Positions 1 to 64,000 of a stretch of DNA of 64,000 nucleotides are shown in pieces. Every line of letters starts with the position of its first letter. The stretch's first letter is position 1. A program made the translations under genes and the position numbers. This DNA is from Streptomyces aurantiacus (GTDB lineage: Bacteria; Actinomycetota; Actinomycetes; Streptomycetales; Streptomycetaceae): assembly GCF_027107535.1 (NCBI RefSeq), contig NZ_CP114283.1:3224001-3288000 (forward strand), read 5' to 3'. Under the pieces are notes generated by a model. That model was given only the letters and a program-made list of their open reading frames with translations, was not told the origin of the DNA and did no database searches.

Positions 1-1
1 C

Positions 2-316
2 GGCACCAACCGCCTGCAGGCCGGGCTCTCGGACAACTTCGGCTGGGACGGTCTGCTCGTCGCGCTCGTCGCACGCAACCGGCCCCTGGTCGCGATCCCG
101 GTGTCGCTGGTGTTCGCCGTACTGCGCGCGGGCGGCGATTTCCTCTCCGCCACGGGCGTGCCGTACTACCTCGTCGATGTCGTCAAAGCACTGCTGGTCC
201 TCGCGTTCGTCGCGCCTCCCGTGCTCGTCGATCTTTTCCGCCGGCGTCGCGGTGCCACACCGCGGGCGACGCCCGGCCTGTCCGTAGTCCCGACCAAGGT
301 GAAGGCAGCCGCGTGA
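2..316 (+). CDS. ABC transporter permease, C-terminal part (RbsC/BmpA-type, nucleoside or sugar importer)
   Basis: The gene is cut by the left edge of the window and only about the last 104 residues are visible. They read as hydrophobic helices with a basic tail (FRRRRG) that would face the cytoplasm. The GWDGLLVALVARN loop and the downstream LRAGG motif are typical of the last third of BPD_transp_2 permeases of the YufP/NupP type, which import nucleosides, purines or sugars. The stop overlaps the GTG start of the next permease, so the two are translationally coupled and probably form a heterodimeric membrane channel. The ATPase and binding protein should lie to the left of the window. The substrate cannot be told from this fragment. 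Confidence 0.75.
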   Translation, partial: GTNRLQAGLSDNFGWDGLLVALVARNRPLVAIPVSLVFAVLRAGGDFLSATGVPYYLVDVVKALLVLAFVAPPVLVDLFRRRRGATPRATPGLSVVPTKVKAAA

Positions 317-1227
317 GCGTTCTGGACAGCACCACCACCATTCTCGCCAGCGGTGTCCGGCTGACCGTGCCTCTGGCGTTCGCCGCCTGCGGTGAGTACG
401 TGGCCGAGCGCGCCGGCACGATGAACATCTCCGTCGAGGCGATGATGCTCGGCGCCGCGTTCACCTCGATCGCCACCGCGAGCGCGACCGGCAGCGCCAC
501 CGCCGGCCTCGTGGCGGGCGTCGTGACGGGCCTCGTTCTCGGCTTCACGCACGGCAACCTCTCCCACCGGGCACAGATCAATACTTTCGTCGTCGGCCTG
601 GTGCTGAACGCGCTGGTGCTCGGGCTGACGAGCTACCTGATCACGACGAACGAGTTCGTCTCGCACCAGGTAGACGTGTTGTCGATCCCGCTGCTGCAGG
701 ACATCCCCCTCCTCGGCAAGCCGCTGTTCTCCGAACGCTGGCCGGCCTTCCTGCTGTTCGCGCTGGTGCCGCTCACCTGGTGGCTGGTGGAGCGTAGCCG
801 CTGGGGCCTGGAACTGCGGGCGGTGGGGGAGAACCCTCAGGCCGCCGACGTCACGGGCATCAAGGTGAACATGCGGCGCCGGCAGGCTCTGCTGTGGGCC
901 GGCGCTCTGGCCGGTCTCGGTGGCGCCTACCTCGCGGTCGGCGAGGTCGGATCGTTCAACCAGAACATGACCGCCGGGCGCGGATACCTCGTCATCGCCG
1001 CCGTGATCTTCGGGGCGTGGCGGCTCGGCCGGACCATGCTCGGCTGCCTGGTCTTCGGCCTCTCCGACGCGATGCGCCTGGCGCTCCCGGCACTCGGCGT
1101 CACCCTCAACGCCCAGCTGCTCGTCGCGGCCCCGTACCTCCTGGCGCTGCTGGCCATGCTCCTGTTCGCCACGCAACACCGGGAACCCGGCGCGCTCGGC
1201 CGTCCCTTCGAGCGTGGGTCGACGTGA
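313..1227 (+). CDS. ABC transporter permease (YufQ/NupQ-like, nucleoside or sugar importer)
   Basis: This is a 304-residue integral membrane protein with about eight hydrophobic segments. The GTG start lies inside a GTGA overlap with the upstream permease. Near residue 175 the loop GENPQAADVTGIKV matches the conserved cytoplasmic motif of BPD_transp_2 permeases that contacts the ATPase. Length and motif fit the second permease of BmpA-dependent nucleoside importers. With the upstream partner it would form the transmembrane channel. It stands at the edge of a catabolic island and could feed it, but none of the island operators lies in front of it within this window. A strong terminator follows. 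Confidence 0.82.
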   Translation: MSVLDSTTTILASGVRLTVPLAFAACGEYVAERAGTMNISVEAMMLGAAFTSIATASATGSATAGLVAGVVTGLVLGFTHGNLSHRAQINTFVVGLVLNALVLGLTSYLITTNEFVSHQVDVLSIPLLQDIPLLGKPLFSERWPAFLLFALVPLTWWLVERSRWGLELRAVGENPQAADVTGIKVNMRRRQALLWAGALAGLGGAYLAVGEVGSFNQNMTAGRGYLVIAAVIFGAWRLGRTMLGCLVFGLSDAMRLALPALGVTLNAQLLVAAPYLLALLAMLLFATQHREPGALGRPFERGST

Positions 1228-1245
1228 CGGGCCAGGTCCGGCGAC

Positions 1246-1287
1246 GGCGGATGCCGGCCCCGCGAAGGCGCGGGGCCGGCATCCGCC
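1246..1287. terminator. Bidirectional hairpin terminator between convergent genes
   Basis: A perfect 19-bp inverted repeat (arms 1246-1264 and 1269-1287) has a 4-nt AAGG loop. It sits between the plus-strand permease and the convergent minus-strand aldo/keto reductase. It lacks a clear T-tract, as is common in Streptomyces, but stem length and position make a shared terminator likely. Confidence 0.8.
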
Positions 1288-1307
1288 GTGGGTGTGCGGC
1301 ACCGCCG

Positions 1308-2342
1308 TCAGCGTCGGCGCAGCGCCGCGGTCTCCAGCGCCGGCGGCGTGTGGCCGACGTCCAGCGGGTTGAGGACGCTGCCCGGCGCGACCAGCGCGTC
1401 GATCCTGTCCAGCGCCTCGGTCGACAAGGGCCGGTCCACCGCGGTGAGCTGCGACAGGAGCTGGTCGTGGGTGCGCGCGCCCATGACGGCCGAGGTGACA
1501 CCGGGATGGGCGAGCACGAAGCGCAGCGCCAGCTCGACGAGCGTGCAGCCCTCCTCGGCGGCCACGCGGACAAGCTCCTCGACGACGGCGAGCTTGCGCG
1601 TACGCACCTGCTCGTCGGCGAAGTCGAAGTGCTCGCTGTTGCGCAGCGCGCGCGAGTCTCCCGCCGGTTCGGCGCCGGCCCGGTACTTGCCCGTCAGCCA
1701 GCCGCCGTTGAGCGGGCTCCAGACCATGACGCCCATACGGTGCCGCTGCGCGGTGGGCAGGGCAGCGGCCTCCGCGTGCCGGGCGAGGAGCGAGTACGAC
1801 AACTGCTCCACGGTGAACCGCTCGCGGCCACCGCGCCGCGCCGCCCACTGGGCCTCCACGATCTCCTCGGCCGGGAAGCTCGACGAGCCGATCGCCCGTA
1901 CCTTGCCCGCCCGCACCAGGTCGCTGAGCGCCCCGAGGGTCTCCTCGACGTCGGTGTGGGGATCGGGACGGTGGACGAGGTACACGTCCAGGTGGTCCGT
2001 CCCCAGCCGGCGCAGGCTGTCCTCCACGGCATGTGTGATCCACAGCCGGGAGGTGCCGCCCCGGTTGCGGTCGAGCGGGCCGGCGGGCATCCGGCTCGCG
2101 ACCTTCGACACCAGGACGACGTCGTCGCGCCGTCCCTTCAGGGCCCGGCCGACGATCTCCTCCGACTCGCCGAAGGCGTACACGTCGGCGGTGTCGACGA
2201 CGTTGACCCCGGCGTCCAGCGCCGTCGCCACCATGCGGTGGCACTCCGCCTCGTCGGTGTTGCCCCAGGCGCCGAACATCATCGTCCCCAGGCACAGCTG
2301 ACTCACCTCGATGCCCGTCCCACCCAGAATCCGGTAGCGCAC
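1308..2342 (-). CDS. Aldo/keto reductase family oxidoreductase
   Basis: This is a 344-residue single-domain (beta/alpha)8 NAD(P)H-dependent oxidoreductase. The catalytic tetrad is visible: Asp and Tyr in DTADVYAFGES (about residues 50 and 55), Lys in VLVSKVA (about 80) and His in VYLVHRPD (about 124). The N-terminal MRYRILGGTGIEVSQ is standard for the family, so the GTG at 2342 is chosen over farther upstream in-frame starts that would add about 49 arginine-rich residues. It would reduce or oxidise a carbonyl or alcohol. It is divergent from the VOC gene at 2532. The substrate is unknown; a role in the neighbouring catabolic island is only inferred from location. Confidence 0.85.
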   Translation of the reverse strand: MRYRILGGTGIEVSQLCLGTMMFGAWGNTDEAECHRMVATALDAGVNVVDTADVYAFGESEEIVGRALKGRRDDVVLVSKVASRMPAGPLDRNRGGTSRLWITHAVEDSLRRLGTDHLDVYLVHRPDPHTDVEETLGALSDLVRAGKVRAIGSSSFPAEEIVEAQWAARRGGRERFTVEQLSYSLLARHAEAAALPTAQRHRMGVMVWSPLNGGWLTGKYRAGAEPAGDSRALRNSEHFDFADEQVRTRKLAVVEELVRVAAEEGCTLVELALRFVLAHPGVTSAVMGARTHDQLLSQLTAVDRPLSTEALDRIDALVAPGSVLNPLDVGHTPPALETAALRRR

Positions 2343-2531
2343 GCTTGCCCTCGTCTCCCAGCCGACGCCCTGTCGCTGTCCTCGCGCAGGCTCGCACGGC
2401 GGCGGGCCGCGAACCGATGTCGCGCGGGGCCAGCATCCCTGGCCTGCGTGTTGTGTCCGCAGCACATCGACCCGCGGGTGCGTGCGCACCTAGGCTCGAA
2501 AGAAATCCCACCCACTCACCATGGAGGTACC

Positions 2532-2984
2532 GTGACCACCGGTCTCACCTCGGCACGCTGGACTCACGTCGCGCTGCCGACCGGCGATCTCGACAAGGCG
2601 ATCGCGTTCTACACCACCCTGACTCCGCTGGTCGTGGTCGAGCGGTTCAAGGACGCCGACGGCGAGAGCGTCTGGCTCTCCAACGACCAGCAGGCCGAGA
2701 CGCCGTTCGTACTCGTCCTGGTGTCGTTCAACAAGGACAAGGGCGCCCAGCTGGGCCTGCTGCACCCGTTCGCGCACCTCGGCATCGAGGTGCCGGCGCG
2801 GGAGGACGTCGACGCGCTCGCGGACCGGGCCCGCGAGCTCGGCTGCCTGCACTGGGAGCCGAGGCAGATGCCCGAACCCGTCGGCTACATCTGCGCTCTG
2901 AAGGATCCCGACGGCAACGTCGTCGAGATCTCCCACGACCAGCGGGTCTTCACCTCGGTCCGCAAGAAGTGGGGCTCGTCCTGA
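2532..2984 (+). CDS. VOC (glyoxalase/bleomycin-resistance fold) protein
   Basis: This is a 150-residue protein with one pair of VOC beta-alpha-beta-beta-beta modules. It opens with RWTHVALPTGDLDKAIAFY, the classic first strand and helix, and ends with ALKDPDGNVVEISHDQ, where DPDGN and the Glu in VVEI are the usual C-terminal signature and metal ligand. The GTG start is fixed by a strong GGAGG 4 nt upstream. Family members are metal-dependent lyases, isomerases, dioxygenases or binding proteins; a lone 150-residue module is more like glyoxalase I-type enzymes than a two-module extradiol dioxygenase. The next gene overlaps its end by 16 bp, so the two form a coupled operon. Confidence 0.8.
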   Translation: MTTGLTSARWTHVALPTGDLDKAIAFYTTLTPLVVVERFKDADGESVWLSNDQQAETPFVLVLVSFNKDKGAQLGLLHPFAHLGIEVPAREDVDALADRARELGCLHWEPRQMPEPVGYICALKDPDGNVVEISHDQRVFTSVRKKWGSS

Positions 2985-3364
2985 AAGACACCCGCGCCGC
3001 CGTCGAGGCCTACCTCGCGGCACTGAACGCGCACGACGCCGACGCCGTGGCCGCCTGCGTGGCCGAGAACTTCGTCAACGAGCACACGTCGTCGCTGGGA
3101 CACAGCCGCAGGGGCCGCGCCGAGTACCGCGCCGCGCTGACCGGGTTCCTCGAGAACTTCGGGGACCTGCACTACGCGCCCGAGGGCGTCCTCGTCGACG
3201 GCGAGTCGGCCGCGGTGCCGTACGTCATGACGTTTCTGATGCGGTCGGCGGGCGACCGCCCCGTACGAGTGCGCGGGGTCTTCGTGTTCACCGTCGCCGG
3301 CGGCCTCATCACGCGTCGCACGGACTACTGGGACAGCGGTGAGGTGCAGCGGCAGCTCGCCTGA
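2969..3364 (+). CDS. SnoaL/NTF2-like protein
   Basis: This is a 131-residue protein with the cone-shaped alpha+beta NTF2-like signature: an N-terminal helix (AAVEAYLAALNAHDADAVAA), a central strand region and an aromatic C-terminus ending in TDYWDS. Such proteins include small-molecule isomerases, hydrolases and ring-cleavage helpers. Because many act without cofactor, residues alone do not settle the reaction. The most likely start is the GTG at 2969, which overlaps the end of the VOC gene and implies translational coupling. The two-gene unit ends at a clear hairpin. The function in catabolism is inferred only from its partner and location. Confidence 0.7.
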   Translation: MGLVLKDTRAAVEAYLAALNAHDADAVAACVAENFVNEHTSSLGHSRRGRAEYRAALTGFLENFGDLHYAPEGVLVDGESAAVPYVMTFLMRSAGDRPVRVRGVFVFTVAGGLITRRTDYWDSGEVQRQLA

Positions 3365-3398
3365 CGCCCCTTCCTGCCGCCCGAGACCGGGCCCCCTG

Positions 3399-3431
3399 AC
3401 ACCCCGTCCGCCCCTCGTGCGGACGGGGTGT
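3399..3431 (+). terminator. Hairpin terminator after the VOC/NTF2-like operon
   Basis: Perfect 13-bp inverted arms (3399-3411 and 3419-3431) flank a 7-nt loop, 35 bases after the stop of the NTF2-like gene. A strong GC-rich stem immediately downstream of an operon supports a terminator. Confidence 0.75.
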
Positions 3432-3464
3432 CCGTGCCTTCCCGGACTGGCAATTCTCGGGCGT

Positions 3465-3503
3465 GACGCTGTCTCGGATGAGAGATGCTCGCCATGCGAG
3501 CAA
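3465..3503 (+). promoter_or_regulatory. Decayed duplicate of the island promoter/operator plus start codon
   Basis: The bases from 3465 to about 3503 match the promoter and start region of the FAH-fold gene (6153-6189) over roughly 38 bases with one gap. Shared parts include a GCTGTCTCG operator half site (GCTATCTCG at the functional copy) and GATGCTCGCCATGCGAG against GATGCCCGCCATGCGAG. No convincing protein follows the ATG at 3494, so this reads as a leftover of a duplicated promoter. Confidence 0.5.
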
Positions 3504-3889
3504 ACCGCTGGAGACACCGCTGGGCACCGCGCCTGCGTCCCCCCGGAAATCGAGAGACCGTACGACGCGGTGCGAGGTTGTGGGTGACCCGGGCTGCGGC
3601 GCCTGTGAAGAACGAGGGCGCCCTTGTCAGTCGACGTCTGTGCCCGGCCCTGGCCGAACGTCTCCTTCTGCGGCCGCGCACACGGGGGACCTCGGGCGTG
3701 CCCTCGACCGTGGGCAGCCTTGTCGCGACAGAGAAGCCGCCGTCAACGGGACGGTGACCTGCCAGTGGAGCCCGCCATGATCGCGGGACAGATCCTGGCC
3801 TGAGCCGGACGGGCCACGCCCGCCGGACCGGCCGGGCCTGCCCGCGGACGGCGCGGCCTGGTCCGCACTGCGCCGGTGTGGCGGGAGCG
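3504..3889. other. Stretch without a convincing gene
   Basis: Open frames exist on both strands, but all are arginine/proline-rich and none shows a recognisable domain. The stretch lies between the decayed promoter copy and the relic of an ABC ATPase, so it is probably eroded sequence. No RNA gene or strong regulatory structure was found here. Confidence 0.4.
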
Positions 3890-4406
3890 TCGTACTCGGT
3901 GCTGCGGAGAAGGGTTCGTCCATGAGCGCGAAAGGTCACCGGCCGCAGACCGGGGGCGCGGACGAAGGCCACCGCTGTCGCATGCCCCTGGACAGCTCTG
4001 CAGGGTACTTGCCGGCATAGTCACCGAGGCCGACCGGCGTCAGCAGCTCGTCCTGATCTCCCGTGGAGAGACTCGGAGACTCGGTCCGCGCCGCGCCGAC
4101 GGTCGCGGGGCCGACCCACCGATTGGTTGATGCCGGCCGGCAGGGCGACGTCCTTTCGTAGCGTCGACCATGGCAGCAGGGCGGGAGCCTGGGGGACCGT
4201 TCCGATCGCCTTCAGCGCGCAAGCCCTGCGCCGGAGTCATCCCGAGAGCGTCAGGCTGTCGCTGCTGTACGCGCCGATTCAGGCGAATGCCCGCAGCAGG
4301 GTGGACTTCCTGTGGCCGCTCGGGCCGATCAGGCCGATGAACGTCCCGCGAGGTCTTCGACGGGGCCGGGGACGGCCGAGCGGAGCGAGGTCGTCCAGGT
4401 GCTCAT
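3890..4406 (-). pseudogene. Relic of a nitrate/sulfonate/taurine-type ABC ATPase (SsuB/TauB family)
   Basis: The ATG at 4406 overlaps the stop of the flavin reductase (ATGA), but the frame dies after about 25 codons. Reading on through frameshifts recovers the ABC ATPase motifs in order. A Walker A region reads GPSGHRKSTLLRA, with SGHRK in place of SGSGK. The Q-loop region reads VPQAPALLPWSTLRKDVALP. The signature region is GLGDYAGKYPAELSRGMRQR, where LSRGM replaces LSGGM. A Walker B reads ALMDEPFSA. At least one single-base deletion, two in-frame stops and two further frame changes separate them. The family imports nitrate, alkanesulfonates, taurine or aromatic acids. Translational coupling to the flavin reductase suggests it was once part of that operon. 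No permease or binding protein partner is visible nearby. Confidence 0.85.
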
Positions 4407-4963
4407 GACGGATCCTTTCCGGTCGGCTGCAGGGCGGTCGGCTCCAGCGGGTTCAGAGTATGGAACCGGCGACCCTGATAGGTGAGCGGCTCCCCTCCGT
4501 CGACCACCACACCGGCCACCTCGATCAGGATGATCGTGTGGTCGCCGGCGGTGAGGCGCTGGTGCACGACGCCCTCGAGCGACACGGTGGCGCCGTCGAG
4601 CAGGGGTGGACCGAGCTCACCCGGACTGAAGCGCGCCGAAGCGAACCTGTCGACGCCGGCCGTCGCGAACGCCTGCGCCACCGGGTGCTGGTCGGATGCC
4701 AGGACGTTGACGGCGACCGACTCGGCCTGGCTGAAGGCCGGGTGGACGTCTGCGGTGTCGGCCAGACAGACCGAGATCAGCGGCGGGTCCATCGACACGC
4801 TGGTCACCGAGTTGGCGGTGAAACCGTACCGCTGCCCGTCCACTTCGGTGGTTACTACACAGACAGACGTGACCATCGAGGACAGTCCGTCGCGGTACGC
4901 CTGCGGGTCTTGGCGGATGACCGGCCGGCGCTTGACGGCGTGATCCGTGGAGGGGGTGGGCAT
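4403..4963 (-). CDS. Flavin reductase (HpaC/FMN-binding split-barrel family)
   Basis: This is a 186-residue protein of the flavin reductase-like domain. The segments YRDGLSSMVTSVCVVTTEVDGQ, GFTANSVTSVSMDPPLISVCL and VNVLASDQHPVAQAFA are the usual FMN/FAD-binding signature, and the C-terminus carries the typical short RRFHTLNP strand. It would reduce free flavin with NAD(P)H for a two-component monooxygenase. No matching monooxygenase lies next to it, so the partner is elsewhere or lost. The start at 4963 follows one base after the stop of a small upstream reading frame. It is driven from the operator-bearing promoter near 5.2 kb, and its stop overlaps the start of a ruined ABC ATPase. Confidence 0.85.
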   Translation of the reverse strand: MPTPSTDHAVKRRPVIRQDPQAYRDGLSSMVTSVCVVTTEVDGQRYGFTANSVTSVSMDPPLISVCLADTADVHPAFSQAESVAVNVLASDQHPVAQAFATAGVDRFASARFSPGELGPPLLDGATVSLEGVVHQRLTAGDHTIILIEVAGVVVDGGEPLTYQGRRFHTLNPLEPTALQPTGKDPS

Positions 4964-4964
4964 G

Positions 4965-5147
4965 TCAGACCACCGCCATCTCGCCGGCGCACTCCGGCGC
5001 GCCGCAGGCCGTCGACTCGGTGGCTCGGTGGATGCGGCCGGGTGCTCCGCAGGCATCGCCGCCGCCGGTGATCCGGGACGGTCGTCGTGTCGCGGGATTC
5101 GGCGGGGCGGCCGGCGGGGAGGCCGGCGGGGAGAAAGCGGATCTCAT
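4965..5147 (-). CDS. Possible small protein with paired CGAP motifs ahead of flavin reductase
   Basis: This is a 60-codon frame that fits the expression signals. A sigma70-like promoter lies at 5205-5177, an AAAGG ribosome site at 5161-5157 with 9 nt spacing, then ATG at 5147. Its stop (TGA) is one base before the flavin reductase ATG (TGACATG), which would couple translation. The product is proline-rich at first and ends with DACGAP and TACGAPECAGEMAVV, so three cysteines sit in repeated CGAP motifs. I do not recognise a family. It could be a genuine small Cys protein or merely a translated leader that couples the reductase. Confidence 0.4.
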   Translation of the reverse strand: MRSAFSPPASPPAAPPNPATRRPSRITGGGDACGAPGRIHRATESTACGAPECAGEMAVV

Positions 5148-5176
5148 CTTGTCTTGCCTTTGCTAGGGATGCCCCG

Positions 5177-5221
5177 ACGCTAAGATGAGGTGTTTCGTAT
5201 GTCAATATGCTATCTCGTATG
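5177..5221 (-). promoter_or_regulatory. Promoter with island operator site E (flavin reductase operon)
   Basis: On the minus strand, TTGACA (5205-5200) and TAGCGT (5182-5177) are separated by 17 bp. The operator CATACGAGATAGCATATTG (5221-5203) abuts and overlaps the -35 box. A second half site, TTTCGTATG on the plus strand at 5193-5201, lies 20 bp from TCTCGTATG, inside the spacer. Overlap with the -35 suggests repression by a ligand-responsive regulator, although activation is possible. Confidence 0.7.
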
Positions 5222-5486
5222 GAGTGTCGCAAGTGGGGTGTGGGGGTTCGGCAAGGTTGTTCTCATCGGCGGCGTCGGCTCGCCGGTGGTGCGAACAGCC
5301 GTGCTGTGCGGGTGCCGAGGGATGCCGGGCGCTGCCGGTCGTTTCGTCGAGCGTGCAGAAGGCCACGTCGATCAGTCGCTGGGTCATGTATGGAAGCTTG
5401 GGGCTGTCAGCGAGGCGTCCACGGCGTCGGCCTCCGCCCGCCCGGGTGGAGAGCGGTGATCCCGCACCGCGAGTCTCGACCACCCG

Positions 5487-5945
5487 CTACCGCGACACTC
5501 CCTTGGGATCGTGTGCACCGGGCAGCTTCAGGGCGGCCCGCGGTCCGCTGCGGGAGTGCAGCCACCAGTCGCGCATGCCCCATAGGGCAAGCGCGCCGTA
5601 GGTGACGTGGACGAAGCCGGAGAAGGCGTAGCCGCTGGTGAAGGCCGGCGGGACGCCGACCAGGTCGACCAGGTCGACCAGTAGTCAGGCGATCCAGAAC
5701 TCGACCATGCCGCGTGCCTGGGCGTACATCGCGACGACCGTGCCGACGAAGACGTAGGCGTCCGGCCAAGGGTCCCAGGGCAGTGTCGGGTAGGCCTTGA
5801 ACAGCAGGGCCACGGCGACCGTGCGGACGGTGACGGCGCCCACCGTCGCCGCACGCTCGGTCCATCGCCGCCAGCCGTACAGGGCCACGGTCATGACGAC
5901 GGCCTGCTTACCGGCGCTGCCGGCCGGGTGGCCGAGCGCATCCGT
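5487..5945 (-). pseudogene. pnuC: Broken PnuC-like nicotinamide riboside/NMN transporter
   Basis: The recoverable protein has PnuC features: ALYGWRRW, LPWDPWPDAYVFVGTVVA, YAQARGMVEFWIA, GYAFSGFVHVTYG and ALWGMRDWW. An in-frame TGA at 5687-5685 interrupts FWIA-stop-LLVDL, where the family usually has Trp, so a TGG to TGA change is likely. Just after it, a 9-bp unit is duplicated (VDLVDL). About the first third of the protein is also missing or unrecognisable upstream of 5945. PnuC is a multi-helix vitamin B3-type transporter. It is unrelated to the catabolic genes around it and is likely a leftover from before the island was assembled. Confidence 0.8.
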
Positions 5946-6125
5946 GGGGTCTTCGTGGTTCGCCGTCGGCGGCCGTGTCGGCACGCGCCGCACGGACCGC
6001 TGGGGTGGCGGCAAGGTGAGGCGGCGGCTCGTGTGCCGCCGTGGCCGACGTCGTGGAAGTGGCGCTCCGAGCTCGCACCTGACTACCCGTCAGCTCTTGT
6101 CCGGGCGGGATGTCGGCCTGCCTGC

Positions 6126-6175
6126 ATCTCGCATTTCTGTATCGCTTGACATGATGCTATCTCGCATTGAAAGAT
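6126..6175 (+). promoter_or_regulatory. Promoter with island operator site D (FAH-hydrolase operon)
   Basis: A TTGACA -35 lies at 6146-6151 with a weak AAAGAT -10 at 6170-6175 (18 bp spacing). The operator CATGATGCTATCTCGCATT (6150-6168) fills the spacer. An extra half site ATCTCGCATT at 6126-6135 is repeated exactly at 6159-6168, 33 bp or about three helical turns apart, which would suit cooperative binding. Transcription would start close to the ATG at 6183. Confidence 0.7.
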
Positions 6176-6182
6176 GCCCGCC

Positions 6183-7043
6183 ATGCGAGTAGTGACGACG
6201 GACGCCGGCCTTGGCCGGATCGAGGGCGGGGCCATCGCCCTGCTGGACACGGCTTTTCCGCACGTCGGCGCGGTCCTCGAACAGCAGGGATCGCTGCGGT
6301 GCCTGGAGTCGAGCGCGGTGCGTCGGCGGATCCCGCTCGACGAAGCCACGCTCGTGGCGCCGCTGGGCCGTCCACGCGCTGTGTGGGGCATCGGCCTCAA
6401 CTACGTGTCGAAGGCGGCCCGGGCCGGCCGGGGGCTGCCCGAGCAGCCGATCCTGTACCTGGCCGCGTCGTCCGGCGTCCTGGCACCGGGCGCACAGGTG
6501 GTGATCCCACGGGCCGCGACCGAACCCGACTACGAAGGGGAGATCGCGATCGTCGTCGGGCGCCCGCTGTACCAGGCGTCCGAGTCGCAGATCTGGCCCG
6601 CGATCGCCGGCATCACCGCGGCCAACGACATGACGGCGCGTGATGTCATGCGCGCCACCGCCACGCCCGCCCTCGCCAAGAGCTACCCGGGATTCACGCC
6701 GCTCGGCGCGTCCGTCTGCACCCCCGACGACCTCGCCGACCGCGATGCGATCCGCGTACGGAGCTGGGTCAACGGCGTACTCATGCAGGACGACACGAGC
6801 GCCGGGATGATCTTCCCGGTCGCCGATCTGCTCAGCCGGCTCTCGTGGTTCACCGCCCTCGAACCCGGCGACGTCGTCCTCACCGGAACCCCGGCCGGCA
6901 CCGGCCAGGACCGCGGCTGCTTCCTCGCCGACGGCGACGAGATACGGGTCGAGGTGGACGGCGTACTGCCCCTCGTCACCCGCGTCGTGCGTCCCGCGGA
7001 CGCCTCACCGCACGACCACCGGCTGACCGAACCGGTCAGCTGA
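6183..7043 (+). CDS. Fumarylacetoacetate hydrolase (FAH)-fold family protein
   Basis: This is a 286-residue member of the FAH fold, which hydrolyses, decarboxylates or hydrates 2-oxo/enol acids with Mg2+. The core motif GLNYVSKA matches the family GxNYxxHA, with Lys where His is common. The metal-binding segments are EPDYEGEIAIVVG (Glu ligands) and NDMTARDVM. The C-terminus GDVVLTGTPAGTGQ is diagnostic. The start at 6183 rather than 6174 is chosen because the promoter would begin transcription there, making the message nearly leaderless. It heads an operon with amidohydrolase, aldolase and cupin genes under operator D. It may cleave the ring-fission product of the Rieske/extradiol pathway; the exact substrate is unknown. 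Confidence 0.85.
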   Translation: MRVVTTDAGLGRIEGGAIALLDTAFPHVGAVLEQQGSLRCLESSAVRRRIPLDEATLVAPLGRPRAVWGIGLNYVSKAARAGRGLPEQPILYLAASSGVLAPGAQVVIPRAATEPDYEGEIAIVVGRPLYQASESQIWPAIAGITAANDMTARDVMRATATPALAKSYPGFTPLGASVCTPDDLADRDAIRVRSWVNGVLMQDDTSAGMIFPVADLLSRLSWFTALEPGDVVLTGTPAGTGQDRGCFLADGDEIRVEVDGVLPLVTRVVRPADASPHDHRLTEPVS

Positions 7044-7070
7044 CCGCCCCTCACACTGGAGCACACACCG

Positions 7071-8234
7071 ATGCCCATCTCCTCCCCGTCGTCCTACGAC
7101 CTCGTCCTGGCCGGCGGCACCGTCATCGATCCGGCGTCGGGCACCAACGCCCGGCTCGACGTGGCCGTCACCGGTGACCGCATCGCCGCGATCGGGGAAG
7201 GGCTGGCGGCGGGCGCGGCCCGCACGATCGACGTCACCGGTTCCACCGTGCTGCCGGGCCTCGTCGAGGGCCACACCCACATCTTCCAGTACGTCTCCGC
7301 CGTCGGCGCCCCCGCCGAGGAGGCCCACCTGCGCCGTGGCGTCGTCGCCGCGGCGGACGCCGGCACGGCAGGCGCCTCGACGTTCGCGGCCTTCCGCAAG
7401 CTGGTGGTCGAGGCGAACCCGCTGCGCATCGTCAACTTCCTCAACGTCTCGGTGCTCGGCCTGATCGACTTCAGGTTCGGCGAGCTGCTCAACCCCGACA
7501 CCCTGGTCCCCGAGGACGCGCTCGCGACCGCCGAGGCCCACCCCGACATCGTGCGCGGCTTCAAGATCCGGCTGTCCGAGGACGTCGTCGGCGAGCACTG
7601 GGAGTCGCTGCTGAAGAAGTCCGTGGCGCTGGCCGAACAGGCCCAGCTTCCGCTGATGGTGCACATCGGTGAGACCGAGGAGCCGGTGCCCGTCGTCCTG
7701 GACTACCTGCGCCCCGGCGACATCGTCGCGCACTGCTACACCGGCAAGCCGAACGGCATCCTCGACGGCGACCAGGTGCACCCCGCGGTCATGGCGGCCC
7801 GCGAGCGCGGCGTGCTGTTCGACTCCGCCCACGGCAAGAGCAACCTCAGCTTCGAGGTGGCACGCCGGGCGATCGCCGACGGATTCCTGCCCGACATCCT
7901 CAGCTCCGACACCAGCGCCCGCAACTGGCGCGGCCCGGTGTTCGACCTGCTCACCAGCGTCTCCAAGCTGGTCGCGCTCGGCGCGCCGCTGGAGGAGTGC
8001 ATACGGCGGGCCACCGTCGCCCCCGCAAAGCTGCTCGGCCTCGACACCGAGGGCTACGGGCGCCTGGCGGTCGGCGGTCGGGCCGACGTCACGGTCGTCG
8101 ACTGGACCGACGAGGTCACCCTGCCCGACGCCGCGGGCAACACCATCCTCGCGCCGCGCCTGGAGCCGTCCGTCGTGCTGCACGCCGGCGCCGAGGTCGA
8201 CATCGTGCCGTGGCGCGGTCTGCCGTCGGCATGA
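7071..8234 (+). CDS. Metal-dependent amidohydrolase/deacetylase-type enzyme
   Basis: This is a 387-residue amidohydrolase-superfamily TIM barrel. Visible metal ligands are the HxH pair in GHTHIFQY (about residues 67-69), the carboxylatable Lys in GFKIRLSED (about 165), His in MVHIGE (about 200), His in AHCYTGK (about 223) and Asp in LSSDTSA (about 280). The order and the HCYTG motif resemble the EF0837/dihydroorotase-like deacetylases annotated as amidohydrolase/deacetylase family. It would hydrolyse a cyclic or linear amide, lactam or N-acyl bond. It lies 27 bp after the FAH gene with a GGAG ribosome site. Together with the M20-like protein at 15.6 kb it hints that the island substrate contains an amide. 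Confidence 0.85.
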   Translation: MPISSPSSYDLVLAGGTVIDPASGTNARLDVAVTGDRIAAIGEGLAAGAARTIDVTGSTVLPGLVEGHTHIFQYVSAVGAPAEEAHLRRGVVAAADAGTAGASTFAAFRKLVVEANPLRIVNFLNVSVLGLIDFRFGELLNPDTLVPEDALATAEAHPDIVRGFKIRLSEDVVGEHWESLLKKSVALAEQAQLPLMVHIGETEEPVPVVLDYLRPGDIVAHCYTGKPNGILDGDQVHPAVMAARERGVLFDSAHGKSNLSFEVARRAIADGFLPDILSSDTSARNWRGPVFDLLTSVSKLVALGAPLEECIRRATVAPAKLLGLDTEGYGRLAVGGRADVTVVDWTDEVTLPDAAGNTILAPRLEPSVVLHAGAEVDIVPWRGLPSA

Positions 8235-8262
8235 GAACCCCGCCCGCCCCGGAGAGGACGCG

Positions 8263-9036
8263 ATGACCATCGGCGACGTCCACCTGCTGCGGCGCCGGCT
8301 GCGCGCGGCCCTGACGGCGGGGCGGCCCGCCGTCGGGACGTTCGTCAAACTGGCCTCGCCCGACGTGGTGGAACTGGCTGAGGCGGCCGGGTTCGCGTTC
8401 GTGGTCGTCGACCTCGAACACTCCACCCTCACCGAACAGAACGCCGTCGACCTGGTCCGCCACGCCCACGCCTGCGGCCTGCCGGCCCTGGTCCGCGTGC
8501 CCGAGGTGGACGCCGCCGCCGTCAACCGGCTGCTGGAGGCCGGGGCGGCGGGGATCCAGCTCTCCATGCTCACCCGCGTCGACCAGGCAGAGGCACTCGT
8601 GGCCGCGACGCGGTTCGCGCCCGCCGGCCGCCGCTCGGTCAGCTTGGCCAACAGGGCCGCCCGGTTCGGCGCGCTCCCGCTGGCCGCCTTCCTGGGCGCC
8701 GAGCAGGACGACCCGCCGGTACTGGTCGGCCAGATCGAGACGGCCCGCACCGATCCCCTGCCGGATCTGCTCGCCCCCCTCGACGTGTGCTTCGTCGGCA
8801 GCACCGACCTCGCGGTCGACCTGGGCCTGCCGGACGATCCCACGGTGCTGCGCGCCGCGGTGGACCGCGTGCGCGAGGCCGCCCGCTCGGCGGCGGTGGC
8901 GTTCGGCGGCTGGGCGCCGACCCGGGGCGCGGCGGGACACCTGGGCCTGAGTGACGCCGACTACCTGGTCGTCGGCTCGGACCTGCAAATGCTGGCGGCA
9001 GCCCTGCGCGCCGCCGCCGGAGAGGAGAACCAGTGA
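8263..9036 (+). CDS. HpcH/HpaI-type class II aldolase (2-oxo-acid aldolase)
   Basis: This is a 257-residue member of the HpcH/HpaI TIM-barrel family, metal-dependent pyruvate or acetaldehyde-yielding aldolases. Near the N-terminus the segments GTFVKLASPDVVELAEAAG and FVVVDLEHSTL carry the conserved Asp and catalytic His. The metal-site Glu is in QIETARTD, and FVGSTDLAVDLG is the conserved loop with the second Asp ligand. ATG 8263 has a GGAGAGGA ribosome site 4 nt upstream. It likely splits a 4-hydroxy-2-oxo acid produced after ring cleavage, giving pyruvate plus an aldehyde. Its stop overlaps the cupin start (GTGA). Confidence 0.88.
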   Translation: MTIGDVHLLRRRLRAALTAGRPAVGTFVKLASPDVVELAEAAGFAFVVVDLEHSTLTEQNAVDLVRHAHACGLPALVRVPEVDAAAVNRLLEAGAAGIQLSMLTRVDQAEALVAATRFAPAGRRSVSLANRAARFGALPLAAFLGAEQDDPPVLVGQIETARTDPLPDLLAPLDVCFVGSTDLAVDLGLPDDPTVLRAAVDRVREAARSAAVAFGGWAPTRGAAGHLGLSDADYLVVGSDLQMLAAALRAAAGEENQ

Positions 9037-9389
9037 CCACACGCAACGCGGCATTGTTCAGCACCGTCCTGAACTGGGACGAGCTGCCGGTGACCCAGGT
9101 GCGGCCGGGGGTGCGCCGTCGTGTCTACGCGACGGACGAGATGATGATCTGCCACCACGAGCTCGAGGTCGGCATGACGCTCAACCCGCACCGGCACGAG
9201 GAGTTCGACCAGCTGGTCCATATCGCCCAGGGGCGAGCGAACTACTACGTGGACGGTGTCGCGCACGACATGCGCGCGGGCTCGTTCCTGCTGGTCCCCC
9301 GAGGCAGCGAGCACTATGTGGAGCCGACGGAGGCGCCCTGCGTGAACATCGACTTCTTCGTCCCGCCGCGTGCCGACCTGCTTCCCTGA
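9033..9389 (+). CDS. Cupin-domain protein
   Basis: This is a 118-residue single cupin. Motif 1 is NPHRHEEFDQLVHIAQGRANYYVDG, giving His, His and Glu metal ligands, and motif 2 is GSFLLVPRGSEHYVEP with the last His ligand. Small cupins of this kind act as isomerases, epimerases, dioxygenase subunits or ligand sensors. The GTG start overlaps the aldolase stop by 4 bases, so it is coupled to the aldolase and shares operator D. Its precise reaction is not evident; tautomerisation or stereochemical inversion of a catabolic intermediate is one inference. Confidence 0.8.
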   Translation: MTTRNAALFSTVLNWDELPVTQVRPGVRRRVYATDEMMICHHELEVGMTLNPHRHEEFDQLVHIAQGRANYYVDGVAHDMRAGSFLLVPRGSEHYVEPTEAPCVNIDFFVPPRADLLP

Positions 9390-9488
9390 CCGAAGGCCGG
9401 CTCGCCGCGGCACCCGGGGCGCGCGGTAATCGGTGCCGGGACTGACTCAGCCCACCCACACCCGAGTCACCGCCGGGAGGCGTGTCAC

Positions 9489-9758
9489 ATGACCCACATC
9501 GTCGTGCTCGGAAGCACGAACATGGACCTCGTCGCGTACGTCGCGAAGGCCCCGCAGCGCGGAGAGACCGTGACCGGACGCGAGTTCCGTACGGTCCCCG
9601 GCGGCAAGGGCGCCAACCAGGCGGTGGCCGCGGCCCGCGCGGGCGGCACGGTGTCGATGATCGGCGCGGTGGGCGCCGACACCTTCGGCGCTCAGTTGCA
9701 GCGCGCAATCAGCTCGTCGGCGCCGAACCACGGATACTTGACCTCGCAGAGGAACTGA
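9489..9758 (+). pseudogene. Truncated ribokinase (PfkB family), N-terminal fragment
   Basis: The first 70 or so residues are a clean ribokinase start: [16 protein letters not shown], the substrate/ATP motif [16 protein letters not shown] and [14 protein letters not shown]. After residue 72 homology stops and the frame ends at residue 89, whereas the family needs about 300 residues and the C-terminal DTxGAGD catalytic motif. A GGGAGG ribosome site precedes the ATG, so the 5' end is intact and the 3' part was deleted. It may be the last gene of the operon or the first of a removed one. It cannot be an active kinase. Confidence 0.85.
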
Positions 9759-9933
9759 GCTGCCGGCCGCATTCGTGGGCCCGGCCGCCCTGGTCGGGCG
9801 CCCCGAGGGTTCGTACGAGGGCGGGTGCGACCAGGGCCCCGCCATGTGCCGCACCGTCAGTGGTGTGCGGGCCACGACCTGCCGGCCCGCCGCGCCCTCC
9901 GCGGTGGGCCGGCAGATCGCTCCGGTGGGTGGG

Positions 9934-10731
9934 TCAGCCGCCGTTGGGTTCGCCGTCCGAGGGGCCGAGCCGCTGCGACAGCGCGCGGGCGGTTTCCAGC
10001 AATGCCTGGGCCATCGGCGCCTTGACGTCGTCGGGGACCGTCGCCGTCGTGCCGACGACCGCGAGCGTCCCGCTGATCTTGTCGCCGTCGAAGATCGGTG
10101 CCGCGATGGTGCGGACCCCGTTGACCGCGGGGGAGTTGACCGACAGCCCGTGGTGCCGGATGGCGGCGAGTTCGTCGGCGAGTTCGGCCGACATGCGGAC
10201 CGAGCGCGGCAGCGGCGGTACCTGGTCCGGGGGCAGGAAGGTGAGGAAAATCCGTCCCTGTGCCGAGGAGGTGAGGTCGAGACGTGAGCCGACCCGGACG
10301 CTGATGCGCACCATGTGGTCGGTGTTGTCCACCGAGCGCACCACGGTTGCCGACTCGCCGTCCCAGACCGACAGCACGATCGTCTCGTCGATACGCCGGA
10401 CCAGGTCCTCCATGTACGGCTCGGCGGCGGCGACGATCGGCAGGCCGGCCCGCGCGGCCGCAGCGAGCGTGAGCACCTGGGATCCGAGGGAGTAGAGCGA
10501 GGTGCGCTCGTCGTACCGCAGCAGGTTCGCCGCACGCAGTGCCTTCGTGTAGCGGTGCGCGGTCGCCTTGCTCGCCCCGAGACGTGCGGTGATCTCGTTG
10601 AGATTCATGTGCGGCTTGCCGACCGTGAACGAGCCGAGGATCAGCGCCGCACGCTGCACCGTCTGGATGGTCGGCGCGGTCGTGTCGGGACCGCTTCGTT
10701 CGCCGGTGCCGGGCTGCGCCTTCGTGGCCAT
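9934..10731 (-). CDS. IclR-family transcriptional regulator
   Basis: This is a 265-residue regulator with an N-terminal winged helix-turn-helix (about residues 22-85: TIQTVQRAALILGSF, MNLNEITARLGASKATAHRY and LLRYDERTSLYSLGSQVL) followed by the IclR effector-binding GAF-like domain, including SSAQGRIFLTF and a C-terminal strand region with AAPIFDGDKISGTLAVVG. IclR proteins typically control aromatic-acid catabolism. It sits centrally in the island and is the only regulator between 0.3 and 20 kb, so it is the best candidate for binding the repeated operator. Its own promoter region (10735-10830) lacks that operator. A GGAACGCCGTATCG-like stretch there could be a different autoregulatory site. 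Confidence 0.88.
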   Translation of the reverse strand: MATKAQPGTGERSGPDTTAPTIQTVQRAALILGSFTVGKPHMNLNEITARLGASKATAHRYTKALRAANLLRYDERTSLYSLGSQVLTLAAAARAGLPIVAAAEPYMEDLVRRIDETIVLSVWDGESATVVRSVDNTDHMVRISVRVGSRLDLTSSAQGRIFLTFLPPDQVPPLPRSVRMSAELADELAAIRHHGLSVNSPAVNGVRTIAAPIFDGDKISGTLAVVGTTATVPDDVKAPMAQALLETARALSQRLGPSDGEPNGG

Positions 10732-10874
10732 GAAATCTTACTCCTGTTGTCCCGTACTCAGTAAGAGGGTAAGACGTTGAATGGAACGCCGTATCGAATA
10801 GCGTAACGGTGGGAGTCGGGGAAATGTGCGGGAAAGGCTGAGGTGCTCCGCCACCGCGAGCTGAGCCGTCGGAA

Positions 10875-10911
10875 CCGGCCGTCCGCGCGGGCCTTTCACG
10901 CGGACGGCCGG
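10875..10911 (-). terminator. Hairpin terminator after the ferredoxin/reductase operon
   Basis: Perfect 13-bp inverted arms (10875-10887 and 10899-10911) with an 11-nt loop lie 30 bases after the stop of the reductase gene on the minus strand. They would separate that operon from the IclR gene, which is read in the same direction. Confidence 0.75.
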
Positions 10912-10940
10912 CGGCAGGTCGCCGACTCGGTGCGACGACC

Positions 10941-11954
10941 TCACATGTCGGAGGAGTGCCCCGGTGTGAGAGAGCGTGCCGGGTCGAGCAGGGAGGCGAT
11001 GTGGTTGACGGCGAGGGCCGCCTCGCCGAAGCCGATCGAGATCAGGCTGACCTTGCCGTCGTGGTCGGCGATGTCGCCGGCCGCGAAGACGCGTTCCCGG
11101 TTTGTGCGCATCGTGCGGTCGACGAGGATGCGTCGGCGGCGCAGCTCCAGTCCCCACTGCTCGATCGGCCCGAGATCGGCGATGAAGCCGAGCGCGGCGA
11201 CGACGGACTGGGCGGGCAGGCTGACCCGGTCGCCGTCCGGGCTCGCGACCACGACCTCGGACACCGCCCCGTCGGCCGACCCGTCGCCGGAGATCTTCTC
11301 GACCTCGTAGGGCGTCAGGACTCGCACGGAGGACGCGTGCACCTGCTCGACGGTGCGTTCGTGGGCCCGGAACCGCGTACGCCGGTGCACCAGCGTCACC
11401 GACGAGGCGATCGGCTCCAGCGACAGCGCCCAGTCCAGCGCGGAGTCCCCGCCGCCGACCACCACGACGTCCTGTCGGGCGAGTTCGTCCAGGCGCGGCA
11501 CGAAGTACCGAAGCCCCCGGCCCAGGTAGTCGGAGCCCACCGGAAGCTCGCGGGGGACGAAGTTGCCGATCCCGCCGCAGACGAGCACCGCCCCCGCGGT
11601 GATCCGCGCGCCGGCGTCGGTGGTGGCGACGATGCCCTCGCCCGCGTCGTCGAGGCGGATGACCCCGTGCCCGAGCAGGTAGGTCGGGTTCCACCGCCCG
11701 GCCTGCTCGGCCAGCCGGTCCACCAGGTCCTGGCCGCGGACGGCGGGGAAGCCGGCCACGTCGTAGACGAGCTTCTCGGGGTACAGCGCGGCGATCTGGC
11801 CCCCCACCTCGGGCAGTGCGTCGGCGACCGCGACGCTCAGGCCGCGGAAGCCGGCGTAGTACGCGCCGTACAGCCCCGTCGGGCCGGCACCGATGACGAG
11901 CAGATCGACGGTCACCTCGGAGCCGTCGCCCTTGACGGTCGGGAGGACACTCAC
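10941..11954 (-). CDS. Ferredoxin-NAD(P)+ reductase, thioredoxin-reductase type (FAD)
   Basis: This is a 337-residue flavoprotein. The FAD-binding GxGxxG is VIGAGPTGLYGAYY near residue 20, the NAD(P)-binding motif is VVVGGGDSALDWAL near 155, and FAAGDIADHDGKVSLISIGFGEAALAVNHI is the FAD-binding C-terminal signature of the Fnr2/TrxR-like reductases that lack redox cysteines. The GTG start overlaps the ferredoxin stop (GTGA), so earlier in-frame codons are rejected. It would pass electrons from NAD(P)H to the adjacent ferredoxin for the Rieske oxygenase encoded divergently. A hairpin terminator follows. Operator A lies ahead of the ferredoxin and should control both. Confidence 0.87.
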   Translation of the reverse strand: MSVLPTVKGDGSEVTVDLLVIGAGPTGLYGAYYAGFRGLSVAVADALPEVGGQIAALYPEKLVYDVAGFPAVRGQDLVDRLAEQAGRWNPTYLLGHGVIRLDDAGEGIVATTDAGARITAGAVLVCGGIGNFVPRELPVGSDYLGRGLRYFVPRLDELARQDVVVVGGGDSALDWALSLEPIASSVTLVHRRTRFRAHERTVEQVHASSVRVLTPYEVEKISGDGSADGAVSEVVVASPDGDRVSLPAQSVVAALGFIADLGPIEQWGLELRRRRILVDRTMRTNRERVFAAGDIADHDGKVSLISIGFGEAALAVNHIASLLDPARSLTPGHSSDM

Positions 11955-12292
11955 GCTCCCACCTCGGGGTGATCGTGGCCGACCCGGCCGACCTTGCGCG
12001 CGCCGCCGGGCGACCCGAGCGGCTCGGCTCCGCCGATTCCGAGGGTGAAGAACTCGGTGTTGATGCGCTCGGCCTGCTGGGACTCGGCCGGCAGGTCCTC
12101 GTGGTGGAAGATCGAGATCTGTGGGCAGACGGGTTCGCAGCGCCCGCACTCGACGCATTCGTCGGGCTGGATGTACAGCATCCGGTCGCCCTCGTAGATG
12201 CAGTCGGCCGGGCACTCCTCCATGCAGGACTTGTCCATGACGTCGAGACATGCCTGAGTGATGACGTACGGCACGGGCTTCTTGCCCTTCAC
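11951..12292 (-). CDS. Ferredoxin, [3Fe-4S][4Fe-4S] FdxA-like
   Basis: This is a 113-residue ferredoxin starting MKGKKPVPYVITQACLDV. The cysteine pattern CLDVMDKSCMEECPADC followed by CVECGRCEPVCP is that of seven-iron actinobacterial ferredoxins, with a C-terminal extension of about 50 residues. The GTG start at 12292 leaves a very short leader after operator A. It is coupled to the FAD reductase and most likely delivers electrons to the Rieske oxygenase, although bacterial ring-hydroxylating oxygenases more often use 2Fe-2S ferredoxins. FdxA types also serve cytochromes P450, but none is encoded here. Confidence 0.88.
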   Translation of the reverse strand: MKGKKPVPYVITQACLDVMDKSCMEECPADCIYEGDRMLYIQPDECVECGRCEPVCPQISIFHHEDLPAESQQAERINTEFFTLGIGGAEPLGSPGGARKVGRVGHDHPEVGA

Positions 12293-12304
12293 ACGGTCGC
12301 ACAG

Positions 12305-12323
12305 TATGCGAGATGGCGTCTTC
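12305..12323 (-). promoter_or_regulatory. Island operator site A (ferredoxin/reductase promoter)
   Basis: TATGCGAGATGGCGTCTTC lies 13-31 bases upstream of the ferredoxin start. It matches sites B-E. On the minus strand CATACT (12309-12304) inside the site could act as the -10 box, which would place the operator over the promoter core and leave a short leader. The box assignment is tentative; the operator match is strong. Confidence 0.65.
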
Positions 12324-12384
12324 TAATGCGGAACGTGGAATGCATGATGACGGCGTCGGTCCAGGGTGTCAACCATCAGGTGAT

Positions 12385-12443
12385 TGCTTGACATCGTCGC
12401 GTGTGCTAGGAGAAGCTGATGCGACATACGAGATGGCGTCTCA
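12385..12443 (+). promoter_or_regulatory. Promoter with island operator site B (Rieske oxygenase operon)
   Basis: CATACGAGATGGCGTCTCA (12425-12443) shares 15 consecutive bases (CGAGATGGCGTCT plus flanks) with site A. Upstream, TTGCTT with TAGGAG 17 bp later is the best promoter reading; an overlapping TTGACA gives only 13 bp spacing. The operator would then lie just after the start of transcription, 45 bases ahead of the Rieske ATG, a position typical of repression. Confidence 0.65.
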
Positions 12444-12487
12444 CAGCGCGCCACTCGGGTCGGGACTTGTGAGAGGCAAACGCCGTA

Positions 12488-13840
12488 ATGGGAAGCAACC
12501 CCCGGACCGTCCCAGCACCGATGATCGTCGAGGACTGGGACCTGCTCACCTTCCGGGTCAACCGCGAGGCCTACCGCAGCGCGGAGATCTTCACCCGGGA
12601 ACGCGGCTGGGTGTGGACACACACCTGGCTCTACCTCGGCCACGAGACCGAGATCCCCAACCCCAACGACTTCAAGGTCCGCACCCTCGGGGGCCGACCG
12701 CTGATCTTCTGCCGGGACAGCGCCGGCGAGGTGCACGCCTTCCTGAACTCCTGCCCGCACCGCGGCACCGTGCTGTGCCGCGAGAGCGAGGGCTCGACCA
12801 GGCTCTTCCAGTGCTTCTACCACGCCTGGACATTCCGCAACAACGGTGACCTCGCCGCGATCCCCGACGCCGACGCGTACGAGTCGACCGACGAGTTCAA
12901 GGCGTCCATGGGCCTGCGCGGCGTGCCGCGCCTGGAGATCCACGAGGGATTCGTCTTCGTCGCCTTCGATCCGGACGTTCCGCCGCTGCTCGAACACCTC
13001 GGCGATGCCGCCGACTACATGACGATGATCGAACAGCAGCACGTCGGCGGCATGACCACACTGCCCGGCACACAGAAGTACAGCGTGCGGGGCAACTGGA
13101 AACTCGCCGTCGAGAACGCGATGGACGGCTACCACTTCGCGCCGACGCACAACACGTTCGTGGGCTACCTGCGCGAGAGCGGCTACGCCGTCACCGACGA
13201 CAACCAGTACGCCTACAACCTCGGCAACGGCCACGGGCTGCTGGTCCTCACCGGGCACGGCGGACGGATCAGCATGGAGTGGGAACCGCGCTTCGGCGAG
13301 GCCGAGCGGGTGCGCACCGAGGCCCACCGAGCCGAGATGACGCGGCGGCTGGGGGAGAAGCGAGCACATCACGTGGCAGACGAGAGCCACATCCTGTTCG
13401 TGTTCCCCAACCTGCTGCTGTTCGACATCGAGGGCCTGTCGATCCGGCAACTGGAGCCGGTGGCGCCCGACCAGACCGATGTGCGCGCCTGGCAGCTGGT
13501 GCCCCGCAACGAGGACCCGGACACCCGCGCCCTGCGCATGAAGACGGTCGTCAGCTTCGTCGGCCCGGGCGGGCTCGCCACGCCTGACGACATCGAGGCG
13601 TACGAGGCGGTCCAGCGCGGCATCCAGGCCACGGTCGGCACCGCCGCGCCCGAGCTGGACTACAGCGACATGTCGCGCGGCATGGCCGACGAGGTCAAGG
13701 GCGTACAGGGCAGGTCGACCGACGAAGGCGCGATGCGGGGCTTCTGGCGGCACTGGATCGAAGCCGTCGGGCTGGAGAACGAACTCCAGGTCCACGGCCG
13801 GCGTCCGGAGTCCTTCCTCGCGGGAAGGGACGTGCGATGA
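12488..13840 (+). CDS. Ring-hydroxylating oxygenase, Rieske large (alpha) subunit
   Basis: This is a 450-residue protein with both domains of aromatic-ring-hydroxylating oxygenases. The Rieske [2Fe-2S] site is SCPHRGTVLC followed by CFYHAWTF (about residues 86-120). The mononuclear iron site is carried by ENAMDGYHFAPTHNTF (about 210-225), with the bridging Asp and two His, and a C-terminal Asp is expected near DYSDMSRG. Length and layout fit the naphthalene/biphenyl/benzoate-type alpha subunits. It would insert O2 into an aromatic ring to give a cis-dihydrodiol or catechol-like product, using the ferredoxin and reductase encoded divergently. It heads the operon behind operator B and overlaps the beta subunit by 4 bp. 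Confidence 0.93.
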   Translation: MGSNPRTVPAPMIVEDWDLLTFRVNREAYRSAEIFTRERGWVWTHTWLYLGHETEIPNPNDFKVRTLGGRPLIFCRDSAGEVHAFLNSCPHRGTVLCRESEGSTRLFQCFYHAWTFRNNGDLAAIPDADAYESTDEFKASMGLRGVPRLEIHEGFVFVAFDPDVPPLLEHLGDAADYMTMIEQQHVGGMTTLPGTQKYSVRGNWKLAVENAMDGYHFAPTHNTFVGYLRESGYAVTDDNQYAYNLGNGHGLLVLTGHGGRISMEWEPRFGEAERVRTEAHRAEMTRRLGEKRAHHVADESHILFVFPNLLLFDIEGLSIRQLEPVAPDQTDVRAWQLVPRNEDPDTRALRMKTVVSFVGPGGLATPDDIEAYEAVQRGIQATVGTAAPELDYSDMSRGMADEVKGVQGRSTDEGAMRGFWRHWIEAVGLENELQVHGRRPESFLAGRDVR

Positions 13841-14361
13841 GCGCGACCACCAACACCCACTCCCTGCGGTGCGGGGGACGCACCGTCACCCGGCCCGAGG
13901 TGGAGGACTTCCTCTACGCGGAGGCGGACATCCTCGACCACTGGAACTACGACGGCTGGCTGGCCCTCTTCGAGCCCGGCGCCCGCTATGAGATCCCTAC
14001 CACCGACTACCGTCCCGGCTGGTCGCCGCACGAGACCGGATCGTTCGTCGACGACGACTGGGACCTGCTCCGCGCCCGGGTCAAGCGCATGAAGTCCCGC
14101 AAGGCGCACGCCGAGAACCCGCACTCGCGAACGCACCGGCTGGTGTCCAACGTGCGGCTGTCCGAGCACAGCGAGGATTCGTTCCGGGTGGCCGCGTCCT
14201 TCGTGGTGCACCGCGCCCGCGACGGGCACTTCGACGCCTACGTCGGCTGGTACGAGCACGTACTGGTGCCGACCGAGGACAGCCTGCGTTTCCGCTTGCG
14301 GCGCTCGATCCTCGGCCACGAGTCGCTGGCGGCAGGCGCCCGGCTCAGCTTCATCCTCTAG
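13837..14361 (+). CDS. Ring-hydroxylating oxygenase small (beta) subunit
   Basis: This is a 174-residue NTF2-fold beta subunit of ring-hydroxylating dioxygenases. VEDFLYAEADILDHWNYDGW, DDDWDLLRARVKRM and the diagnostic HSRTHRLVSNVRL are visible, and the C-terminus has the RFRLRRSIL strand. It is structural, pairing with the alpha subunit in an alpha3beta3 assembly, and binds no metal. The ATG overlaps the alpha-subunit stop (ATGA), so expression is coupled. A two-subunit oxygenase with a dedicated ferredoxin and reductase next to it makes a complete three-component system. Confidence 0.92.
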   Translation: MSATTNTHSLRCGGRTVTRPEVEDFLYAEADILDHWNYDGWLALFEPGARYEIPTTDYRPGWSPHETGSFVDDDWDLLRARVKRMKSRKAHAENPHSRTHRLVSNVRLSEHSEDSFRVAASFVVHRARDGHFDAYVGWYEHVLVPTEDSLRFRLRRSILGHESLAAGARLSFIL

Positions 14362-14382
14362 CCGGCGACGGACGGTGACCCA

Positions 14383-15594
14383 ATGATCCGACACACCCTG
14401 TCCTTCCGTTTCGACGACGGCGTCGACCAGGCCACGCGCGAGTCCGTACTGGCCGAGCTGCGTACCTTCCCGGACCGGTACCCGGCGATGCGCGGCTTCG
14501 TCCTCGGCGAGAACGTCAGCACCCGCGACCAGACCTTCACCCACACGATGGCCGTCGACTTCGACAGCCAGGACGACCTGCTCGCCTATCTCGGCAGCGA
14601 GTCCCACGAGAACTTCGTGCACACACGCTGGCGACCGGTCATCGGCCGGCAGGCCATCACCTCGTTCGAGTACGCCGAGCGTCCCTCGCTCGCTGCAGGA
14701 AGGACATCCCCAGTGAGCACACGCCCGCACGCCCCGTTCGGCATGGAGTACGCCCGGATCGAGGTTCCGGACATGCAGGCCACGATCGACTTCCTCGAGT
14801 ACCACGTCGGACTGCAGCTGGAGCAGCGTACGGACGAGTACGCCTACCTGCGCGCCGACATCGAGCACCACGCGATCGAGCTGATCAACGCGCCTGAGCG
14901 GACCGACGGGTGGACGACCGCCGTCGGCTACAGCGTGGAGAACGAGGAGGTCCTCGATCAGCTGCGCAAGAGCGTCGCCGACGCCGGCCTCGACATCCTG
15001 GACCTGCAGGAGCGGCAGCAGGCGCTGTGCGAGAACGGCTTCGCGGTCAAGGACCCCAACGGCCTCATCGTCGAACTGTTCACCGAGTTCCAGGAGTACG
15101 CCGAGCCGCCGCACATCGAGATCAGGCCGCTCGACCTGGTGCACCCCTTCATCGCCACCGCGAAGTACGAGGAGTCGCTGGACTTCTACCGGAACGTCCT
15201 GAAGTTCGTATCCTCGGACTACGTCGTCGGTTCGACCACGTTCCTCCGTGGCGAGGACCGTTACCACCACAGCCTCGCGCTGCAGAACAACAAGGAGCAC
15301 TTCACCGCGCACCTGTGCTTCGCGATGAAGAGCCTCGACCACGTCATGCGGATGCGCGCCCGCGCGCTGTACAAGGGCGCGCCGATCGCCTCCGACATCG
15401 TCAACCACTCGGCGTCGACATCGATCGCGTTCTACCTGCACGACACGCGTTTCGGCCCGCGGTTCGAGCTGTGCGACAGCCACCGGGTGCTCACGCCGGA
15501 GGAGCACGAGACGCACCGGGCCCGCAGGATGCCGGCCGACCCGCGCAACATCGACGTGTGGCGTCCGGCGTCCGACGACTGGGGACGTTTTTGA
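14383..15594 (+). CDS. Fused Dabb-domain + two-module VOC extradiol dioxygenase
   Basis: This is a 403-residue frame with two parts. Residues 1-100 (IRHTLSFRFDDGVDQ through VHTRWRPVIGRQAITSFEY) match a dimeric alpha/beta barrel (Dabb) protein. Residues 111-403 are two VOC modules resembling type I extradiol dioxygenases. The three iron ligands appear in the second module: His in LDLVHPFIAT, His in RYHHSLALQ and Glu in PRFELCDSH. Between the parts, GGAAGGA at 14698-14704 precedes an in-frame GTG at 14713, so the dioxygenase can also be made alone (293 residues). It probably cleaves the catechol-like product of the Rieske oxygenase. The Dabb part may be a stress-type barrel, lactonase-like helper or fused by loss of a stop codon. 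Confidence 0.85.
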   Translation: MIRHTLSFRFDDGVDQATRESVLAELRTFPDRYPAMRGFVLGENVSTRDQTFTHTMAVDFDSQDDLLAYLGSESHENFVHTRWRPVIGRQAITSFEYAERPSLAAGRTSPVSTRPHAPFGMEYARIEVPDMQATIDFLEYHVGLQLEQRTDEYAYLRADIEHHAIELINAPERTDGWTTAVGYSVENEEVLDQLRKSVADAGLDILDLQERQQALCENGFAVKDPNGLIVELFTEFQEYAEPPHIEIRPLDLVHPFIATAKYEESLDFYRNVLKFVSSDYVVGSTTFLRGEDRYHHSLALQNNKEHFTAHLCFAMKSLDHVMRMRARALYKGAPIASDIVNHSASTSIAFYLHDTRFGPRFELCDSHRVLTPEEHETHRARRMPADPRNIDVWRPASDDWGRF

Positions 15595-16754
15595 GACAGC
15601 AGGTGCTTGACGTCCTGCGCCTGCTCGACGCGACCCCCGCGCCACGTGGCGCGGAACGGACGGCGGCGCACCGGCTGCGCGCCTGGTGCGCCGACCGGTG
15701 GCCGCACGTCGAGTGGCAGGTGGTGGAGCACGGCCCCGCGGGCGGCAGCCTGATCGCCACGCACGGGGCCGGGCCGCTGCTGTACTCCCATCTCGACACG
15801 TCGCTGGACGACGGCGGGGCGCACAACCCGCTTGTCACCGGCAACGCCGCGCCCGTCGCTCCGCTCGCCGTGGACGGCGACGTGGTGACCGGCTTCGGTC
15901 TCGGGGTCGCCCGCGCGCCGATGGCGGCCGCACTGGTCGCGTTCGCCGAGGCGGGCGCCGGACGGCTGCTGCTCGCGGGCTCCGGTACGCACCGCCGCGC
16001 CGGCGGGACCACAGGGCTGGAGGCCTACGCCGACTCGTACCCACTGCCGCGGTCGGCGATCGTCGCCAAGTGCGGCCCGCCCACCCTGCTGTGGCACGAG
16101 CCGGGCGCGTTCTACCTGACGGTCACGGTGACCGGCCGCTCCGGGGCGGCGATGGCGGCGGAGTCCGCCACGCCCCCCGGGGGAGTCGTAGCCGGGGCCG
16201 GCGTCGTCCTGGAGGAGCTGGCCCGCTGGCGCACGGACTACCTGGCCGCCGACCCGCGCGAAGGGCAGACCGGCCGGGCGTGCGGTATCGGCGCGATCAG
16301 CGGCGGATGGCCGGACAAGCCGGACCTGTTGCCGGCCCAGCTGCGGATCGATCTCTACGTCGTCGCAGGTGACCGGGTCGAACCGACGGCGCTGGCGGCC
16401 GAGCTGGCCGACCGGCTGCGGGCACGTTGCGCGAAGTCGGCGCTGCGCGACTGCGCGGTCGAGGTGGAGGCCGAGCCGGTCACGGCAGCAGCGGCGACGC
16501 CGGCCGACGCCCCGGTGGTGACGGCCGCGCGGGCGGCCTGGCTCGACGAGTTCGGTGAGCAGCCGCCGCCGGTCACCGGCTGGACGGGATCGACCGACGG
16601 CGTCGTACTGCGCGCCCGCGGCGTGGAGACCGTGCGCCTCGGCCCGCAGGCGAAGCCGGCCGCCGACGATCCCCGTCGAGACGCCCTGTCGTTGGGGCAG
16701 CTGACCGCCTACGCGCGCGTCTACCGCCGGCTGTTGACCGAACTGCCGGCGTAG
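15591..16754 (+). CDS. M20-family peptidase/deacylase-like protein with altered metal site
   Basis: This is a 387-residue protein. The TTG start overlaps the previous stop (TTGA); GTG 15603 is an alternative. The N-terminal [11 protein letters not shown] holds the His-x-Asp pair of M20 enzymes such as ArgE, DapE and aminoacylases, and the C-terminal part resembles the M20 dimerisation and closing domain ([21 protein letters not shown]). The middle motifs are changed. The usual bridging Asp (DMKGG-like) is read as [11 protein letters not shown], and the catalytic Glu-Glu appears as [11 protein letters not shown]. It may be a divergent hydrolase with substitute ligands (His-Arg) or an inactive binding protein. 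Its place in the Rieske operon ties it to the same substrate. Confidence 0.7.
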
Positions 16755-16790
16755 CGCCCCGGATCCCGGCGCCGACCGGACCTTTCATCT

Positions 16791-16847
16791 CACTCAGCGA
16801 ACAATTACTCAGCGAACAACCACTGAGCGAACAACCAATCAGCGCAG
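16791..16847. repeat. Four 15-bp tandem direct repeats ahead of the CoA transferase
   Basis: CACTCAGCGAACAAT, TACTCAGCGAACAAC, CACTGAGCGAACAAC and a partial CAATCAGCGCAG follow head to tail with an exact 15-bp period from 16791. The array lies between the M20-like stop (16754) and the CoA-transferase start. Iterated sites of this type usually bind a regulator side by side; the sequence is unlike the main island operator. Confidence 0.75.
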
Positions 16848-16862
16848 GGCGCTTCGCCCTGC
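16844..16862 (+). promoter_or_regulatory. Hairpin in the CoA-transferase leader
   Basis: GCAGGGCG, CTT loop, CGCCCTGC: a perfect 8-bp stem directly after the tandem repeats and 18 bases before the ATG at 16881. No T-tract follows on the plus strand and AGAAAAG follows the stem, so it could either weakly terminate the upstream operon or shape the leader. Confidence 0.45.
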
Positions 16863-16880
16863 AGAAAAGTGGGCGGGCGG

Positions 16881-17651
16881 ATGGACAAGGTGGTCGCTTC
16901 CGCGGCCGAGGCGGTGGCGGACGTCCCGGACGGGGCGTCCCTCGCCGTCGGCGGCTTCGGACTCAGCGGAATCCCGGGGGCCCTGATCCAGGCCCTGCAC
17001 GACGCCGGCGTCACGGAACTCGACGTCGTCTCCAACAACTGCGGGGCGGGGGAATCCGGCCTCGCAGTGCTCCTCGCCTCGGGCCGGATAGCCCGGGTCA
17101 CCGGCAGCTACATCGGCGGCAACAAGGAGTTCGCCCGCCAGTACCTGGGCGGCGAGATCGAGCTGGAGCTGATCCCGCAGGGCACCCTCGCCGAGCGGCT
17201 GCGGGCCGGGGGCTGCGGCATCCCGGCCTTCTACACCCCGGCCGGGGTCGGCACCCAGGTCGCCGACGGCGGGCTGCCCTGGCGCTACGACGGCGGGGGC
17301 GGCGTCGCCGTCGCCTCACCGGCCAAGGAGGTCCGCGACTTCGACGGCGCCGCCCACGTCCTGGAACGTGGGATCACCACCGACTTCGCCCTGGTGCGGG
17401 CGGCGAAGGGCGACCGGCACGGCAACCTCGTGTTCAACAAGTCCGCCCGCAACTTCAACCCCCTCGCCGCCATGGCCGGCCGTATCACGATCGCCGAGGT
17501 GGAGGAGCTCGTCGAACCGGGCGCGATCGATCCCGACCACGTCCATCTGCCGGGCATCTTCGTCCAGCGCGTGGTGGTCCTCAGCCCCGAGCAGGCCGCC
17601 GACAAGAAGATCGAGAACCTCACGGTGACGCCCAGGGAGGTGCGGGTCTGA
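16881..17651 (+). CDS. 3-oxoacid/3-oxoadipate CoA-transferase subunit A
   Basis: This is a 256-residue class I CoA-transferase alpha subunit. It shows the [16 protein letters not shown] coenzyme A loop near residues 28-43, [17 protein letters not shown], and [19 protein letters not shown], all standard for ScoA/PcaI. It transfers CoA from succinyl-CoA to a 3-oxo acid such as acetoacetate or 3-oxoadipate. ATG 16881 is preferred to GTG 16869 because homologues begin MDKVV. It overlaps subunit B by one base. A thiolase relic follows subunit B, recalling pcaI-pcaJ-pcaF order, which favours 3-oxoadipate or a similar ring-derived 3-oxo acid as substrate. Regulation may run through the 15-bp repeat array. 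Confidence 0.88.
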
Positions 17652-18298
17652 TGGCCTGGACACGGGACGAGATGTCCGCCCGCGCGGCCCGCGAGCTGCG
17701 CGACGGCGAGTACGTCAACCTGGGCATCGGGCTGCCGACGCTGATCCCCAACCACCTGCCCGAGGGTGTCCACGTCGTGCTGGAGTCGGAGAACGGCATC
17801 CTCGGCACCGGTCGTTTCCCGTACGAGGACGAGGTCGACCCGGACCTGATCAACGCGGGCAAGGAGACCGTCACCGTCCTGCCGGGCGCGGCCTACTTCG
17901 ACTCCGCGCTGTCGTTCGGCATGATCCGCGGCGGCCACATCGACGCGGCCGTGCTCGGCGCCATGCAGGTCTCCGAACGGGGCGACCTCGCCAACTGGGC
18001 GATCCCCGGCAGGATGGTGACCGGTATCGGCGGAGCCATGGACCTCGTGCACGGTGCCCGCCGAGTGATCGTCACCATGACCCACACCGCCAAGGACGGC
18101 ACCCCGAAGATCGTGCGGGAGTGCGATCTGCCGCTCACCGGAAAGGGCTGCGTGGAGCGGATCATCACCGACCTCGGCGTCCTCGACGTCACCGACGACG
18201 GCCTTCTCCTCGTCGAGACCGCCCCCGGCGTCACCGCCGAGGAGATCACCGTGAAGACGGCGGCGAATGTGCTCATCCCTTATGGAACCCGCTCGTAG
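17651..18298 (+). CDS. 3-oxoacid/3-oxoadipate CoA-transferase subunit B
   Basis: This is a 215-residue class I CoA-transferase beta subunit. The catalytic Glu is in LESENGILG (about residues 45-53), with [17 protein letters not shown] before it and [14 protein letters not shown] and [12 protein letters not shown] after it, all typical of ScoB/PcaJ. The ATG overlaps the stop of subunit A (TGATG), so the two chains are made in equal amounts for the active heterotetramer. The thiolase that should complete the step to acyl-CoA and acetyl- or succinyl-CoA is present only as a relic downstream, so thiolysis must be supplied from elsewhere. Confidence 0.9.
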
Positions 18299-18343
18299 CC
18301 GGCCCTCCGTGGCGCGTACGACCTGGCAGCACGCCCGTGCTGC

Positions 18344-18442
18344 CTGCCGGTCACCGTTCCCGGAGCGAACGTCGAGGGGCTGTGCGCGTCGGGCCTGGAG
18401 GCCGTGCTCAGGGCCCGACGCGCCGTCGCCGTCGGTGAGGGC
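18344..18442 (+). pseudogene. Thiolase fragment around the active-site cysteine
   Basis: One frame reads LPVTVPGANVEGLCASGLEA and goes on VLRARRAVAVGEG. This is the thiolase nucleophile region (families read VPGVTVNRLCGSGLEAV...A.AIAVGEA). Only about 33 codons remain, and neither the N-terminal nor the two C-terminal thiolase motifs occur nearby. Its place 45 bp after the CoA-transferase B subunit matches pcaIJF-type order, so a pathway thiolase was once here. Confidence 0.7.
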
Positions 18443-18646
18443 ACCCCGAACTCGTCGCCGACCGGGATCAAGGCCGTACACACGGCCCAGGTCCGTCGGC
18501 GACCGGTGTATGTCGCCCCGCTCGCGCCCGGATCCAGGCCCCGGCGTGTGGAGATCACCGGCCCGTCGGCCGTGAGCCGACGGGCCGCTCGACGTGCTCG
18601 ACTCGGCTGCGTGGGCGCGCTCGTGGACCTCTTGGCTGTGGAAAAC

Positions 18647-18685
18647 GACCGCCGCAGCCATGGGGTCGCTATGGCTGCGGCGGTC
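18647..18685 (-). terminator. Intrinsic terminator of the TauD-like gene
   Basis: A perfect 15-bp stem (18647-18661 with 18671-18685) and a 9-nt loop is followed on the minus strand by GTTTTC. It lies 92 bases after the stop of the minus-strand dioxygenase and faces the CoA-transferase relic from the other side. Confidence 0.75.
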
Positions 18686-18777
18686 GGTACTTCTCCAGGG
18701 CGGCACCCCGACGGTCAGCGGCGCTGGTCGAGCGACCGCTGTCCGAGAGGCGCGGCCCTCACCGGGAGGGCGAGGCG

Positions 18778-19851
18778 TCACACACCCCAGTCGTCATTGA
18801 CGGTGACGGCGTCGGTGATGCCGAACCGGCCGCCGGGCACCAGGGGGGTGGCGGGCTCACCCATCACGACGACATGCTTGCCGAACCGGGGCGCCAGCGG
18901 TCGGCCGACGTCGCGCTTGAGCCACAGACGCAGCAGGTGTCGGCGACGCTCCGGTTCCGGGTGGTCGATGTAGCTGGTGCGCGAGTGCAGTGCGGCGTAG
19001 TTGAGCAGCCACTGCACGTCCCCCGGCTGGAAGTCCATGTCGATCGGCAGGCCGGGTTCCTGCGAGATCTCGTCGAAGAGGCTGATGGCTGCGGCCTGGT
19101 CGGGCGTCAGTTGGGGGACGCCGGGGTACTCCTGGGCGCTGAAGATCATCGAGTTGCCCGCGTAGGTGCTGAAGACGCCGTCGACGTGGCTGATGATCGG
19201 CGAGGTGTACGTGAGTTCCGGGGAGTCGGGGTCCTGACGCCGCCAGTCCCAGTGGTAGGTGTCGAAGAGCCGCGCGGCGAGGTCCGGCCGGCGGCGCAGC
19301 ATCTCGTTGTAGATCGTGGTGCCGCTGACCAGGCTGGAGGCTCCGCCCTCCTTGGCGCCGCGCAGGCACATGAGGGCGACGACGTCGGAGCTGTCCGAGT
19401 GGAACGGGAGTCGGTCGCGTACGCGGGAGGGCAGCGCGCCCTCGTCGGACAGCGTCATGTTCGACGTGGCGACCACGTGGTCGAGCAGGTCGCCCCGCTG
19501 GTTCTGCCCGATCGGCTGGCCGAGGTGCAGGCCCATGACGAAGAAGATGGCCGCGGCCATGGGGTCGCCGTACTCCTCGGTGCGCAACCCGCGCACCAGG
19601 ACGAAGCCCCGGCCGGCGTCCATCTGGCGGGCGCACTCGTCGTTCAGGGCGCGACAGGCGTCGAAGGGGTAGTCGGCGGCGGTGACGGTGCGCAGGTCGG
19701 GGTCGTCGGCGACGAAGCGCCGTCCCAGGTCTTCCAGCTCGGTGCGCTCGGCGTCGCTGAGTACATAGATCCAGTCAGTGGACTTCGACAGCTCGTCGCC
19801 GCGCCAGGCGGACGGCCCGGAGATCGGCTGAAGGCCGACAGTGGTGGTCAC
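18778..19851 (-). CDS. TauD/TfdA-like Fe(II)/2-oxoglutarate-dependent dioxygenase
   Basis: This is a 357-residue jelly-roll dioxygenase. The iron site is His-x-Asp in LPFHSDSSD (about residues 148-152) with the distal His in AALHSRTSY (about 293). Arg in RRRHLLRLWL (about 305) would bind 2-oxoglutarate. RGFVLVRGL is the usual N-terminal strand of the TauD/TfdA family. It would hydroxylate or dealkylate a substrate (ether, sulfonate or N-methyl cleavage in known members). A promoter with operator C lies about 280 bases upstream, ahead of a small frame, so it belongs to the island regulon. A terminator follows. Confidence 0.88.
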   Translation of the reverse strand: MTTTVGLQPISGPSAWRGDELSKSTDWIYVLSDAERTELEDLGRRFVADDPDLRTVTAADYPFDACRALNDECARQMDAGRGFVLVRGLRTEEYGDPMAAAIFFVMGLHLGQPIGQNQRGDLLDHVVATSNMTLSDEGALPSRVRDRLPFHSDSSDVVALMCLRGAKEGGASSLVSGTTIYNEMLRRRPDLAARLFDTYHWDWRRQDPDSPELTYTSPIISHVDGVFSTYAGNSMIFSAQEYPGVPQLTPDQAAAISLFDEISQEPGLPIDMDFQPGDVQWLLNYAALHSRTSYIDHPEPERRRHLLRLWLKRDVGRPLAPRFGKHVVVMGEPATPLVPGGRFGITDAVTVNDDWGV

Positions 19852-19957
19852 GATGATGCGCTCCTCGAAAATGTGATGGCAAAGCCCGTCGGTGACGACA
19901 CGACGGACGACGAACGTTCGGTGTGGCGGGGGCTCGTCGCACGGCGACGAACCGCGC

Positions 19958-20098
19958 TCAGAAGGGAGTCTGAGGCTCGCCGACAGCCGTGCCGGGGCGC
20001 AGTCCCTCCCGGGGAGGGAAGTAGCTGAGCGGCTCGTCGTAGGTCCGGCGGCCGGCGCATGACACGAGCAGGACGCCGATCAGAGCGACTGGCCTCAT
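19958..20098 (-). CDS. Possible 46-residue leader protein of the TauD-like operon
   Basis: Signals line up: promoter 20157-20129, predicted start of transcription near 20122, AAAGGA at 20114-20109, then ATG at 20098. The product begins MRPVALIGVLLVSCAGRRTY, a short hydrophobic stretch ending in a cysteine, and continues DEPLSYFPPREGLRPG to PQTPF. I recognise no family. It stops 106 bases before the dioxygenase start. As with the small frame ahead of the flavin reductase, a short gene follows an island operator. It could be a real small membrane or lipid-anchored peptide or a regulatory leader. Confidence 0.4.
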   Translation of the reverse strand: MRPVALIGVLLVSCAGRRTYDEPLSYFPPREGLRPGTAVGEPQTPF

Positions 20099-20128
20099 GC
20101 TGGTCCCGTCCTTTCGAGAAGTACCTCA

Positions 20129-20176
20129 ACCATAGGAGACGTCTGGGTCGGGGTCAATATGCGAGACATCGTCTCG
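20129..20176 (-). promoter_or_regulatory. Promoter with island operator site C (TauD-like operon)
   Basis: On the minus strand, TTGACC (20157-20152) and TATGGT (20134-20129) are 17 bp apart. TATGCGAGACATCGTCTCG (20158-20176) abuts the -35 and contains the best palindrome of the set, CGAGAC-ATC-GTCTCG read as CGAGAC/GTCTCG arms. The layout (operator, ATATTGAC) is the same as at site E. Confidence 0.72.
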
Positions 20177-20786
20177 TGATGCATTACGCCAAGGTGAATG
20201 GGTGCCCGCGTGGAGCCTGCAGGGTGGTAGGGCGGCCGGCCCCCGCTCTACCAGGCCCTCTACGCGCTCCAGGACGCCCCCGCCCCGGACCTCGAACTCC
20301 CCGGCCTGCGCACCGCGTTCCTGCGCCAGCCCTACCCGGAACTGCCTCACCACGCCACCGAGCGACTCCTGGGGCGACCTGGCGGCAGCCGGATTCGTGC
20401 GCAAGCCCAACATGCAGACATGGAAGGCCAAATTCGACACCAGTGAGGAGGACTTCCTGTCCGGCCTCTCAAAGAAGCGGCGGCGCTACATCCGGACATG
20501 GCGCAAGAAGGCGGAGGGTGAACTGGAAATCGCCATCCACGATCAAGTGGACCCGGGCTGCTGGACGCGTTCCTGGGCCTGTACGTTCAGCAGATCGAGA
20601 CGATGCGGTACCGCGTCGCCATCGCGGTCCAGCAACGCGCACGTCTCCTCGGCGGCCAGGAGTAGTTCGGGTCTTTGCTCACCAGAACGGCGCGCTGGTC
20701 GGCGGCTGCATCGTCCGCGAGAGTCCTGGCCAAGGCGTGATCCGCATCCGTTTCTCCGCAGTACCCTCCCAGTTAGTGCCTAGGCA

Positions 20787-21871
20787 CTACTGACGTTGTC
20801 GCCGTGGTGTCGTCAAGGTGAGGCCGGTTTCGGCGAGGCATCCGTTGATGAGGTTGCTGCGGTACTGGATCTGGCGCAGACCGCGTCGGAGCGTGCTGAT
20901 GAGGTGGTCGGGGTCGGTGAAGGCGGTGTTGGCCTGGCTGCTGCGGCGCAGCAGGGACCAGATGCCCTCGACGGGGTTGAGGTCGGGTGCGTAGGCCGGC
21001 AGGAAGTAGCAGGTGATCCAGTCGCGGGCGTCGATGAACTCCCGTAGTCGGCGGTCCTTATGGACGTTGAGGTTGTCCCACACGAGCACAATGGGTGCAC
21101 CGAGCTGCTGGTGCGCGGCGATGAGCAGGTCGCGGTAGTCGGTCCAGGTGAAACTGCGTCTGCCGCCGCGCTTGTGATCGACGTGCCGTTTGGGACGGTA
21201 GATCAGCCGTGAGCGTTCGCCCTGCTTGTAGCAGGCCAGAGCGGCGAGAGAGAAGCGGCGCTGGGAGCGTCCCTTCACCCGGATGACGGGTGTGTGCCCG
21301 CGCCTGGCCCAGGTGCGGACGGTCGGCGGCGTCATCGAGAAGCCGGCTTCGTCTTCGAAGCACAGCCAGGCCCCAAGCGCCGCCACGGACCTTCCACCTG
21401 CGGCCAGGTCTCCTTCACCCAGCCCGCCACGGCCTCCTCGTCGCGCTCGACCGCCCGGCGGGCCGGGACCTGGTGGCTGAAGCCGTGCCGGTGCAGCATC
21501 CGTGCGATCGCCGACAGCGTCATGCTCTTGTGGAACCGGCGCCCGATCAGCGTCTTGATGCGCGTCAGCGTCCACGTCTGGTCCGGCCAGCCGTGCGCGA
21601 CCGGCCCCTTGGCGAGTTCCTGCTCGAGCACGGTGAACAGGGCCTCGCTCAGCTTGGGCCGTGACACCGGCCCGGCAGAGCGCAGCCCCTCGGCGCCTGC
21701 GTCGTGCCAGGCCCGGCGCCAGCGCTGCACCGAGCGCACACTCACCCGTAAGTCCTTGGCGACCTCGGCATTGGAGGCACCCGCAGCGAACAGCTCCGCG
21801 GCCTCCAGCCGGATCCGCTCGCGAAACCCCTGCCGTTCAGGCGTCAGCCCACCACCCTGCGGATATCTCAC
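20787..21871 (-). CDS. IS630-family DDE transposase in two overlapping frames
   Basis: The first frame (from 21871) encodes an N-terminal helix-turn-helix region: LFAAGASNAEVAKDLRVSVR, RWRRAWHDAGAEGLRS and the winged-helix part up to WVKETWPQVEG. The second frame carries the DDE_3 catalytic core: FEDEAGFSMTP (first Asp), VLVWDNLNVHKDRRL (second Asp) and YAPDLNPVEGIWS (Glu). The frames meet by a -1 shift in the GCTTGGGG stretch near 21390, where IS630 elements often use programmed frameshifting. If that shift works the enzyme is complete; otherwise it is a fresh inactivation. The TAG stop is partly formed by the TA target base pair. Confidence 0.8.
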
Positions 21872-21936
21872 ACAACAGGCATACCGCGACGATCACACAC
21901 CGTCAGCCCTCAACGACACCACGCCGTAATGGTCAG
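20790..21936 (-). mobile_element. IS630-family insertion sequence, 1147 bp, TA target duplication
   Basis: The element is bounded by TA on both sides (20788-20789 and 21937-21938). Its ends are imperfect inverted repeats: CTGACGTTGTCGCCGTGGTG on the left against CTGACCATTACGGCGTGGTG on the right, both followed by TCGT. It carries one transposase in two frames, read on the minus strand. A perfect palindrome AGTGCCTAGGCACT (20775-20788) abuts the left end and may be the preferred target. Confidence 0.85.
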
Positions 21937-22611
21937 TAACGCAGATTCAGCCTGGCACGCACCCTCTACCTGGCCGTGATGCAGATCGCCCGAGCCAAGG
22001 GATATCGCTGGATCAGTCTGGGCGACGACGCCAACCTCTTCGCCCACGTGGCCACCGCCGGCCTCCGTGAGTTCAAGGTCGGCATGGGATTCCACTGCGT
22101 GCCATCGCAGGATTTCCATGACCCCAAGGGCATTGACGAAGCTGATCTGATATTTGATCTGGCTCGGTTCACCGACCCCGTCGGCATACTCGGTTACGCC
22201 TCTTCCGACCCGGAGGACCGCTCGTTGCACGCACACGTGCAGTCCGACAGGCCGACGGATCTCCAGGTCTTCCAGCTTCCGTTCCTGGCCCCGCCAACCT
22301 TGATGGGTGCGGCTCTTGGCTCGTACAAGATTTCGTTGTGCGTTGATCGACCAAGGGTCGTCATCGACGGGTTGTCGGGGGACTCGCCTGGAGTGGGCGA
22401 CGAGAAGGACGCGTTTGCGGAGTAGTCGGATGCCGGCCCTGCCCGCCATCCCGCTCCGTGGGGCTGGATGCTGCTGCCACGGGAGCACCTTGGCCGAAGC
22501 CACCGGGCAGCCGATGAGCGGTCCGCGAGGGCTGGAGGCACGGTTCCTGGCAGCAGGTAGGACTGCCGACGCGGTCCGGAACGCATCCTGGCCCTCCGCT
22601 GACCTGCGGCG

Positions 22612-23110
22612 ATGGGGCTTTCTGCAAGCCCCCTCCGCCGCGTCTACGCCGATGGCAGAGACATCGAGGCGCGCGAGGCGATGCTGCTCGCCGCGACCCA
22701 GGCCGGCCTCGCCTTCTCCAACTCCAGCGTGGCGCTGGTGCACGGCATGAGCCGTCCGATCGGCGCTCACTTCCACGTCGCCCACGATCTGTCGAACGCG
22801 ATGCTCTTCCCCGCGGTGACCGCTTTTTCCGTGCCCGCCGCCGAGAGCCGGTACGCCGACTGCGCCCGTGCACTCGGAGCCGCCACCGACGGCGACCCCT
22901 TGGCCGCCGATAGGCTCGTGAAGGCGGTCCGAGCCCTGTGCAAGGATCTTGAGGTGCCCACCCCAAGAGCCCACGGCATCGACAAGCACGAGTGGTTCCG
23001 CCTGTCGCCCTTCATGGCAGAGCAGGCGCTCGCGTCCGGGTCCCCCGCCAACAACCCCGTTACCGACCGCGGACGAGATCCAGGATCTCTACGCCCAGAT
23101 CTACGCCTGA
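22612..23110 (+). pseudogene. C-terminal fragment of an iron-containing alcohol dehydrogenase
   Basis: About 165 residues match the C-terminal helical domain of Fe-type alcohol dehydrogenases. LVHGMSRPIGAHFHVAHDL supplies two of the iron-binding His, and SNAMLFPAVTAFSVPAAESR and EQALASGSPANNP follow. The N-terminal NAD-binding half is absent, and a frameshift after SPANNP moves the true end, TADEIQDLYAQIYA-stop, into another frame ending at 23110. It ends 68 bp before the hydrolase gene, so the pair was probably once an operon for a branched-chain alcohol or hydroxy acid route. It is not functional. Confidence 0.8.
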
Positions 23111-23178
23111 CACCCGGCGAGTGAGGAACCGTGATGGCCACGACAGCCAGGACCACGCGGAGTGCGAGGTGACGAGCC

Positions 23179-24189
23179 ATGACTGATACCGCTGCGGTCG
23201 AGGTTCTCACCGACGTGCACCGAGGCGTGGGCCGGATCCTGCTGAACCGGCCCAAGGCGCTCAACGCCTTGACGACGAGCATGGTCGGCGCCATCGACGG
23301 CGCACTCGCCGCATGGGAGCACACCCGCCTGTCCGCTGTGGTGCTCGCCAGCACCAGCATGAAGGCGTTCTGCGCCGGCGGAGACATCCGCACGATCCGA
23401 GAGCACAGTCTCGCCGGGGATGCCGCGGCCAGTGAAGGGTTCTTCGCCTCCGAATACCGGCTCAACGCCCGAATGGCCGAGTATCCCGTCCCGATCGTGT
23501 CGCTCGTCGACGGCCTCTGTATGGGTGGCGGTCTGGGGCTGTCTGTCCACGGAGGCTTCCGCGTCGTCACCGAGAGCGCGGTGTTGGCGATGCCCGAGAC
23601 CGGGATCGGGTTCTTCCCGGACATCGGGGCCAGCTACTTTCTGCCGCGGCTGCCCGGCGCGATCGGCATGTACCTGGGGCTGACCGGGCACCGGCTCGAC
23701 GCGGCCGACGCCCTGTACACGGGGCTGGCCACACACTTCGTCCCCAGCGAGCGGCTCGCCGCGGTCGCGGACGCTTTGGCCGACAGCCCCGGTGACCCGG
23801 TGGACGTCGTCCTGAACCGTCTCTCCGGCCGTTCCCCGGTGACGGAGAGCAGGCTGGCGGACGTACGCGGTGACGTGGACTGGGCGTTCGGTGCGCCGAC
23901 CCTCGGCGAGATCGAGAAACGCCTGCACCACCTCGACACCCCCTGGGCCGCAGCAGCGCTGGCCGCCCTGGAGGCGGCCTCGCCGCAGAGCCTGGAGATC
24001 ACTCACGCCTTGCTCGGGCGGGGCAGGCAGTCCACGTTGCGCGAATGCCTCGCCATCGAACTCGCTCTCACCCGCACGACCATCCGCACGCCGGACTTCC
24101 TGGAGGGCGTCCGTGCGGCCCTGGTCGACAAGGACCGCAGTCCCCACTGGCAACGTGCGTCGCACGGCGGAGGGACGCTGCAGTCCTGA
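23179..24189 (+). CDS. Enoyl-CoA hydratase/isomerase family, 3-hydroxyisobutyryl-CoA hydrolase-like
   Basis: This is a 336-residue crotonase-fold protein. FCAGGDIRTIREH forms the first oxyanion hole, and GLCMGGGLGLSVHGGFRVVT and MPETGIGFFPDIGASYFLP the second with the active-site Glu. The C-terminal VRAALVDKDRSPHW and the length are characteristic of 3-hydroxyisobutyryl-CoA hydrolase rather than ordinary hydratases (about 260 residues). It would hydrolyse a beta-hydroxyacyl-CoA in valine breakdown. GAGG 9 nt before the ATG supports the start. It follows a dead iron alcohol dehydrogenase. No gene for methylmalonate semialdehyde dehydrogenase is nearby, so the pathway must be completed elsewhere. 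Confidence 0.82.
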   Translation: MTDTAAVEVLTDVHRGVGRILLNRPKALNALTTSMVGAIDGALAAWEHTRLSAVVLASTSMKAFCAGGDIRTIREHSLAGDAAASEGFFASEYRLNARMAEYPVPIVSLVDGLCMGGGLGLSVHGGFRVVTESAVLAMPETGIGFFPDIGASYFLPRLPGAIGMYLGLTGHRLDAADALYTGLATHFVPSERLAAVADALADSPGDPVDVVLNRLSGRSPVTESRLADVRGDVDWAFGAPTLGEIEKRLHHLDTPWAAAALAALEAASPQSLEITHALLGRGRQSTLRECLAIELALTRTTIRTPDFLEGVRAALVDKDRSPHWQRASHGGGTLQS

Positions 24190-24449
24190 GTAATTCCGAG
24201 GTGTCGGGAGGGACGCGGAACCGTCCACGGCGCCGGTGCGTGGTCGATGCAAGCCTGTCAGGCCCTGTCCGTCATGAGCGTCGATGACCGCGAGCCGTAA
24301 GGGGGTTTCGCCTGGCGCAGTGAAATCTCCGTCTCTCCGCCTCGACGGGCTCGCACAGGCGCGGTGGTTCGAGCCGTGACCCAGCCTGACGCGCAACGGG
24401 TGCGAGGTATTGACCACGGCTCGGGGCGGCGTAGCGGCCCGGCCTGACG

Positions 24450-25463
24450 TCAGTCGCCGTCGGTCACCATCGAGACCACGACCTTGCCGGCCTTGGTACG
24501 GCCCTGCTCGACGTACGCCATAGCCTCGAGCGTCTGGTCGAACGGGAAGGTTCTGTCGACGACCGGGCGGAGCTTCCCGCTGTCGTAGAGGGCGCTGAGC
24601 TTGCGCAGCTGGGAGCCGTCGGCCTGCATGAAGAAGAACTGGTAGCGCACGCCCAGGGCCTTGGCCTGCTTGCGGATCTTGCGGCTGAGCGTGTTCATCA
24701 CCAGGCGCATGAACGAGGGGGCGCCGAGCTGCTTGGCGAACCCGGCGTCCGGCGGGCCGACGACACCGATGGCCAGACCGCCGGGCTTCAGCACCGTCAG
24801 GGACTTCTCGAGGTTTGTCCCGCCCAGGGAGTCCAGCACCAGGTCGTAGCCGGACAGCACGTTTGAGAAGTCTTCCTTGGTGTAGTCGACGACGACGTCG
24901 GCGCCGAGGCTCCTGACCAGCTTCGCGGTGTCGGTGCCAGTCGTCGTCGCCACTGTGGCGCCGAGGTGCTTGGCGAGTTGGATGACCGTCGAGCCGAGGC
25001 CACCGGCACCGGCGTGGATGAGCACCTTCTGGCCCGGCTGCACGCGGGCGCGGTCGACGAGGATCTGCCAGGCGGCCAGGGCCACCAGCGGTACTGCGGC
25101 TGCCTCTTCGAAGGTGAGCGAGGCCGGCTTGGGCGAGACGTCGTCCTGGTCGATCGCGATGAACTCCGCGAAGCCGCCGATCCGCAGGTCGCGCGGACGG
25201 GCGTAGACCTCGTCGCCGACCTCGAAGCCGCGTACGGCGGAACCGACACGCGTCACGACGCCGGACACGTCGTGGCCGAGGGTGAACGGAAGCTTGTACT
25301 TCAGGAGTTGCTTGAACTCTCCGTTGCGGACCATCTTGTCCAGCGGGTTGATGCTGGCAGCGCTCACTCTGACCAGGACGTCGCGGTCCCCGACGCTGGG
25401 CTCGGGTACCTGGGCGGCGCGGGCACCGTCCTTGCCGTACTTTGCGACGGCGAATGCCTTCAT
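24450..25463 (-). CDS. NADP-dependent medium-chain oxidoreductase (zinc-free quinone reductase type)
   Basis: This is a 337-residue MDR-superfamily protein with the N-terminal GroES-like domain (GDRDVLVRVSAASINPLDKM and PFTLGHDVSGVVTRVGS) and the Rossmann domain with VLIHAGAGGLGSTVIQLAKH near residue 150. The structural-zinc cysteines are missing, which fits quinone oxidoreductase/enoyl reductase-type enzymes. It would use NADPH to reduce quinones, enones or similar stress compounds. It is divergent from an HxlR regulator across a 115-bp gap, the usual layout for redox- or electrophile-sensing HxlR (YodB/QorR-like) pairs, so induction by electrophiles is a reasonable inference. Confidence 0.88.
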   Translation of the reverse strand: MKAFAVAKYGKDGARAAQVPEPSVGDRDVLVRVSAASINPLDKMVRNGEFKQLLKYKLPFTLGHDVSGVVTRVGSAVRGFEVGDEVYARPRDLRIGGFAEFIAIDQDDVSPKPASLTFEEAAAVPLVALAAWQILVDRARVQPGQKVLIHAGAGGLGSTVIQLAKHLGATVATTTGTDTAKLVRSLGADVVVDYTKEDFSNVLSGYDLVLDSLGGTNLEKSLTVLKPGGLAIGVVGPPDAGFAKQLGAPSFMRLVMNTLSRKIRKQAKALGVRYQFFFMQADGSQLRKLSALYDSGKLRPVVDRTFPFDQTLEAMAYVEQGRTKAGKVVVSMVTDGD

Positions 25464-25533
25464 GTCGGCCGCCTTTCTGGGAGGCCCCGCTTCGCGTGCG
25501 CGGCCGGGTTGATGTGTCAGTTGTGACGCTACT

Positions 25534-25577
25534 CGCTGGGTATAGGAAAGTAAACTTAGGCGAGGTTAGTATCACCC
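25534..25577. promoter_or_regulatory. Putative HxlR operator in the divergent intergenic region
   Basis: The stretch GGTATAGGAAAGTAAACTTA followed by GGCGAGGTTAGTATC is AT-rich for this genome and lies between the oxidoreductase and the HxlR gene. AAGTAAACTTA has near-palindromic arms, AAGT and ACTT. HxlR proteins of this type bind such sites in divergent promoters. Confidence 0.45.
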
Positions 25578-25578
25578 C

Positions 25579-26088
25579 ATGGATGTATGGACCGAAGCTC
25601 TTCAGGACTCCGGCATGGACCACCGTCTCGACCGGGACACGTCGAACTGCTCGATCGCGCGGACCCTTGAGGTCGTGGGGGAGAAGTGGACGATCCTGAT
25701 CCTCCGCGAGGTCTGGTACGGCTCGTCCCGCTTCGGCGACTTCGAACGCGTCCTGGGCTGTCCTCGCAACCTGCTCGCGGGGCGACTCCGGATGCTGGTG
25801 GAGGAAGGGATCCTGGCCACCGAGACCTACAAGGAGCCGGGTGCGCGGAGCCGACCGAAGTACGTGATCACCCCGATGGGCATGGATCTCGTGCCGGCCG
25901 TGATGGGGCTCCTGCACTGGGGCGACCGGTATCGCGCCGATCCGGAGGGGCCGGCCGTGCTGACGCGGCACCGTGGGTGCGGCGCGCAGGTCAACGTCCA
26001 CGTCCGCTGCGAGCAAGGCCACTCCGTGCGGGAGGAAGACATCGAGAGCGTTCCTGGGCCCGCATTTCGCATGAAGGCCGCCGAGTGA
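25579..26088 (+). CDS. HxlR-family transcriptional regulator
   Basis: This is a 169-residue protein (ATG 25615 would give 157). The HxlR winged helix is complete: NCSIARTLEVVGEKWTILIL, REVWYGSSRFGDFERVLGC and NLLAGRLRMLVEEGILA. The conserved Cys in SNCSIARTL is the redox-sensing cysteine in several family members, and a C-terminal tail has CGAQVNVHVRCEQGH with two more cysteines. It probably regulates the divergent quinone-reductase-like gene and itself in response to oxidants or electrophiles. Confidence 0.87.
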   Translation: MDVWTEALQDSGMDHRLDRDTSNCSIARTLEVVGEKWTILILREVWYGSSRFGDFERVLGCPRNLLAGRLRMLVEEGILATETYKEPGARSRPKYVITPMGMDLVPAVMGLLHWGDRYRADPEGPAVLTRHRGCGAQVNVHVRCEQGHSVREEDIESVPGPAFRMKAAE

Positions 26089-26159
26089 GCTGAACGCGGT
26101 TGCGTCGGGCGACCGGCGGGACGTCGCCGGCTGTAGACGAGGGTGCCGGGTGGAGGGCC

Positions 26160-26780
26160 TCAGCCTCTCGGGGTGTGCTCGCTCCGTCTGGCCCGGGCCT
26201 GGTGGAGGCGGACCTTGGTGCGGTTGCCGCAGCGCGCCATGGAGCACCAGCGGCGGTTGTGGGCAGGGGAGCGGTCCAGGAAGCGCAGGGCGCAGGTGTC
26301 CGCGCCGCAGACGCGTACGCGCCGGATCTCGGCGGACAGAAGTAGATCGACGGCGTCCTGGGCGACGAGCGCCAAGGCGACCGCGGGGTCGGTGGCCAGG
26401 TTCGTGGTGTCGGCAGGCTCCAGGCGTCCGTCCGCGATGGCGATCTGCAGGGCGGGGCGCGGGGCCTGCGCTGCAGATCGGTTGAGCGCCATGATGTCGT
26501 CGGCTGCGGGCAGCCGGCCGTCTGTGACCGCCAGTACGGCCCGGTCGACCGTCTCCCGCAGTCGGCGGCCCGACGCCAGGACGGCGGCAGGGGCGGAGTG
26601 CGGGGGGTCCGGTGCGAGCAGCCCGGCCTCTTGAAGCCAGAGGACCAGGTCGCCTGAACTCCGGAGTGTCTCCGTTGGCGGTGTCCGCCAACGATTGCGC
26701 AGGGTGTTGACGAGGTCCAGGCAGACCCGCCCGCCGTCCCAGATCCACATGTCGTCCGTTGCCACGTCCCTATTCTGCAC
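26160..26780 (-). CDS. CGNR zinc-finger regulator (ABATE domain)
   Basis: This is a 206-residue protein. The N-terminal ABATE domain starts MWIWDGGRVCLDLVNTLRNR, and the C-terminal CGNR zinc finger reads RVCGADTCALRFLDRSPAHN followed by RRWCSMARCGNRTKV, giving the four Cys that bind zinc and the name-giving CGNR. Such proteins are stress- or substrate-responsive transcription factors usually placed next to the gene they control. The GTG at 26780 is the longest start; the ATG at about residue 11 is an alternative. It diverges from an alpha/beta hydrolase across a perfect 19-bp palindrome that is very likely its operator. Confidence 0.87.
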   Translation of the reverse strand: MQNRDVATDDMWIWDGGRVCLDLVNTLRNRWRTPPTETLRSSGDLVLWLQEAGLLAPDPPHSAPAAVLASGRRLRETVDRAVLAVTDGRLPAADDIMALNRSAAQAPRPALQIAIADGRLEPADTTNLATDPAVALALVAQDAVDLLLSAEIRRVRVCGADTCALRFLDRSPAHNRRWCSMARCGNRTKVRLHQARARRSEHTPRG

Positions 26781-26787
26781 GTTAGCT

Positions 26788-26806
26788 TAACCCTCTAAGA
26801 GGGTTA
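26788..26806. promoter_or_regulatory. Perfect 9-1-9 palindrome between CGNR regulator and hydrolase
   Basis: TAACCCTCT-A-AGAGGGTTA is a perfect inverted repeat located 8 bases upstream of the CGNR start and 22 bases before the hydrolase ATG. It lies where it would block both promoters, so it is the probable operator of the divergent pair. Confidence 0.75.
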
Positions 26807-26828
26807 GTGCGTGCTAGGAGGCGGATCC

Positions 26829-27701
26829 ATGGGGCAGCCGACAGTGACGACCGGAGTGAGTCAGGTGGACGGGGTCCGTCTGCACTACCTCCGCGCGGGA
26901 TCCGGCCCTCTGCTCGTGCTGCTCCACGGCTGGCCGCAGACCTCCGACTGCTGGCGGCCGGTGTTGGCGGATCTCGCCGCCGACCACACCGTCGTAGCAC
27001 CTGACCTGCGTGGTTACGGCCTGAGTGACAAGCCCGCGACCGGCTACGACAAGCGACGGATGGCCGCCGACATCGCCGGCCTCGTCGAAGCGCTCGGCTT
27101 CGAGAAGGCCGCGGTCGTGGGGCACGACCGGGGAGCCAGGGTGGGCCACCGCTGGGCGCTGGACCGCCCGGAGCAGGTGGAACGGCTGGCCGTGCTCGAC
27201 ATCGTGCCCACCCGGGAGATGTTCCGCCGCCTGGACGCCTCGCTTGCCTCCGGGTACTGGCACTGGCTGTTTCAGATGCAGCCCGATCTGCCCGAGCGGC
27301 TGGTGGGGCATGACATACGGGGGTATCTCGAGTACTTCTTCGAGCGGTGGACCTACAACCGCCACGGACTGACGCCCGATGCAGTCGACGGGTACGTCCG
27401 CGCCTTCTCCCGTCCGGGTGCCATGCGCGCGAGTTTCGACGACTACCGGGCCATGGAGCAGGACATTGCGCTGGACGACATCGACGCCTCCGCGGGGCGC
27501 CGCCTCGCCATGCCGGTGCTGGCGTTGTGGGGTGCCGCGGGGCTGCCGGCCCGCTTGCCGACGCTGGAGATCTGGCGCGACTACGCGGATGACGTCACGG
27601 GTGCCGAGATCCCGGAATGCGGTCACTTCATCCCGGAAGAGCAGCCGGAGGCGCTGCTGGCGCACTTGCGCCCGTTCCTGGCCGGAGAGACGAACCGCTG
27701 A
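26829..27701 (+). CDS. Alpha/beta hydrolase of the haloacetate dehalogenase/epoxide hydrolase group
   Basis: This is a 290-residue hydrolase. The oxyanion segment is LLHGWPQT (about residues 33-40). The nucleophile Asp is in VVGHDRGARVGHRWAL (about 98-113), where HDRGAR gives the two Arg that bind the substrate carboxylate in fluoroacetate dehalogenases. GYWHWLF (about 145) holds the His-Trp halide site. The catalytic His is in ECGHFIPEEQPE (about 266). The charge-relay acid is presumably in the region before it. AGGAGG 7 nt before ATG 26829 sets the start. All the halide-pocket landmarks argue for haloacetate dehalogenase rather than a generic esterase; epoxide hydrolase is the main alternative. 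It is controlled by the divergent CGNR protein. Confidence 0.82.
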   Translation: MGQPTVTTGVSQVDGVRLHYLRAGSGPLLVLLHGWPQTSDCWRPVLADLAADHTVVAPDLRGYGLSDKPATGYDKRRMAADIAGLVEALGFEKAAVVGHDRGARVGHRWALDRPEQVERLAVLDIVPTREMFRRLDASLASGYWHWLFQMQPDLPERLVGHDIRGYLEYFFERWTYNRHGLTPDAVDGYVRAFSRPGAMRASFDDYRAMEQDIALDDIDASAGRRLAMPVLALWGAAGLPARLPTLEIWRDYADDVTGAEIPECGHFIPEEQPEALLAHLRPFLAGETNR

Positions 27702-27946
27702 CGCCGTCGCGCTGACGGACACGGCGTCCCTCCGGAAGGTGCGCAGTGGCCGCACGAGCAAGTCGTCGGAGGGGCTTCGACCACGGTGCGATGCCCCCGC
27801 GCGCGGCGAATGAGCTTGAAGCGTGAAGGACGGGAGCGCCGAGGGGGGCCCAGCTGCAACAGGCCGGACCACCCCCCGGCGTGGAGCTCAGATTGCGACC
27901 GATGCGCCCGCCGGAGCGTCTTCCGTGGCAAGGCCGGCAGCCCCGT

Positions 27947-28368
27947 GCCGCCGGGGCATCCGGAGAGCCAGCCGCCGCCAGGCCGACCGCACCGGCACCG
28001 ACCCAGAGCGCCGGCACCAGCCCGTCCACGAACAGTGAGGCCGATTCGTAGCCGCCCTGCGCGGAGAACACCGCCGCCGGCGATGCGACGCCTATGGCAC
28101 CGCCGACCTCGCGGATCGCGTTGTTGGCACCGGAGGCTACGCCCTGCTCCTCCGGGCGGACCGTGCTCATGACGAGGTTCGCGCTGGGAGCGAAAAACAT
28201 ACCCATGCCGATTACGCAGACGATCAGCGCCGGCAGAAGCGAGGTGTACGACACCTGCGGCTCGACGGCCGGCGCCCAGAGCCCCAGGCCCACCGTGTTC
28301 AGGGCCTCGCCGACGGTGACAACGGAGCGCTGCCGATGCGGTCGGACAGGTGCGGCCCATAACCTCAA
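27947..28368 (-). pseudogene. C-terminal fragment of an MFS (DHA2/EmrB-like) transporter
   Basis: About 140 residues read as the last four or five membrane helices of a 14-helix drug exporter: LLPALIVCVIGMGMFFAPSA, MSTVRPEEQGVASGANNAIR and AAVFSAQGGYESASLFVDGL. The N-terminal two thirds are missing: upstream on this strand lies the end of the acyl-CoA synthetase. After residue 140 homology ends in Arg-rich sequence. The boundary suggests an old deletion joined the synthetase operon to a transporter tail. Confidence 0.78.
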
Positions 28369-28377
28369 CTGTGCTGA

Positions 28378-29853
28378 TCAGGACCCTGCAAGGACGGCGG
28401 TGTGGCCTGCCCGCAAAGAGCCTTTGTCGATCTTGCCGACCGCGTTCTTCGGGATGGCTTCCACCACGACGTATGAGGCCGGGCGCTTGAAGCCGGTCAG
28501 GCTGCGCGCGCAAATCGCTTCGAGCGCCGCGGGGTCGACGGTCGAACCGGGCCGGGGCTGAACGTAGGCGACGACCACCTCGCCCCACTTCTCGTCGGGT
28601 ACGCCGATCACTGCGGCCTCGAGGACCGACGGGTCGCTCGCGAGCACGTCCTCGATCTCCTTGGGGTAGATGTTCTCCCCACCACGGATGATCATGTCTT
28701 TCGAGCGTCCGACCAGGGTCAGATAGCCCTCGGCGTCGAGGTGGCCCACGTCGCCCGTGTGCAACCAGCCGTCGACGACGACCCGGGCCGTGTCGTCCGG
28801 ACGGCCGAGATAGCCGCGCATGATGTTGGGGCCCCTCAGGACGACCTCGCCGTCCGTGCCCGGCGCCGCCTCGGTACCGTCGGCGTCGAGGATCCGGATC
28901 TCCTGGCCGGGGAAGGGAAGCCCCACGGTTCCTGCGTGACGGGGTCCCGCGACGGGGTTGATGGTGGAGCCGCAGGTTCCTTCGGAGAGCCCGTACCCCT
29001 CAACGAGGGGAAACCCGTACCGGGCCTCGAACCGGGTCAGCAACTCGGCGGAGGCAGGTGCGGCGCCGCAGACCGCGAACCTCACCGACGATGTGTCGGG
29101 CCGAACGTCGTCAGGGAGTGCTGCGAGCATGCTGTAGATCGTCGGGACGGCGCTGAAGAAGGTGGGGCGCTCCTGTTCGACGAGGTCGAAGAAGTGGTGG
29201 GGGTCGAACCGGCGGCCCGCGATGACGACACTGGCGCCGGCAAGAAGCGGCGTCAGGATGCTTACCACGATGCCGTTCACGTGGAAGAGCGGCAGGATCA
29301 GCAGGCAGCGGTCGCTCGGCCCCAGCTCGAGAGCCTGGCGTCCCATCTCCACCATGGCGTCGATGTTGGCGTGGTCGAGCATGACGCCCTTGGGTACCCC
29401 GGTCGTGCCGCTGGTGTAGATGAGGAGAGCCAGCACGGACGAGTCCGGACGCGGTGCCTCATCCCACTCCGGCGTCTGATGTTCGTGCAGTTCACCGACG
29501 GTGAGTGTGGCCAGGCCTGCCGTGGTTTCCGAACCGTCCTCGACCACGAGCAGGCGCGCACCGGAGTCCTTGAGCTGCCGGACCACTTCGACATCGGTCA
29601 TGCTCGGGTTGACCGGCGTGATGGTGGCGCCGAGCCGCCAGGCGGCGAACAGCAGAAGGACGAATTCGACGCGGTTCGTCAGCTTGAGGGCGACGACGTC
29701 ACCGGGACCGATTCCGAGATCGTGGAGCTGACGCGCCGTCCGGAGGACGCCGCTCAGCAGTTGGGCGTTGGTGAGGGACTGCCGCCCGTCCGATACCGCG
29801 GCCCCCTGGGGGTCGAGCTCGGCTCGGCGGTCGGGCAGAGAAGCGAAATTCAT
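28378..29853 (-). CDS. Acyl-CoA synthetase (AMP-forming, ANL superfamily)
   Basis: This is a 491-residue enzyme. The P-loop motif LLIYTSGTTGVPKGV is near residue 155; VEGYGLSEGTC, GWLHTGDVGHLDAEGYLTLV and GRSKDMIIRGGENIYPKEIE are the adenylate-binding core; and the C-terminal IPKNAVGKIDKG carries the catalytic Lys. It activates a carboxylic acid with ATP and joins it to CoA. ATG 29853 (MNFASLPDRRAEL) is preferred to ATG 29862 for ribosome-site spacing. It is the third gene of an operon (enoyl-CoA hydratase, hydrolase, synthetase) opposite a TetR gene, so it most likely starts degradation of a fatty or aromatic acid released by the neighbouring hydrolase. Confidence 0.9.
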   Translation of the reverse strand: MNFASLPDRRAELDPQGAAVSDGRQSLTNAQLLSGVLRTARQLHDLGIGPGDVVALKLTNRVEFVLLLFAAWRLGATITPVNPSMTDVEVVRQLKDSGARLLVVEDGSETTAGLATLTVGELHEHQTPEWDEAPRPDSSVLALLIYTSGTTGVPKGVMLDHANIDAMVEMGRQALELGPSDRCLLILPLFHVNGIVVSILTPLLAGASVVIAGRRFDPHHFFDLVEQERPTFFSAVPTIYSMLAALPDDVRPDTSSVRFAVCGAAPASAELLTRFEARYGFPLVEGYGLSEGTCGSTINPVAGPRHAGTVGLPFPGQEIRILDADGTEAAPGTDGEVVLRGPNIMRGYLGRPDDTARVVVDGWLHTGDVGHLDAEGYLTLVGRSKDMIIRGGENIYPKEIEDVLASDPSVLEAAVIGVPDEKWGEVVVAYVQPRPGSTVDPAALEAICARSLTGFKRPASYVVVEAIPKNAVGKIDKGSLRAGHTAVLAGS

Positions 29854-29888
29854 GGCGGGCATACCTGTCTCGGTGTGATGCGATCCGG

Positions 29889-30812
29889 TCAAGTCGTCGA
29901 TGCGGCGGGTGCCGGGTGCAGCTGGCGGGCGAGGAACTCGATCTGGTCGCGTACCAGTTCCTCGAACGTCTCGCCGGTGTAGAAGTCGAAGTGACCGGCG
30001 TCGTACCGCTTGATCTCTCCCTGGGGCGCGGTGCGCGCGTACCGCAGGGTCTGGGCGGGAGGGGTGACGGAGTCGGTGTTGCTGACGCAGAAGAGGATCG
30101 GCATGGCGACCTTCTTCGCGGCCCGCCCGGGCCGGTAGCCGGCGATGGTCGGGATCACGCGTGCCGCGACCTCGTTGCGGAACGTCTTCCCGGGCGGCTG
30201 CAGCGCCTGGTATCCGGGGAGGGCGTCCGGAGCGTTCATGAGGGCCGGCGAACCGGGGGCGGCGGCGATCGGCACCATCGCGGGCGCCTTGCCGCGCACT
30301 CTGGCCGTCAGATCCCGGGCGAGCACCGGAGTCATTCTGAGTGAGGCGAGCGGGCCGAGCGCGAGCGCGGAGGCGAGACCGTCGGTGAACGGGCACTGGG
30401 CCACGGCCGCGCGTAGTTCCGGATGTCGAGAGGCCACCGTGATGGCGTGGCCGCCGCCGAAGGAGCTGCCCCACACCGCGACGCGTGCGCGGTCGACATC
30501 ATGGCGTGTCTTGACGTAGGCGAGGGCGGAGTCCCAGTCGGCCAGCTGGCGCTTGATCGACAGGAGCTGGCGAGGGTGGCCGCCGCTGTCCCCGAAGTGC
30601 CGGTATGTGAAGGCCAGGGCGGCGATGCCGGCCTGTGCGAAGCGCTCGGCGAAGGCGTCCAGGCGCATCTCGCGGGTGGCGCCCAGGCCGTGCCCGAGTA
30701 CGACGACGGGCGGGGCGGTGACCCCCGTGGGCCGGTAGAGCCAGCCGGCACAGGTGCTGTCACCGGAGGGGAAGGTGACGTCGTGCCGGATGAAGGGCTG
30801 CGGAGCGGTCAT
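29889..30812 (-). CDS. Alpha/beta hydrolase (dienelactone hydrolase/S15-like)
   Basis: This is a 307-residue hydrolase. The N-terminus DVTFPSGDSTCAGWLYRPTG and VVVLGHGLGATREMRLDAFA form the first strands and oxyanion loop. The nucleophile Ser is in VWGSSFGGGHA (about residue 120, G-S-S-F-G-G), the acid Asp in VSNTDSVTPP (about 247), and the His in YDAGHFDFYTGE (about 277). It would split an ester, lactone or peptide-like bond. It begins 5 bases after the enoyl-CoA hydratase stop and precedes the synthetase by 35 bases. The hydrolase probably frees the acid that the synthetase then activates. Confidence 0.85.
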   Translation of the reverse strand: MTAPQPFIRHDVTFPSGDSTCAGWLYRPTGVTAPPVVVLGHGLGATREMRLDAFAERFAQAGIAALAFTYRHFGDSGGHPRQLLSIKRQLADWDSALAYVKTRHDVDRARVAVWGSSFGGGHAITVASRHPELRAAVAQCPFTDGLASALALGPLASLRMTPVLARDLTARVRGKAPAMVPIAAAPGSPALMNAPDALPGYQALQPPGKTFRNEVAARVIPTIAGYRPGRAAKKVAMPILFCVSNTDSVTPPAQTLRYARTAPQGEIKRYDAGHFDFYTGETFEELVRDQIEFLARQLHPAPAASTT

Positions 30813-30817
30813 GTCGG

Positions 30818-31786
30818 TCACCGTCCATTCGCCGGGCGGCGCCCGGGCGCGCTGCCCGAGGCGAGCGCCTGCGCGTACGTGTCCGGGCTGTAGAGCGGGA
30901 GCTCGCCGGTGGCGTCTGTCGTGTCCTGGTAGTCGAGCATCAGTTCCTGCCCCTCCTTGGACATGACTCTGGTGAAGAACTCGGCGCGTTCGACGTGTAG
31001 ACCGTCCTCCAGCGACATCGAGCCGCCGAAGTACACCGACCGCTTGGCGGCCTCGACCGCCCCCTTCGGCCGCTTGCCGAAGCGTTCTGCTAGTTCGATG
31101 GCCTGTGCGACCACCTTGTCCTGCGGAACGACCTGGTCGACCGCCCCGTTGGCGAGAGCCTCCGCAGGCGTGAAGGGCTTGCCTTCGAGGATCGCGGCCA
31201 AGGAACGGTGGGTGCCGATCAGGCGGGTCAGCCGTTGGGTGCCGCCTCCGCCCGGGATGATGCCGAGGAGGATTTCCGGCTGGCCGATGAAGAAGTCCCC
31301 GTCGGCCATGACCCGCAGATCGCATGCCCAGGCGAACTCCGCGCCGAGGCCGAGAGCGGAACCGTTGAGGGCGGCGACGAAGAGGACACCGCTGCGGTTC
31401 ATCCGGAGGAAGGTCGTGTGCAGGTGCTCCAGTTGGAGGGCACCTCGCATCGGAGTCTTGCGCATCAAGGTGCCCAGGAGACGAGATCGGTCCACGTGCT
31501 TTGCCATGCGCACGACGGCGGCGGCTCCACGGCGGCCGACGGTAGGGCTGGCTGCGCCCTCTTCTTGAAGCCATCGGACCGCGGCATGGCTGACGAACCG
31601 TTCGGGATGGGCACCGGTGAAGACGACGGCACGAATGTTCGGATCGCGGTCGGCCCGGTCCACCAGTTTGTCCAGCTGGGTGGAGATGTCGAGGCCGAAC
31701 TCCTGGTGCGGGCCACCGTCGACACGGACGACCAGGACGGCTCCCCGGTCCTCGATCTTGAGATGGCCCTTGTCTTTGTACGGCAT
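30818..31786 (-). CDS. Enoyl-CoA hydratase/isomerase family protein
   Basis: This is a 322-residue crotonase-fold protein, about 60 residues longer than typical hydratases. NGSALGLGAEFAWACDLRVM and GQPEILLGIIPGGGGTQRLT hold both catalytic Glu positions of the hydratase (AEF and QPEILLG). The first oxyanion loop is unusual: HPERFVSHAAVRWL in place of FxAGADI. The centre has an extra helical insert (residues 75-125), and the C-terminal tail is long. ATG 31786 has GGGAG upstream. It heads the operon with hydrolase and acyl-CoA synthetase, repressed from an ATAAC-GTTAT site by the divergent TetR, and would hydrate or isomerise the CoA ester. Confidence 0.83.
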   Translation of the reverse strand: MPYKDKGHLKIEDRGAVLVVRVDGGPHQEFGLDISTQLDKLVDRADRDPNIRAVVFTGAHPERFVSHAAVRWLQEEGAASPTVGRRGAAAVVRMAKHVDRSRLLGTLMRKTPMRGALQLEHLHTTFLRMNRSGVLFVAALNGSALGLGAEFAWACDLRVMADGDFFIGQPEILLGIIPGGGGTQRLTRLIGTHRSLAAILEGKPFTPAEALANGAVDQVVPQDKVVAQAIELAERFGKRPKGAVEAAKRSVYFGGSMSLEDGLHVERAEFFTRVMSKEGQELMLDYQDTTDATGELPLYSPDTYAQALASGSAPGRRPANGR

Positions 31787-32001
31787 GAAGTCTGCTCCCG
31801 TGCTGAGTTCATGGAGGGGTGGGAAAGTGCGGGGGGACAGTTGCGGCCGCGTGTGGCAGTGATGGGGTCGTGTTCGCCCCGGGGGTTGTGTCCGCGCAGG
31901 CGGCATGAGACTGGGCAGCGTGTGACGACGGGTCCAGAGACGTACGCCGTGTCCGCGACGACACGTCGCCCACGATGTGTAACATTGCCGTGAAGAGTTA
32001 G

Positions 32002-32014
32002 ATAACCAAGTTAT
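32002..32014. promoter_or_regulatory. TetR operator copy 1, ATAAC-CAA-GTTAT
   Basis: This perfect 5-3-5 inverted repeat lies 34 bases ahead of the TetR start and in the promoter region of the divergent enoyl-CoA hydratase operon. The same arms occur in front of the SDR gene at 33677-33689. Confidence 0.7.
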
Positions 32015-32047
32015 TTTGAATGTGTCAACGGTGGAGGCAGGCGAGAC

Positions 32048-32731
32048 ATGGCAGGGCGGGCGAGGGTCGAAGACGCGCAGGAGCGACTTGTCCAGGCGGC
32101 CATCGGCCTGCTGGCCGAGCAGGGGCCGTCGGCCATCAAGGCGCGCACGGTGGCTTCCGCGAGCGGACTGTCGACCATGGTGGTCTACAGCCACTTCGGC
32201 GGGATCCCTGAGCTGATGAGCGCCGTTGCCGGCCATGGGTTCAAGGAGCTCGGTAGAGCCTTTGCCCAGGTCCCGGTGACTGAGGATCCGATCGCGGAAC
32301 TCTTCGCCATGGCCTTGACGTGTCGTCGAAAGGCTCACGAGAACCCTCACCTCTACGACCTGATGTTCGGTCTGTCCACTCGCGCGACATACCGGCCGCT
32401 GTCAGACGCGGACCTTCGCCTGAGTGGGCGCTCACCGGAATTTCGAGAAGCCCACGCCCATGTCGCCGCGGCGTGCGAACGGTTCGTGCGCTCCGGCAGG
32501 GGCCGGCAGCAGCGACCCGAGGTCATAGCCGCTCAGTTGTGGAGCTTTGTACACGGCTACATCACCCTTGAACTGGCCGAGCACTTCGTCGAGTTCGACG
32601 ACGCGGTGATGCAGGTGCTTCTGCCGATGGGTGTGAACTTCTCTGTCGGCCTGGGTGACAGGCGTGAACGTGCCGAGGCCTCCCACGAGGCTGGCGCGCG
32701 CTTGTACGAATCCATCACCCAAGGCCTGTGA
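32048..32731 (+). CDS. TetR-family transcriptional regulator
   Basis: This is a 227-residue TetR protein. The N-terminal helix-turn-helix reads ERLVQAAIGLLAEQGPSAIK, ARTVASASGLSTMVVYSHFG and IPELMSAVAGHGF, and the all-helical C-terminal ligand domain includes ELAEHFVEFDDAVMQVLLP. It faces the acyl-CoA operon and is followed 39 bases later by the convergent SDR. The ATAAC-GTTAT repeat at its own promoter and again before the SDR suggests it controls itself, the acyl-CoA operon and the SDR. The ligand is probably an acyl-CoA or hydrophobic acid (inference from family and neighbours). Confidence 0.87.
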   Translation: MAGRARVEDAQERLVQAAIGLLAEQGPSAIKARTVASASGLSTMVVYSHFGGIPELMSAVAGHGFKELGRAFAQVPVTEDPIAELFAMALTCRRKAHENPHLYDLMFGLSTRATYRPLSDADLRLSGRSPEFREAHAHVAAACERFVRSGRGRQQRPEVIAAQLWSFVHGYITLELAEHFVEFDDAVMQVLLPMGVNFSVGLGDRRERAEASHEAGARLYESITQGL

Positions 32732-32770
32732 GAAGGAGGGGCGGACGGGTGTCGCCCCTTGCGCTCCACG

Positions 32771-33667
32771 CTAGGGCGACCTGGTCTCCACGATGGGGCT
32801 GTTGGTGCCCGGCGTGAGTTGGTCATGCCTCCCCAATGCCTCGACCTCCCGTTCCAGGGACGGAACCGCGCGGGCCGCGAAACGCCGAGCCCAGGGCCAG
32901 GTCAGCGGCGAGTTGAGTGCCCCCTTGGCCCAGTTGGCCACGGCGACGGCGCGCGGGACGTACACGCGGCTGCGTCGGCGCACGAGCCCGTCGACGATCG
33001 CAGCGGCAGCCCGGTCGGCGCTGGTGGTGACATTGCCCGGATAGGGCAGCCGTCGGCGCAGCCCCTGGAACGAGGGGAGGTCTGCCTCGGCCCCCCGGAC
33101 GAGGTCCGTGTCGATCCAGGAGGGGTGCACGAGGCCGACCGTGACCCCGAGGTGTGCCACCTCCTGGCGGTAGGTCAGGGCGAGCAACTCGGCCGCGGCC
33201 TTGCTCGCGCCGTACGAGGCCATCGCGGCCAGCGGCATGAAGGAGAGCGCGGACGCCACGACCAGTACGTGGCCCCGGCTGCGCTCCAGATGGGGCGTCG
33301 CGTACTTGAGGGTGCGGAACACCCCGTTCAAATTGACGTCCAGGACCCGCTCGAACGACGCCTCATCTGTCTGCCGCACCGTTCCGTACGCCACGACGCC
33401 GGCATTGGCGACGACGAGGTCGACGCCGCCCATGACCTCCGCGGCCCCGTCGATCGCTGACCGGAGGGCGGCACCGTCGCGCACATCGGCCTCAGACCAT
33501 GAGGCGGCGGGGCCCAGATCATCGGCGAGGGCGCGCAGCCGATCGGCCTCCAGGCCGATCAGGGCCACACGAGCCCCTCGGGCGGCGGCCAGGCGGGCCA
33601 CCTTCTCGCCGATCCCGCGTGCCGCTCCGGTGACAACCAGCTTTCTGCCCAGCAAGTCACGTTTCAT
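32771..33667 (-). CDS. Short-chain dehydrogenase/reductase
   Basis: This is a 298-residue SDR. The cofactor motif is VVTGAARGIGEKVA (residues 12-25), with NAGVVAYGTV (NAG), Ser in LVVASALSFMP and the active-site YGASK (Tyr/Lys about 160 and 164). The C-terminus is extended with a basic helix (WAKGALNSPLTWPWARRFAA) common in SDRs acting on lipids or steroids, similar to mycobacterial SDRs near acyl-CoA genes. Thus a hydroxyacyl or steroid-like substrate is possible. It is convergent with the TetR gene, and its promoter holds the second ATAAC-GTTAT site. Confidence 0.87.
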   Translation of the reverse strand: MKRDLLGRKLVVTGAARGIGEKVARLAAARGARVALIGLEADRLRALADDLGPAASWSEADVRDGAALRSAIDGAAEVMGGVDLVVANAGVVAYGTVRQTDEASFERVLDVNLNGVFRTLKYATPHLERSRGHVLVVASALSFMPLAAMASYGASKAAAELLALTYRQEVAHLGVTVGLVHPSWIDTDLVRGAEADLPSFQGLRRRLPYPGNVTTSADRAAAAIVDGLVRRRSRVYVPRAVAVANWAKGALNSPLTWPWARRFAARAVPSLEREVEALGRHDQLTPGTNSPIVETRSP

Positions 33668-33676
33668 GGCGGCAAC

Positions 33677-33689
33677 ATAACTTCGTTAT
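33677..33689 (-). promoter_or_regulatory. TetR operator copy 2, ATAAC-TTC-GTTAT
   Basis: This is a perfect 5-3-5 inverted repeat 9 bases upstream of the SDR start, with the same arms as the site at 32002-32014. Two copies placed at two promoters around one TetR gene indicate a shared operator. Confidence 0.7.
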
Positions 33690-33774
33690 TTACGGAACAC
33701 AAGGCATCGCGCGCAGGTTCCGTGCTTGCTGTACCTGCTGGGTCTCATGACTGGACGAACCTATGCTGGCTGTC

Positions 33775-34272
33775 ATGAGGCGGACATCCTTTGCTCAGTG
33801 GCCCTGCTCGATCGCGCGGACCATGGACCTGCTCGGGGACTGGTGGACGCCTTTGGTGCTGCGCGAGGCGTTCTACGGGATCCGGCGGTTCGACGCGTTC
33901 CAGGAGTCGCTGGGGATCGCACGCAACACGCTCACGGACCGGCTGCGCCGGCTGGTGGAGGAGGGGCTGCTGGAGAAACGGCCGTACCAGGCGGAGCCGG
34001 TTCGCTACGACTACGTGCTCACCGAGAAGGGGCGCGACTTCTACGGAGTGCTGCTGGTGATGAATCGCTGGGGGGACCGTTGGCTGGCTGGTGAAGCGGG
34101 CCCGCCGGTCGCCATGCATCACGAGGTGTGCGGGGAGGAAACCCATGCCGAGGTGGTGTGCGCCGCCTGTGGTGAGCCGATGACCGCGGACAACACCCGC
34201 ACCCGGATGGGCCCTGGCTATCCGCCACACCTGGCCGAGCGGCCGGATGTGAAGGAGCGTTTCGCGGGCTGA
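33775..34272 (+). CDS. HxlR-family transcriptional regulator
   Basis: This is a 165-residue HxlR regulator. WPCSIARTMDLLGDWWTPLV, REAFYGIRRFDAFQESLGI and NTLTDRLRRLVEEGLLE form the winged helix, and a C-terminal tail with HHEVCGEETHAEVVCAACGE has three or four Cys that could form a small zinc site. A TATGCT at 33762-33767 is placed so that transcription would begin about at the ATG 33775, suggesting a leaderless message; ATG 33763 is a longer alternative. It lies ahead of the SRPBCC and LLM genes in the same direction with a 107-bp gap and may control them or the SDR opposite. Confidence 0.85.
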   Translation: MRRTSFAQWPCSIARTMDLLGDWWTPLVLREAFYGIRRFDAFQESLGIARNTLTDRLRRLVEEGLLEKRPYQAEPVRYDYVLTEKGRDFYGVLLVMNRWGDRWLAGEAGPPVAMHHEVCGEETHAEVVCAACGEPMTADNTRTRMGPGYPPHLAERPDVKERFAG

Positions 34273-34379
34273 CTCAGTGGTTCCGCAGATCCGCACTCAC
34301 CCTTGACAGGTAAGTCTATCTACGCAACTTTACAGGTCACAAGCTCACGTGGGTGTCTTTGGCGAGAGGCTGCGGGATC

Positions 34380-34913
34380 ATGGAGTGGACGGGCGCGCGC
34401 TATGCGGACAAGCCGACGGTTGAGGTCCACACCTGGATCGCCGCCCCACCGGCAGAGGTGTGGACGCTGGTGTCCGACATCGAGCTGATGCCGCGCCTGA
34501 GTCCGGAGCTGCAATCGGTCGAGTGGCTGGACGGCGGAGACGGACCTGCCCTGGGTGCCCGATTCATCGGCCGGAGCAGGCATGAGTCCTTGGGGGAGTG
34601 GGCCACCACGTCCCACATCGTCGAGTGTGAGCCGTCGAGGAGGCTCGCTTGGGCGGTGGAGGACCCGTTGAACCCGACAGCGATCTGGCGGTTCTTGTTG
34701 GAGCCGCAGGACGGCGGCACTCTGCTGCGGGAATGGATGCAGATGGGGCCCGCCCGCTCGGGTCTCTCCTTCGCCATCGACCGTATGCCGGAGAAGGAGC
34801 AGAAGATCGTCTTCGTGCGCATGCGGGAGTTCGAGGCCAACATGATCGCCACTGTCGAGGGGATCAAGAAGCTGGCTGAGGGCGCCGGGGCCTCTGGCGA
34901 GGCGACACTCTGA
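34380..34913 (+). CDS. SRPBCC (polyketide cyclase/dehydrase-like) protein
   Basis: This is a 177-residue START-like helix-grip protein. The opening strand VEVHTWIAAPPAEVWTLVSD and DIELMPRLSPELQSVEWLDG are typical of SRPBCC family members, as is the long C-terminal helix ending VEGIKKLAEGA. These proteins bind hydrophobic ligands; some are cyclases or dehydratases. GAGAGG 10 nt upstream supports ATG 34380. TTGACA at 34303 may be its -35 box. It overlaps the LLM oxidoreductase gene by one base, and the pair probably handles the same hydrophobic compound. Confidence 0.82.
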   Translation: MEWTGARYADKPTVEVHTWIAAPPAEVWTLVSDIELMPRLSPELQSVEWLDGGDGPALGARFIGRSRHESLGEWATTSHIVECEPSRRLAWAVEDPLNPTAIWRFLLEPQDGGTLLREWMQMGPARSGLSFAIDRMPEKEQKIVFVRMREFEANMIATVEGIKKLAEGAGASGEATL

Positions 34914-35974
34914 TGCGTACCTCTACCACGATCGAAGCCTCCGACGCCGATTGGCAGGAGACCGTCGACTACGTCACCGAGGCGGAGAACCTCGGTCTGG
35001 ACATCTGCTGGGTGGCGGAGGCGTGGGGCTCCGAGGCGCCCTCGCCGCTGGGCTACCTCGCCGCGAGGACCGAGCGCATGCTGCTCGGATCGGGAATCAT
35101 CCAGCTCGGCACCCGCACGCCGATGGCCGTCGCCCGCGCCGCGATCACGCTGTCCCGGATTTCCGACGGGCGCTTCATTCTCGGACTGGGACCCTCCGGG
35201 CCGCAGGTGATCGAAGGACTGCACGGAGTGCCCTTCGACCGTCCGCTGTCACGGATGCGAGAGACCGTCGAGATCGTGCGGCGGGCCGCGTCGGGGGAGA
35301 AAGTCGCCTACTCCGGGCGGGAGTTCCAGATCCCCCTGCCGGGCGGGGAAGCCAAGCCCATGCGGCTGTCGATGCGCGCCGAGTACGACATCCCGGTCTA
35401 CCTGGCGACCCTCTCCCCGAAGATGCTGCACCTGACCGGTGAGATCGCGGACGGCTGGCTGGGCACCAGTTTCGTACCCGAGGGCGCAAAGGAGGCGTAC
35501 TTCGACCACCTGGACCGGGGCCTGGCTGCCGCTGGTCGCAGCCGCTCGGACCTGGACATCTGCCAGGGCGCCGAGGTCGCCTTCGCCGAAGACGAGGACG
35601 CGCTGTGCGCCATGGTCGCCGGGCGCAAGAAGGAGCTTGCCTTCAGCCTCGGCGGCATGGGCTCGGCGACCACGAACTTCTACAACAACGCCTACAGCCG
35701 CCAGGGTTGGGCCGAGGTGGCGGCCGAGGTCCGGACACGCTGGCAGGCGGGGGACCGGGACGGCGCGGCTGGCCTGGTCACCGACGAGATGGTGCTGGCG
35801 ACCACGCTGATCGGAACCGAGGACATGGTGCGCGAGCGGCTGCGCGTGTGGCGCGACACCGGTGTCGACACCGTTCGCTTCTATCCCGCCGGCGAGACCC
35901 TCGCCGCCCGACTCGCGACCTTGGGCCGGGCCATCGACCTGGTCCGCGACATCGAGGACGAGGCGGCACGGTAG
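34913..35974 (+). CDS. LLM-class (luciferase-like) flavin- or F420-dependent oxidoreductase
   Basis: This is a 353-residue TIM-barrel protein of the luciferase-like monooxygenase superfamily. The N-terminus holds VTEAENLGLDICWVAEAWG and LLGSGIIQLGTRTPMAVARA; RFILGLGPSGPQVIEGLHG and YDIPVYLATLSPKMLHLTGE with IADGWLGTSF follow. GLGPSGPQV...G and the lack of a second subunit point to the F420-type branch common in actinobacteria rather than true luciferases, but FMN use cannot be excluded. The ATG overlaps the SRPBCC stop (TGATG). A TetR gene is convergent. It would oxidise or reduce a hydrophobic substrate, perhaps delivered by the SRPBCC partner. Confidence 0.87.
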   Translation: MRTSTTIEASDADWQETVDYVTEAENLGLDICWVAEAWGSEAPSPLGYLAARTERMLLGSGIIQLGTRTPMAVARAAITLSRISDGRFILGLGPSGPQVIEGLHGVPFDRPLSRMRETVEIVRRAASGEKVAYSGREFQIPLPGGEAKPMRLSMRAEYDIPVYLATLSPKMLHLTGEIADGWLGTSFVPEGAKEAYFDHLDRGLAAAGRSRSDLDICQGAEVAFAEDEDALCAMVAGRKKELAFSLGGMGSATTNFYNNAYSRQGWAEVAAEVRTRWQAGDRDGAAGLVTDEMVLATTLIGTEDMVRERLRVWRDTGVDTVRFYPAGETLAARLATLGRAIDLVRDIEDEAAR

Positions 35975-36039
35975 CGACGGGTCATGCCGGCCAACGAGGG
36001 CCGCTCAGCGTCGGCGCCGTCGACGGGGTCCCGGTCAGG

Positions 36040-36678
36040 TCAACCGCGGGCGCTGATGTCGTCGGCGGCCAGGCCCGACATCAGCAGGGTGATCGCGCGG
36101 AACGTCCTCGCCAGGGCATCTTCCCGATCCGCCGCGGCGGCGATGATCTGGTTGCCCTCGCACAGGCCTGCCAAGAGCAGCCGGGCGACGGTGGGGACGG
36201 GCACATCCGGTTGCAGGTCGCCGCGTTCGGCCAAAACGGTCAGGAGCCGTTCGATCGGCGGTTGGGCGACGGTTTCGTTGATGTGCCGGTACTGCTCGCC
36301 CAGGACCGCGGGAGCCTGAGCCATCAGCTCGCGGTGCAGGGGGTCGTGGATGGTCCGGCGCAGGAAGGCGTGCGTGAGGTTGGCCACCGCGGTCATGGCG
36401 GGCGTGTCCGGCGTGGCCCGGACCGCCTTGGACGTCGCGTCTCCCAGAGCCCCGACCTGCTGAATGAGCTCCGTGTACAGCTCGGCGAACATCGCCTTCT
36501 TGTCCGGGAAGTGGTGATAGAAGGTGCCCTTGCTCACCAGCGCCGCCCCGGTGATGGCCTCGACCGACGTGCCCGCGAAGCCGTTGTCGACGAACAGTTT
36601 GCGCGCGGTCGCCACCAGGTCCGCCCGGGTCTGCTCCGCGTACATCTGGCGTCGGTTTGGCCCTCTCATGTGTGCCAT
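36040..36678 (-). CDS. TetR-family transcriptional regulator
   Basis: This is a 212-residue TetR protein (ATG 36669 would remove three residues). The DNA-binding domain reads RADLVATARKLFVDNGFAGT, SVEAITGAALVSKGTFYHHF and PDKKAMFAELYTEL, followed by a helical ligand domain with EGNQIIAAAADREDALARTF. It diverges from a saccharopine-dehydrogenase-like gene with a long palindrome between the two starts, its evident operator. Confidence 0.9.
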   Translation of the reverse strand: MAHMRGPNRRQMYAEQTRADLVATARKLFVDNGFAGTSVEAITGAALVSKGTFYHHFPDKKAMFAELYTELIQQVGALGDATSKAVRATPDTPAMTAVANLTHAFLRRTIHDPLHRELMAQAPAVLGEQYRHINETVAQPPIERLLTVLAERGDLQPDVPVPTVARLLLAGLCEGNQIIAAAADREDALARTFRAITLLMSGLAADDISARG

Positions 36679-36683
36679 CGTAT

Positions 36684-36708
36684 ATTCAATGACCCGAAGT
36701 CAATGAAT
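36684..36708. promoter_or_regulatory. TetR operator, ATTCAATGAC-CCGAA-GTCAATGAAT
   Basis: These are inverted arms of 10 bases with one mismatch around a 5-base centre, 5 bases upstream of the TetR start and just ahead of the oxidoreductase gene. They cover the only AT-rich stretch in this gap, so binding should block both promoters. Confidence 0.75.
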
Positions 36709-36724
36709 GACTCACGGTCGGCCG

Positions 36725-37945
36725 ATGGTCGTCATGACACTGCCCTCCGGGAAGGCAGGCGGAGCCGTGGAGAAGCGCAGGATCGTGTTGCTGGGTGCGA
36801 CGGGATACACCGGACAGAGAGTGCTCCGGGAACTGCTCGCACGAGGCGAGAAGCCGACCTTGGCCGGGCGTAGCCGAACCAGGATGCTGGCTCTGGCTGA
36901 CACCTTCGAGGCAGAGCTTCCGGTGTTCGAGGTGGACGCCACGTCGGCGTCCGACTTCGCGCGCCTCCTGGAGCCAGGCGACGTGCTCCTCTCTACCGTC
37001 GGGCCGTTCACCCATGTCGGTATGGTCCCGGTCACGGCCGCCGCGCGGGCAGGGGCCCACTACTTCGACTCCGCGGGGGAGGGGCCCTTCGCTCGCCGTG
37101 TCCGCGATGAGCTGGACTCCGTGGCCGCCGCCCGGGGAGCGACCCTCGTGCCGTCGTTCGGCTATGACTACGTGCCGGGCAACCTCGCCGGCGCGCTGGC
37201 TCTGGACACGGCAGGCGAGCGGGCACGACATGTCGAGATCGGCTACTTCATCACCCGCTCGGGACACGGGGACGAACTGCTCTACCGCACCACTCTGCGC
37301 GACTCCTACACCCTGACCACGGCAGGTACGCGGCAGACACTCGTTGCCGCGGCGGCCGAGGACGGCTTCGCTTACCGTCCTGCACGTCGCGGGCAGCCTT
37401 CCCGGCTGATCGACGAACGTGCCGCCAAGAGGGTCCGCACATTTCGCTACGCCGGTGTGAAGCGTTCGGCCATGACCGTCCCGGGCACGGAGCATCTCGG
37501 ACTCCCGGCGGGTTTCCCCCAGTTGGAGAGTGTCGAGGTAGGCCTGGGCTGGCTCGGACGGTGGACCCGGCCGATACAGATCGCCGCCACCCTGCAGGCG
37601 CCATTGCTGCGGTCGGCGAAGGTGCGGGCCGCGTTGGCGCGATGGTCCGAGCGGCTCCCGGGATCCCGCCGTGAACCGGATCTCGACGGCCGTTCCCTGG
37701 TGATCGCTGTCGCCCGTGACGGGCAGGGCCGGCCCCTGGTCACGACAACCCTCACCGGGCCGGATCCGTACGAGATGACGGGATCTCTTCTGGCGTGGGG
37801 TGCGGTGCAGGCAGCGGCGCCGGATGCGGTCCTCAAACCTGGCGCCCACGGACCGGTCGCGGCCTTCGGGCTCGACACCCTCAGGCGCGGTGCGGCCGAG
37901 GCCGGAGTGCATGAAGTCGATGAGGTGTCGGCGCGCCGCCGCTGA
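36725..37945 (+). CDS. Saccharopine dehydrogenase-like (NAD(P)-binding) protein
   Basis: This is a roughly 406-residue protein with N-terminal Rossmann motif [35 protein letters not shown] and the conserved [10 protein letters not shown] and [11 protein letters not shown] motifs of saccharopine-dehydrogenase-like trans-acting enoyl reductase types. These enzymes act on CoA or carrier-bound lipids in actinobacteria. Starts at 36725, 36734 or 36767 are possible; 36707 falls inside the operator and is rejected. Transcription is likely repressed by the divergent TetR. The substrate is unknown. Confidence 0.82.
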
Positions 37946-38129
37946 TCGCTGCCCGGGCATAGATCATGGCGTCGGGGCGCTGAGATGGACGCATAGGGGA
38001 CTGCCTGCGCTTTCCCTGAGGCGGGCGGTGGCTGAAGCTGCCACTAATGAGTTGATGAACAGGTTGTTCGATCGGGAGCCGGCCGGTCCCTCGCGAGGAG
38101 CCGACCACCCCAGCGGAAAGGAACCTTCC

Positions 38130-39542
38130 ATGGACGAGCAGGGCGAGCGCTTCGACGTCGTCGTACTTGGTGCGGGCCCCGGCGGATACGTCGCCGCCAT
38201 CCGGGCCGCTCAACTGGGCAAGCGCGTGGCGGTCGTCGAGGAGAAGTACTGGGGCGGCGTCTGCCTGAACGTGGGCTGTATCCCCACCAAGGCCCTGCTG
38301 CGCAACGCCGAGCTCGCGCACATCTTCACGCGCGAGGCGAAGACCTTCGGAATCAAGGTCGACGGGCAGGTCTCCTTCGACTACGGGGAGGCCTTCCGCC
38401 GCAGCCGGAAGGTCGCGGACGGCCGGGTCAAGGGCGTCCACTACCTGATGAAGAAGAACAGGATCACGGAAATCAGCGGCCGTGGCACGTTCCTCGACCC
38501 GCACACGCTCCAAATCGCCGACTACGACGGGAACACCCGCACCATCGGCTTCGACCACTGCATCATCGCCACCGGCGCCACCCCGAAGCTGCTACCGGGC
38601 ACCCGTCGTACGTCCCGGGTGGTGACGTTCGAGGAGCAGACCCTGGCCGAGGATCTGCCGCAGTCCATCGTGATCGCGGGCGCCGGCGCGATCGGCATCG
38701 AGTTCGCCTACGTCCTGAACAACTACGGTGTGAAGGTCACCGTCGTGGAGTTCCTGGACCGGGTCGCGCCGCTGGAGGATGAGGAGGTTTCCGCCGAACT
38801 GGCCAAGCAGTACCGGAAGTTGGGGATTGACGTCCTCACCTCGACCCGTGTCGAGTCGATCGACGAGTCCGGCGCGCAGGTCCGTGTCACGGTCACCGGC
38901 AAGGACGGCGTCCAGCAGGTCCTGGAGGCCGACAAGGTCCTCCAGGCGATCGGGTTCGCGCCGAATGTCACGGGCTACGGCCTGGAGAACACCGGCGTGC
39001 GCGTCACCGAGCGCGGCGCGATCGACGTCGACGGCCGCTGCCGCACTTCCGTGCCGCACATCTACGCCATCGGCGACGTCACCGCGAAGTTGATGCTCGC
39101 GCACGCCGCGGAGGCGATGGGCGTGATCGCCGCCGAGACCCTCGCTGATGCCGAGACCATGGAGCTCGACTACGCGATGATCCCGCGGGCCACCTTCTGC
39201 CAGCCCCAGATCGCCAGCTTCGGCTACACCGAGGCCCAGGCGAGGGAGCAGGGGTACGACGTCCAGGTCGCCAAGTTCCCGTTCACCGCGAACGCCAAGG
39301 CCCACGGCCTCGGGGATGCGACCGGTTTCGTGAAGCTGATCAGCGACGCCAAGTACGGCGAGCTCCTCGGCGCCCATCTGATCGGTCCCGACGTCACCGA
39401 GCTGCTCCCCGAGCTGACCCTGGCCCAGCAGTGGGACCTCACGGTCCACGAGGTCGCTCGCAACGTCCACGCCCACCCGACCCTGGGCGAGGCGGTCAAG
39501 GAAGCCGTCCACGGCCTCGCCGGCCACATGATCAACATGTAG
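38130..39542 (+). CDS. lpdA: Dihydrolipoamide dehydrogenase (E3)
   Basis: This is a 470-residue FAD/NAD-dependent disulfide oxidoreductase. The FAD motif is [14 protein letters not shown] (residues 10-23), the redox pair is [11 protein letters not shown] (two Cys about 45 and 50), the NAD motif is [17 protein letters not shown] (about 180), and the second FAD site is HIYAIGDVT. The C-terminal dimer motif with catalytic His is [11 protein letters not shown] (HxxxE family form). GGAAAGGA precedes ATG 38130. It re-oxidises lipoyl groups of 2-oxoacid dehydrogenases or the glycine system. It stands alone, with no E1 or E2 genes nearby, so it may be a second copy serving other complexes. Confidence 0.93.
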
Positions 39543-39858
39543 CAGGGTGCCGTCCCCTCGAAATGCGGTGTGGGGATGCATCGAGGGCTCTGCCGCGTTG
39601 CCGACATGCGCGCGAGACGGTCAGACAGGGGAGATGGTGAGTTGGACCCGGTGCAACGGCGCGGGGGCGCAAGCGTGCTCGGATCGGTTTAGCGCTCTTG
39701 AGTCACCAACGGTTGCCAATCCCTTGCCTGGCGCGTTCCAAGAGACCGGTTGCCCCCGGGGCGTTCAAGGCCGGAGACGCGGGGCCCCGTGTTGCCGGAC
39801 GTGCAGCATCTTGCTTTGAGGCAGCATGGGCGGGTGGTCAGGGTTCAGCGATCGGGGT
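39543..39858. other. Intergenic stretch without a supported gene
   Basis: This gap separates the convergent dihydrolipoamide dehydrogenase and amidase genes. Short frames exist but none has a ribosome site or recognisable motif. No strong hairpin was found. Confidence 0.4.
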
Positions 39859-41337
39859 CTAGACGAAGGCCGGAGGCGGCACGAAGCCGTCGACTTCCCG
39901 GCCCAGCAGCGCGGCGAACTCGATGGTGGTGAGATCGCCCCCGCTGGGGCCCATGGCCTGGAGACCGATGGGCAGTCCGCTCCTGCCCTTGCGCACCGGG
40001 ATGGTCGTCGCCGGCCCTCCGGAGACGTTGGCAATGGCGCTCCACTTGACCTGGTCCCAGTAAGGACGTCGTACACCGTCGACTTCGAAGGGCCGTCCGA
40101 ACCAGTCGATCAGCTTGTTGTGGTGGGCGGGGGCGGCCGTCGGGGTGACCGGCATGAGCACGATGTCGAAGTCCTGGAAGAATTCGAACCATCGCTGCCG
40201 GATTTCGTTGCGCACCATGTGGGCCTGCAGCCAGCGGTAGTGGGACTGGAAGGTTCCGAGCAGGGCGGGACCGGCGTCACCCCGCGGGTGCTGGACGAAC
40301 CGGGCCAGCGCCGCGGCGCTGGAGGCAGGAGCGAGGCCGGTGCGGTCGCCCGCGCCGAAGAGCAGGGGCTGGAAGACCTTCCCATGATTCGTCGCGATGT
40401 CGACAGGGAGGCTGGCGGGCTGGACCGTGATCTTCGCGCCGACCGCCCGCAGCACAGTGACTGCATCGTCCACGGCTGCCGCGACGTCGCTGTCGACCGG
40501 GCACGCGGGATCCTCACCCCAGACGGCGACCCGGAAGTCGGCGAGGTTGGTCGCGCGTGGCGGAGCGAGCGTGTAGCTGAAACCGCCGTCGTAGTCGGCT
40601 GCCCCGACCGTTGCCCGCAGGATCGGTACGAGGTCACGGGCGTCGCGGACCTGCGCGCCGCCGCAGGCCATGTCGGCGTCCGTCCATCGTCCCGTGCCCG
40701 GGCCGTAGGGCACATGCCCGATGAGGGGTATCGACCGCCAGGTCGACTTGTGCCCGTACAGGCCGTTGAAGTGGGACGGGATCCTGGTCGATCCGCCGAT
40801 TTCCGAGCCGAAGTCGAACGTTGTGAGGCCTGCGGCGGTGGCGACGGCGCCGCCCCCGGCGGATCCGCCCGAGGTGCGGGTCGTGTCCCACGGGTTCGAT
40901 GAAGGACCGAACACCGGGTTGTCGGCCTGGACGTCCTGGTTGCCCGGAGGCATGTTGCTCTTCCCCATGATCACGGCACCGGCCGAACGCAGCCGTTTGA
41001 CCGCCTCGGCGTCCAGGTCGGGCACGTAGTCCTTGAGGTCCGTGCGCCCGCAGACGGTGCGCATCCCGGCTGTCTCAAAGCTGTCCTTGACCGTGATCGG
41101 CACACCATGCAGCGGACCGAGGTCCCGCCCCGCCGCCCGGGCGGCGTCGGCTTCCCCGGCCTCACGACGGGCACGCTCGGCGTCGAGGGTCACCACCGCG
41201 TTCAGTGCGGTGTTGTGGATGGTGATCCGCTCGAGATACAGCTCTACGAGTTCCCGGCTCGAGATCTCACCCGCGGCCAGCGCGCGCGACTGCTCCACTG
41301 CGGGCTGGAAGGGGACGTCACTCACGCCATGCCTCAT
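39859..41337 (-). CDS. Amidase (amidase signature family)
   Basis: This is a 492-residue member of the amidase-signature family. The catalytic Lys is in GVPITVKDSFETAG (about residue 75). The Gly/Ser signature with the cis-Ser and nucleophile Ser is NPWDTTRTSGGSAGGGAVAT to FDFGSEIGGSTRIPSHFNGL (about 143-180), and GHKSTWRSIPLIGHVP follows. It would hydrolyse an amide to acid plus ammonia or amine. ATG 41337 is favoured; farther upstream in-frame starts fall in the AT-rich promoter. An upstream AT-rich palindrome could bind its regulator. The gene opens a group with SDR, acyl-CoA dehydrogenase and MarR genes, so it may release an acid for CoA metabolism. Confidence 0.9.
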   Translation of the reverse strand: MRHGVSDVPFQPAVEQSRALAAGEISSRELVELYLERITIHNTALNAVVTLDAERARREAGEADAARAAGRDLGPLHGVPITVKDSFETAGMRTVCGRTDLKDYVPDLDAEAVKRLRSAGAVIMGKSNMPPGNQDVQADNPVFGPSSNPWDTTRTSGGSAGGGAVATAAGLTTFDFGSEIGGSTRIPSHFNGLYGHKSTWRSIPLIGHVPYGPGTGRWTDADMACGGAQVRDARDLVPILRATVGAADYDGGFSYTLAPPRATNLADFRVAVWGEDPACPVDSDVAAAVDDAVTVLRAVGAKITVQPASLPVDIATNHGKVFQPLLFGAGDRTGLAPASSAAALARFVQHPRGDAGPALLGTFQSHYRWLQAHMVRNEIRQRWFEFFQDFDIVLMPVTPTAAPAHHNKLIDWFGRPFEVDGVRRPYWDQVKWSAIANVSGGPATTIPVRKGRSGLPIGLQAMGPSGGDLTTIEFAALLGREVDGFVPPPAFV

Positions 41338-41361
41338 CTCTGACTCTGATTCCGCCAATAA

Positions 41362-41384
41362 AATGTGAGTCATAATATTACATT
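41362..41384 (-). promoter_or_regulatory. AT-rich palindromic element before the amidase gene
   Basis: AATGT (41362-41366) and ACATT (41380-41384) are inverted around TCATAATATTA with the inner palindrome TAATATTA. It lies 25-47 bases upstream of the amidase start and is far more AT-rich than its surroundings, so it is probably the promoter core with an operator. Confidence 0.5.
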
Positions 41385-41579
41385 CGACAGACAATAGGTG
41401 CGGGGTGGGGTGCAAGGCAATGGCCTTGCGGAATGAGCGGCGGATTATGTGGCGCGGTACGTCGGCTGGCGCTTCAGAGGGGGCGGTGTCGGTGGCTCCG
41501 GCACCAGTGCGGCGCGCTCGAAGCTCGCCGACGAGGTCCTTGAGAACGCCCTCGCGTTCATGTGCTGAGCGGTGCGGGA

Positions 41580-42407
41580 TCAGGCCGGATCGACGAATAT
41601 GTCGAGCGCGAGATCACCCTCAAAGCCGGCAGGGCTGTAGGCGGACAGGTCGGTGACGCCCTCGTCCGAGAGGACCTCGTCGTCGATGAACAGGTTGGCG
41701 GTGCACTTCCGCGCGTCACGCGTGACGATGGCGTACGCGGCGTCAGCCATGATCCGCGGACTACGGGCTTGTCCGGCGCCGCCGACCACATTGCGCACGG
41801 CGGCTGTGTTGATCAGGGTCCGCGGCCACAGCGAGTTGGCGGCGATGCCGTCGGCGGCGAGCTCCTCGGCGAGCCCGATGGTGCACAGACTCATGCCGTA
41901 CTTCGACAGCGTGTAACCGAGATGCTTCCCCACCCAGTGCGGCGCGAGGTTCAACGGCGGGGAGAGCGTGAGGATGTGCGGGTTGCCCGCCTTGCGCAGA
42001 TGTGGGATCGCTGCCTTGCTCAGCAGGAACGTGCCACGCGTGTTGATGTCCTGCATCAGGTCGTACCGCTTCATCTCCAGCTGCTCCGACGACGACAGGT
42101 CGATCGCGCTGGCGTTGTTGACCACGATGTCGATGCCGCCGAAGGCGCTGACCGCCGCGTTGACGGCGGTGCGCACATCGTCCTCTTCGCGGACGTCGCC
42201 GACTACGGCCAGCCCCTTGCCGCCCGCGCGCTCAATCTCGTCGACGGCGGTGTGGACCGTGCCTTCGAGCTTTGGATGCGGCACGGCGGTCTTGGCGAGC
42301 ATCACCACGTTCGCACCGTCGCGGGCCGCGCGCAGGGCGATGGCGAGTCCGATGCCGCGGCTGCCTCCCGACATCAGGATGGTCTTGTCGGCCAGTGTCT
42401 GTGTCAT
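41580..42407 (-). CDS. SDR oxidoreductase, HSDL2-like
   Basis: This is a 275-residue SDR. MSGGSRGIGLAIALRAARDG is the cofactor site, VVMLAKTAVPHPKLEGTVHT and NNASAIDLSSSEQ (NNAS) are characteristic of the HSDL2/citronellol-type subgroup, and HILTLSPPLNLAPHWVG with GYTLSKYGMSL supplies the active-site Tyr and Lys. Members are proposed to act on branched or isoprenoid fatty alcohols/acyl groups. GGAGG 8 nt before ATG 42407 fixes the start. It is divergent from an acyl-CoA dehydrogenase, with direct repeats between them. Confidence 0.87.
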   Translation of the reverse strand: MTQTLADKTILMSGGSRGIGLAIALRAARDGANVVMLAKTAVPHPKLEGTVHTAVDEIERAGGKGLAVVGDVREEDDVRTAVNAAVSAFGGIDIVVNNASAIDLSSSEQLEMKRYDLMQDINTRGTFLLSKAAIPHLRKAGNPHILTLSPPLNLAPHWVGKHLGYTLSKYGMSLCTIGLAEELAADGIAANSLWPRTLINTAAVRNVVGGAGQARSPRIMADAAYAIVTRDARKCTANLFIDDEVLSDEGVTDLSAYSPAGFEGDLALDIFVDPA

Positions 42408-42435
42408 GGCTGAACCTCCAGAATAGATTGCCAGA

Positions 42436-42460
42436 CTAATGGTACGCGATGCTAATGGTA
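42436..42460. repeat. Direct repeat CTAATGGTA (16-bp period) in divergent promoter
   Basis: CTAATGGTA occurs at 42436-42444 and 42452-42460, exactly 16 bp apart, in the 63-bp gap between the SDR and acyl-CoA dehydrogenase starts. Such tandem half sites suggest a regulator bound on one face, possibly the MarR protein encoded downstream. Confidence 0.5.
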
Positions 42461-42470
42461 TCTTCCGCGT

Positions 42471-43697
42471 ATGACTTCGACTCCCACACGCCAGATCGAC
42501 CGGCTCTACCACGAGCTCCTGGCCCCCAAAGAGGCACAGTCCGTTCGCGCTGCCGTGCGCCGGATCGCAGAACGCGAAGTGGCTCCGCACGCCGTGGCGA
42601 TCGCCGGTGGTGACGAGCGCACGGACGGCTTCCCCCGGCAGGTGTTTGACGGGCTTGCGTCGGCGGGGGTCTTCCGGATCCCCTTCCCCGGCGAGGTCGG
42701 CGGCGACGGTCTGACCCACCCGGCGACCGCCACCGCCGCGGCCATCGAGGAACTGGCCTACTACTCCAGCAGCGTCGCGGCCGTCTTCGATGTGCACTGC
42801 ATCCTGGCGGGCAACGCCCTGCGGCAGGGCACTGAGGAGCAGCAGCAGCGGTGGCTGCGAAAGGTCGTGGAGGGATCAGTGGTCGGCGCGTTCGCCACCA
42901 CCGAGCCGGATGCCTCAAGTGACCTGTCCCCGCAGGCGGTTCAGACCGAGGCGATACGCACCGAGGCCGGCTGGGTGCTGAACGGCCACAAGCGGTGGAT
43001 CTCCAACTCGCCCGTCGCCGGGTTCGTGGTGGTTCTCGCCCGCACCGGCACCCGGCTGAGCATGTTCATCGTCGACACGGCACTTCCCGGAGTGGAAGTC
43101 GGCCTTCCCGACCGCAAGATGGGCAACCGCGGCCAACTCACCGCGGACATCCGCTTCACGGATGTGCACCTGACCGACGACGACCTCCTCGGTGGCGCCG
43201 AGGGACACGGACTGCGCCATGCGCTGTCCACTCTGACCTACGGCCGGATCGGCATCGCGGCTGCCGGGGTCGGCATGGCGCAGGCCGCCTTCGATCACAC
43301 CGTGGCCCACCTGTCGACGCGACACGCCTTCGGCAAGCCGGTGGCCGCCAACCAGCACTGGCAGTTCCTGCTCGCCGAACGGGCCACCGAGATCGAGAAC
43401 GCCCGCACCCTCTACACCAAGGCCGCCCTGCGTCTGGACGCGGGCAACCCGTCCCCGGAGCCCGAGGCCGCGATGGCGAAGTACTACGGCACCAAGCTGT
43501 CCGTGGACATGGCACGCGACGCCGTCCAGGCCTTCGGAGGCCTCGGCTTCGCGCGCGAACTGGGCGCCGACGGCAGCCCCGGGCCTGTCGAGGCGATCTA
43601 CCGGGACAGCAAAATCGGTGAGATCTACGAGGGGACCAATGAGATCCAGAAGTGGGTCATAGCTCGGCAGATCTTCGGTCGGGCCATCGTCGGCTGA
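42471..43697 (+). CDS. Acyl-CoA dehydrogenase
   Basis: This is a 408-residue FAD-dependent acyl-CoA dehydrogenase. GAFATTEPDASSDLSPQAVQ is the FAD-binding motif (TEPDAGSD type), HKRWISNSPVAGFVVVLART the middle beta domain, and the C-terminal helical domain has YGRIGIAAAGVGMAQAAFDH, FGKPVAANQHWQFLLAERA and DAVQAFGGLGFARE. It ends with YRDSKIGEIYEGTNEIQKWV, whose Glu in YEGTNE is the catalytic base of the short-/medium-chain type. It introduces a double bond into an acyl-CoA and passes electrons to ETF. The pairing with SDR and MarR genes suggests a dedicated acyl-CoA route. Confidence 0.93.
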   Translation: MTSTPTRQIDRLYHELLAPKEAQSVRAAVRRIAEREVAPHAVAIAGGDERTDGFPRQVFDGLASAGVFRIPFPGEVGGDGLTHPATATAAAIEELAYYSSSVAAVFDVHCILAGNALRQGTEEQQQRWLRKVVEGSVVGAFATTEPDASSDLSPQAVQTEAIRTEAGWVLNGHKRWISNSPVAGFVVVLARTGTRLSMFIVDTALPGVEVGLPDRKMGNRGQLTADIRFTDVHLTDDDLLGGAEGHGLRHALSTLTYGRIGIAAAGVGMAQAAFDHTVAHLSTRHAFGKPVAANQHWQFLLAERATEIENARTLYTKAALRLDAGNPSPEPEAAMAKYYGTKLSVDMARDAVQAFGGLGFARELGADGSPGPVEAIYRDSKIGEIYEGTNEIQKWVIARQIFGRAIVG

Positions 43698-43781
43698 TCG
43701 CCCAGGACGCGCCGGTGCAGTGAGCCGACGGACAGTGGGCATCCCGTCGGCCTGCAGCGGTCCCGCCGCCTCGGGCTTTCT

Positions 43782-43808
43782 CGTACGATGGACAGGACCA
43801 TACGTATG
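43782..43808 (+). promoter_or_regulatory. Imperfect palindrome before the MarR gene
   Basis: CGTACGATGG and CCATACGTATG are inverted with one extra base around ACAGGA-type centre. The element ends 23 bases upstream of the MarR start and is likely an autoregulatory operator. Confidence 0.5.
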
Positions 43809-43831
43809 ACTAACCATGGGCGGGATAAACG

Positions 43832-44326
43832 ATGTCCGAGGCTCCGCTGGTACCAGGGACAGTGGCCGAACACACCATCTGCCTGCTGGTCAAGCTCGGG
43901 CAGGTGGCGTTCAGGATCGCTGAGGACGGTATCGGCGGGACCGGTCTGCGAGTGCGGCACTACAGCGTCTTGCAAGCTCTTGCGGACAACGGCGCCATGC
44001 CGCAACTGGCACTTGGTTCATTCCTGCGGATCGACCCGGCGACGATGGTGACGAGTCTCGACGACCTGGAGCGCACCGGATGCGCCGAGCGGACGCGAGA
44101 TCCACAGGATCGTCGACGCTACGCCGTGGACATCACCGCCGAAGGCCGCAAGGTTCTTGCCGACCTCAACCGCACACTCGTCGATCTCGACGGCGAAATC
44201 CTCGCAGACCTGGGTGCCACGGAACGAGACTCGCTTCAGGCCCTGCTGGGCAGCCTCGCGGGAAGCCCCACTCTGACCTCCCTGTTCGACGCCGTCCGGG
44301 AGCAGAATGGAGCGAAACGGGCTTAG
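43832..44326 (+). CDS. MarR-family transcriptional regulator
   Basis: This is a 164-residue MarR protein. The winged helix reads LRVRHYSVLQALADNGAMPQ, RIDPATMVTSLDDLERTGCA and the wing ERTRDPQDRRRYAVDITAEG with the usual DPxDRR. It is downstream of the acyl-CoA dehydrogenase in the same direction and has its own palindrome, so it probably regulates itself and perhaps the SDR/acyl-CoA dehydrogenase pair. Ligands of the family are often aromatic acids or CoA thioesters. Confidence 0.88.
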   Translation: MSEAPLVPGTVAEHTICLLVKLGQVAFRIAEDGIGGTGLRVRHYSVLQALADNGAMPQLALGSFLRIDPATMVTSLDDLERTGCAERTRDPQDRRRYAVDITAEGRKVLADLNRTLVDLDGEILADLGATERDSLQALLGSLAGSPTLTSLFDAVREQNGAKRA

Positions 44327-44500
44327 CGGCTTGGGGGGATCGCACCCGGGTGCGGCGGTACGCCCCGGTTCTGGCAAAGTCCCGGAAGGGCGGCCGAGAT
44401 CGCACTTCTCTTTTCCCTCAGCGACCACATAGTCTATTGGGTTTGATCCGCTTTGACGGACATCCGAGATCAGGGGTTCCATCCCGGAAGGATGTCCATC

Positions 44501-44863
44501 ATGGAGAGCATGGGGAGGAAGAAGCCACGCCCTCGCCGTTCGTTCACACCGGAGTGCAAGGCCGAGATCGTTGATCTGTGTCGGCGCGGTGACCGCTCGG
44601 TCGGTCAGATCGCCAAGGACTTCGATCTGACCGAGCCGGCAGTGCGGCTGTGGGTCAGCCAGGCCGAAGTCGACGCAGGCGAACGCGACGGACTGACCAG
44701 CAGCGAACGCGGGGAACTGGCCGCGCTGCGGCGGGAGAACCGCCGGCTGCGCGAGGACGTCGAGGTCCTCAAGCGGGCGACAGCTTTCTTCGCGTCAATG
44801 CCAGGCTGTTGGCGATCGGTGGGCGTGCACGGGCCGAACTCGCTTATGGTGGCTGGCCCTTGA
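44501..44863 (+). pseudogene. IS3-family transposase OrfA, altered 3' end
   Basis: The first 95 residues are a standard OrfA: KPRPRRSFTPECKAEIVDLC, DRSVGQIAKDFDLTEPAVRL, WVSQAEVDAG and a leucine-rich coiled coil ELAALRRENRRLREDVEVLK followed by RATAFFA. Family members then end within a few residues (KETR-like), but here the frame runs on into unrelated SMPGCWRSVGVHG, pointing to a small deletion at the OrfA/OrfB junction that removes the programmed frameshift. Confidence 0.78.
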
Positions 44864-44864
44864 T

Positions 44865-45310
44865 GTGTCGTCCTCCGGTGGCAGGATCCTGCCGACCGGT
44901 GGGCTGGCTCGTTTCTTCGCTGCCCCGTACGGCGGTCACAGCGTCAAGCGTGCGTGTGAACTGCTGCAGGTCTCCCGAGCCGCCTTCTACGCCCGCCGCA
45001 CCGCCAAGCCTGGGCCGCGGGCGGTCCGGGACACCGGGCTGACCGAGAAGATCGCCGAAGTCCACGAGCGGTCCCGTGGAACCTACGGGGTCCCTCGGGT
45101 CCATGCCGCCCTGCAACGACAGGGCCAGGACTGCGGACGGCGCCGCGTCGCCCGACTGATGCGCGACGCCGGGCTGCAGGGCCGCCACCGCAGGCGACGG
45201 CGGCCGACGACGATCCCTGACCCGTGGGCGGCCGCCCGGCCCGACCTCGTCGTCCGCAACTTCACTCCCGACCCGGACGTGGCCGCCCGGCTTGTTGCGG
45301 GCCCTGGGCC
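44865..45310 (+). pseudogene. IS3-family transposase OrfB, truncated before the DDE core
   Basis: The HTH_21 region is intact (HSVKRACELLQVSRAAFYAR, EIAEVHERSRGTYGVPRVHA as read with KIAEV, and RRRVARLMRDAGLQGRHRRR). The catalytic domain begins PDLVVRNFTPDPD but ends after a few residues, so none of the three acidic residues remains. Downstream sequence in the same frame is unrelated. Confidence 0.8.
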
Positions 45311-45406
45311 GGGGAATGCGCAGGCCTCGACGAGGATGAACAGGTCACCTTCGATGAGGAGTTCATCTTCTACGGCGCCCCGGAAAGCCCGGCCGGCACC
45401 GCAGCG
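45311..45406 (+). pseudogene. Short fragment resembling a TerD-family protein
   Basis: One frame reads GLDEDEQVTFDEEFIFYGAP followed by ESPAGTA. TerD/TerZ tellurium-resistance proteins have such an acidic, Ca-binding stretch (D-E-x-F-V-F-Y-N-x-P-x-S). Only about 30 codons remain between the IS3 end and the SDR fragment. The match is short, so the call is tentative. Confidence 0.35.
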
Positions 45407-45441
45407 GCCTCAAGCGAGACCTCGTGGCCCGCGGACCGGGG

Positions 45442-45795
45442 ATGGAACGTTTTGAGGGGTACGCGGTCTTGGTCACTGGGGCGGCGCGCGGTATCGGGGC
45501 GGCCGCTGCCCGCAGATTTGTGATGGAGGGCGCCCGCGTCCTGGTCACCGATATCGATCTGGCCGAGGCGCAGAGGACGGCCGCCGCGATCGGGCCGGCC
45601 GAGGCGTTTGTGTGTGATGTCGGCTCGCGGGAATCGGTCGAGGCTGCTGTCGCCTGCGCCGTGGAGGCGTACGGTTCGCTGGACGTGCTGGTCAACAACG
45701 CCTGCGCGTGCCACCGCGATGCCCCGCTCTTCGAAGAGGAGCCGGACGAGGTGTGGGGCCGTGATCTTGACATCACTCTGACCGGCGCTTTCCGT
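45442..45795 (+). pseudogene. Truncated short-chain dehydrogenase, N-terminal two thirds of the fold missing its active site
   Basis: The frame from ATG 45442 encodes ERFEGYAVLVTGAARGIGAA, VLVTDIDLAEAQRTAAAIG and SLDVLVNNACACHRDAPL, a clean SDR cofactor half. It stops matching at DLDITLTGAFRS, before the Ser and YxxxK motifs. The next bases belong to an oppositely oriented fragment of another gene, so a deletion or rearrangement joined two genes here. Confidence 0.82.
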
Positions 45796-45796
45796 T

Positions 45797-45895
45797 CAGT
45801 TCCTGGACGGCGAGAGCGGTCTCGTCATCCGCGGCAACGACGTCCACCACGGCCAGCCCCGGCTCTGAGAGATGTGCTTCGCTGATCGGCTTCAT
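45797..45895 (-). pseudogene. N-terminal fragment of a small Streptomyces protein (DUF6207-like)
   Basis: Minus-strand frame from ATG 45895: KPISEAHLSEPGLAVVDVVA then ADDETALAVQEL, which resembles from memory the start of a small conserved Streptomyces family (DUF6207). After VQEL the sequence changes into the reverse of the SDR fragment. It is a 33-codon stub. Confidence 0.5.
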
Positions 45896-46394
45896 GCACG
45901 GCAGGACGTGCCGGCGGCCGTGGAAGTTCTCCGGTCCGGGGTTCTTCACCCGACCGTGTGGAGACGGGGCATCGTGGTCTGCTTCGCCGGGACCGGCCGG
46001 GTGGTCCGCTGTGAGGCGGAGCGTCTCGGCTTCGCCGCCTGCGCCGGTCCTGGCGGCGGACTCTCCCACATCGAGGCTTCGCGATCTCTCACGGCCCGTC
46101 CGGAAAGTCCAACCCCACGTACTCCTCCCCACGCACGACTCAACGAGCCACGGCCACATAGGACGCCAGCCTTAACACCCTCTGACGTCATGTCAACTGT
46201 TGGCGTTGTTAAGGGAGTTATACGATGGGCCAGCTTCCGGCTGCTACGTGGGCTGTTCGGGGCCGCACGGCGGGGACCCGCTTGCTGCGAAGGCTGAGCC
46301 GGGTGGGGAAGGAGGCGCAGGTAATGCGGCGAGGGGGGCGTTTCATGGACAGAGGCGGCGCTGGGCAGGGGAGACCGACGTGGCGTGACGTCCG
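45896..46394. other. Gap before the anchored-protein operon, with possible promoter
   Basis: No gene with a recognisable domain is seen. An inverted repeat CCTTAAC / GTTAAGG (about 46171-46213) surrounds GACGTCATGTCAACTG, and CTGTTG with TATACG 16 bp later (about 46198-46225) is a candidate promoter for the operon beginning at 46395. Confidence 0.35.
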
Positions 46395-47051
46395 ATGACG
46401 CAGGCATCCAGTAACGCTGAGGCTCCCCAGCAGCTTTCCCCGCCCAAGCGGCGGCGCCGATGGTTACGCGTCGTCGTTCTCACGTTCCTCCTCGCCTTGC
46501 TTGTCGGAGGAGGGGTGGCTGCATGGACCCATCTGATGCCTTGGTGGCAGGGCAGAAGTGACACCTACAGCGTCGTGCCTCCGGCAAGCGCGGTCTTCGA
46601 GACCAAGGGCTCCGACATCGCTCAGCTCTCCGAGATCCTCAAGCTTGAGGAGGACCGCGGATACCTATCCGCTTCCCGCGGCTACACCTCAAGTTCGACC
46701 GCGAGGTGGGCCCGCTATGCCCCGGACCTCGTGACGGTCAGCATCGAGTACCGCCGGGAGGAGGCCACTACCCGGCAGTCCGGCACCGAGGTTGCAGAGG
46801 GCTGGATCGATTCCCGCACCACCTTCCTGCGGGACCACTTCGTGAGCTTCACCAAGGCGGCGGGAATCGGCGACGAGGCCATAGAGACATACAGCTCGGG
46901 CGGCGCCGAGGTGTATGTCCGCGCGGGGAATGTGACGATCAAGGTCAACTACTACGTGGCTGGCGCCCGCGGAACGGATACCGCGGATCAATTGCAGAGC
47001 GTGGCTCGCAACCTGGCGAAGACGGCCGTCGAGAAGCTGAAGAAGACGTAA
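46395..47051 (+). CDS. Single-pass membrane-anchored protein of unknown function
   Basis: This is a 218-residue protein with a basic N-terminus (PPKRRRRW) and one strong membrane helix (residues 24-45, LRVVVLTFLLALLVGGGVAA), so the rest is extracellular. The outer part has VSIEYRREEATTRQSGTEVA and ends with VYVRAGNVTIKVNYYVAGAR then TADQLQSVARNLAKTAVEKL. This resembles extracytoplasmic domains of small actinobacterial lipoproteins that measure or bind ligands, but I cannot name a family. It is followed 32 bases later by a lipoprotein gene and seems to begin a three-gene operon. Confidence 0.65.
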   Translation: MTQASSNAEAPQQLSPPKRRRRWLRVVVLTFLLALLVGGGVAAWTHLMPWWQGRSDTYSVVPPASAVFETKGSDIAQLSEILKLEEDRGYLSASRGYTSSSTARWARYAPDLVTVSIEYRREEATTRQSGTEVAEGWIDSRTTFLRDHFVSFTKAAGIGDEAIETYSSGGAEVYVRAGNVTIKVNYYVAGARGTDTADQLQSVARNLAKTAVEKLKKT

Positions 47052-47083
47052 TCGTGGTGGGAGCGAATCAGGGGGTTGAAGGT

Positions 47084-47827
47084 ATGCGACGAGGGACCGG
47101 ACGGCCGGAGGCCAAGGCGACGTGGTGGTCGCGGGTTGTGGTCGCGCTATTTGTCGCGCTGTTCCTCGTCGGCTGCGGTGCGGAACCGACGCCCCCCACC
47201 TCGGCGCCGAGCGAATCCCCCACGCCGACGGGTCCGCAGTCGGCTGGTGCGGCAGAGGAGCCTACAGCCCAAGCGGCACTCGACCCTGTCGAGATCTTGT
47301 CACGTAATGTGAGCGCGGCCCGTTCGGCCTGTGCGGGATGTGGTGGTGAACTGAAAGTCGACGCGGCGACGAAGAAGGAGATGATGGACGAGTTGCTTCG
47401 CGAACACTCCGAACACCAGGGTCCGCCGCTGACCCGGGTGAACGCGGAGAAATCCCTGTACGGGCCCGCAGGCTCCACGCCGCAGGTGGCTGGCCAGTCA
47501 GAGCCGGCGCCAGATGTCTCTTTTCGTGACCAGGAGGGAAAGGAAGTCTACCGACGTGAAATAAAGACCTTTGACGGGAATGAGAGCAGTTTCTCCAAAA
47601 GCTTCTCGAAGTATGCGGGCAAAATGAAATACCGGGGCGAGTTCTATATTCAAGTCAAGGGGGAGGTCGACCCTAAGGTTTTGATGCAGAGATTCTGGGA
47701 CGACCGAAAGGGGAAAGGTGCACTCGATAAATATGCCGACGTATATGCGGCGTTCCATGACGAGAAAGGGCGTCCACTCGGCCTGTGGATGTTCGGGGCC
47801 CGCGGCATGGGCGTTCCTGGGGGCTAG
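47084..47827 (+). CDS. Lipoprotein with C-terminal PD-(D/E)XK-like nuclease domain (toxin candidate)
   Basis: This is a 247-residue protein. Residues 1-30 are a lipoprotein signal with lipobox LVGC (ALFLVGCGAEPTPP) and a Pro/Ser/Thr spacer follows. The middle has a CAGC motif. The C-terminal 100 residues read APDVSFRDQEGKEVYRREIK then TFDGNESSFSKSF: Asp in PDVSF, then Glu-Ile-Lys, with later FYIQVKGEVDP and YADVYAAFHDEKGRPLG. This is the layout of restriction-endonuclease-fold toxin domains in polymorphic and CDI toxins. The base composition of this tail is visibly richer in A/T than its neighbours. A partner gene follows 20 bases downstream. A surface nuclease toxin anchored as a lipoprotein is inferred. 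Confidence 0.6.
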   Translation: MRRGTGRPEAKATWWSRVVVALFVALFLVGCGAEPTPPTSAPSESPTPTGPQSAGAAEEPTAQAALDPVEILSRNVSAARSACAGCGGELKVDAATKKEMMDELLREHSEHQGPPLTRVNAEKSLYGPAGSTPQVAGQSEPAPDVSFRDQEGKEVYRREIKTFDGNESSFSKSFSKYAGKMKYRGEFYIQVKGEVDPKVLMQRFWDDRKGKGALDKYADVYAAFHDEKGRPLGLWMFGARGMGVPGG

Positions 47828-47847
47828 CCCGGCCGGAAGGAGAGGGA

Positions 47848-48489
47848 ATGGGGCCCTTGGTGTTTCTTGCCTGCCTGTGCGGTGAGGTGGCTCTCCCGCT
47901 CGGCGTTGCGATCCAAGAGAGTCCGGGTGGGGCCATCCGATATTTCGAGCGACCTTACCTCTCGGAGTCTCCCCTGGAATCAGTGGTGCTCTGGCGGTTT
48001 CTCGCGCAGCACGGCGGGCATCGCATCAAGCCTCTCTACGACTTCGCCGCGGAGTGGAATGAGCTCAACGCGAACCTGGATCCGCGTATTCTTGGCGGCG
48101 ACGCCGATCGTGACATCTCGTTCGAGGATTATGTGGCCAACCAGCCAGAGAGCCGTGACAACCAGGGCGCCGAACGCCGGGCGGTTTTTATCGGCGACGG
48201 TTACCTGAGCTGCACTCAGTGCCGGGAACGACTCTGGCTGGGACGCTCTCTGACTCGCGGTGACGACCATGTCCGGTACTTTCACGCCGGGGGCGCAGAA
48301 GATCCCCCCAATTCTCGTAGCAGGCTTCTGAACCGCGCGCTTTGGCGATTCCTGACGATGCATCCCATGCATGAACTCGTGGTCCGAGTCCTTCGAGACG
48401 CGTCGACGAGCACTGACTACGTGACAATCGGCGGAACCCGCCCTGGTGATCGTGGACTTGCGGACTTCGTGGGCGACTGGGTGGGCTGA
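47848..48489 (+). CDS. Internally duplicated Cys-motif protein, possible immunity partner
   Basis: This is a 213-residue protein with a strong GGAAGGAG site before ATG 47848. Two halves align. Residues 5-95 hold FLACLCGEVALPLGVAI, IRYFERPYLSESPLE, VLWRFLAQHGGHRIK and ILGGDADRDISFEDYV. Residues 110-213 hold YLSCTQCRERLWLGRSL, VRYFHAGGAEDPPN, ALWRFLTMHPMHELV and TIGGTRPGDRGLADFV. The C-terminal copy keeps CxxC; the N-terminal has CLC. Streptomyces carry single-copy relatives of unknown role. No signal peptide is clear. Position right behind the nuclease-tailed lipoprotein suggests an immunity or partner protein, by inference only. Confidence 0.6.
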   Translation: MGPLVFLACLCGEVALPLGVAIQESPGGAIRYFERPYLSESPLESVVLWRFLAQHGGHRIKPLYDFAAEWNELNANLDPRILGGDADRDISFEDYVANQPESRDNQGAERRAVFIGDGYLSCTQCRERLWLGRSLTRGDDHVRYFHAGGAEDPPNSRSRLLNRALWRFLTMHPMHELVVRVLRDASTSTDYVTIGGTRPGDRGLADFVGDWVG

Positions 48490-48529
48490 GGCACTCCAGG
48501 CAGCAGGGGATCTGCACGACTCAACAAAC

Positions 48530-49090
48530 TAGGCGGGGCGAGGGTGGCCGCTTGCGTGGTGTGTCGATCGGAAGACCGCGACGCAGGCGTGTTTGGCCAT
48601 TCTGACTCTCTGGTAGTGGCCTCCGTAGCCCTTGGCGACGATCTCCTGGTGGGCACTGTCGCTGTGTGCTCGCCTTCCTCCCAGCGTTGACGCAAGTACT
48701 CCAGATACGGATCGAAACTCGCGGACCGGCGGGGCGGAGTGCGCCGTACGCACTCCTGCCAGGAGGCAGCGCGCGCGTACTTGGCCACGGCACGTCGGTT
48801 CAGGCCCAGCTCGCGGGCTATCGCGCGGAGCGAGCGGCCGGGATCGGAGACAGCATGCACCGCCTCGAACAGCCGCTAGGCGTGGCGGCGAGCGGGAGAA
48901 TCAACCGCCTCGGACAGTTCTGCTGGCGGTGGCGCGGCAGGTTCGGATTCAGGTACTGCGGCTGACAAGCAGGCGCGGTGGGCGGCGGCGATGTCCGAGA
49001 CTCGTTTCGACAGCCCCTGCCAGAGGTGGAAACGGTCGCTGACCTGCACCGCGTCCGCGGCCCCGTCCGCGATGCCTTGCCGGTTGGTCC
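48530..49090 (-). pseudogene. ISL3-family transposase remnant, frameshifted
   Basis: Minus-strand pieces: GIADGAADAVQVSDRFHLWQ and SKRVSDIAAAHRACL (the ISL3 core after the DDE region), then in another frame AVSDPGRSLRAIARELGLNR with RAVAKYARAASWQEC and SFDPYLEYLRQRWEEGEH (the C-terminal helix-turn-helix domain). A stop splits them near 48876 and more frames follow, so it is dead. No terminal inverted repeats were found. Confidence 0.75.
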
Positions 49091-49104
49091 TTGGCGGTGC
49101 GGGG

Positions 49105-49500
49105 GAGGCTGGTGCGGTCGTCGGCCTTGACCAGGACGACGTGGGCGGTGACGTCGCGGTGTTGCGGGCGGCGGCTCGCTCGGCCTCGTCGAAGGTGGCG
49201 ATGAGCTTGCGGCGCTCGATCTTGGTGGGGGCGACGGGCACGATCAGTCGGTTTGCCTCGGTGACAGCTTCGTGGAACAGCTTGGCGCCGGCGTCGACGA
49301 CGATCGCGCCGAACTTGGTGTGCTTGTCGCGGATGTACTCGGCGATATCGTCGAACGGGTGCCGCTCGATGAACAGGTTGGCCGGGATGTCGAAGCCGGC
49401 GGTTTTGGCGACCTTGAACCAGTTGTAGGCGGACTGGCTGGTCGCATCGGCGTCGAGGAGCAGTGTGGGCAGTCCGAGCACGACGGCGTAGTAGAGATCG
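49105..49500 (-). pseudogene. ParA-like partition ATPase fragment fused to the ISL3 remnant
   Basis: The minus strand encodes VLGLPTLLLDADATSQSAYN, KHTKFGAIVVDAGAKLFHEA and LIVPVAPTKIERRKLIATFD, then in another frame HVVLVKADDRTSLP. This is the body of a ParA/MinD-type ATPase (DADxxxSA, VVDAGA and VPVAPT motifs) as found on actinobacterial plasmids and integrative elements. The N-terminal Walker A is absent, and the C-terminus runs into the ISL3 relic. It is a leftover of an integrated plasmid. Confidence 0.75.
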
Positions 49501-49713
49501 GCTGCAGCCGTAGGCAGCTGGTGAAGACCCAGTCGCTCGCCCGGGTGAAATGGCCGTCGGAGAGAACCTGGCTGGTAGGTGCTGTGTGGCACTGTGGAGC
49601 CGTCCCGCAAGGACAGAGACTGGCAGTGAGCTCATCCTCACCGGCAAGGGTAAGACGCAGCCGACGACGGCAGACGCGATGCTCGGCCAATGCGGAGGAG
49701 TAGGGCTGACAGG

Positions 49714-49765
49714 CGGCTGCCGCCTCTCACACATTTCTCACGGACTGTATGAGAGGCGGCAGCCG
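49714..49765. repeat. Perfect 16-bp inverted repeat with 20-nt loop
   Basis: CGGCTGCCGCCTCTCA (49714-49729) and its reverse complement (49750-49765) enclose 20 bases. It separates the plasmid/IS debris from conserved chromosome. It could be a terminator, a recombination site or the end of a lost element; no T-tract is present. Confidence 0.65.
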
Positions 49766-49841
49766 AGAGGCGTCTGACCTGGTCTTTCCTTGCGCCCAGT
49801 GGAACTGATGGACTCCCCGGACGCCACGTAAGCTGGGGAGC

Positions 49842-50120
49842 ATGGCCTACGAGATTCCGGTGACGCAAGCCAGGGCTGAGCTCGCCGACCTGATCAACCG
49901 GGTGGTGTACGGCGCCGAGCGCGTCGTGGTGACGCGGCACGGAAAGCCCCTCGTCGCCCTGGTGTCAGCCGCTGACCTGGAGCGACTCGAGAAACTCGAC
50001 GCGGTGGGGGACGAGCAGGTGATCACCTCGGTCTCCGGTGTCCGCGAGGTCGCGTCCGCTCCCCGCGAACGGCAGCGGTTCGGGATCGCCGCGGAACATC
50101 GAGGGCCCGGCGCGTCGTAG
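49842..50120 (+). CDS. Phd/YefM-family antitoxin without an obvious toxin
   Basis: This is a 92-residue protein. The N-terminal 55 residues AYEIPVTQARAELADLINRV and ERVVVTRHGKPLVALVSAAD are a textbook Phd/YefM DNA-binding fold that dimerises and represses its own promoter. The C-terminal tail (SVSGVREVASAPRERQ), which should neutralise a toxin, is short. No RelE, Doc or PIN toxin gene follows within 240 bases, so it is an orphan. It marks the start of stable chromosome before the urease region. Confidence 0.8.
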   Translation: MAYEIPVTQARAELADLINRVVYGAERVVVTRHGKPLVALVSAADLERLEKLDAVGDEQVITSVSGVREVASAPRERQRFGIAAEHRGPGAS

Positions 50121-50358
50121 GCGGTGAGGGGGTTGCCGGCCGCCGCAGGGCGGGCTGGTGAGCGGGTGCCGGTCGCGCTTCCCCGTGCCGCTGAGGCAGG
50201 TGGCGGCCTGCGCCGGTGCGTCCGCACGGGCATGATCGCTCCGGAACGGCACCCGATGCGTGGTGCGCGCCCGGCTGCCGGTCCCGCACGCACAAGACCG
50301 TGCACCCCCGTCCGCTACTGCGGGGGCGCACGGCCGGTCCTGGGCGGGTGCCGGCGGG

Positions 50359-51429
50359 TCAGCCGGCGAGTGCGGGCTCCCGCTCGGTCGTGGCGGGGGC
50401 GGACTCCTTGCGCCGCTTGAGCGCGCTGCCCAGCAGCACCGCTCCCAGGCCGAGGGCGGACCACCAGGCCAGCGTCAGCGCGGGACCGGACGCTGCGGCC
50501 CCGTCGAAGAAGGAGACCGATCGCAGGAGTGACGCGCCGGCGCCCGGCGGCAGCCACTGGCCGATCGTGCCGACCGGCGCGGGCAGCATCTCGGGAGCGG
50601 AGCTCGCACCGGAGAACGGGTTGCCGAGCATCATCACGACGAACGCGCCCAGGCCGATCCCCGGTGTGCCGAGCAGGGCGGCGAGGCCCGCGACGGCGGC
50701 GCTCACGGCCAGCGTCGAGACCGCCAGGACGGCCGCCTCGGGCCACCAGCTCCCGGTGAAGGCGCCCAGCCAGCTGCCCGCGACGAGGGCGGCCACCATG
50801 CCGACCACCGCCGCCGCGCCCATCAGGGCGGCCACCGCGCGCCGCCCGCGCAGGCCCAGCAGGGTCACCACGGCTCCGGCGGCGATACCCGCGAGTGTCA
50901 TGGGCAGCACGCTCGATGTCAGGACCGCACCGCGCGGATCGTCCGCGGGGGCGGGTACGACGTCGACGGTCCTCACCGGGGCCCCGCCGGGCTGCCGGGC
51001 CACGGCCTGCTGGAGGGACTGGGCCACCAGAGGGCTCGCGGCCGAAGCGGTGAGCAGCTCGGGTCCCCGCTCGGTGACCACGACCGCTCCGTATACGGTC
51101 CGGTTCTCGATGGCGTCCCGGGCGGCGTCCTCGTCCGCGTAGCGGTGGATCTCGAAGGCGCCCTCGTGCGCTTCGAGCTGCTTCTGCACCTGGGCGGTCG
51201 CGGTCGCCGGGCCCGCCACTCCGAGCGGCAGATCCTGGGGGGCGGTACGGGCCGCCGGCCAGGCGAAGGCCCACAGGGCGAGGGCCGCCAGAAGCGGGAC
51301 CAGCACGACGACGGCGGCGATGCGGCGAAGGTGCGAGGGTGACGCCGGCTGCTGTGCGGCCGAGGGCGGCGGCTGCCGGTCCGGCGGCGGTGATGCGGTC
51401 CCGGTGGTCGTAGCGGAGGTGGCGGACAT
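50359..51429 (-). CDS. Membrane protein of the YhgE/Pip or ABC-2 permease-like group
   Basis: This is a 356-residue protein. One N-terminal helix (residues 35-56) is followed by a large extracellular domain (LPLGVAGPATATAQVQKQLE and VYGAVVVTERGPELLTASAA), then six helices from about 165 (VLPMTLAGIAAGAVVTLLGL to WWSALGLGAVLLGSALKRRK). This is the ABC-2/YhgE topology used for drug or lipid export and phage-infection-type proteins. There is no ATPase gene beside it. It is divergent from a TetR gene with two operator copies between them, so it probably serves drug or envelope stress resistance. Confidence 0.8.
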   Translation of the reverse strand: MSATSATTTGTASPPPDRQPPPSAAQQPASPSHLRRIAAVVVLVPLLAALALWAFAWPAARTAPQDLPLGVAGPATATAQVQKQLEAHEGAFEIHRYADEDAARDAIENRTVYGAVVVTERGPELLTASAASPLVAQSLQQAVARQPGGAPVRTVDVVPAPADDPRGAVLTSSVLPMTLAGIAAGAVVTLLGLRGRRAVAALMGAAAVVGMVAALVAGSWLGAFTGSWWPEAAVLAVSTLAVSAAVAGLAALLGTPGIGLGAFVVMMLGNPFSGASSAPEMLPAPVGTIGQWLPPGAGASLLRSVSFFDGAAASGPALTLAWWSALGLGAVLLGSALKRRKESAPATTEREPALAG

Positions 51430-51502
51430 GCTTCTTCCCTCGATTCGGATGGGCGGTGCTCGGGCTCCTGGCCGGGGCCTCGTCGGCCCGGAAGGCCGTC
51501 GC

Positions 51503-51587
51503 GCTAAAAAGAAGGATCGTTCGTTTTAGCTGTGGCCCCACTGTCCCGCCGGTATCCGGGCTTGTCAAGAAGGAATGTTCGTTTTAC
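51503..51587. promoter_or_regulatory. Two TetR operator copies, GAA-N6-TTC-GTTTTA
   Basis: Site 1 (51503-51530) is an 11-bp inverted repeat with one mismatch, GCTAAAAAGAA-GGATCG-TTCGTTTTAGC. Site 2 (51567-51587) repeats the core GAA-GGAATG-TTCGTTTTA. Both lie in the divergent gap between the membrane protein and TetR starts, one for each promoter. Confidence 0.75.
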
Positions 51588-51596
51588 GTTTCTCGC

Positions 51597-52301
51597 ATGG
51601 CCCGCGTATCCCAGGAACACCTAGACGCCCGTCGCCGCCAGATCCTCGACGGCGCCGCCCGCTGCTTCGCCCGCAACGGATTCCACGCCTCGTCGATGCA
51701 GGACGTCCTGAAGGAGGTGAACCTCTCCGCGGGGGCCGTGTACCGCTACTTCAGCGGCAAGGACGAGCTGATCGCCGCCGTCGTCACCGAGGTTCTCGGC
51801 GAGATCCGCGAGGCCTTCGAGGAGGCCGCCCGGCAGACCCCGCCGCCGCTGCCGGACGTCCTCGTGGGCCGGGTCATGACCGAGGTGCTCGGTCTGGGAG
51901 GCGCGGAGAGGCACGGCCTGACCTGGGAGGGAGAGGCCTCCTTCCCCAGGCTGATGGTCCAGGTCTGGACGGAGACCCTCCGCGACGGCGAGCTGTCGGC
52001 GCTGCTGCGCGAGGGTTTCGGCACGGTGCGTGAGGCCTGGGTGAAGATCGTCGAGGGCTATCAGGACGCCGGTGTGATGCGGGCGGACATCCCCGCCGAG
52101 CATGTCGCGAGGACCCTGATCGCCGCGGCGCAGGGGTTCGCCGCCCAGCAGGCGCTCTTCGGTTCGGCGCCCGTCGAGGTCATCCAGGACGGACTGCGGG
52201 CGTTGATGAGTGTGGAGACGCCACGCGAGGGCGCCGGGCCGGTATCGGCGGCACAGGCGTCCGACGTGGTGATCCTCGGAGAATCCCCGCGTGGTGGTTA
52301 A
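51597..52301 (+). CDS. TetR-family transcriptional regulator
   Basis: This is a 234-residue TetR protein. [40 protein letters not shown] and [20 protein letters not shown] form the DNA-binding domain, and the helical C-terminal domain includes [20 protein letters not shown]. It most likely represses the divergent membrane protein gene and itself from the two GAA-N6-TTC sites. It precedes the urease genes by 188 bases but is not part of that operon. Confidence 0.9.
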
Positions 52302-52489
52302 CGTCCCTGAAATCCCGCGCAACTAGCCTGCACCACCACGTCACCAGGGGTTTTCGCAGCCCGGACGCGCACCGTCGCGCAATCCGGCCGCGTACCGCAG
52401 TCGCGTCGCGTACCGCGTCCCGATTCTTCGTGGTGGCCGCGGCAACCGGACCCCGCACGGTCCGGAGCGAGGACCGAGAGGTGGACGCC

Positions 52490-52792
52490 GTGCAACTGAC
52501 GCCGCACGAGCAGGAGAGGCTGCTCATCCATGTGGCCGCCGATGTGGCCGAGAAGCGCCGGGCCAGGGGACTGAAGCTGAATCATCCCGAGTCCGTCGCC
52601 CTGATCACCTCGCACATCCTCGAAGGGGCCAGGGACGGCCGCACGGTGGCCGAGCTCATGGCCTCCGGTCGCGCGGTCCTCACCCGGGAGGACGTCATGG
52701 AGGGCATCCCCGAGATGATCCCCGACGTCCAGGTCGAGGCGACCTTCCCCGACGGCACCAAGCTCGTCACCGTCCACGACCCGATCGTCTGA
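52490..52792 (+). CDS. ureA: Urease gamma subunit
   Basis: This is a 100-residue subunit, the full family length. [40 protein letters not shown] and [20 protein letters not shown] are diagnostic. It is structural in the (alpha-beta-gamma)3 urease that splits urea into ammonia and carbamate. GTG 52490 is chosen by length and a GAGAGG site 8 nt upstream. It heads the operon ureA-B-C-F-G-D. Confidence 0.96.
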
Positions 52793-52808
52793 CGGGGGAG
52801 CAGCAGAA

Positions 52809-53120
52809 ATGATTCCCGGAGAGATCCTGTTCGCCGACGGGCCCGTCGCCTTCAACGAAGGCCTCGACGTCACCCGGCTGACCGTCCTCAACGCCGCCGA
52901 CCGGCCCGTCCAGGTCGGCTCGCACTACCACTTCGCCGAGGCCAATCCCGGCCTCGACTTCGACCGCGCCGTCGCGCGCGGCAAGCGGCTCAACGTCGCC
53001 GCGGGCACCGCCGTGCGCTTCGAGCCCGGAATCCCCGTCGCCGTCGAACTCGTACCGCTCACCGGTGCCCGTGTCGTGCCCGGCCTGCGCGGCGAGACCG
53101 GAGGTGCTCTCGATGCCTGA
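52809..53120 (+). CDS. ureB: Urease beta subunit
   Basis: This is a 103-residue subunit. It begins [20 protein letters not shown] and has [20 protein letters not shown] and [12 protein letters not shown], all standard. It packs between alpha and gamma chains in the cytoplasmic enzyme. A GGAG site precedes the ATG, and its last 8 bases overlap the ureC start, so translation is coupled. Confidence 0.96.
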
Positions 53121-54834
53121 CATCTCGCGTGCCGCGTACGCCGACCTGTTCGGCCCCACCACCGGCGACCGCATCCGGCTGGCCGACACCGACCTCCTCA
53201 TCGAGATCGAGGAGGACCGTTCCGGCGGCCCCGGACGCGCCGGTGACGAGGCCGTGTTCGGCGGCGGCAAGGTCATCCGCGAGTCCATGGGCCAGTCGCG
53301 CGCCACCCGCGCCGAGGGCACCCCGGACACGGTCGTCACGGGCGCGGTGATCGTCGACCACTGGGGGATCGTCAAGGCCGACGTCGGAATCCGCGACGGC
53401 CGGATCACCGGCATCGGCAAGGCGGGCAACCCCGACACCATGGACGGGGTCCACCCGGACCTCGTGATCGGCCCGGAGACCGAGATCATCGCCGGCAACG
53501 GGCGGATCCTCACGGCCGGCGCCATCGACGCCCACGTGCACCTGATCTGCCCGCAGATCGCCGACGAGGCCCTCGCCTCCGGCATCACGACCCTCGTCGG
53601 CGGCGGCACCGGGCCCGCCGAGGGATCCAAGGCCACCACCGTCACCCCCGGCCCCTGGCACCTGGCCCGGATGCTGGAGGCCATGGAGGGGTACCCGCTC
53701 AACTTCGGCCTCCTCGGCAAGGGCAACACCGTCTCCCACGAGGCGATGCTGTCGCAGCTGCGCGGCGGGGCGCTCGGGCTCAAGCTGCACGAGGACTGGG
53801 GTTCCACGCCCGCCGTCATCGACGCAGCGCTCACCGTCGCGGACCGGACGGGCGCCCAGATCGCCATCCACACGGACACCCTCAACGAGGCCGGGTTCGT
53901 GGCCGACACGCTCGCCGCCATCGCGGGGCGCACGATCCACGCGTACCACACGGAGGGTGCGGGCGGCGGGCACGCGCCGGACATCATGACGGTGGTCTCC
54001 GAGGGGCACGTACTGCCGAGTTCGACCAACCCGACCCGGCCCTACACCGTCAACACCGCCGAGGAACACCTCGACATGCTGATGGTCTGCCACCACCTGA
54101 ACGCCGCCGTGCCCGAGGACCTCGCCTTCGCCGAGTCCCGGATCCGGCCCACCACCATCGGGGCCGAGGACATCCTGCACGACCTCGGCGCGATCTCGAT
54201 CATCTCCTCCGACGCCCAGGCGATGGGGCGCGTGGGCGAGGTCATCATGCGGACCTGGCAGACCGCGCACGTCATGAAGCGGCGCCGGGGAGCCCTGCCC
54301 GGCGACGGGCGGGCGGACAACCACCGGGTTCGTCGCTATGTCGCCAAATACACGATCAACCCTGCCGTCGCGCAGGGCCTCGCCCGCGAGATCGGCTCCG
54401 TCGAGACGGGCAAACTCGCCGACCTGGTGCTGTGGGAGCCCGCGTTCTTCGGGGTCAAGCCGCATCTCGTCGTCAAGGGCGGGCAGATCGCGTACGCGCA
54501 GATGGGCGACGCCAACGCGTCCATCCCCACTCCGCAGCCGATCCTGCCGCGGCCGATGTTCGGCGCGATCGGCCGGGCACCCGCGTCCAACTCCTTCAAC
54601 TTCGTGGCACCGATCGCGATCGAGGACGGGCTGCCGGAGCGGCTCGGGCTCGGGAAGCGGTTCGTGCCGATCGAGTCGACGCGCGGGGTGACCAAGGCGG
54701 ACATGCGGGAGAACGACGCGCGGCCGCGGGTCCAGGTCGACCCCGACAGCTTCGCCGTCACCATCGACGGGGAACTGGTGGAGGCCACGCCCGCCGCTGA
54801 ACTGCCCATGGCCCAGAGGTACTTCCTTTTCTGA
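53113..54834 (+). CDS. ureC: Urease alpha (catalytic) subunit
   Basis: This is a 573-residue subunit, the exact family length. The nickel ligands are visible: [11 protein letters not shown] (HxH, about residue 139), carbamylated Lys in GLKLHEDWG (about 222), HTDTLNEAG and [16 protein letters not shown] (His about 251 and 277), and Asp in [13 protein letters not shown] (about 365). The flap [15 protein letters not shown] holds the mobile Cys and His. It hydrolyses urea once loaded by UreD, UreF and UreG. GGAGGTG 7 nt before ATG 53113 fixes the start inside the end of ureB. Confidence 0.97.
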
Positions 54835-54951
54835 TCCCGACACCGATGCCGGTCGGGCCCCGGCCCGTCCGGCGTCGGTCTCCGCGTCGGCCGACTTCTC
54901 CGGCTCCTGCTTTTTGACCCTGCTTTCCGACTCTGCGTCCTGGGACTCGTC

Positions 54952-55626
54952 ATGTCGCGTGCTGCGTTGCTCGTTCTGGCCGACGGCCGGTTTCCCGCGG
55001 GAGGGCATGCCCACTCCGGCGGGGCCGAGGCGGCCGTCAAGGCCGGGCGGATCACCGGTGCGCGAAGCCTGGAGGAGTTCTGCCGGGGTCGGTTGCACAC
55101 GGCCGGGCTGGTGTCGGCCGCGCTCGCCGCCGGGGCCGCGCTCGGCCTCGACCCGGTGGCGCTGGACGGCGCCGCGGACGCCCGCACGCCGTCGCCCGCT
55201 CTGCGGGTCACCGCGCGCAGGCTCGGGCGGCAGCTGATGCGGGCCGCCCGGGCGACCTGGCCCTCGCCCGAACTCGACGCGCTGGCCGAGGAGTTCCCCA
55301 AGGGGGCCCACCAGCCGGTCGTCCTCGGGCTGACGGCCCGGGCCGCCGGCCTCGGCGCGGAGGACGCCGCGTACTGCGCCGTGTACGAGTGCGTGAGCGG
55401 GCCGGCGAGTGCGGCGGTGCGGTTGCTGAGTCTCGACCCGTTCGACGCGACCGGGGTACTGGCACGGCTGGCTCCCGAGCTCGACCGGGTCGCGCTTCAG
55501 GGCGCCGAGGCCGCGCGGCGTGCCGTGGACGACGGGGTCGGTGTGCTGCCCGCGGCTTCCGCGCCGGTGCTGGAGATCAGTGCGGAGGTGCATGCGGCTT
55601 GGGCTGTGCGGCTGTTCGCCTCGTAG
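54952..55626 (+). CDS. ureF: Urease accessory protein UreF
   Basis: This is a 224-residue all-helical accessory protein. [20 protein letters not shown] is the conserved start and [20 protein letters not shown] the C-terminal motif. It binds UreD and apo-urease and works as the GTPase gate for UreG during nickel insertion. It begins 117 bases after ureC, a gap with no other gene. Confidence 0.93.
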
Positions 55627-55771
55627 GGAGCCCGCGGCGGGGCTGATGACTCATGGGTCGGACCTGCCGCCCCTGCCCGTCGCGTCCCTTCCCGGGGCGC
55701 CCCCTCCCAAAGACCACCGGGCCGGCCTCGCCCGCGAGCGCCGGACAGACTCAAGAGCTGGAGTCGTACCC

Positions 55772-56449
55772 ATGCACCTAGACCACTCCCACGACGGCCC
55801 GTCGGCTGTCAGCGCCGACGCCCACCGGCCCGACGGGCGGCGCCGTGCCCTGCGTATCGGGCTCGGAGGGCCCGTCGGGTCCGGGAAGACCGCCACCGTG
55901 GCCGCGCTGTGCCGGGCGCTGCGCGACGAGTTGTCGCTGGCGGTCGTCACCAACGACATCTACACCCGTGAGGACGCCGAGTTCCTGCTGCGGGAGGCCG
56001 TGCTGCCGCCCGAACGGATCACGGCCGTCGAGACCGGGGCCTGCCCGCACACGGCGATCCGGGACGACATCTCCGCGAACCTCGAAGCGGTCGAGGATTT
56101 GGAGGACGAGGCCGGGCCGCTGGATCTGATCCTCGTCGAGTCGGGGGGCGACAACCTGACGGCGACCTTCTCGAAGGGGCTCGTCGACGCACAGATCTTC
56201 GTGATCGACGTCGCGGGCGGCGACGACATCCCCCGCAAGGGCGGCCCCGGAGTCACCACCGCCGACCTGCTCGTGGTCAACAAGACGGACCTCGCCCCCC
56301 ACGTCGGCTCGGACCTCGCACGCATGGCCGCCGACGCGAAGGCGCAACGGGCCGAACTGCCGGTGGTGTTCCAGTCGTTGCGGTCCGAGCACGGTGTCCG
56401 GGACGTGGCCGCCTGGGTACGGGCGCGGCTCGCCGTGTGGACGGCATGA
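55772..56449 (+). CDS. ureG: Urease accessory GTPase UreG
   Basis: This is a 225-residue SIMIBI GTPase. The P-loop is [19 protein letters not shown] (about residues 30-48), [17 protein letters not shown] the switch, [13 protein letters not shown] the nickel-binding Cys-Pro-His motif, and [14 protein letters not shown] (NKTD) the guanine site. An N-terminal His-rich stretch (HLDHSHDG) may hold nickel. ATG 55772 is preferred; earlier in-frame starts add about 42 unlike residues. The stop overlaps the ureD start (ATGA). Confidence 0.95.
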
Positions 56450-57210
56450 CGGCGCCGGCCGCCGGGGTGCGGGCCCACGCGCGGATCGGGGCCCGGGCCG
56501 ACGGCCGGGGCGGTACCGCGCTGCCCACCCTGGAGAGCCAGGGCCCGCTCGCCCTGCGGCGGACGCGGGCCACGGGTTCCGAGGCCAGGGTCATGCTGGT
56601 CGGCGCGATGAGCGGGCCCCTGGGCGGTGACCGCTTCACCGTCACCGCCGACGTGGCCGAGGGGGCCCGCCTGCACGTCGGATCGGCCGCGGCCACCATC
56701 GCGCTGCCGGGCCAGGACAAGGGAGAGGCCTGCTACGACGTGCGTCTCACGGTCGGCGAGGGCGCCGAACTGTGCTGGCTTCCCGAGCAGTTGATCTCCG
56801 CGAAGGGCAGCGACCTGCGTGTCACGACACGCGTCGACCTCGCGGCGGGCGCCCGGCTGACGTTGCGCGAGGAGCAGGTCCTCGGACGGGCCGCCGAGGA
56901 GCCCGGGCGGCTCACGAGCCGGCTCACCGCCCTGCTCGACGGACGGCCGCTGCTCGACCAGGAGCTCTCCTGCGGTCCCGGAGCACCGGGGGGATGGGAC
57001 GGCCCCGCGGTGCTCGCCGGACACCGCGCCCTGGGTCAGCTTCTCGTCGTACGGCCACAGTTCGCGCGGCGGCCGGTCGCACCGCGGCTGCTGGGGGAGT
57101 ACGCCGCGCTGACCCCGCTCGCCGGTCCGGGCGCCCTGGTGACGGCCCTCGCGCCCGACGCGCTGGACCTGCGCCGCACCCTCGACGAGGCGCTGCGCGT
57201 ACTGGGCTGA
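56446..57210 (+). CDS. ureD: Urease accessory protein UreD (UreH)
   Basis: This is a 254-residue beta-rich accessory protein. [40 protein letters not shown] and [20 protein letters not shown] are family motifs. It scaffolds UreF and UreG on apo-urease for nickel delivery. The ATG overlaps the ureG stop by four bases. No ureE gene is present, as is common in Streptomyces, with the UreG His-rich end perhaps substituting. Confidence 0.92.
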
Positions 57211-57381
57211 GGACCGGCCGAACCGTGTGCCCGACGACCGGCGAACGAACGTCACCGCTCAACGGGCAGAGATGTTCCGGTTATCGGATTGGCAAAGAAG
57301 CCGCGCCGCCCCTGTTCTCAGGGACCTCACAGTCGCAAGGATCCCTCGTACGACCACGACGACAGCAGGGGGAGAACTCAC

Positions 57382-58968
57382 TTGAGGGGTATGAGAAGGG
57401 CGACGGCGTTCGGCTCGGCCGGAGCGCTCGTCACGGCGACGCTGATAGCCGGTGCCGTTGCGGCCCCGACAGCCAGCGCGGAAGGCCGCCACGGCCAGGA
57501 CAGCCAGGCGAGGGGCGCCGCGATCGCCGCCGAGCGCGCCGCGAAGGCCGGCATCGACTGGCAGGACTGTCCCGCCGACTGGGGGATAGCCAAGCCCGTC
57601 CAGTGCGGATGGGTCACCGTTCCGCTCGACTACGCGAAGCCGAACGGCAAGAAGATCAAGCTCGCGGTGGACCGCATCGGCAACACGGGCACGAAGGCGG
57701 AGCGGCAGGGTGCCCTCGTCTACAACCCGGGCGGCCCGGGCGGCTCCGGACTGCGCTTCCCGCTCCGCGTCACCACCAAGAACCCGCTCTGGGTGAAGAC
57801 GTCCAAGGCGTACGACTTCGTGGGCTTCGACCCGCGCGGCGTCGGCCACTCCGCGCCCATCTCCTGCGCCGACCCGCAGGAGTTCGTGAAGGCGCCCAAG
57901 ATGGACCCGGTGCCGGACTCCGAGGCCGACAAGCGCGCCCAGCGCAAGCTCGCCGCCGAGTACGCGGCCGGCTGCGCCGAGCGCAGCGGCAAGATGCTCC
58001 CGCACATGACGACCCCCAACACCGTCCGCGACCTGGACGTCATCCGGGCCGCGCTCGGCGAGAAGAAGCTCAACTTCCTGGGCGTCTCGTACGGCACGTA
58101 CATCGCCGCCGTCTACGGCACCATGTACCCGACCCACGTGCGCCGCATGGTGGCGGACAGTGTCGTCAACCCGTCGCGCGAGAAGATCTGGTACGAGGCC
58201 AACCTCGACCAGGACGTCGCCTTCGAGATGCGCTGGAAGGACTGGCAGGACTGGGTCGCCAAGAACGACGCGTCCTTCCACCTCGGCGACACCCGCGCCG
58301 AGGTCCAGGCGCAGTGGCTGAAGCTGCGCGCCACCGCCAAGAAGAACCCCATCGGCGGGGTCGTCGGCCCGGCCGAGCTCATCGGCTTCTTCCAGAGCGC
58401 GCCGTACTACGACTCCGCGTGGGTCTCGACCGCGACGGTGTTCAGCAAGTACGTCGCCGGTGACACCCAGGCGCTCGTCGACGCCGCCGCTCCCGACCCG
58501 TCGGACACTGCGGGCAACATCGCCTCGGAGAACGGCAACGCCGTCTACACGGCCGTCGAGTGCACCGACGCCAAGTGGCCCACCAGCTGGAAGAAGTGGG
58601 ACCGCGACAACTCGAAGCTGCACAAGAACTACCCGTTCATGACGTGGGCCAACGCCTGGCTGAACCTGCCGTGCGCGACCTGGCCCGCCAAGCAGCAGAC
58701 CCCGGTGAACGTGAAGACCGGCAAGGGCCTGCCGCCCGTCCTGATCGTCCAGGCCACGCGTGACGCCGCCACCCCGTACGAGGGCGCCGTCGAGCTGCAC
58801 AAGCGGTTCAAGGGCTCCCGCCTGATCACCGAGAAGGACGCGGGCTCGCACGGCGTGACCGGGCTGACGAACCCGTGCGTCAACGAGCGGGTGGACACCT
58901 ACCTGCTCACCGGCAAGGTCGACGCGGCCGACGTGACGTGCACCCCGCACGCCACGCCCAAGCCGTAG
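57382..58968 (+). CDS. Secreted tripeptidyl aminopeptidase-type alpha/beta hydrolase (S33, Tap/Slp family)
   Basis: This is a 528-residue exported protein. The signal peptide is residues 1-34 (RRATAFGSAGALVTATLIAG then AVAAPTASA before EG). The oxyanion loop is VYNPGGPGGSGL (about 115), the nucleophile Ser is in FLGVSYGTYIAAVYG (about 237), the Asp is in VQATRDAATPYEG (about 463), and the His is in DAGSHGVTG (about 490). It removes N-terminal tripeptides from extracellular proteins. The TTG start at 57382 is supported by GGGGGAGA 6 nt upstream and by the signal peptide; longer forms would precede it with 31 basic residues. It ends at a strong terminator. Confidence 0.92.
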   Translation: MRGMRRATAFGSAGALVTATLIAGAVAAPTASAEGRHGQDSQARGAAIAAERAAKAGIDWQDCPADWGIAKPVQCGWVTVPLDYAKPNGKKIKLAVDRIGNTGTKAERQGALVYNPGGPGGSGLRFPLRVTTKNPLWVKTSKAYDFVGFDPRGVGHSAPISCADPQEFVKAPKMDPVPDSEADKRAQRKLAAEYAAGCAERSGKMLPHMTTPNTVRDLDVIRAALGEKKLNFLGVSYGTYIAAVYGTMYPTHVRRMVADSVVNPSREKIWYEANLDQDVAFEMRWKDWQDWVAKNDASFHLGDTRAEVQAQWLKLRATAKKNPIGGVVGPAELIGFFQSAPYYDSAWVSTATVFSKYVAGDTQALVDAAAPDPSDTAGNIASENGNAVYTAVECTDAKWPTSWKKWDRDNSKLHKNYPFMTWANAWLNLPCATWPAKQQTPVNVKTGKGLPPVLIVQATRDAATPYEGAVELHKRFKGSRLITEKDAGSHGVTGLTNPCVNERVDTYLLTGKVDAADVTCTPHATPKP

Positions 58969-58989
58969 CGGACACCGGGAGTCGAAGCG

Positions 58990-59021
58990 GAGGGGGCGGC
59001 CGTCCTGACGGCCGCCCCCTC
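58990..59021. terminator. Hairpin terminator between convergent genes
   Basis: Perfect 15-bp arms (58990-59004 and 59007-59021) lie 21 bases after the peptidase stop and 14 bases before the end of the minus-strand epimerase, so it can serve both. Confidence 0.82.
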
Positions 59022-59035
59022 TCGCGCGCCGCGAC

Positions 59036-60070
59036 TCAGACGCCCCGCCCCGCCAGCCAGGCGTCCTCCGCCGCGTAGTCGAAGAGGTCGCCGTACGCGG
59101 CGAACATCTTCGGATACGCCTGACGCCAGTCCCCGTCGGCCAGCCGGCGCTCGATCCACGCGATCGTCTCCGGCAGCGTCCCGGCGTACTCCGTCACAGC
59201 CCGGTACCCCAACTCCCGCTCCGCCGCCGTCATGTCGCAGACCACCGGGTGCGGCACCGTCCACGGGGTGTCGCCGACGCCGGGCGCCGGAACGGGCCCG
59301 TCGACCAGGACGGTCTCGGTGTCGGCGCCCATCACGGAGTCGATCGCCCGGGCGATCTCCGCCACCGTGGGCGCGTCGGGATCCACGGCGTTCAGCACAC
59401 GAGCGCCCGGCCGCGCGGCGGCCAGCCGGGCCAACTCCGCGATGTTGTGGACGCTCACCGGATGGAAGCGGCTCCCGCCGCCGAAGGCGAGGACGCGCCG
59501 GGTACGGCCGTCCAGGTTGCGCTTGACGAAGTACAGCTCGCGCGGTGTGAGACAGCGCGGCCCGTGAACGGCCCCCGCCCGCAGCACCGTGGCCAACAAC
59601 CGGTCGGCGGCGGCCAGGAGTTCACGCTCCAGGCCCGCCTTGCGGGAACTGTACGAGGAGCCGCCGGGCGCTATCGTGCGCCGGCCCTCCGTCAACGGCA
59701 CCGGGTACCGGGGGAAGCCGTCCGGCTCCGTCTGCGAGTCGAAGATGCGGCCCTCGTCGTCCTCGTACACCGACACGCTGGAGATCACCACGGCCGATCC
59801 GACGCGACCGGCCAGATTCGTCAACTGCCGGGCGTGCTCCGGCCCGTAGGCCACCACGTCCACGAGCACGTCGCAGCCCTCGCCGACCGCGACGGCCAGC
59901 GCGGAGTCGTCGGCGCGGTCCACCCGCGCGGTGCGCACCCCGTCGGGCCAGGCCTTATCCCGTCCGCCGCCCCGGGAGAGAGCCGTCACCTCCCAGCCGT
60001 CCCGGGCCGGCGCGCCCACGGCCACCCGCCCGATCTGTCCCGTCGCCCCGATCACCACAGCTCGTGTCAT
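59036..60070 (-). CDS. NAD-dependent epimerase/dehydratase family protein
   Basis: This is a 344-residue extended-SDR-type protein. The cofactor motif is VVIGATGQIGRVAVGA (residues 5-20). DVLVDVVAYGPEHARQL, VVISSVSVYEDDEGRIFDS and the active-site-like SSYSSRKAGLER (Tyr and Lys about 143-147) follow, then a C-terminal substrate lid with RFHPVSVHNIAELARLAAAR. The substrate is probably a nucleotide sugar or a phenolic/lipid; it is not determined by the neighbours. Confidence 0.85.
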   Translation of the reverse strand: MTRAVVIGATGQIGRVAVGAPARDGWEVTALSRGGGRDKAWPDGVRTARVDRADDSALAVAVGEGCDVLVDVVAYGPEHARQLTNLAGRVGSAVVISSVSVYEDDEGRIFDSQTEPDGFPRYPVPLTEGRRTIAPGGSSYSSRKAGLERELLAAADRLLATVLRAGAVHGPRCLTPRELYFVKRNLDGRTRRVLAFGGGSRFHPVSVHNIAELARLAAARPGARVLNAVDPDAPTVAEIARAIDSVMGADTETVLVDGPVPAPGVGDTPWTVPHPVVCDMTAAERELGYRAVTEYAGTLPETIAWIERRLADGDWRQAYPKMFAAYGDLFDYAAEDAWLAGRGV

Positions 60071-60128
60071 GGAGCGACCGTATGACTCCCGGAGCCCGGG
60101 ACCCAGCCGATCGGCTGAGGGCAGAGCG

Positions 60129-60884
60129 TCAGCGCTGCGGCAGGCGGGGGAACTTGCGGGCCTTCGCCTTCGCCGCGGTCTCCTCCGCCTTCACGACAGC
60201 CGCGTACCGGTCCACGTACTCCTGCTCGGAGAGGGTGAGGATCGCGTACATGATCTCGTCGGTGATGGCGCGCAGGATCGCTTTCTCGTTCTCCATGCCG
60301 GCGTAGCGGGAGAAGTCGAGGGGCTCGCCGAAGCGGATCGCCACAGGGTGCATCTTCGGGATCTTGCGTCCCGGGGGCTGCGCCTCGAAGGTGCCGATCA
60401 TCGCGCACGGGATGACGGGCACCCCGGCCCTCAGCGCCATCACCGCGACGCCGACCTTGCCCTTGTAGAGCCGGCCGTCGTGCGAGCGGGTGCCCTCCGG
60501 GTAGATGCCGAGCAGCTCGTCCTTGCTCAGCACGCCGAGCCCTTCACGGATCGCCGCCTGCCCCGCGTCCTTGCCGGAACGGTCGACCGGGATCTGCCCG
60601 GCACTGCGGAAGAAGGTCGCCGTCAGCCGGCCCTTCACGCCCGGGCCCGTGAAGTACTCGGCCTTCGCGAGGAACGTGATGCGCCGCTTGAGGATGGCGG
60701 GCATCAGGAAGTGGTCCGAGAACGACAGGTGATTGCCCGCGACGATGGCCGCACCCGTCGCCGGTACGTGCTCCAGGCCCTCGATCCGGGGCCGGAAGAC
60801 CAGCCGCAACAGCGGTCCCAGAAGCACGTACTTGAGAACGTAATAGAACAACGGGTCGCTCCTCGCTTCGCCGGATTGGCTCAA
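60129..60884 (-). CDS. 1-acyl-sn-glycerol-3-phosphate acyltransferase (PlsC-like)
   Basis: This is a 251-residue acyltransferase. The catalytic motif NHLSFSDHF (NHxSxxD, about residue 52) is followed by the substrate motifs LLGIYPEGTRSHDGRLYKG (EGTRS, about 127) and GVPVIPCAMIGT. It acylates lysophosphatidate for phospholipid or neutral lipid synthesis at the inner membrane. The TTG start at 60884 gives a complete fold; the C-terminal Lys-rich tail (KAEETAAKAKARKFPRLPQR) is an actinobacterial feature. Confidence 0.88.
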   Translation of the reverse strand: MSQSGEARSDPLFYYVLKYVLLGPLLRLVFRPRIEGLEHVPATGAAIVAGNHLSFSDHFLMPAILKRRITFLAKAEYFTGPGVKGRLTATFFRSAGQIPVDRSGKDAGQAAIREGLGVLSKDELLGIYPEGTRSHDGRLYKGKVGVAVMALRAGVPVIPCAMIGTFEAQPPGRKIPKMHPVAIRFGEPLDFSRYAGMENEKAILRAITDEIMYAILTLSEQEYVDRYAAVVKAEETAAKAKARKFPRLPQR

Positions 60885-61051
60885 CCGCCGTGTTCTAGCT
60901 GGTCAAGAGGTGTGCTGCGGGACGCCAGTGTATGTGCAGGCGTCCAGGCCTGTAACCGTCTCCGGTCGGACTCATGCTGACCTCCTTCCCCTTCGGGCAC
61001 CACCCGCCACGGTGGCGGGTGGCTCGTTCCCGACCGGCCCCGGGAAGGCTC

Positions 61052-62173
61052 TCACCGAGCGCTCTGCCGCCGGTCGTCCCGCGGGGCGTCACCGTCCCAC
61101 GCGCCGACCACGGCGGAGAGGTCGGCCAGCAGCCGGTGGGTGTCCGCGGTCAGGCCGCCCAGCGCGGGCGTGGTCTCGTGGCGGTCGTCCGCGAGTACCG
61201 AGGTCAGCCGGTGGTGGGCCGCGGTCGCCGCCTCCAGCGAGCGGCGCCGCTCGTCGGTCTCGCCGTCCCGGGAGCCGAGGACGTCACCGCCCGCCCGCAG
61301 CAGTGCCGACAGGATTCCCGGTACGCCCTCCGGGAGCGCGGCGGCCTCGGACAGCGAACGCATGGTCGCCCTGATGTGCTCGGTGATGCCGTCCCAGGTG
61401 ATGTCCCAGTCGGCGGGCGGCGGGGCGACGACGGAGCGGCGCAGTCTGCGCCCCGGGTTGAACCGGTTGCTCTCGTCCGACCAGCGCCGCGCGGCCCTCA
61501 GCTCCGTCACCACGTCGGTCAGGCGCACCGCGCTGTCGTACCAGCCGCGGGTCCGCTCCTCGTCGTACGGCGTGCCGATGCCGTCGGCGACCGTGTGCAG
61601 CAGGTCGGCGCAGTCCCGCGGCAGCCGTTCGCGGAGGTGGCGGACACGACGGGAGTGGACCGGCGGCAGGACACCGGCGTTCACGACCACCCCGATGACC
61701 GCTCCGAGCAGCGTCTCCAGGAGCCGGTGCAGGATGTCGATGCCGCTGGACGACCCGTAGACCAGGACGAACAGCGCCGCCGTGGGCGCGTAGAGGCCGT
61801 GCGCGCCGAAACGCGCGTAGTTGCCGAGGAGGACGGTGAGCGGCAGGACCAGCGCCATCGCCACCATGGTGTTGTGGGTCAGCATGAGAGCACCGGCGGC
61901 CAGCAGGGTGCCCACCATGACCACCACGACCTGCTGCAGCGCGGACAGCAGCGAGCGGTAGACGGTGCTCTGCACCAGGAACAGCGCGGTCCACGGCGCC
62001 AGGAGTGCCATCGGCGCGTCCCACCACCATCCCGCCAGCGCCCAGGCCAGCAGCGCGGCGCCCGCCGCCTTCAGGGACTGGACGGCGGTGTCGCGCTCGG
62101 TCCCGGACTGCGTGACGCACCTGCGGACCGCCCGCCCCACGGCGGCGGCCTCCCAGGTAAGTGCATGCCACAA
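61052..62173 (-). CDS. FUSC family membrane protein
   Basis: This is a 373-residue protein. It has six hydrophobic helices (about residues 37-165: AAGAALLAWALAGWWWDAPM, LLAPWTALFLVQSTVYRSLL and VGTLLAAGALMLTHNTMVAM), ending in GIDILHRLLETLLGAVIGVV, followed by a long cytoplasmic helical part rich in Arg and Glu. This is the aromatic-acid-exporter/FUSC layout. Export of aromatic acids or a role in envelope stress is the usual suggestion, but no partner gene is seen. Confidence 0.83.
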   Translation of the reverse strand: MWHALTWEAAAVGRAVRRCVTQSGTERDTAVQSLKAAGAALLAWALAGWWWDAPMALLAPWTALFLVQSTVYRSLLSALQQVVVVMVGTLLAAGALMLTHNTMVAMALVLPLTVLLGNYARFGAHGLYAPTAALFVLVYGSSSGIDILHRLLETLLGAVIGVVVNAGVLPPVHSRRVRHLRERLPRDCADLLHTVADGIGTPYDEERTRGWYDSAVRLTDVVTELRAARRWSDESNRFNPGRRLRRSVVAPPPADWDITWDGITEHIRATMRSLSEAAALPEGVPGILSALLRAGGDVLGSRDGETDERRRSLEAATAAHHRLTSVLADDRHETTPALGGLTADTHRLLADLSAVVGAWDGDAPRDDRRQSAR

Positions 62174-62275
62174 GTGACGTTCCTCCTCGGTCCAGGTTCG
62201 GTGGCGTGTGCCGGGGCACGGGGAGAGCCCGGCCGCGGAGGGCCGGGTCCGGTGAGGGCCGGGTGCCGGGTCGCG

Positions 62276-63304
62276 CTAGCCGACCTTGTGGCCCTGCAGG
62301 GGAGCCGTGTCCGCGCCGGCCCCCTGCCGCACCCCTTGCAGGAACTCCTCCAGCACCTCCTGGGACGTCCGCCCGGCCTGCCAGTGGAGCTCCGTGCGAG
62401 CGCGCGAGCAGTCCATGAGCGGAAGCCGCAGTACGGCGTCGAAGAGGTGCGGCGAGGCCGGCAGCAGGTGCAGGCCCCAGGCCGCGGCGATCGCCGAACG
62501 CGCGGCGGTGCGCGGCAGCCGGACCGGGCGCGCTCCGAGCATCCCGGCCAGCATCCGCGCGTCGACGGGCGGCTCGCTCGCCAGGTTGAACGCGCCCCGG
62601 ACCTGACTGTGCACGGCCAGCCGGTACGCCCTGGCCGCGTCGTCGGTATGCAGCGCCTGCACCCGCAGACCGGGGATGTCGGGCAGGAAGGGCAGCAGCT
62701 CGGGCCGGACGAGGGAGCCTGGCAGGAAGCGGCCGCCGAAGATACGGCGCTGCTCGCTCGCCGACTCCCGCTTGAAGAGGAAGGCCGGCCGCATCCGCAC
62801 GACCCGCACCCCGGGGTGCTCGTGCTCGAAGGAGTCCAGGGCCCGTTCCAGATAGGCCTTCTCACGGCAGTAGGCGGCGTCCGGCCAGCCGTGCGTGGGC
62901 CATGACTCGTCCACCGTGTGCTCCTTGGGCCCCGGCGAGTAGGCGCCCACCGACGAGGCGTGCACCAGCGCGGGCACCTTCGCGGCCGCCACCGCCTCGA
63001 AGACGCGCATGCTGCCGAGCACGTTGGTGCGCCAGGTGGTGGCCGGATCGTGCGTGGGCTGGAAGGCCCAGGCCAGGTGGACGACGGCGTCGGCGCCCTC
63101 GAACGTCCCGGCGAGGTCCGTCCCCTCCGACGCCAGGTCCACGGCCGTCCACTGCGTCCTGGCCGGCGACCGGTCGGGAATCCTCCGGGCCAGGCCCACC
63201 ACCGAGCCGACCTCACTGTCCTTTGCGAGGAGATTCACCAGGCTGGTGCCCACATTGCCGGTGGCACCGGTGCCGACGATCCTGCGGCCCGCTTCGCTGC
63301 TCAC
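62276..63304 (-). CDS. NAD-dependent epimerase/dehydratase (SDR) family protein
   Basis: This is a 342-residue extended SDR. RIVGTGATGNVGTSLVNLLA is the cofactor motif, VVHLAWAFQPTHDP and VHASSVGAYSPGPKEHTVDE carry the catalytic Ser region, and PDAAYCREKAYLERAL (YxxxK) the active site. The C-terminus has LHTDDAARAYRLAVHSQVRG. The GTG start has GAGAGGAG 6 nt upstream. It diverges from the zinc alcohol dehydrogenase. The substrate is unknown. Confidence 0.87.
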   Translation of the reverse strand: MSSEAGRRIVGTGATGNVGTSLVNLLAKDSEVGSVVGLARRIPDRSPARTQWTAVDLASEGTDLAGTFEGADAVVHLAWAFQPTHDPATTWRTNVLGSMRVFEAVAAAKVPALVHASSVGAYSPGPKEHTVDESWPTHGWPDAAYCREKAYLERALDSFEHEHPGVRVVRMRPAFLFKRESASEQRRIFGGRFLPGSLVRPELLPFLPDIPGLRVQALHTDDAARAYRLAVHSQVRGAFNLASEPPVDARMLAGMLGARPVRLPRTAARSAIAAAWGLHLLPASPHLFDAVLRLPLMDCSRARTELHWQAGRTSQEVLEEFLQGVRQGAGADTAPLQGHKVG

Positions 63305-63530
63305 TGCCGGCTCCTCTCCGAGGGATCCGATCCAGGTGTTTTGGGAGATGCCCGGGCCGAGTACCCGGGGTCCGCGGATGCACGCGACGACCACCGCACC
63401 GGTCCTGCGCCGCGGGCCGCGCGGCACACCTGCTTCCCCTCCGTCGGCGGAGTGTCGGACACCGGGGGAAGGGGACTCGGACGGCGGAAGCCGACCACGA
63501 CCGGACCACGACCGCTGGAGGAGCCACACC

Positions 63531-64000
63531 ATGCGTGCACTGACCTGGCAGGGGAAGCGCGACGTCCGCGTGGAGACCGTCCCCGATCCACGTATCGAGA
63601 AGCCGGACGACATCATCGTCAGGATCACATCGACAGGTCTCTGTGGTTCCGACCTCCATCTCTACGAACTCTTCGGTCCCTACATCGACCCCGGCGACAT
63701 CCTCGGCCACGAACCGATGGGTGTCGTGGAGGAGGTCGGACCGGACGTCCACGCCTTCGCGCCCGGCGACCGGGTCGTCATTCCCTTCAACGTCTCGTGC
63801 CGCGACTGCCACATGTGCGACCAGGGCCTGCACTCGCAGTGCGAGACGACCCAGAACCGCGACCGAGGCTGCGGCGCCTCCCTGTTCGGGTACACCAAGC
63901 TGTACGGGCAGGTGCCGGGCGGGCAGGCGGAGTTCCTGCGCGTGCCGTTCGGCAACAAGCTGCCCATCAAGGTGCCCGAGGGCCCGCCCGACGACCGGTT
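63531..64000 (+). CDS. Zinc-dependent alcohol dehydrogenase, N-terminal part
   Basis: The gene runs off the right edge; 156 residues are visible. MRALTWQGKRDVRVETVPDP is the usual start, ITSTGLCGSDLHLYELFG and ILGHEPMGVVEEVG give the catalytic zinc Cys and His-Glu, and NVSCRDCHMCDQGLHSQCET the four structural-zinc cysteines. CGASLFGYTKLYGQVPGGQA with AEFLRVPF is typical of the glutathione-independent formaldehyde dehydrogenase-like branch. GGAGGAG 7 nt upstream fixes the ATG. Confidence 0.9.
   Translation, partial: MRALTWQGKRDVRVETVPDPRIEKPDDIIVRITSTGLCGSDLHLYELFGPYIDPGDILGHEPMGVVEEVGPDVHAFAPGDRVVIPFNVSCRDCHMCDQGLHSQCETTQNRDRGCGASLFGYTKLYGQVPGGQAEFLRVPFGNKLPIKVPEGPPDDR

Follow-up and report, generated by a model that had tools for sequence, protein, structure and literature searches.

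The window, a 64,000-nucleotide stretch of the Streptomyces aurantiacus genome (contig NZ_CP114283.1, positions 3,224,001 to 3,288,000), carries a catabolic gene island whose products resemble those of the lumichrome (riboflavin) catabolic cluster reconstituted from Nocardioides (Pimelobacter) simplex ATCC 6946 (Sinha et al. 2025, PMC12746152). On the forward strand, a gene for an FAH-family protein (6183..7043, PF01557; LumV-like, 65% identity) is followed by genes that were assigned by domain content and lum comparison to an amidohydrolase (7071..8234, LumW-like, 78%), an HpcH/HpaI aldolase (8266..9036, start approximate; LumX-like, 62%) and a cupin (9033..9389, LumY-like, 75%). Orthologue sequences suggest that 6183 is likely the true FAH start and that the transcript is leaderless; a leaderless start is likewise predicted for an ALDH unit of the island. 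The same approach identified a second forward-strand series consisting of the Rieske dioxygenase alpha (12488..13840, LumC-like, 80%) and beta (13837..14361, LumD-like, 73%) subunits, a Dabb plus extradiol dioxygenase protein (14383..15594, LumE-like, 76%) and a metallohydrolase-like protein (15591..16754, LumF-like, 57%), together with a ferredoxin (11951..12292, 75%) and a ferredoxin reductase (10941..11954, 68%) on the reverse strand, both like the LumA/B partner. Further genes encode a flavin reductase (4403..5056, reverse strand, PF01613), CoA-transferase subunits A and B (16869..18298, forward strand, PF01144 twice), which might serve in uptake of the acetoacetate end product, and a TauD/TfdA-family dioxygenase (18778..19851, reverse strand, PF02668). 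A conserved, unannotated 46-aa ORF with the C-terminus RPGTAxGxPQTPF lies at 19958..20098 on the reverse strand, between tauD and the operator E described below. An IclR-family regulator with HTH_IclR and IclR_C domains is encoded at 9934..10731 on the reverse strand. A riboflavin-lyase-like (RcaE) role was weighed for the luciferase-like gene at 34913-35974 and then dropped, because its best solved relatives are F420-dependent reductases.

Judged by homology to the proven lum genes, the island is a variant form of the gene set for lumichrome (riboflavin) catabolism. Relatives of LumA-F, LumN, LumU and LumV-Y were found at 57-80% identity, those of the ring-opening half (LumA-E and LumW-Y) at 62-80% and near full length, and BMP/ABC uptake genes occur in both clusters. 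LumM had a match of only 27% in the island. Across L001, the window and L002, LumI, J, K and L gave no match at E <= 1e-3 and LumH gave two partial ones only (66 and 80 residues); without LumH-L, the substrate of the island may therefore not be lumichrome itself. Beyond what it shares with the N. simplex cluster, the island contains genes for a formamidase, TauD (with the small ORF), two flavin reductases, AKR, VOC, SnoaL, CoA-transferase and PucR.

An earlier note on this DNA had described one 19-bp site recurring at five promoters of different catabolic units, and all five 19-mers were verified at 5203-5221, 6150-6168, 12305-12323, 12425-12443 and 20158-20176 in the orientations given there. 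Under a matrix built from the same five sites they scored 26.1-30.6 bits, and the next-best scores in the window were 20.6 bits (3462, reverse strand) and then 13.3. Each site left out of the matrix in turn still scored above all non-members in the window, and the held-out scores were equalled in 0, 0, 0, 1 and 2 of 100 simulated windows (first-order model), placing the repeat well above chance. The proposed consensus ATRCGAGAY-RKC-RTMT fits sites A, C, D and E and misses B, as 6150-6168 ends in ATCA. That the motif was absent from other promoters of the window proved nearly right, the exceptions being a decayed copy at 3462 and a weak site of 9.2 bits at 10782. The former, site F (3462..3480, reverse strand), was rejected as a sixth operator: the segment 3375-3636 aligned with 6060-6328 at a score of 97, against a maximum of 58 in 200 shuffles, which marks it as a decayed second copy of the stretch that spans the 6150 promoter (operator B) and the 5' end of FAH. 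It is probably a rearrangement scar, and it has no third box at +20.

Such a third half-site, 20 bp from the first box, is present in all five operators of the window, so that the 19-mers of the earlier note covered the first two boxes and missed the third. The boxes are R1 (ATRCGAGAY), an inverted R2 and R3 (ATRCGRNAC, 20 bp after R1), with alternating direction and gaps of three bases both between R1 and R2 and between R2 and R3. At this full extent, operator A (5192..5221, reverse strand, 43.6 bits) belongs to the flavin reductase and operator B (6139..6168, reverse strand, 41.3 bits) to the lumV/W/X/Y-like unit. Operator C (12305..12334, forward strand, 40.2 bits) belongs to the ferredoxin and reductase genes, perhaps with iclR. 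Operator D (12425..12454, forward strand, 26.0 bits) belongs to the unit of Rieske alpha and beta, extradiol dioxygenase, metallohydrolase and perhaps CoA-transferase, and operator E (20158..20187, forward strand, 36.2 bits) to the small-ORF/tauD unit. The third box is weaker in D (5/7 family positions) and E (4/7). Among 312 unique two-box matches at 60 IclR loci, a fitting box stood at +20 in 90; the remaining 26 offsets had 0-5 each, except +25 (24), +15 (15) and +33 (10).

This layout is that of the three-box operator class of the IclR family, with alternating boxes of which one pair has the group 1 and the other the group 2 spacing. According to Suvorova and Gelfand 2021 (PMC8222616), three-box operators are found in 32 of 181 IclR-family orthologous groups, including PcaU, PobR and HmgR, and the third box of PcaU was reported as needed for binding (Popp et al. 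2002, via PMC8222616). As in the class described there, the operators here combine a palindrome with an external direct half-site and thus both published spacings at once, and they are linked to aromatic catabolism. Their boxes resemble RYGRAMC in part: in eight sites of this genome, agreement with RYGRAMC was 5-6/7 for R1, 3-6/7 for R2 and 4-7/7 for R3, R2 being weak (3-4/7 family positions) in sites A, B, G and I. Unlike the family motif, the box core RCGAGAY has G at the family's A. Several sites also differ from that class in overlapping -35-like sequences or directly preceding start codons.

All promoter calls are predictions, and relative to these the operators take several positions. 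Operators A and B enclose a -35-like TTGACA (5205-5200 and 6146-6151, the latter of the lumV/W/X/Y-like unit), and operator E abuts the predicted promoter TTGACC-17-TATGGT (20157-20129, reverse strand), whose -35-like TTGACC lies at 20157-20152. Operators C and D lie downstream of, not over, -35-like sequences; C, whose end is 12 bp short of the ferredoxin start codon, is downstream of a promoter predicted at 12372-12344. The view that C and E abut the -35 alike consequently stands for E but not for C. Among the promoters listed, TTGAC was found within the operator or at most 30 bp away at 27 of 27 FAH and 5 of 5 ALDH promoters.

The distribution of the operator was followed beyond the window. 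Three strong sites and one weaker one were found in the 18 kb that precede it. With the five operators of the window this makes eight strong three-box sites in this genome, which together with three weaker candidates are spread over ~36 kb and stand before most operons of the island; according to PMC8222616, IclR-family members mostly control themselves and one or two adjacent operons. A genome-wide scan had been suggested as a check, and with a three-box pattern in place of the five-site matrix it returned 8 matches, 6 of them within the island. A loose two-mismatch core scan was abandoned as near noise (1031 matches vs 786 for the reversed core), and the six other places in the genome with an exact match to the core (L003-L008) scored at most 13.1 bits by the 19-mer matrix and were treated as chance. 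Across 150 genomes of the genus, the five with IclR carry 25 three-box matches, 23 of them within ~26 kb of iclR. The 145 genomes without IclR have 31 matches in 28 genomes, somewhat exceeding the reversed pattern (10 matches in all 150 genomes).

Conservation was assessed in 60 loci found via IclR relatives, with 10 kb flanks. There were 239 matches of at least 17 bits in 59 of these loci vs 2 for the reversed matrix, a co-occurrence of motif and iclR that is built in because the loci were found by IclR; the one locus without any site spans 4.2 kb (L067). Comparison of the upstream regions of orthologous clusters, likewise named beforehand as a check, bore the motif out. A site lay within 400 bp of the start for Rieske alpha in 44/45, FAH in 34/39, ferredoxin in 29/32, formamidase in 9/9, flavin reductase in 3/3 and tauD in only 11/21 cases, counts that are not independent, since the loci are related to one another and the same site is counted for both sides of a divergent gap. 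No site was found within 400 bp of extradiol (0/36), amidohydrolase (0/39), VOC (0/34) or TauE (0/5) starts. For iclR itself the count was 35/74, with 0 of 13 Streptomyces promoters at or above 17 bits. The weak site in the iclR promoter of this genome (site K, 10782..10800, reverse strand, 9.2 bits) nevertheless has a core that is still recognisable when aligned with 10 Streptomyces loci; iclR autoregulation is possible.

A search from the Rieske orthologue provided a set free of IclR selection. In its ten genomes, including this one, an IclR orthologue occurred in 10/10 (on a contig different from that of Rieske in G573) and a second three-box pattern in 9/10, whereas genomes with merely a 41-43% Rieske relative had IclR in 0/5 and the second pattern in 0/5. 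Two pattern matches of this set lie off the iclR/Rieske contigs (G573:C67 and G728:C2). Furthermore, the N. simplex ATCC 6946 lum cluster contains six operator-like sites in five inter-unit gaps (0 with the reversed matrix), and an IclR orthologue (69%) adjoins its lumA/B.

The co-occurring protein encoded at 9934-10731 is a clear IclR-family member (PF09339, 39.2 bits with a cut-off of 22; PF01614, 86.4 with a cut-off of 24). It falls outside the PcaR/PcaU/PobR subfamily (TIGR02431, 89.1 bits vs a cut-off of 284.75) and BhcR (NF045644, 93.2 vs 350); unlike PcaU, PobR and HmgR it thus has no close characterised relative, although the operator layout is alike. PheR of Sphingobium (PMC13273656) is described as an IclR repressor of phenanthrene genes whose footprint covers the transcription start (+23 to -21) and which is derepressed by the substrate. 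There, as here, an IclR-type gene stands beside ring-hydroxylation genes; the proteobacterial PheR differs in having one promoter, a 44-bp footprint and an essential GCAACG core.

Taken together, these data make it very probable that a single IclR-type regulator docks at the operators, a new example of a known switch type. We infer, and consider quite likely, that the repeat is the three-half-site operator of the IclR protein 9934-10731, acting by repression that is relieved by lumichrome or a pathway intermediate. The protein would cover each unit at its -35 or its start region until such a ligand released it, and all units would then be switched on jointly. Repression relieved by a pathway metabolite appears likeliest because several promoters have their -35 hexamer within the operator or next to it. 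The same IclR protein might instead activate from the same operator, its inducer-bound form recruiting RNA polymerase as in PcaU and PobR. These two are activators that share the three-box layout with HmgR, and IclR-family members are known that activate, that repress and that do both (PMC8222616), but activation is unlikely here: at A, B, I and their relatives the operator contains or adjoins a -35-like TTGACA, and C and D lie downstream of -35-like sequences, positions that favour occlusion at these predicted promoters.

The earlier proposal of one operator, one catabolic regulon and IclR as candidate regulator is therefore supported by the sequence comparisons, with a regulon that appears to extend past the window. 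IclR is the only regulator identified within 5203-20176, but the island continues upstream, where PucR-type (L001:9784-11010) and LysR-type (L001:314-1249) genes lie in or beside the regulon span. One of these could own the operator while IclR acts elsewhere or on itself alone, and the PucR gene does come after the operator-bearing ALDH gene and is retained in four same-genus relatives (L073/L074 genome, L077, L078). We judge this very unlikely: PucR/LysR matched in none of the 60 IclR loci (within the limit set by the 10 kb flanks), yet 59 have the motif, and in Microtetraspora loci the ALDH operator is retained, with ADH2 next and no PucR match. Moreover, the motif fits the IclR class and occurs at the iclR promoter in five loci (L044-L047, L050) where only iclR and a TauE-like gene matched. 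It is scarcely credible that we are dealing with a promoter-associated or repeated element lacking a dedicated regulator, for although TTGACA is embedded in several copies and site F is a promoter segment duplicated within the island, the copies stand at non-homologous promoters in both orientations, keep a constant spacing between their boxes and are conserved from one family to another, and genomes without IclR have few of them.

With IclR repression as the preferred reading, the operator/IclR pair is the first candidate control circuit for the lumichrome breakdown pathway. A reconstitution of the full riboflavin catabolic route was not reported until 2025 (PMC12746152), no regulator is named in the main text of that study (neither 'IclR' nor 'operator' occurs), and no open-access paper was found that treats lumichrome together with IclR. 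We hold it about an even chance that the IclR protein is an actinobacterial lumichrome sensor and repressor, with lumichrome or a 7-carboxylumichrome-like compound as ligand, controlling both the Nocardioides lum cluster and its variant in Streptomyces, whose upper pathway differs. If so, a rhizosphere signal molecule would be tied to a transcriptional switch, and if lumichrome is the inducer, the protein would be a ready biosensor for this plant-growth and quorum-sensing-mimic signal. The operator is also a concrete marker that predicts the regulator, the transcription units and variants of the cluster in genera such as Streptomyces, Actinomadura and Micromonospora, and it points to the formamidase, a GPP34-family gene and the small unannotated protein as candidate members.

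A sequence check placed the 19-bp sites within all five operators of the window (A, 5192-5221; B, 6139-6168; C, 12305-12334; D, 12425-12454; E, 20158-20187) where the earlier note had put them; the consensus it wrote for all five fails at the last base of site B. A 19-column matrix built from the five sites left a wide score gap to the remainder of the 64 kb window. In a leave-one-out analysis, each held-out site was still set well apart from the remaining window, and simulated windows (n = 100) seldom equalled the held-out scores (0, 0, 0, 1 and 2 hits). Alignment with the 3' flanks revealed a further copy of the box 20 bp past the first in all five sites (A, CATACGAAAC; B, CAAGCGATAC; C, AATGCGGAAC; D, AGCGCGCCAC; E, GATGCATTAC), weaker in D and E than in the others. 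The operator thus comprises three boxes separated by spacers of three bases and three bases. For a non-circular test of the third box, 60 loci collected via IclR relatives were scanned with a matrix limited to boxes one and two. A third box was found at +20 in 90 of 312 unique two-box hits and at the other 26 offsets tested 0-5 times, except +25 (24), +15 (15) and +33 (10), with palindromic sites scored on both strands. The 98 non-redundant sites scoring at least 20 bits gave the consensus AATGCGAGAYRSCRTCTYGYMATGCGANAC; as the matrix itself selected this set, the set is biased towards it. With this spacing, the operator unites both published IclR arrangements (GKTYCRYW3-4RYGRAMC and TGRAACAN1-2TGTTYCA; PMC8222616) in a single site; according to the same paper, the three-box type is known for 32 of 181 IclR groups, and PcaU binding requires the third box.

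Both the catabolic island and the regulon extend upstream past the window edge into the adjoining 18 kb (L001; G000:C2:3206001-3224000). A three-box matrix was built from eight own-genome sites, the five of the window and three of L001, so that the scores of these eight are not independent. In L001 it gave 38.1 bits at 3891, between the formamidase and TauE permease genes and followed after 20 bp by an incomplete tandem copy, 36.2 bits at 8276, between ADH1 and ALDH, and 34.6 bits at 1835 (operator J). A weaker site at 11202 (17.2 bits), which precedes ADH2 and the BMP/ABC uptake genes and lies outside the training set, was near letter-perfect in loci L074, L076, L077 and L078. Operator J faces a GPP34 (Golgi phosphoprotein 3) family gene (L001:1985-2605, + strand), which for this reason looks like a regulon member. 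Within the window, positions 3375-3636, including a site at 3462, are a degenerate duplicate of 6060-6328, where the promoter and 5' end of FAH lie. Since SnoaL adjoins FAH in several relatives, the flavin-reductase segment was probably inserted in this region, with the duplicate as its apparent scar.

The comparison of orthologous promoters proposed in the earlier note found the motif present. Over the 60 loci, the three-box matrix gave 239 hits of at least 17 bits spread over 59 loci, against 2 hits for the reversed matrix. Sites were found within 400 bp of the starts of Rieske alpha (44/45), FAH (34/39), ferredoxin (29/32), formamidase (9/9), ADH1 (5/5), ALDH (5/6), flavin reductase (3/3), tauD (11/21), LumF-like M20 (11/42) and iclR (35/74 with paralogues counted; 0/13 in Streptomyces), counts that are not independent because a single site can be counted for both genes of a divergent pair and the loci are related to one another. 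No site lay within 400 bp of the starts of extradiol (0/36), amidohydrolase (0/39), VOC (0/34), SnoaL (0/30), AKR (0/18) or TauE-like (0/5) genes in these loci, and the reversed matrix gave two hits over all the starts, both at iclR. As a lineage difference, the FAH promoters of L010, L011, L013 and L019 carry, in place of a single operator, a tandem pair spaced by 25 bp. In Streptomyces sp. V4I2, IclR identity is 92%, most catabolic genes are unmatched and the best site reaches only 21 bits; operators may decay there along with the cluster.

The candidate owner of the operators is the IclR protein (window 9934-10731, - strand), found at E <= 1e-60 in 5 of 150 genomes of the genus. In these five, RCGAGAYNNCRTN8RCGNNAC matched 25 times, and for 23 of the matches iclR was no more than about 26 kb away; the other 145 contained 31 matches in 28 genomes, and the reversed pattern gave 10 in all 150. 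An IclR-independent test used Rieske alpha searches of overlapping draws of 392 genus, 394 class and 396 phylum genomes. Ten genomes, our own included, held Rieske alpha relatives at 66-100% identity, and five held only relatives at 41-43%. IclR (E <= 1e-40) was present in 10/10 of the former versus 0/5 of the latter, and RCGAGAYNNYRTMTN6RCRNNAY in 9/10 versus 0/5. In the tenth, pattern-negative genome (G945), the matrix reached about 20 bits at places close to the ALDH and Rieske starts. Two of the 28 pattern matches (G573:C67 and G728:C2) lay on contigs apart from iclR and the Rieske gene, and in G573 these two genes are themselves on separate contigs. IclR identity was 86-92% in 13 Streptomyces loci. 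In five Microtetraspora loci (L044-L047 and L050), the operator stands at the iclR promoter, and the genes matched there were iclR and a TauE-like gene only. Neither the PucR nor the LysR protein of the island had a match in any of the 60 loci (flanks 10 kb). The PucR-type regulator (L001:9784-11010, + strand) lies immediately behind the operator-bearing ALDH gene and is a possible second control layer.

Lumichrome catabolism has been reconstituted using enzymes of Nocardioides simplex ATCC 6946 (PMC12746152), a contig of which is among our loci (L028), and 48 kb around this locus were compared. The order there is IclR, ferredoxin reductase and ferredoxin (LumA/B), LumC-F, LumH-M, LumN, transport genes, LumT, LumU and LumV-Y, the letters being given by order, size and family from the text of PMC12746152, not by accession numbers. 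Identities to the island proteins were 80% for LumC, 78% for LumW, 76% for LumE, 75% for ferredoxin and LumY, 73% for LumD, 69% for IclR, 68% for the reductase, 65% for LumV, 62% for LumX, 61% for LumN, 59% for LumU, 57% for LumF, 51% for ABC, 35% for BMP, 30% for ADH1 to LumT and 27% for amidohydrolase 2 to LumM. This cluster has six sites of at least 16 bits, distributed over five gaps: 299192 and 299317 (lumB/lumC), 303826 (before lumH), 314429 (lumN/lumO), 321266 (lumT/lumU) and 323708 (lumU/lumV); the reversed matrix gave none. As no full-length counterpart of LumH-L was found in the island, its pathway is predicted to be a variant that keeps the common ring-opening half. Pathway variants were anticipated by the authors of the reconstitution (PMC12746152).

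At operator B, TTGACA (6146-6151) is followed after 18 bp by AAAGAT (6170-6175) and after a further 7 bp by ATG (6183), a layout consistent with a leaderless promoter. In several relatives the ATG further upstream (6174) is missing or not in frame, making 6183 the likely FAH start. The ALDH promoter is built like B (TTGACA-17-CAAGGT-6-ATG). In 27/27 FAH and 5/5 ALDH promoters listed, TTGAC is either part of the operator or no more than 30 bp away from it; the operator consensus departs from TTGAC at those bases, which suggests that promoter and operator were superimposed by selection. A simple promoter consensus scan of the window gave only 12372-12344, 20157-20129 and 19882-19853, leaving the A and B promoters, whose -10 hexamers are weak, unreported. 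The earlier note had operators C and E abutting the -35 alike; the scan bore this out for E, which touches its own -35, and not for C, which like D lies downstream of -35-like sequences. Activation by IclR is possible. Given these positions and the TTGAC in or near operators, repression relieved by a pathway metabolite is our first choice: operator-bound IclR would obstruct RNA polymerase, and the metabolite would release it.

Operator E starts 307 bp from tauD, and in 11 relatives the distance between site centre and tauD start is 266-344 bp. Between them lies a conserved, unannotated 46-codon ORF (19958-20098, - strand) with the C-terminus RPGTAxGxPQTPF, so that the E unit comprises the small ORF and tauD. 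Pairwise differences among eight sequences summed to 60, 96 and 257 by codon position. A profile search gave 64 relatives of the protein, the named ones hypothetical or uncharacterised, and none of the 64 had a precomputed Pfam domain. Further along (20202-22425), the frames flanking a transposase-like gene (20787-21871, - strand), which we take to be IS630-like, resemble one interrupted gene when the ORF list is viewed by eye.
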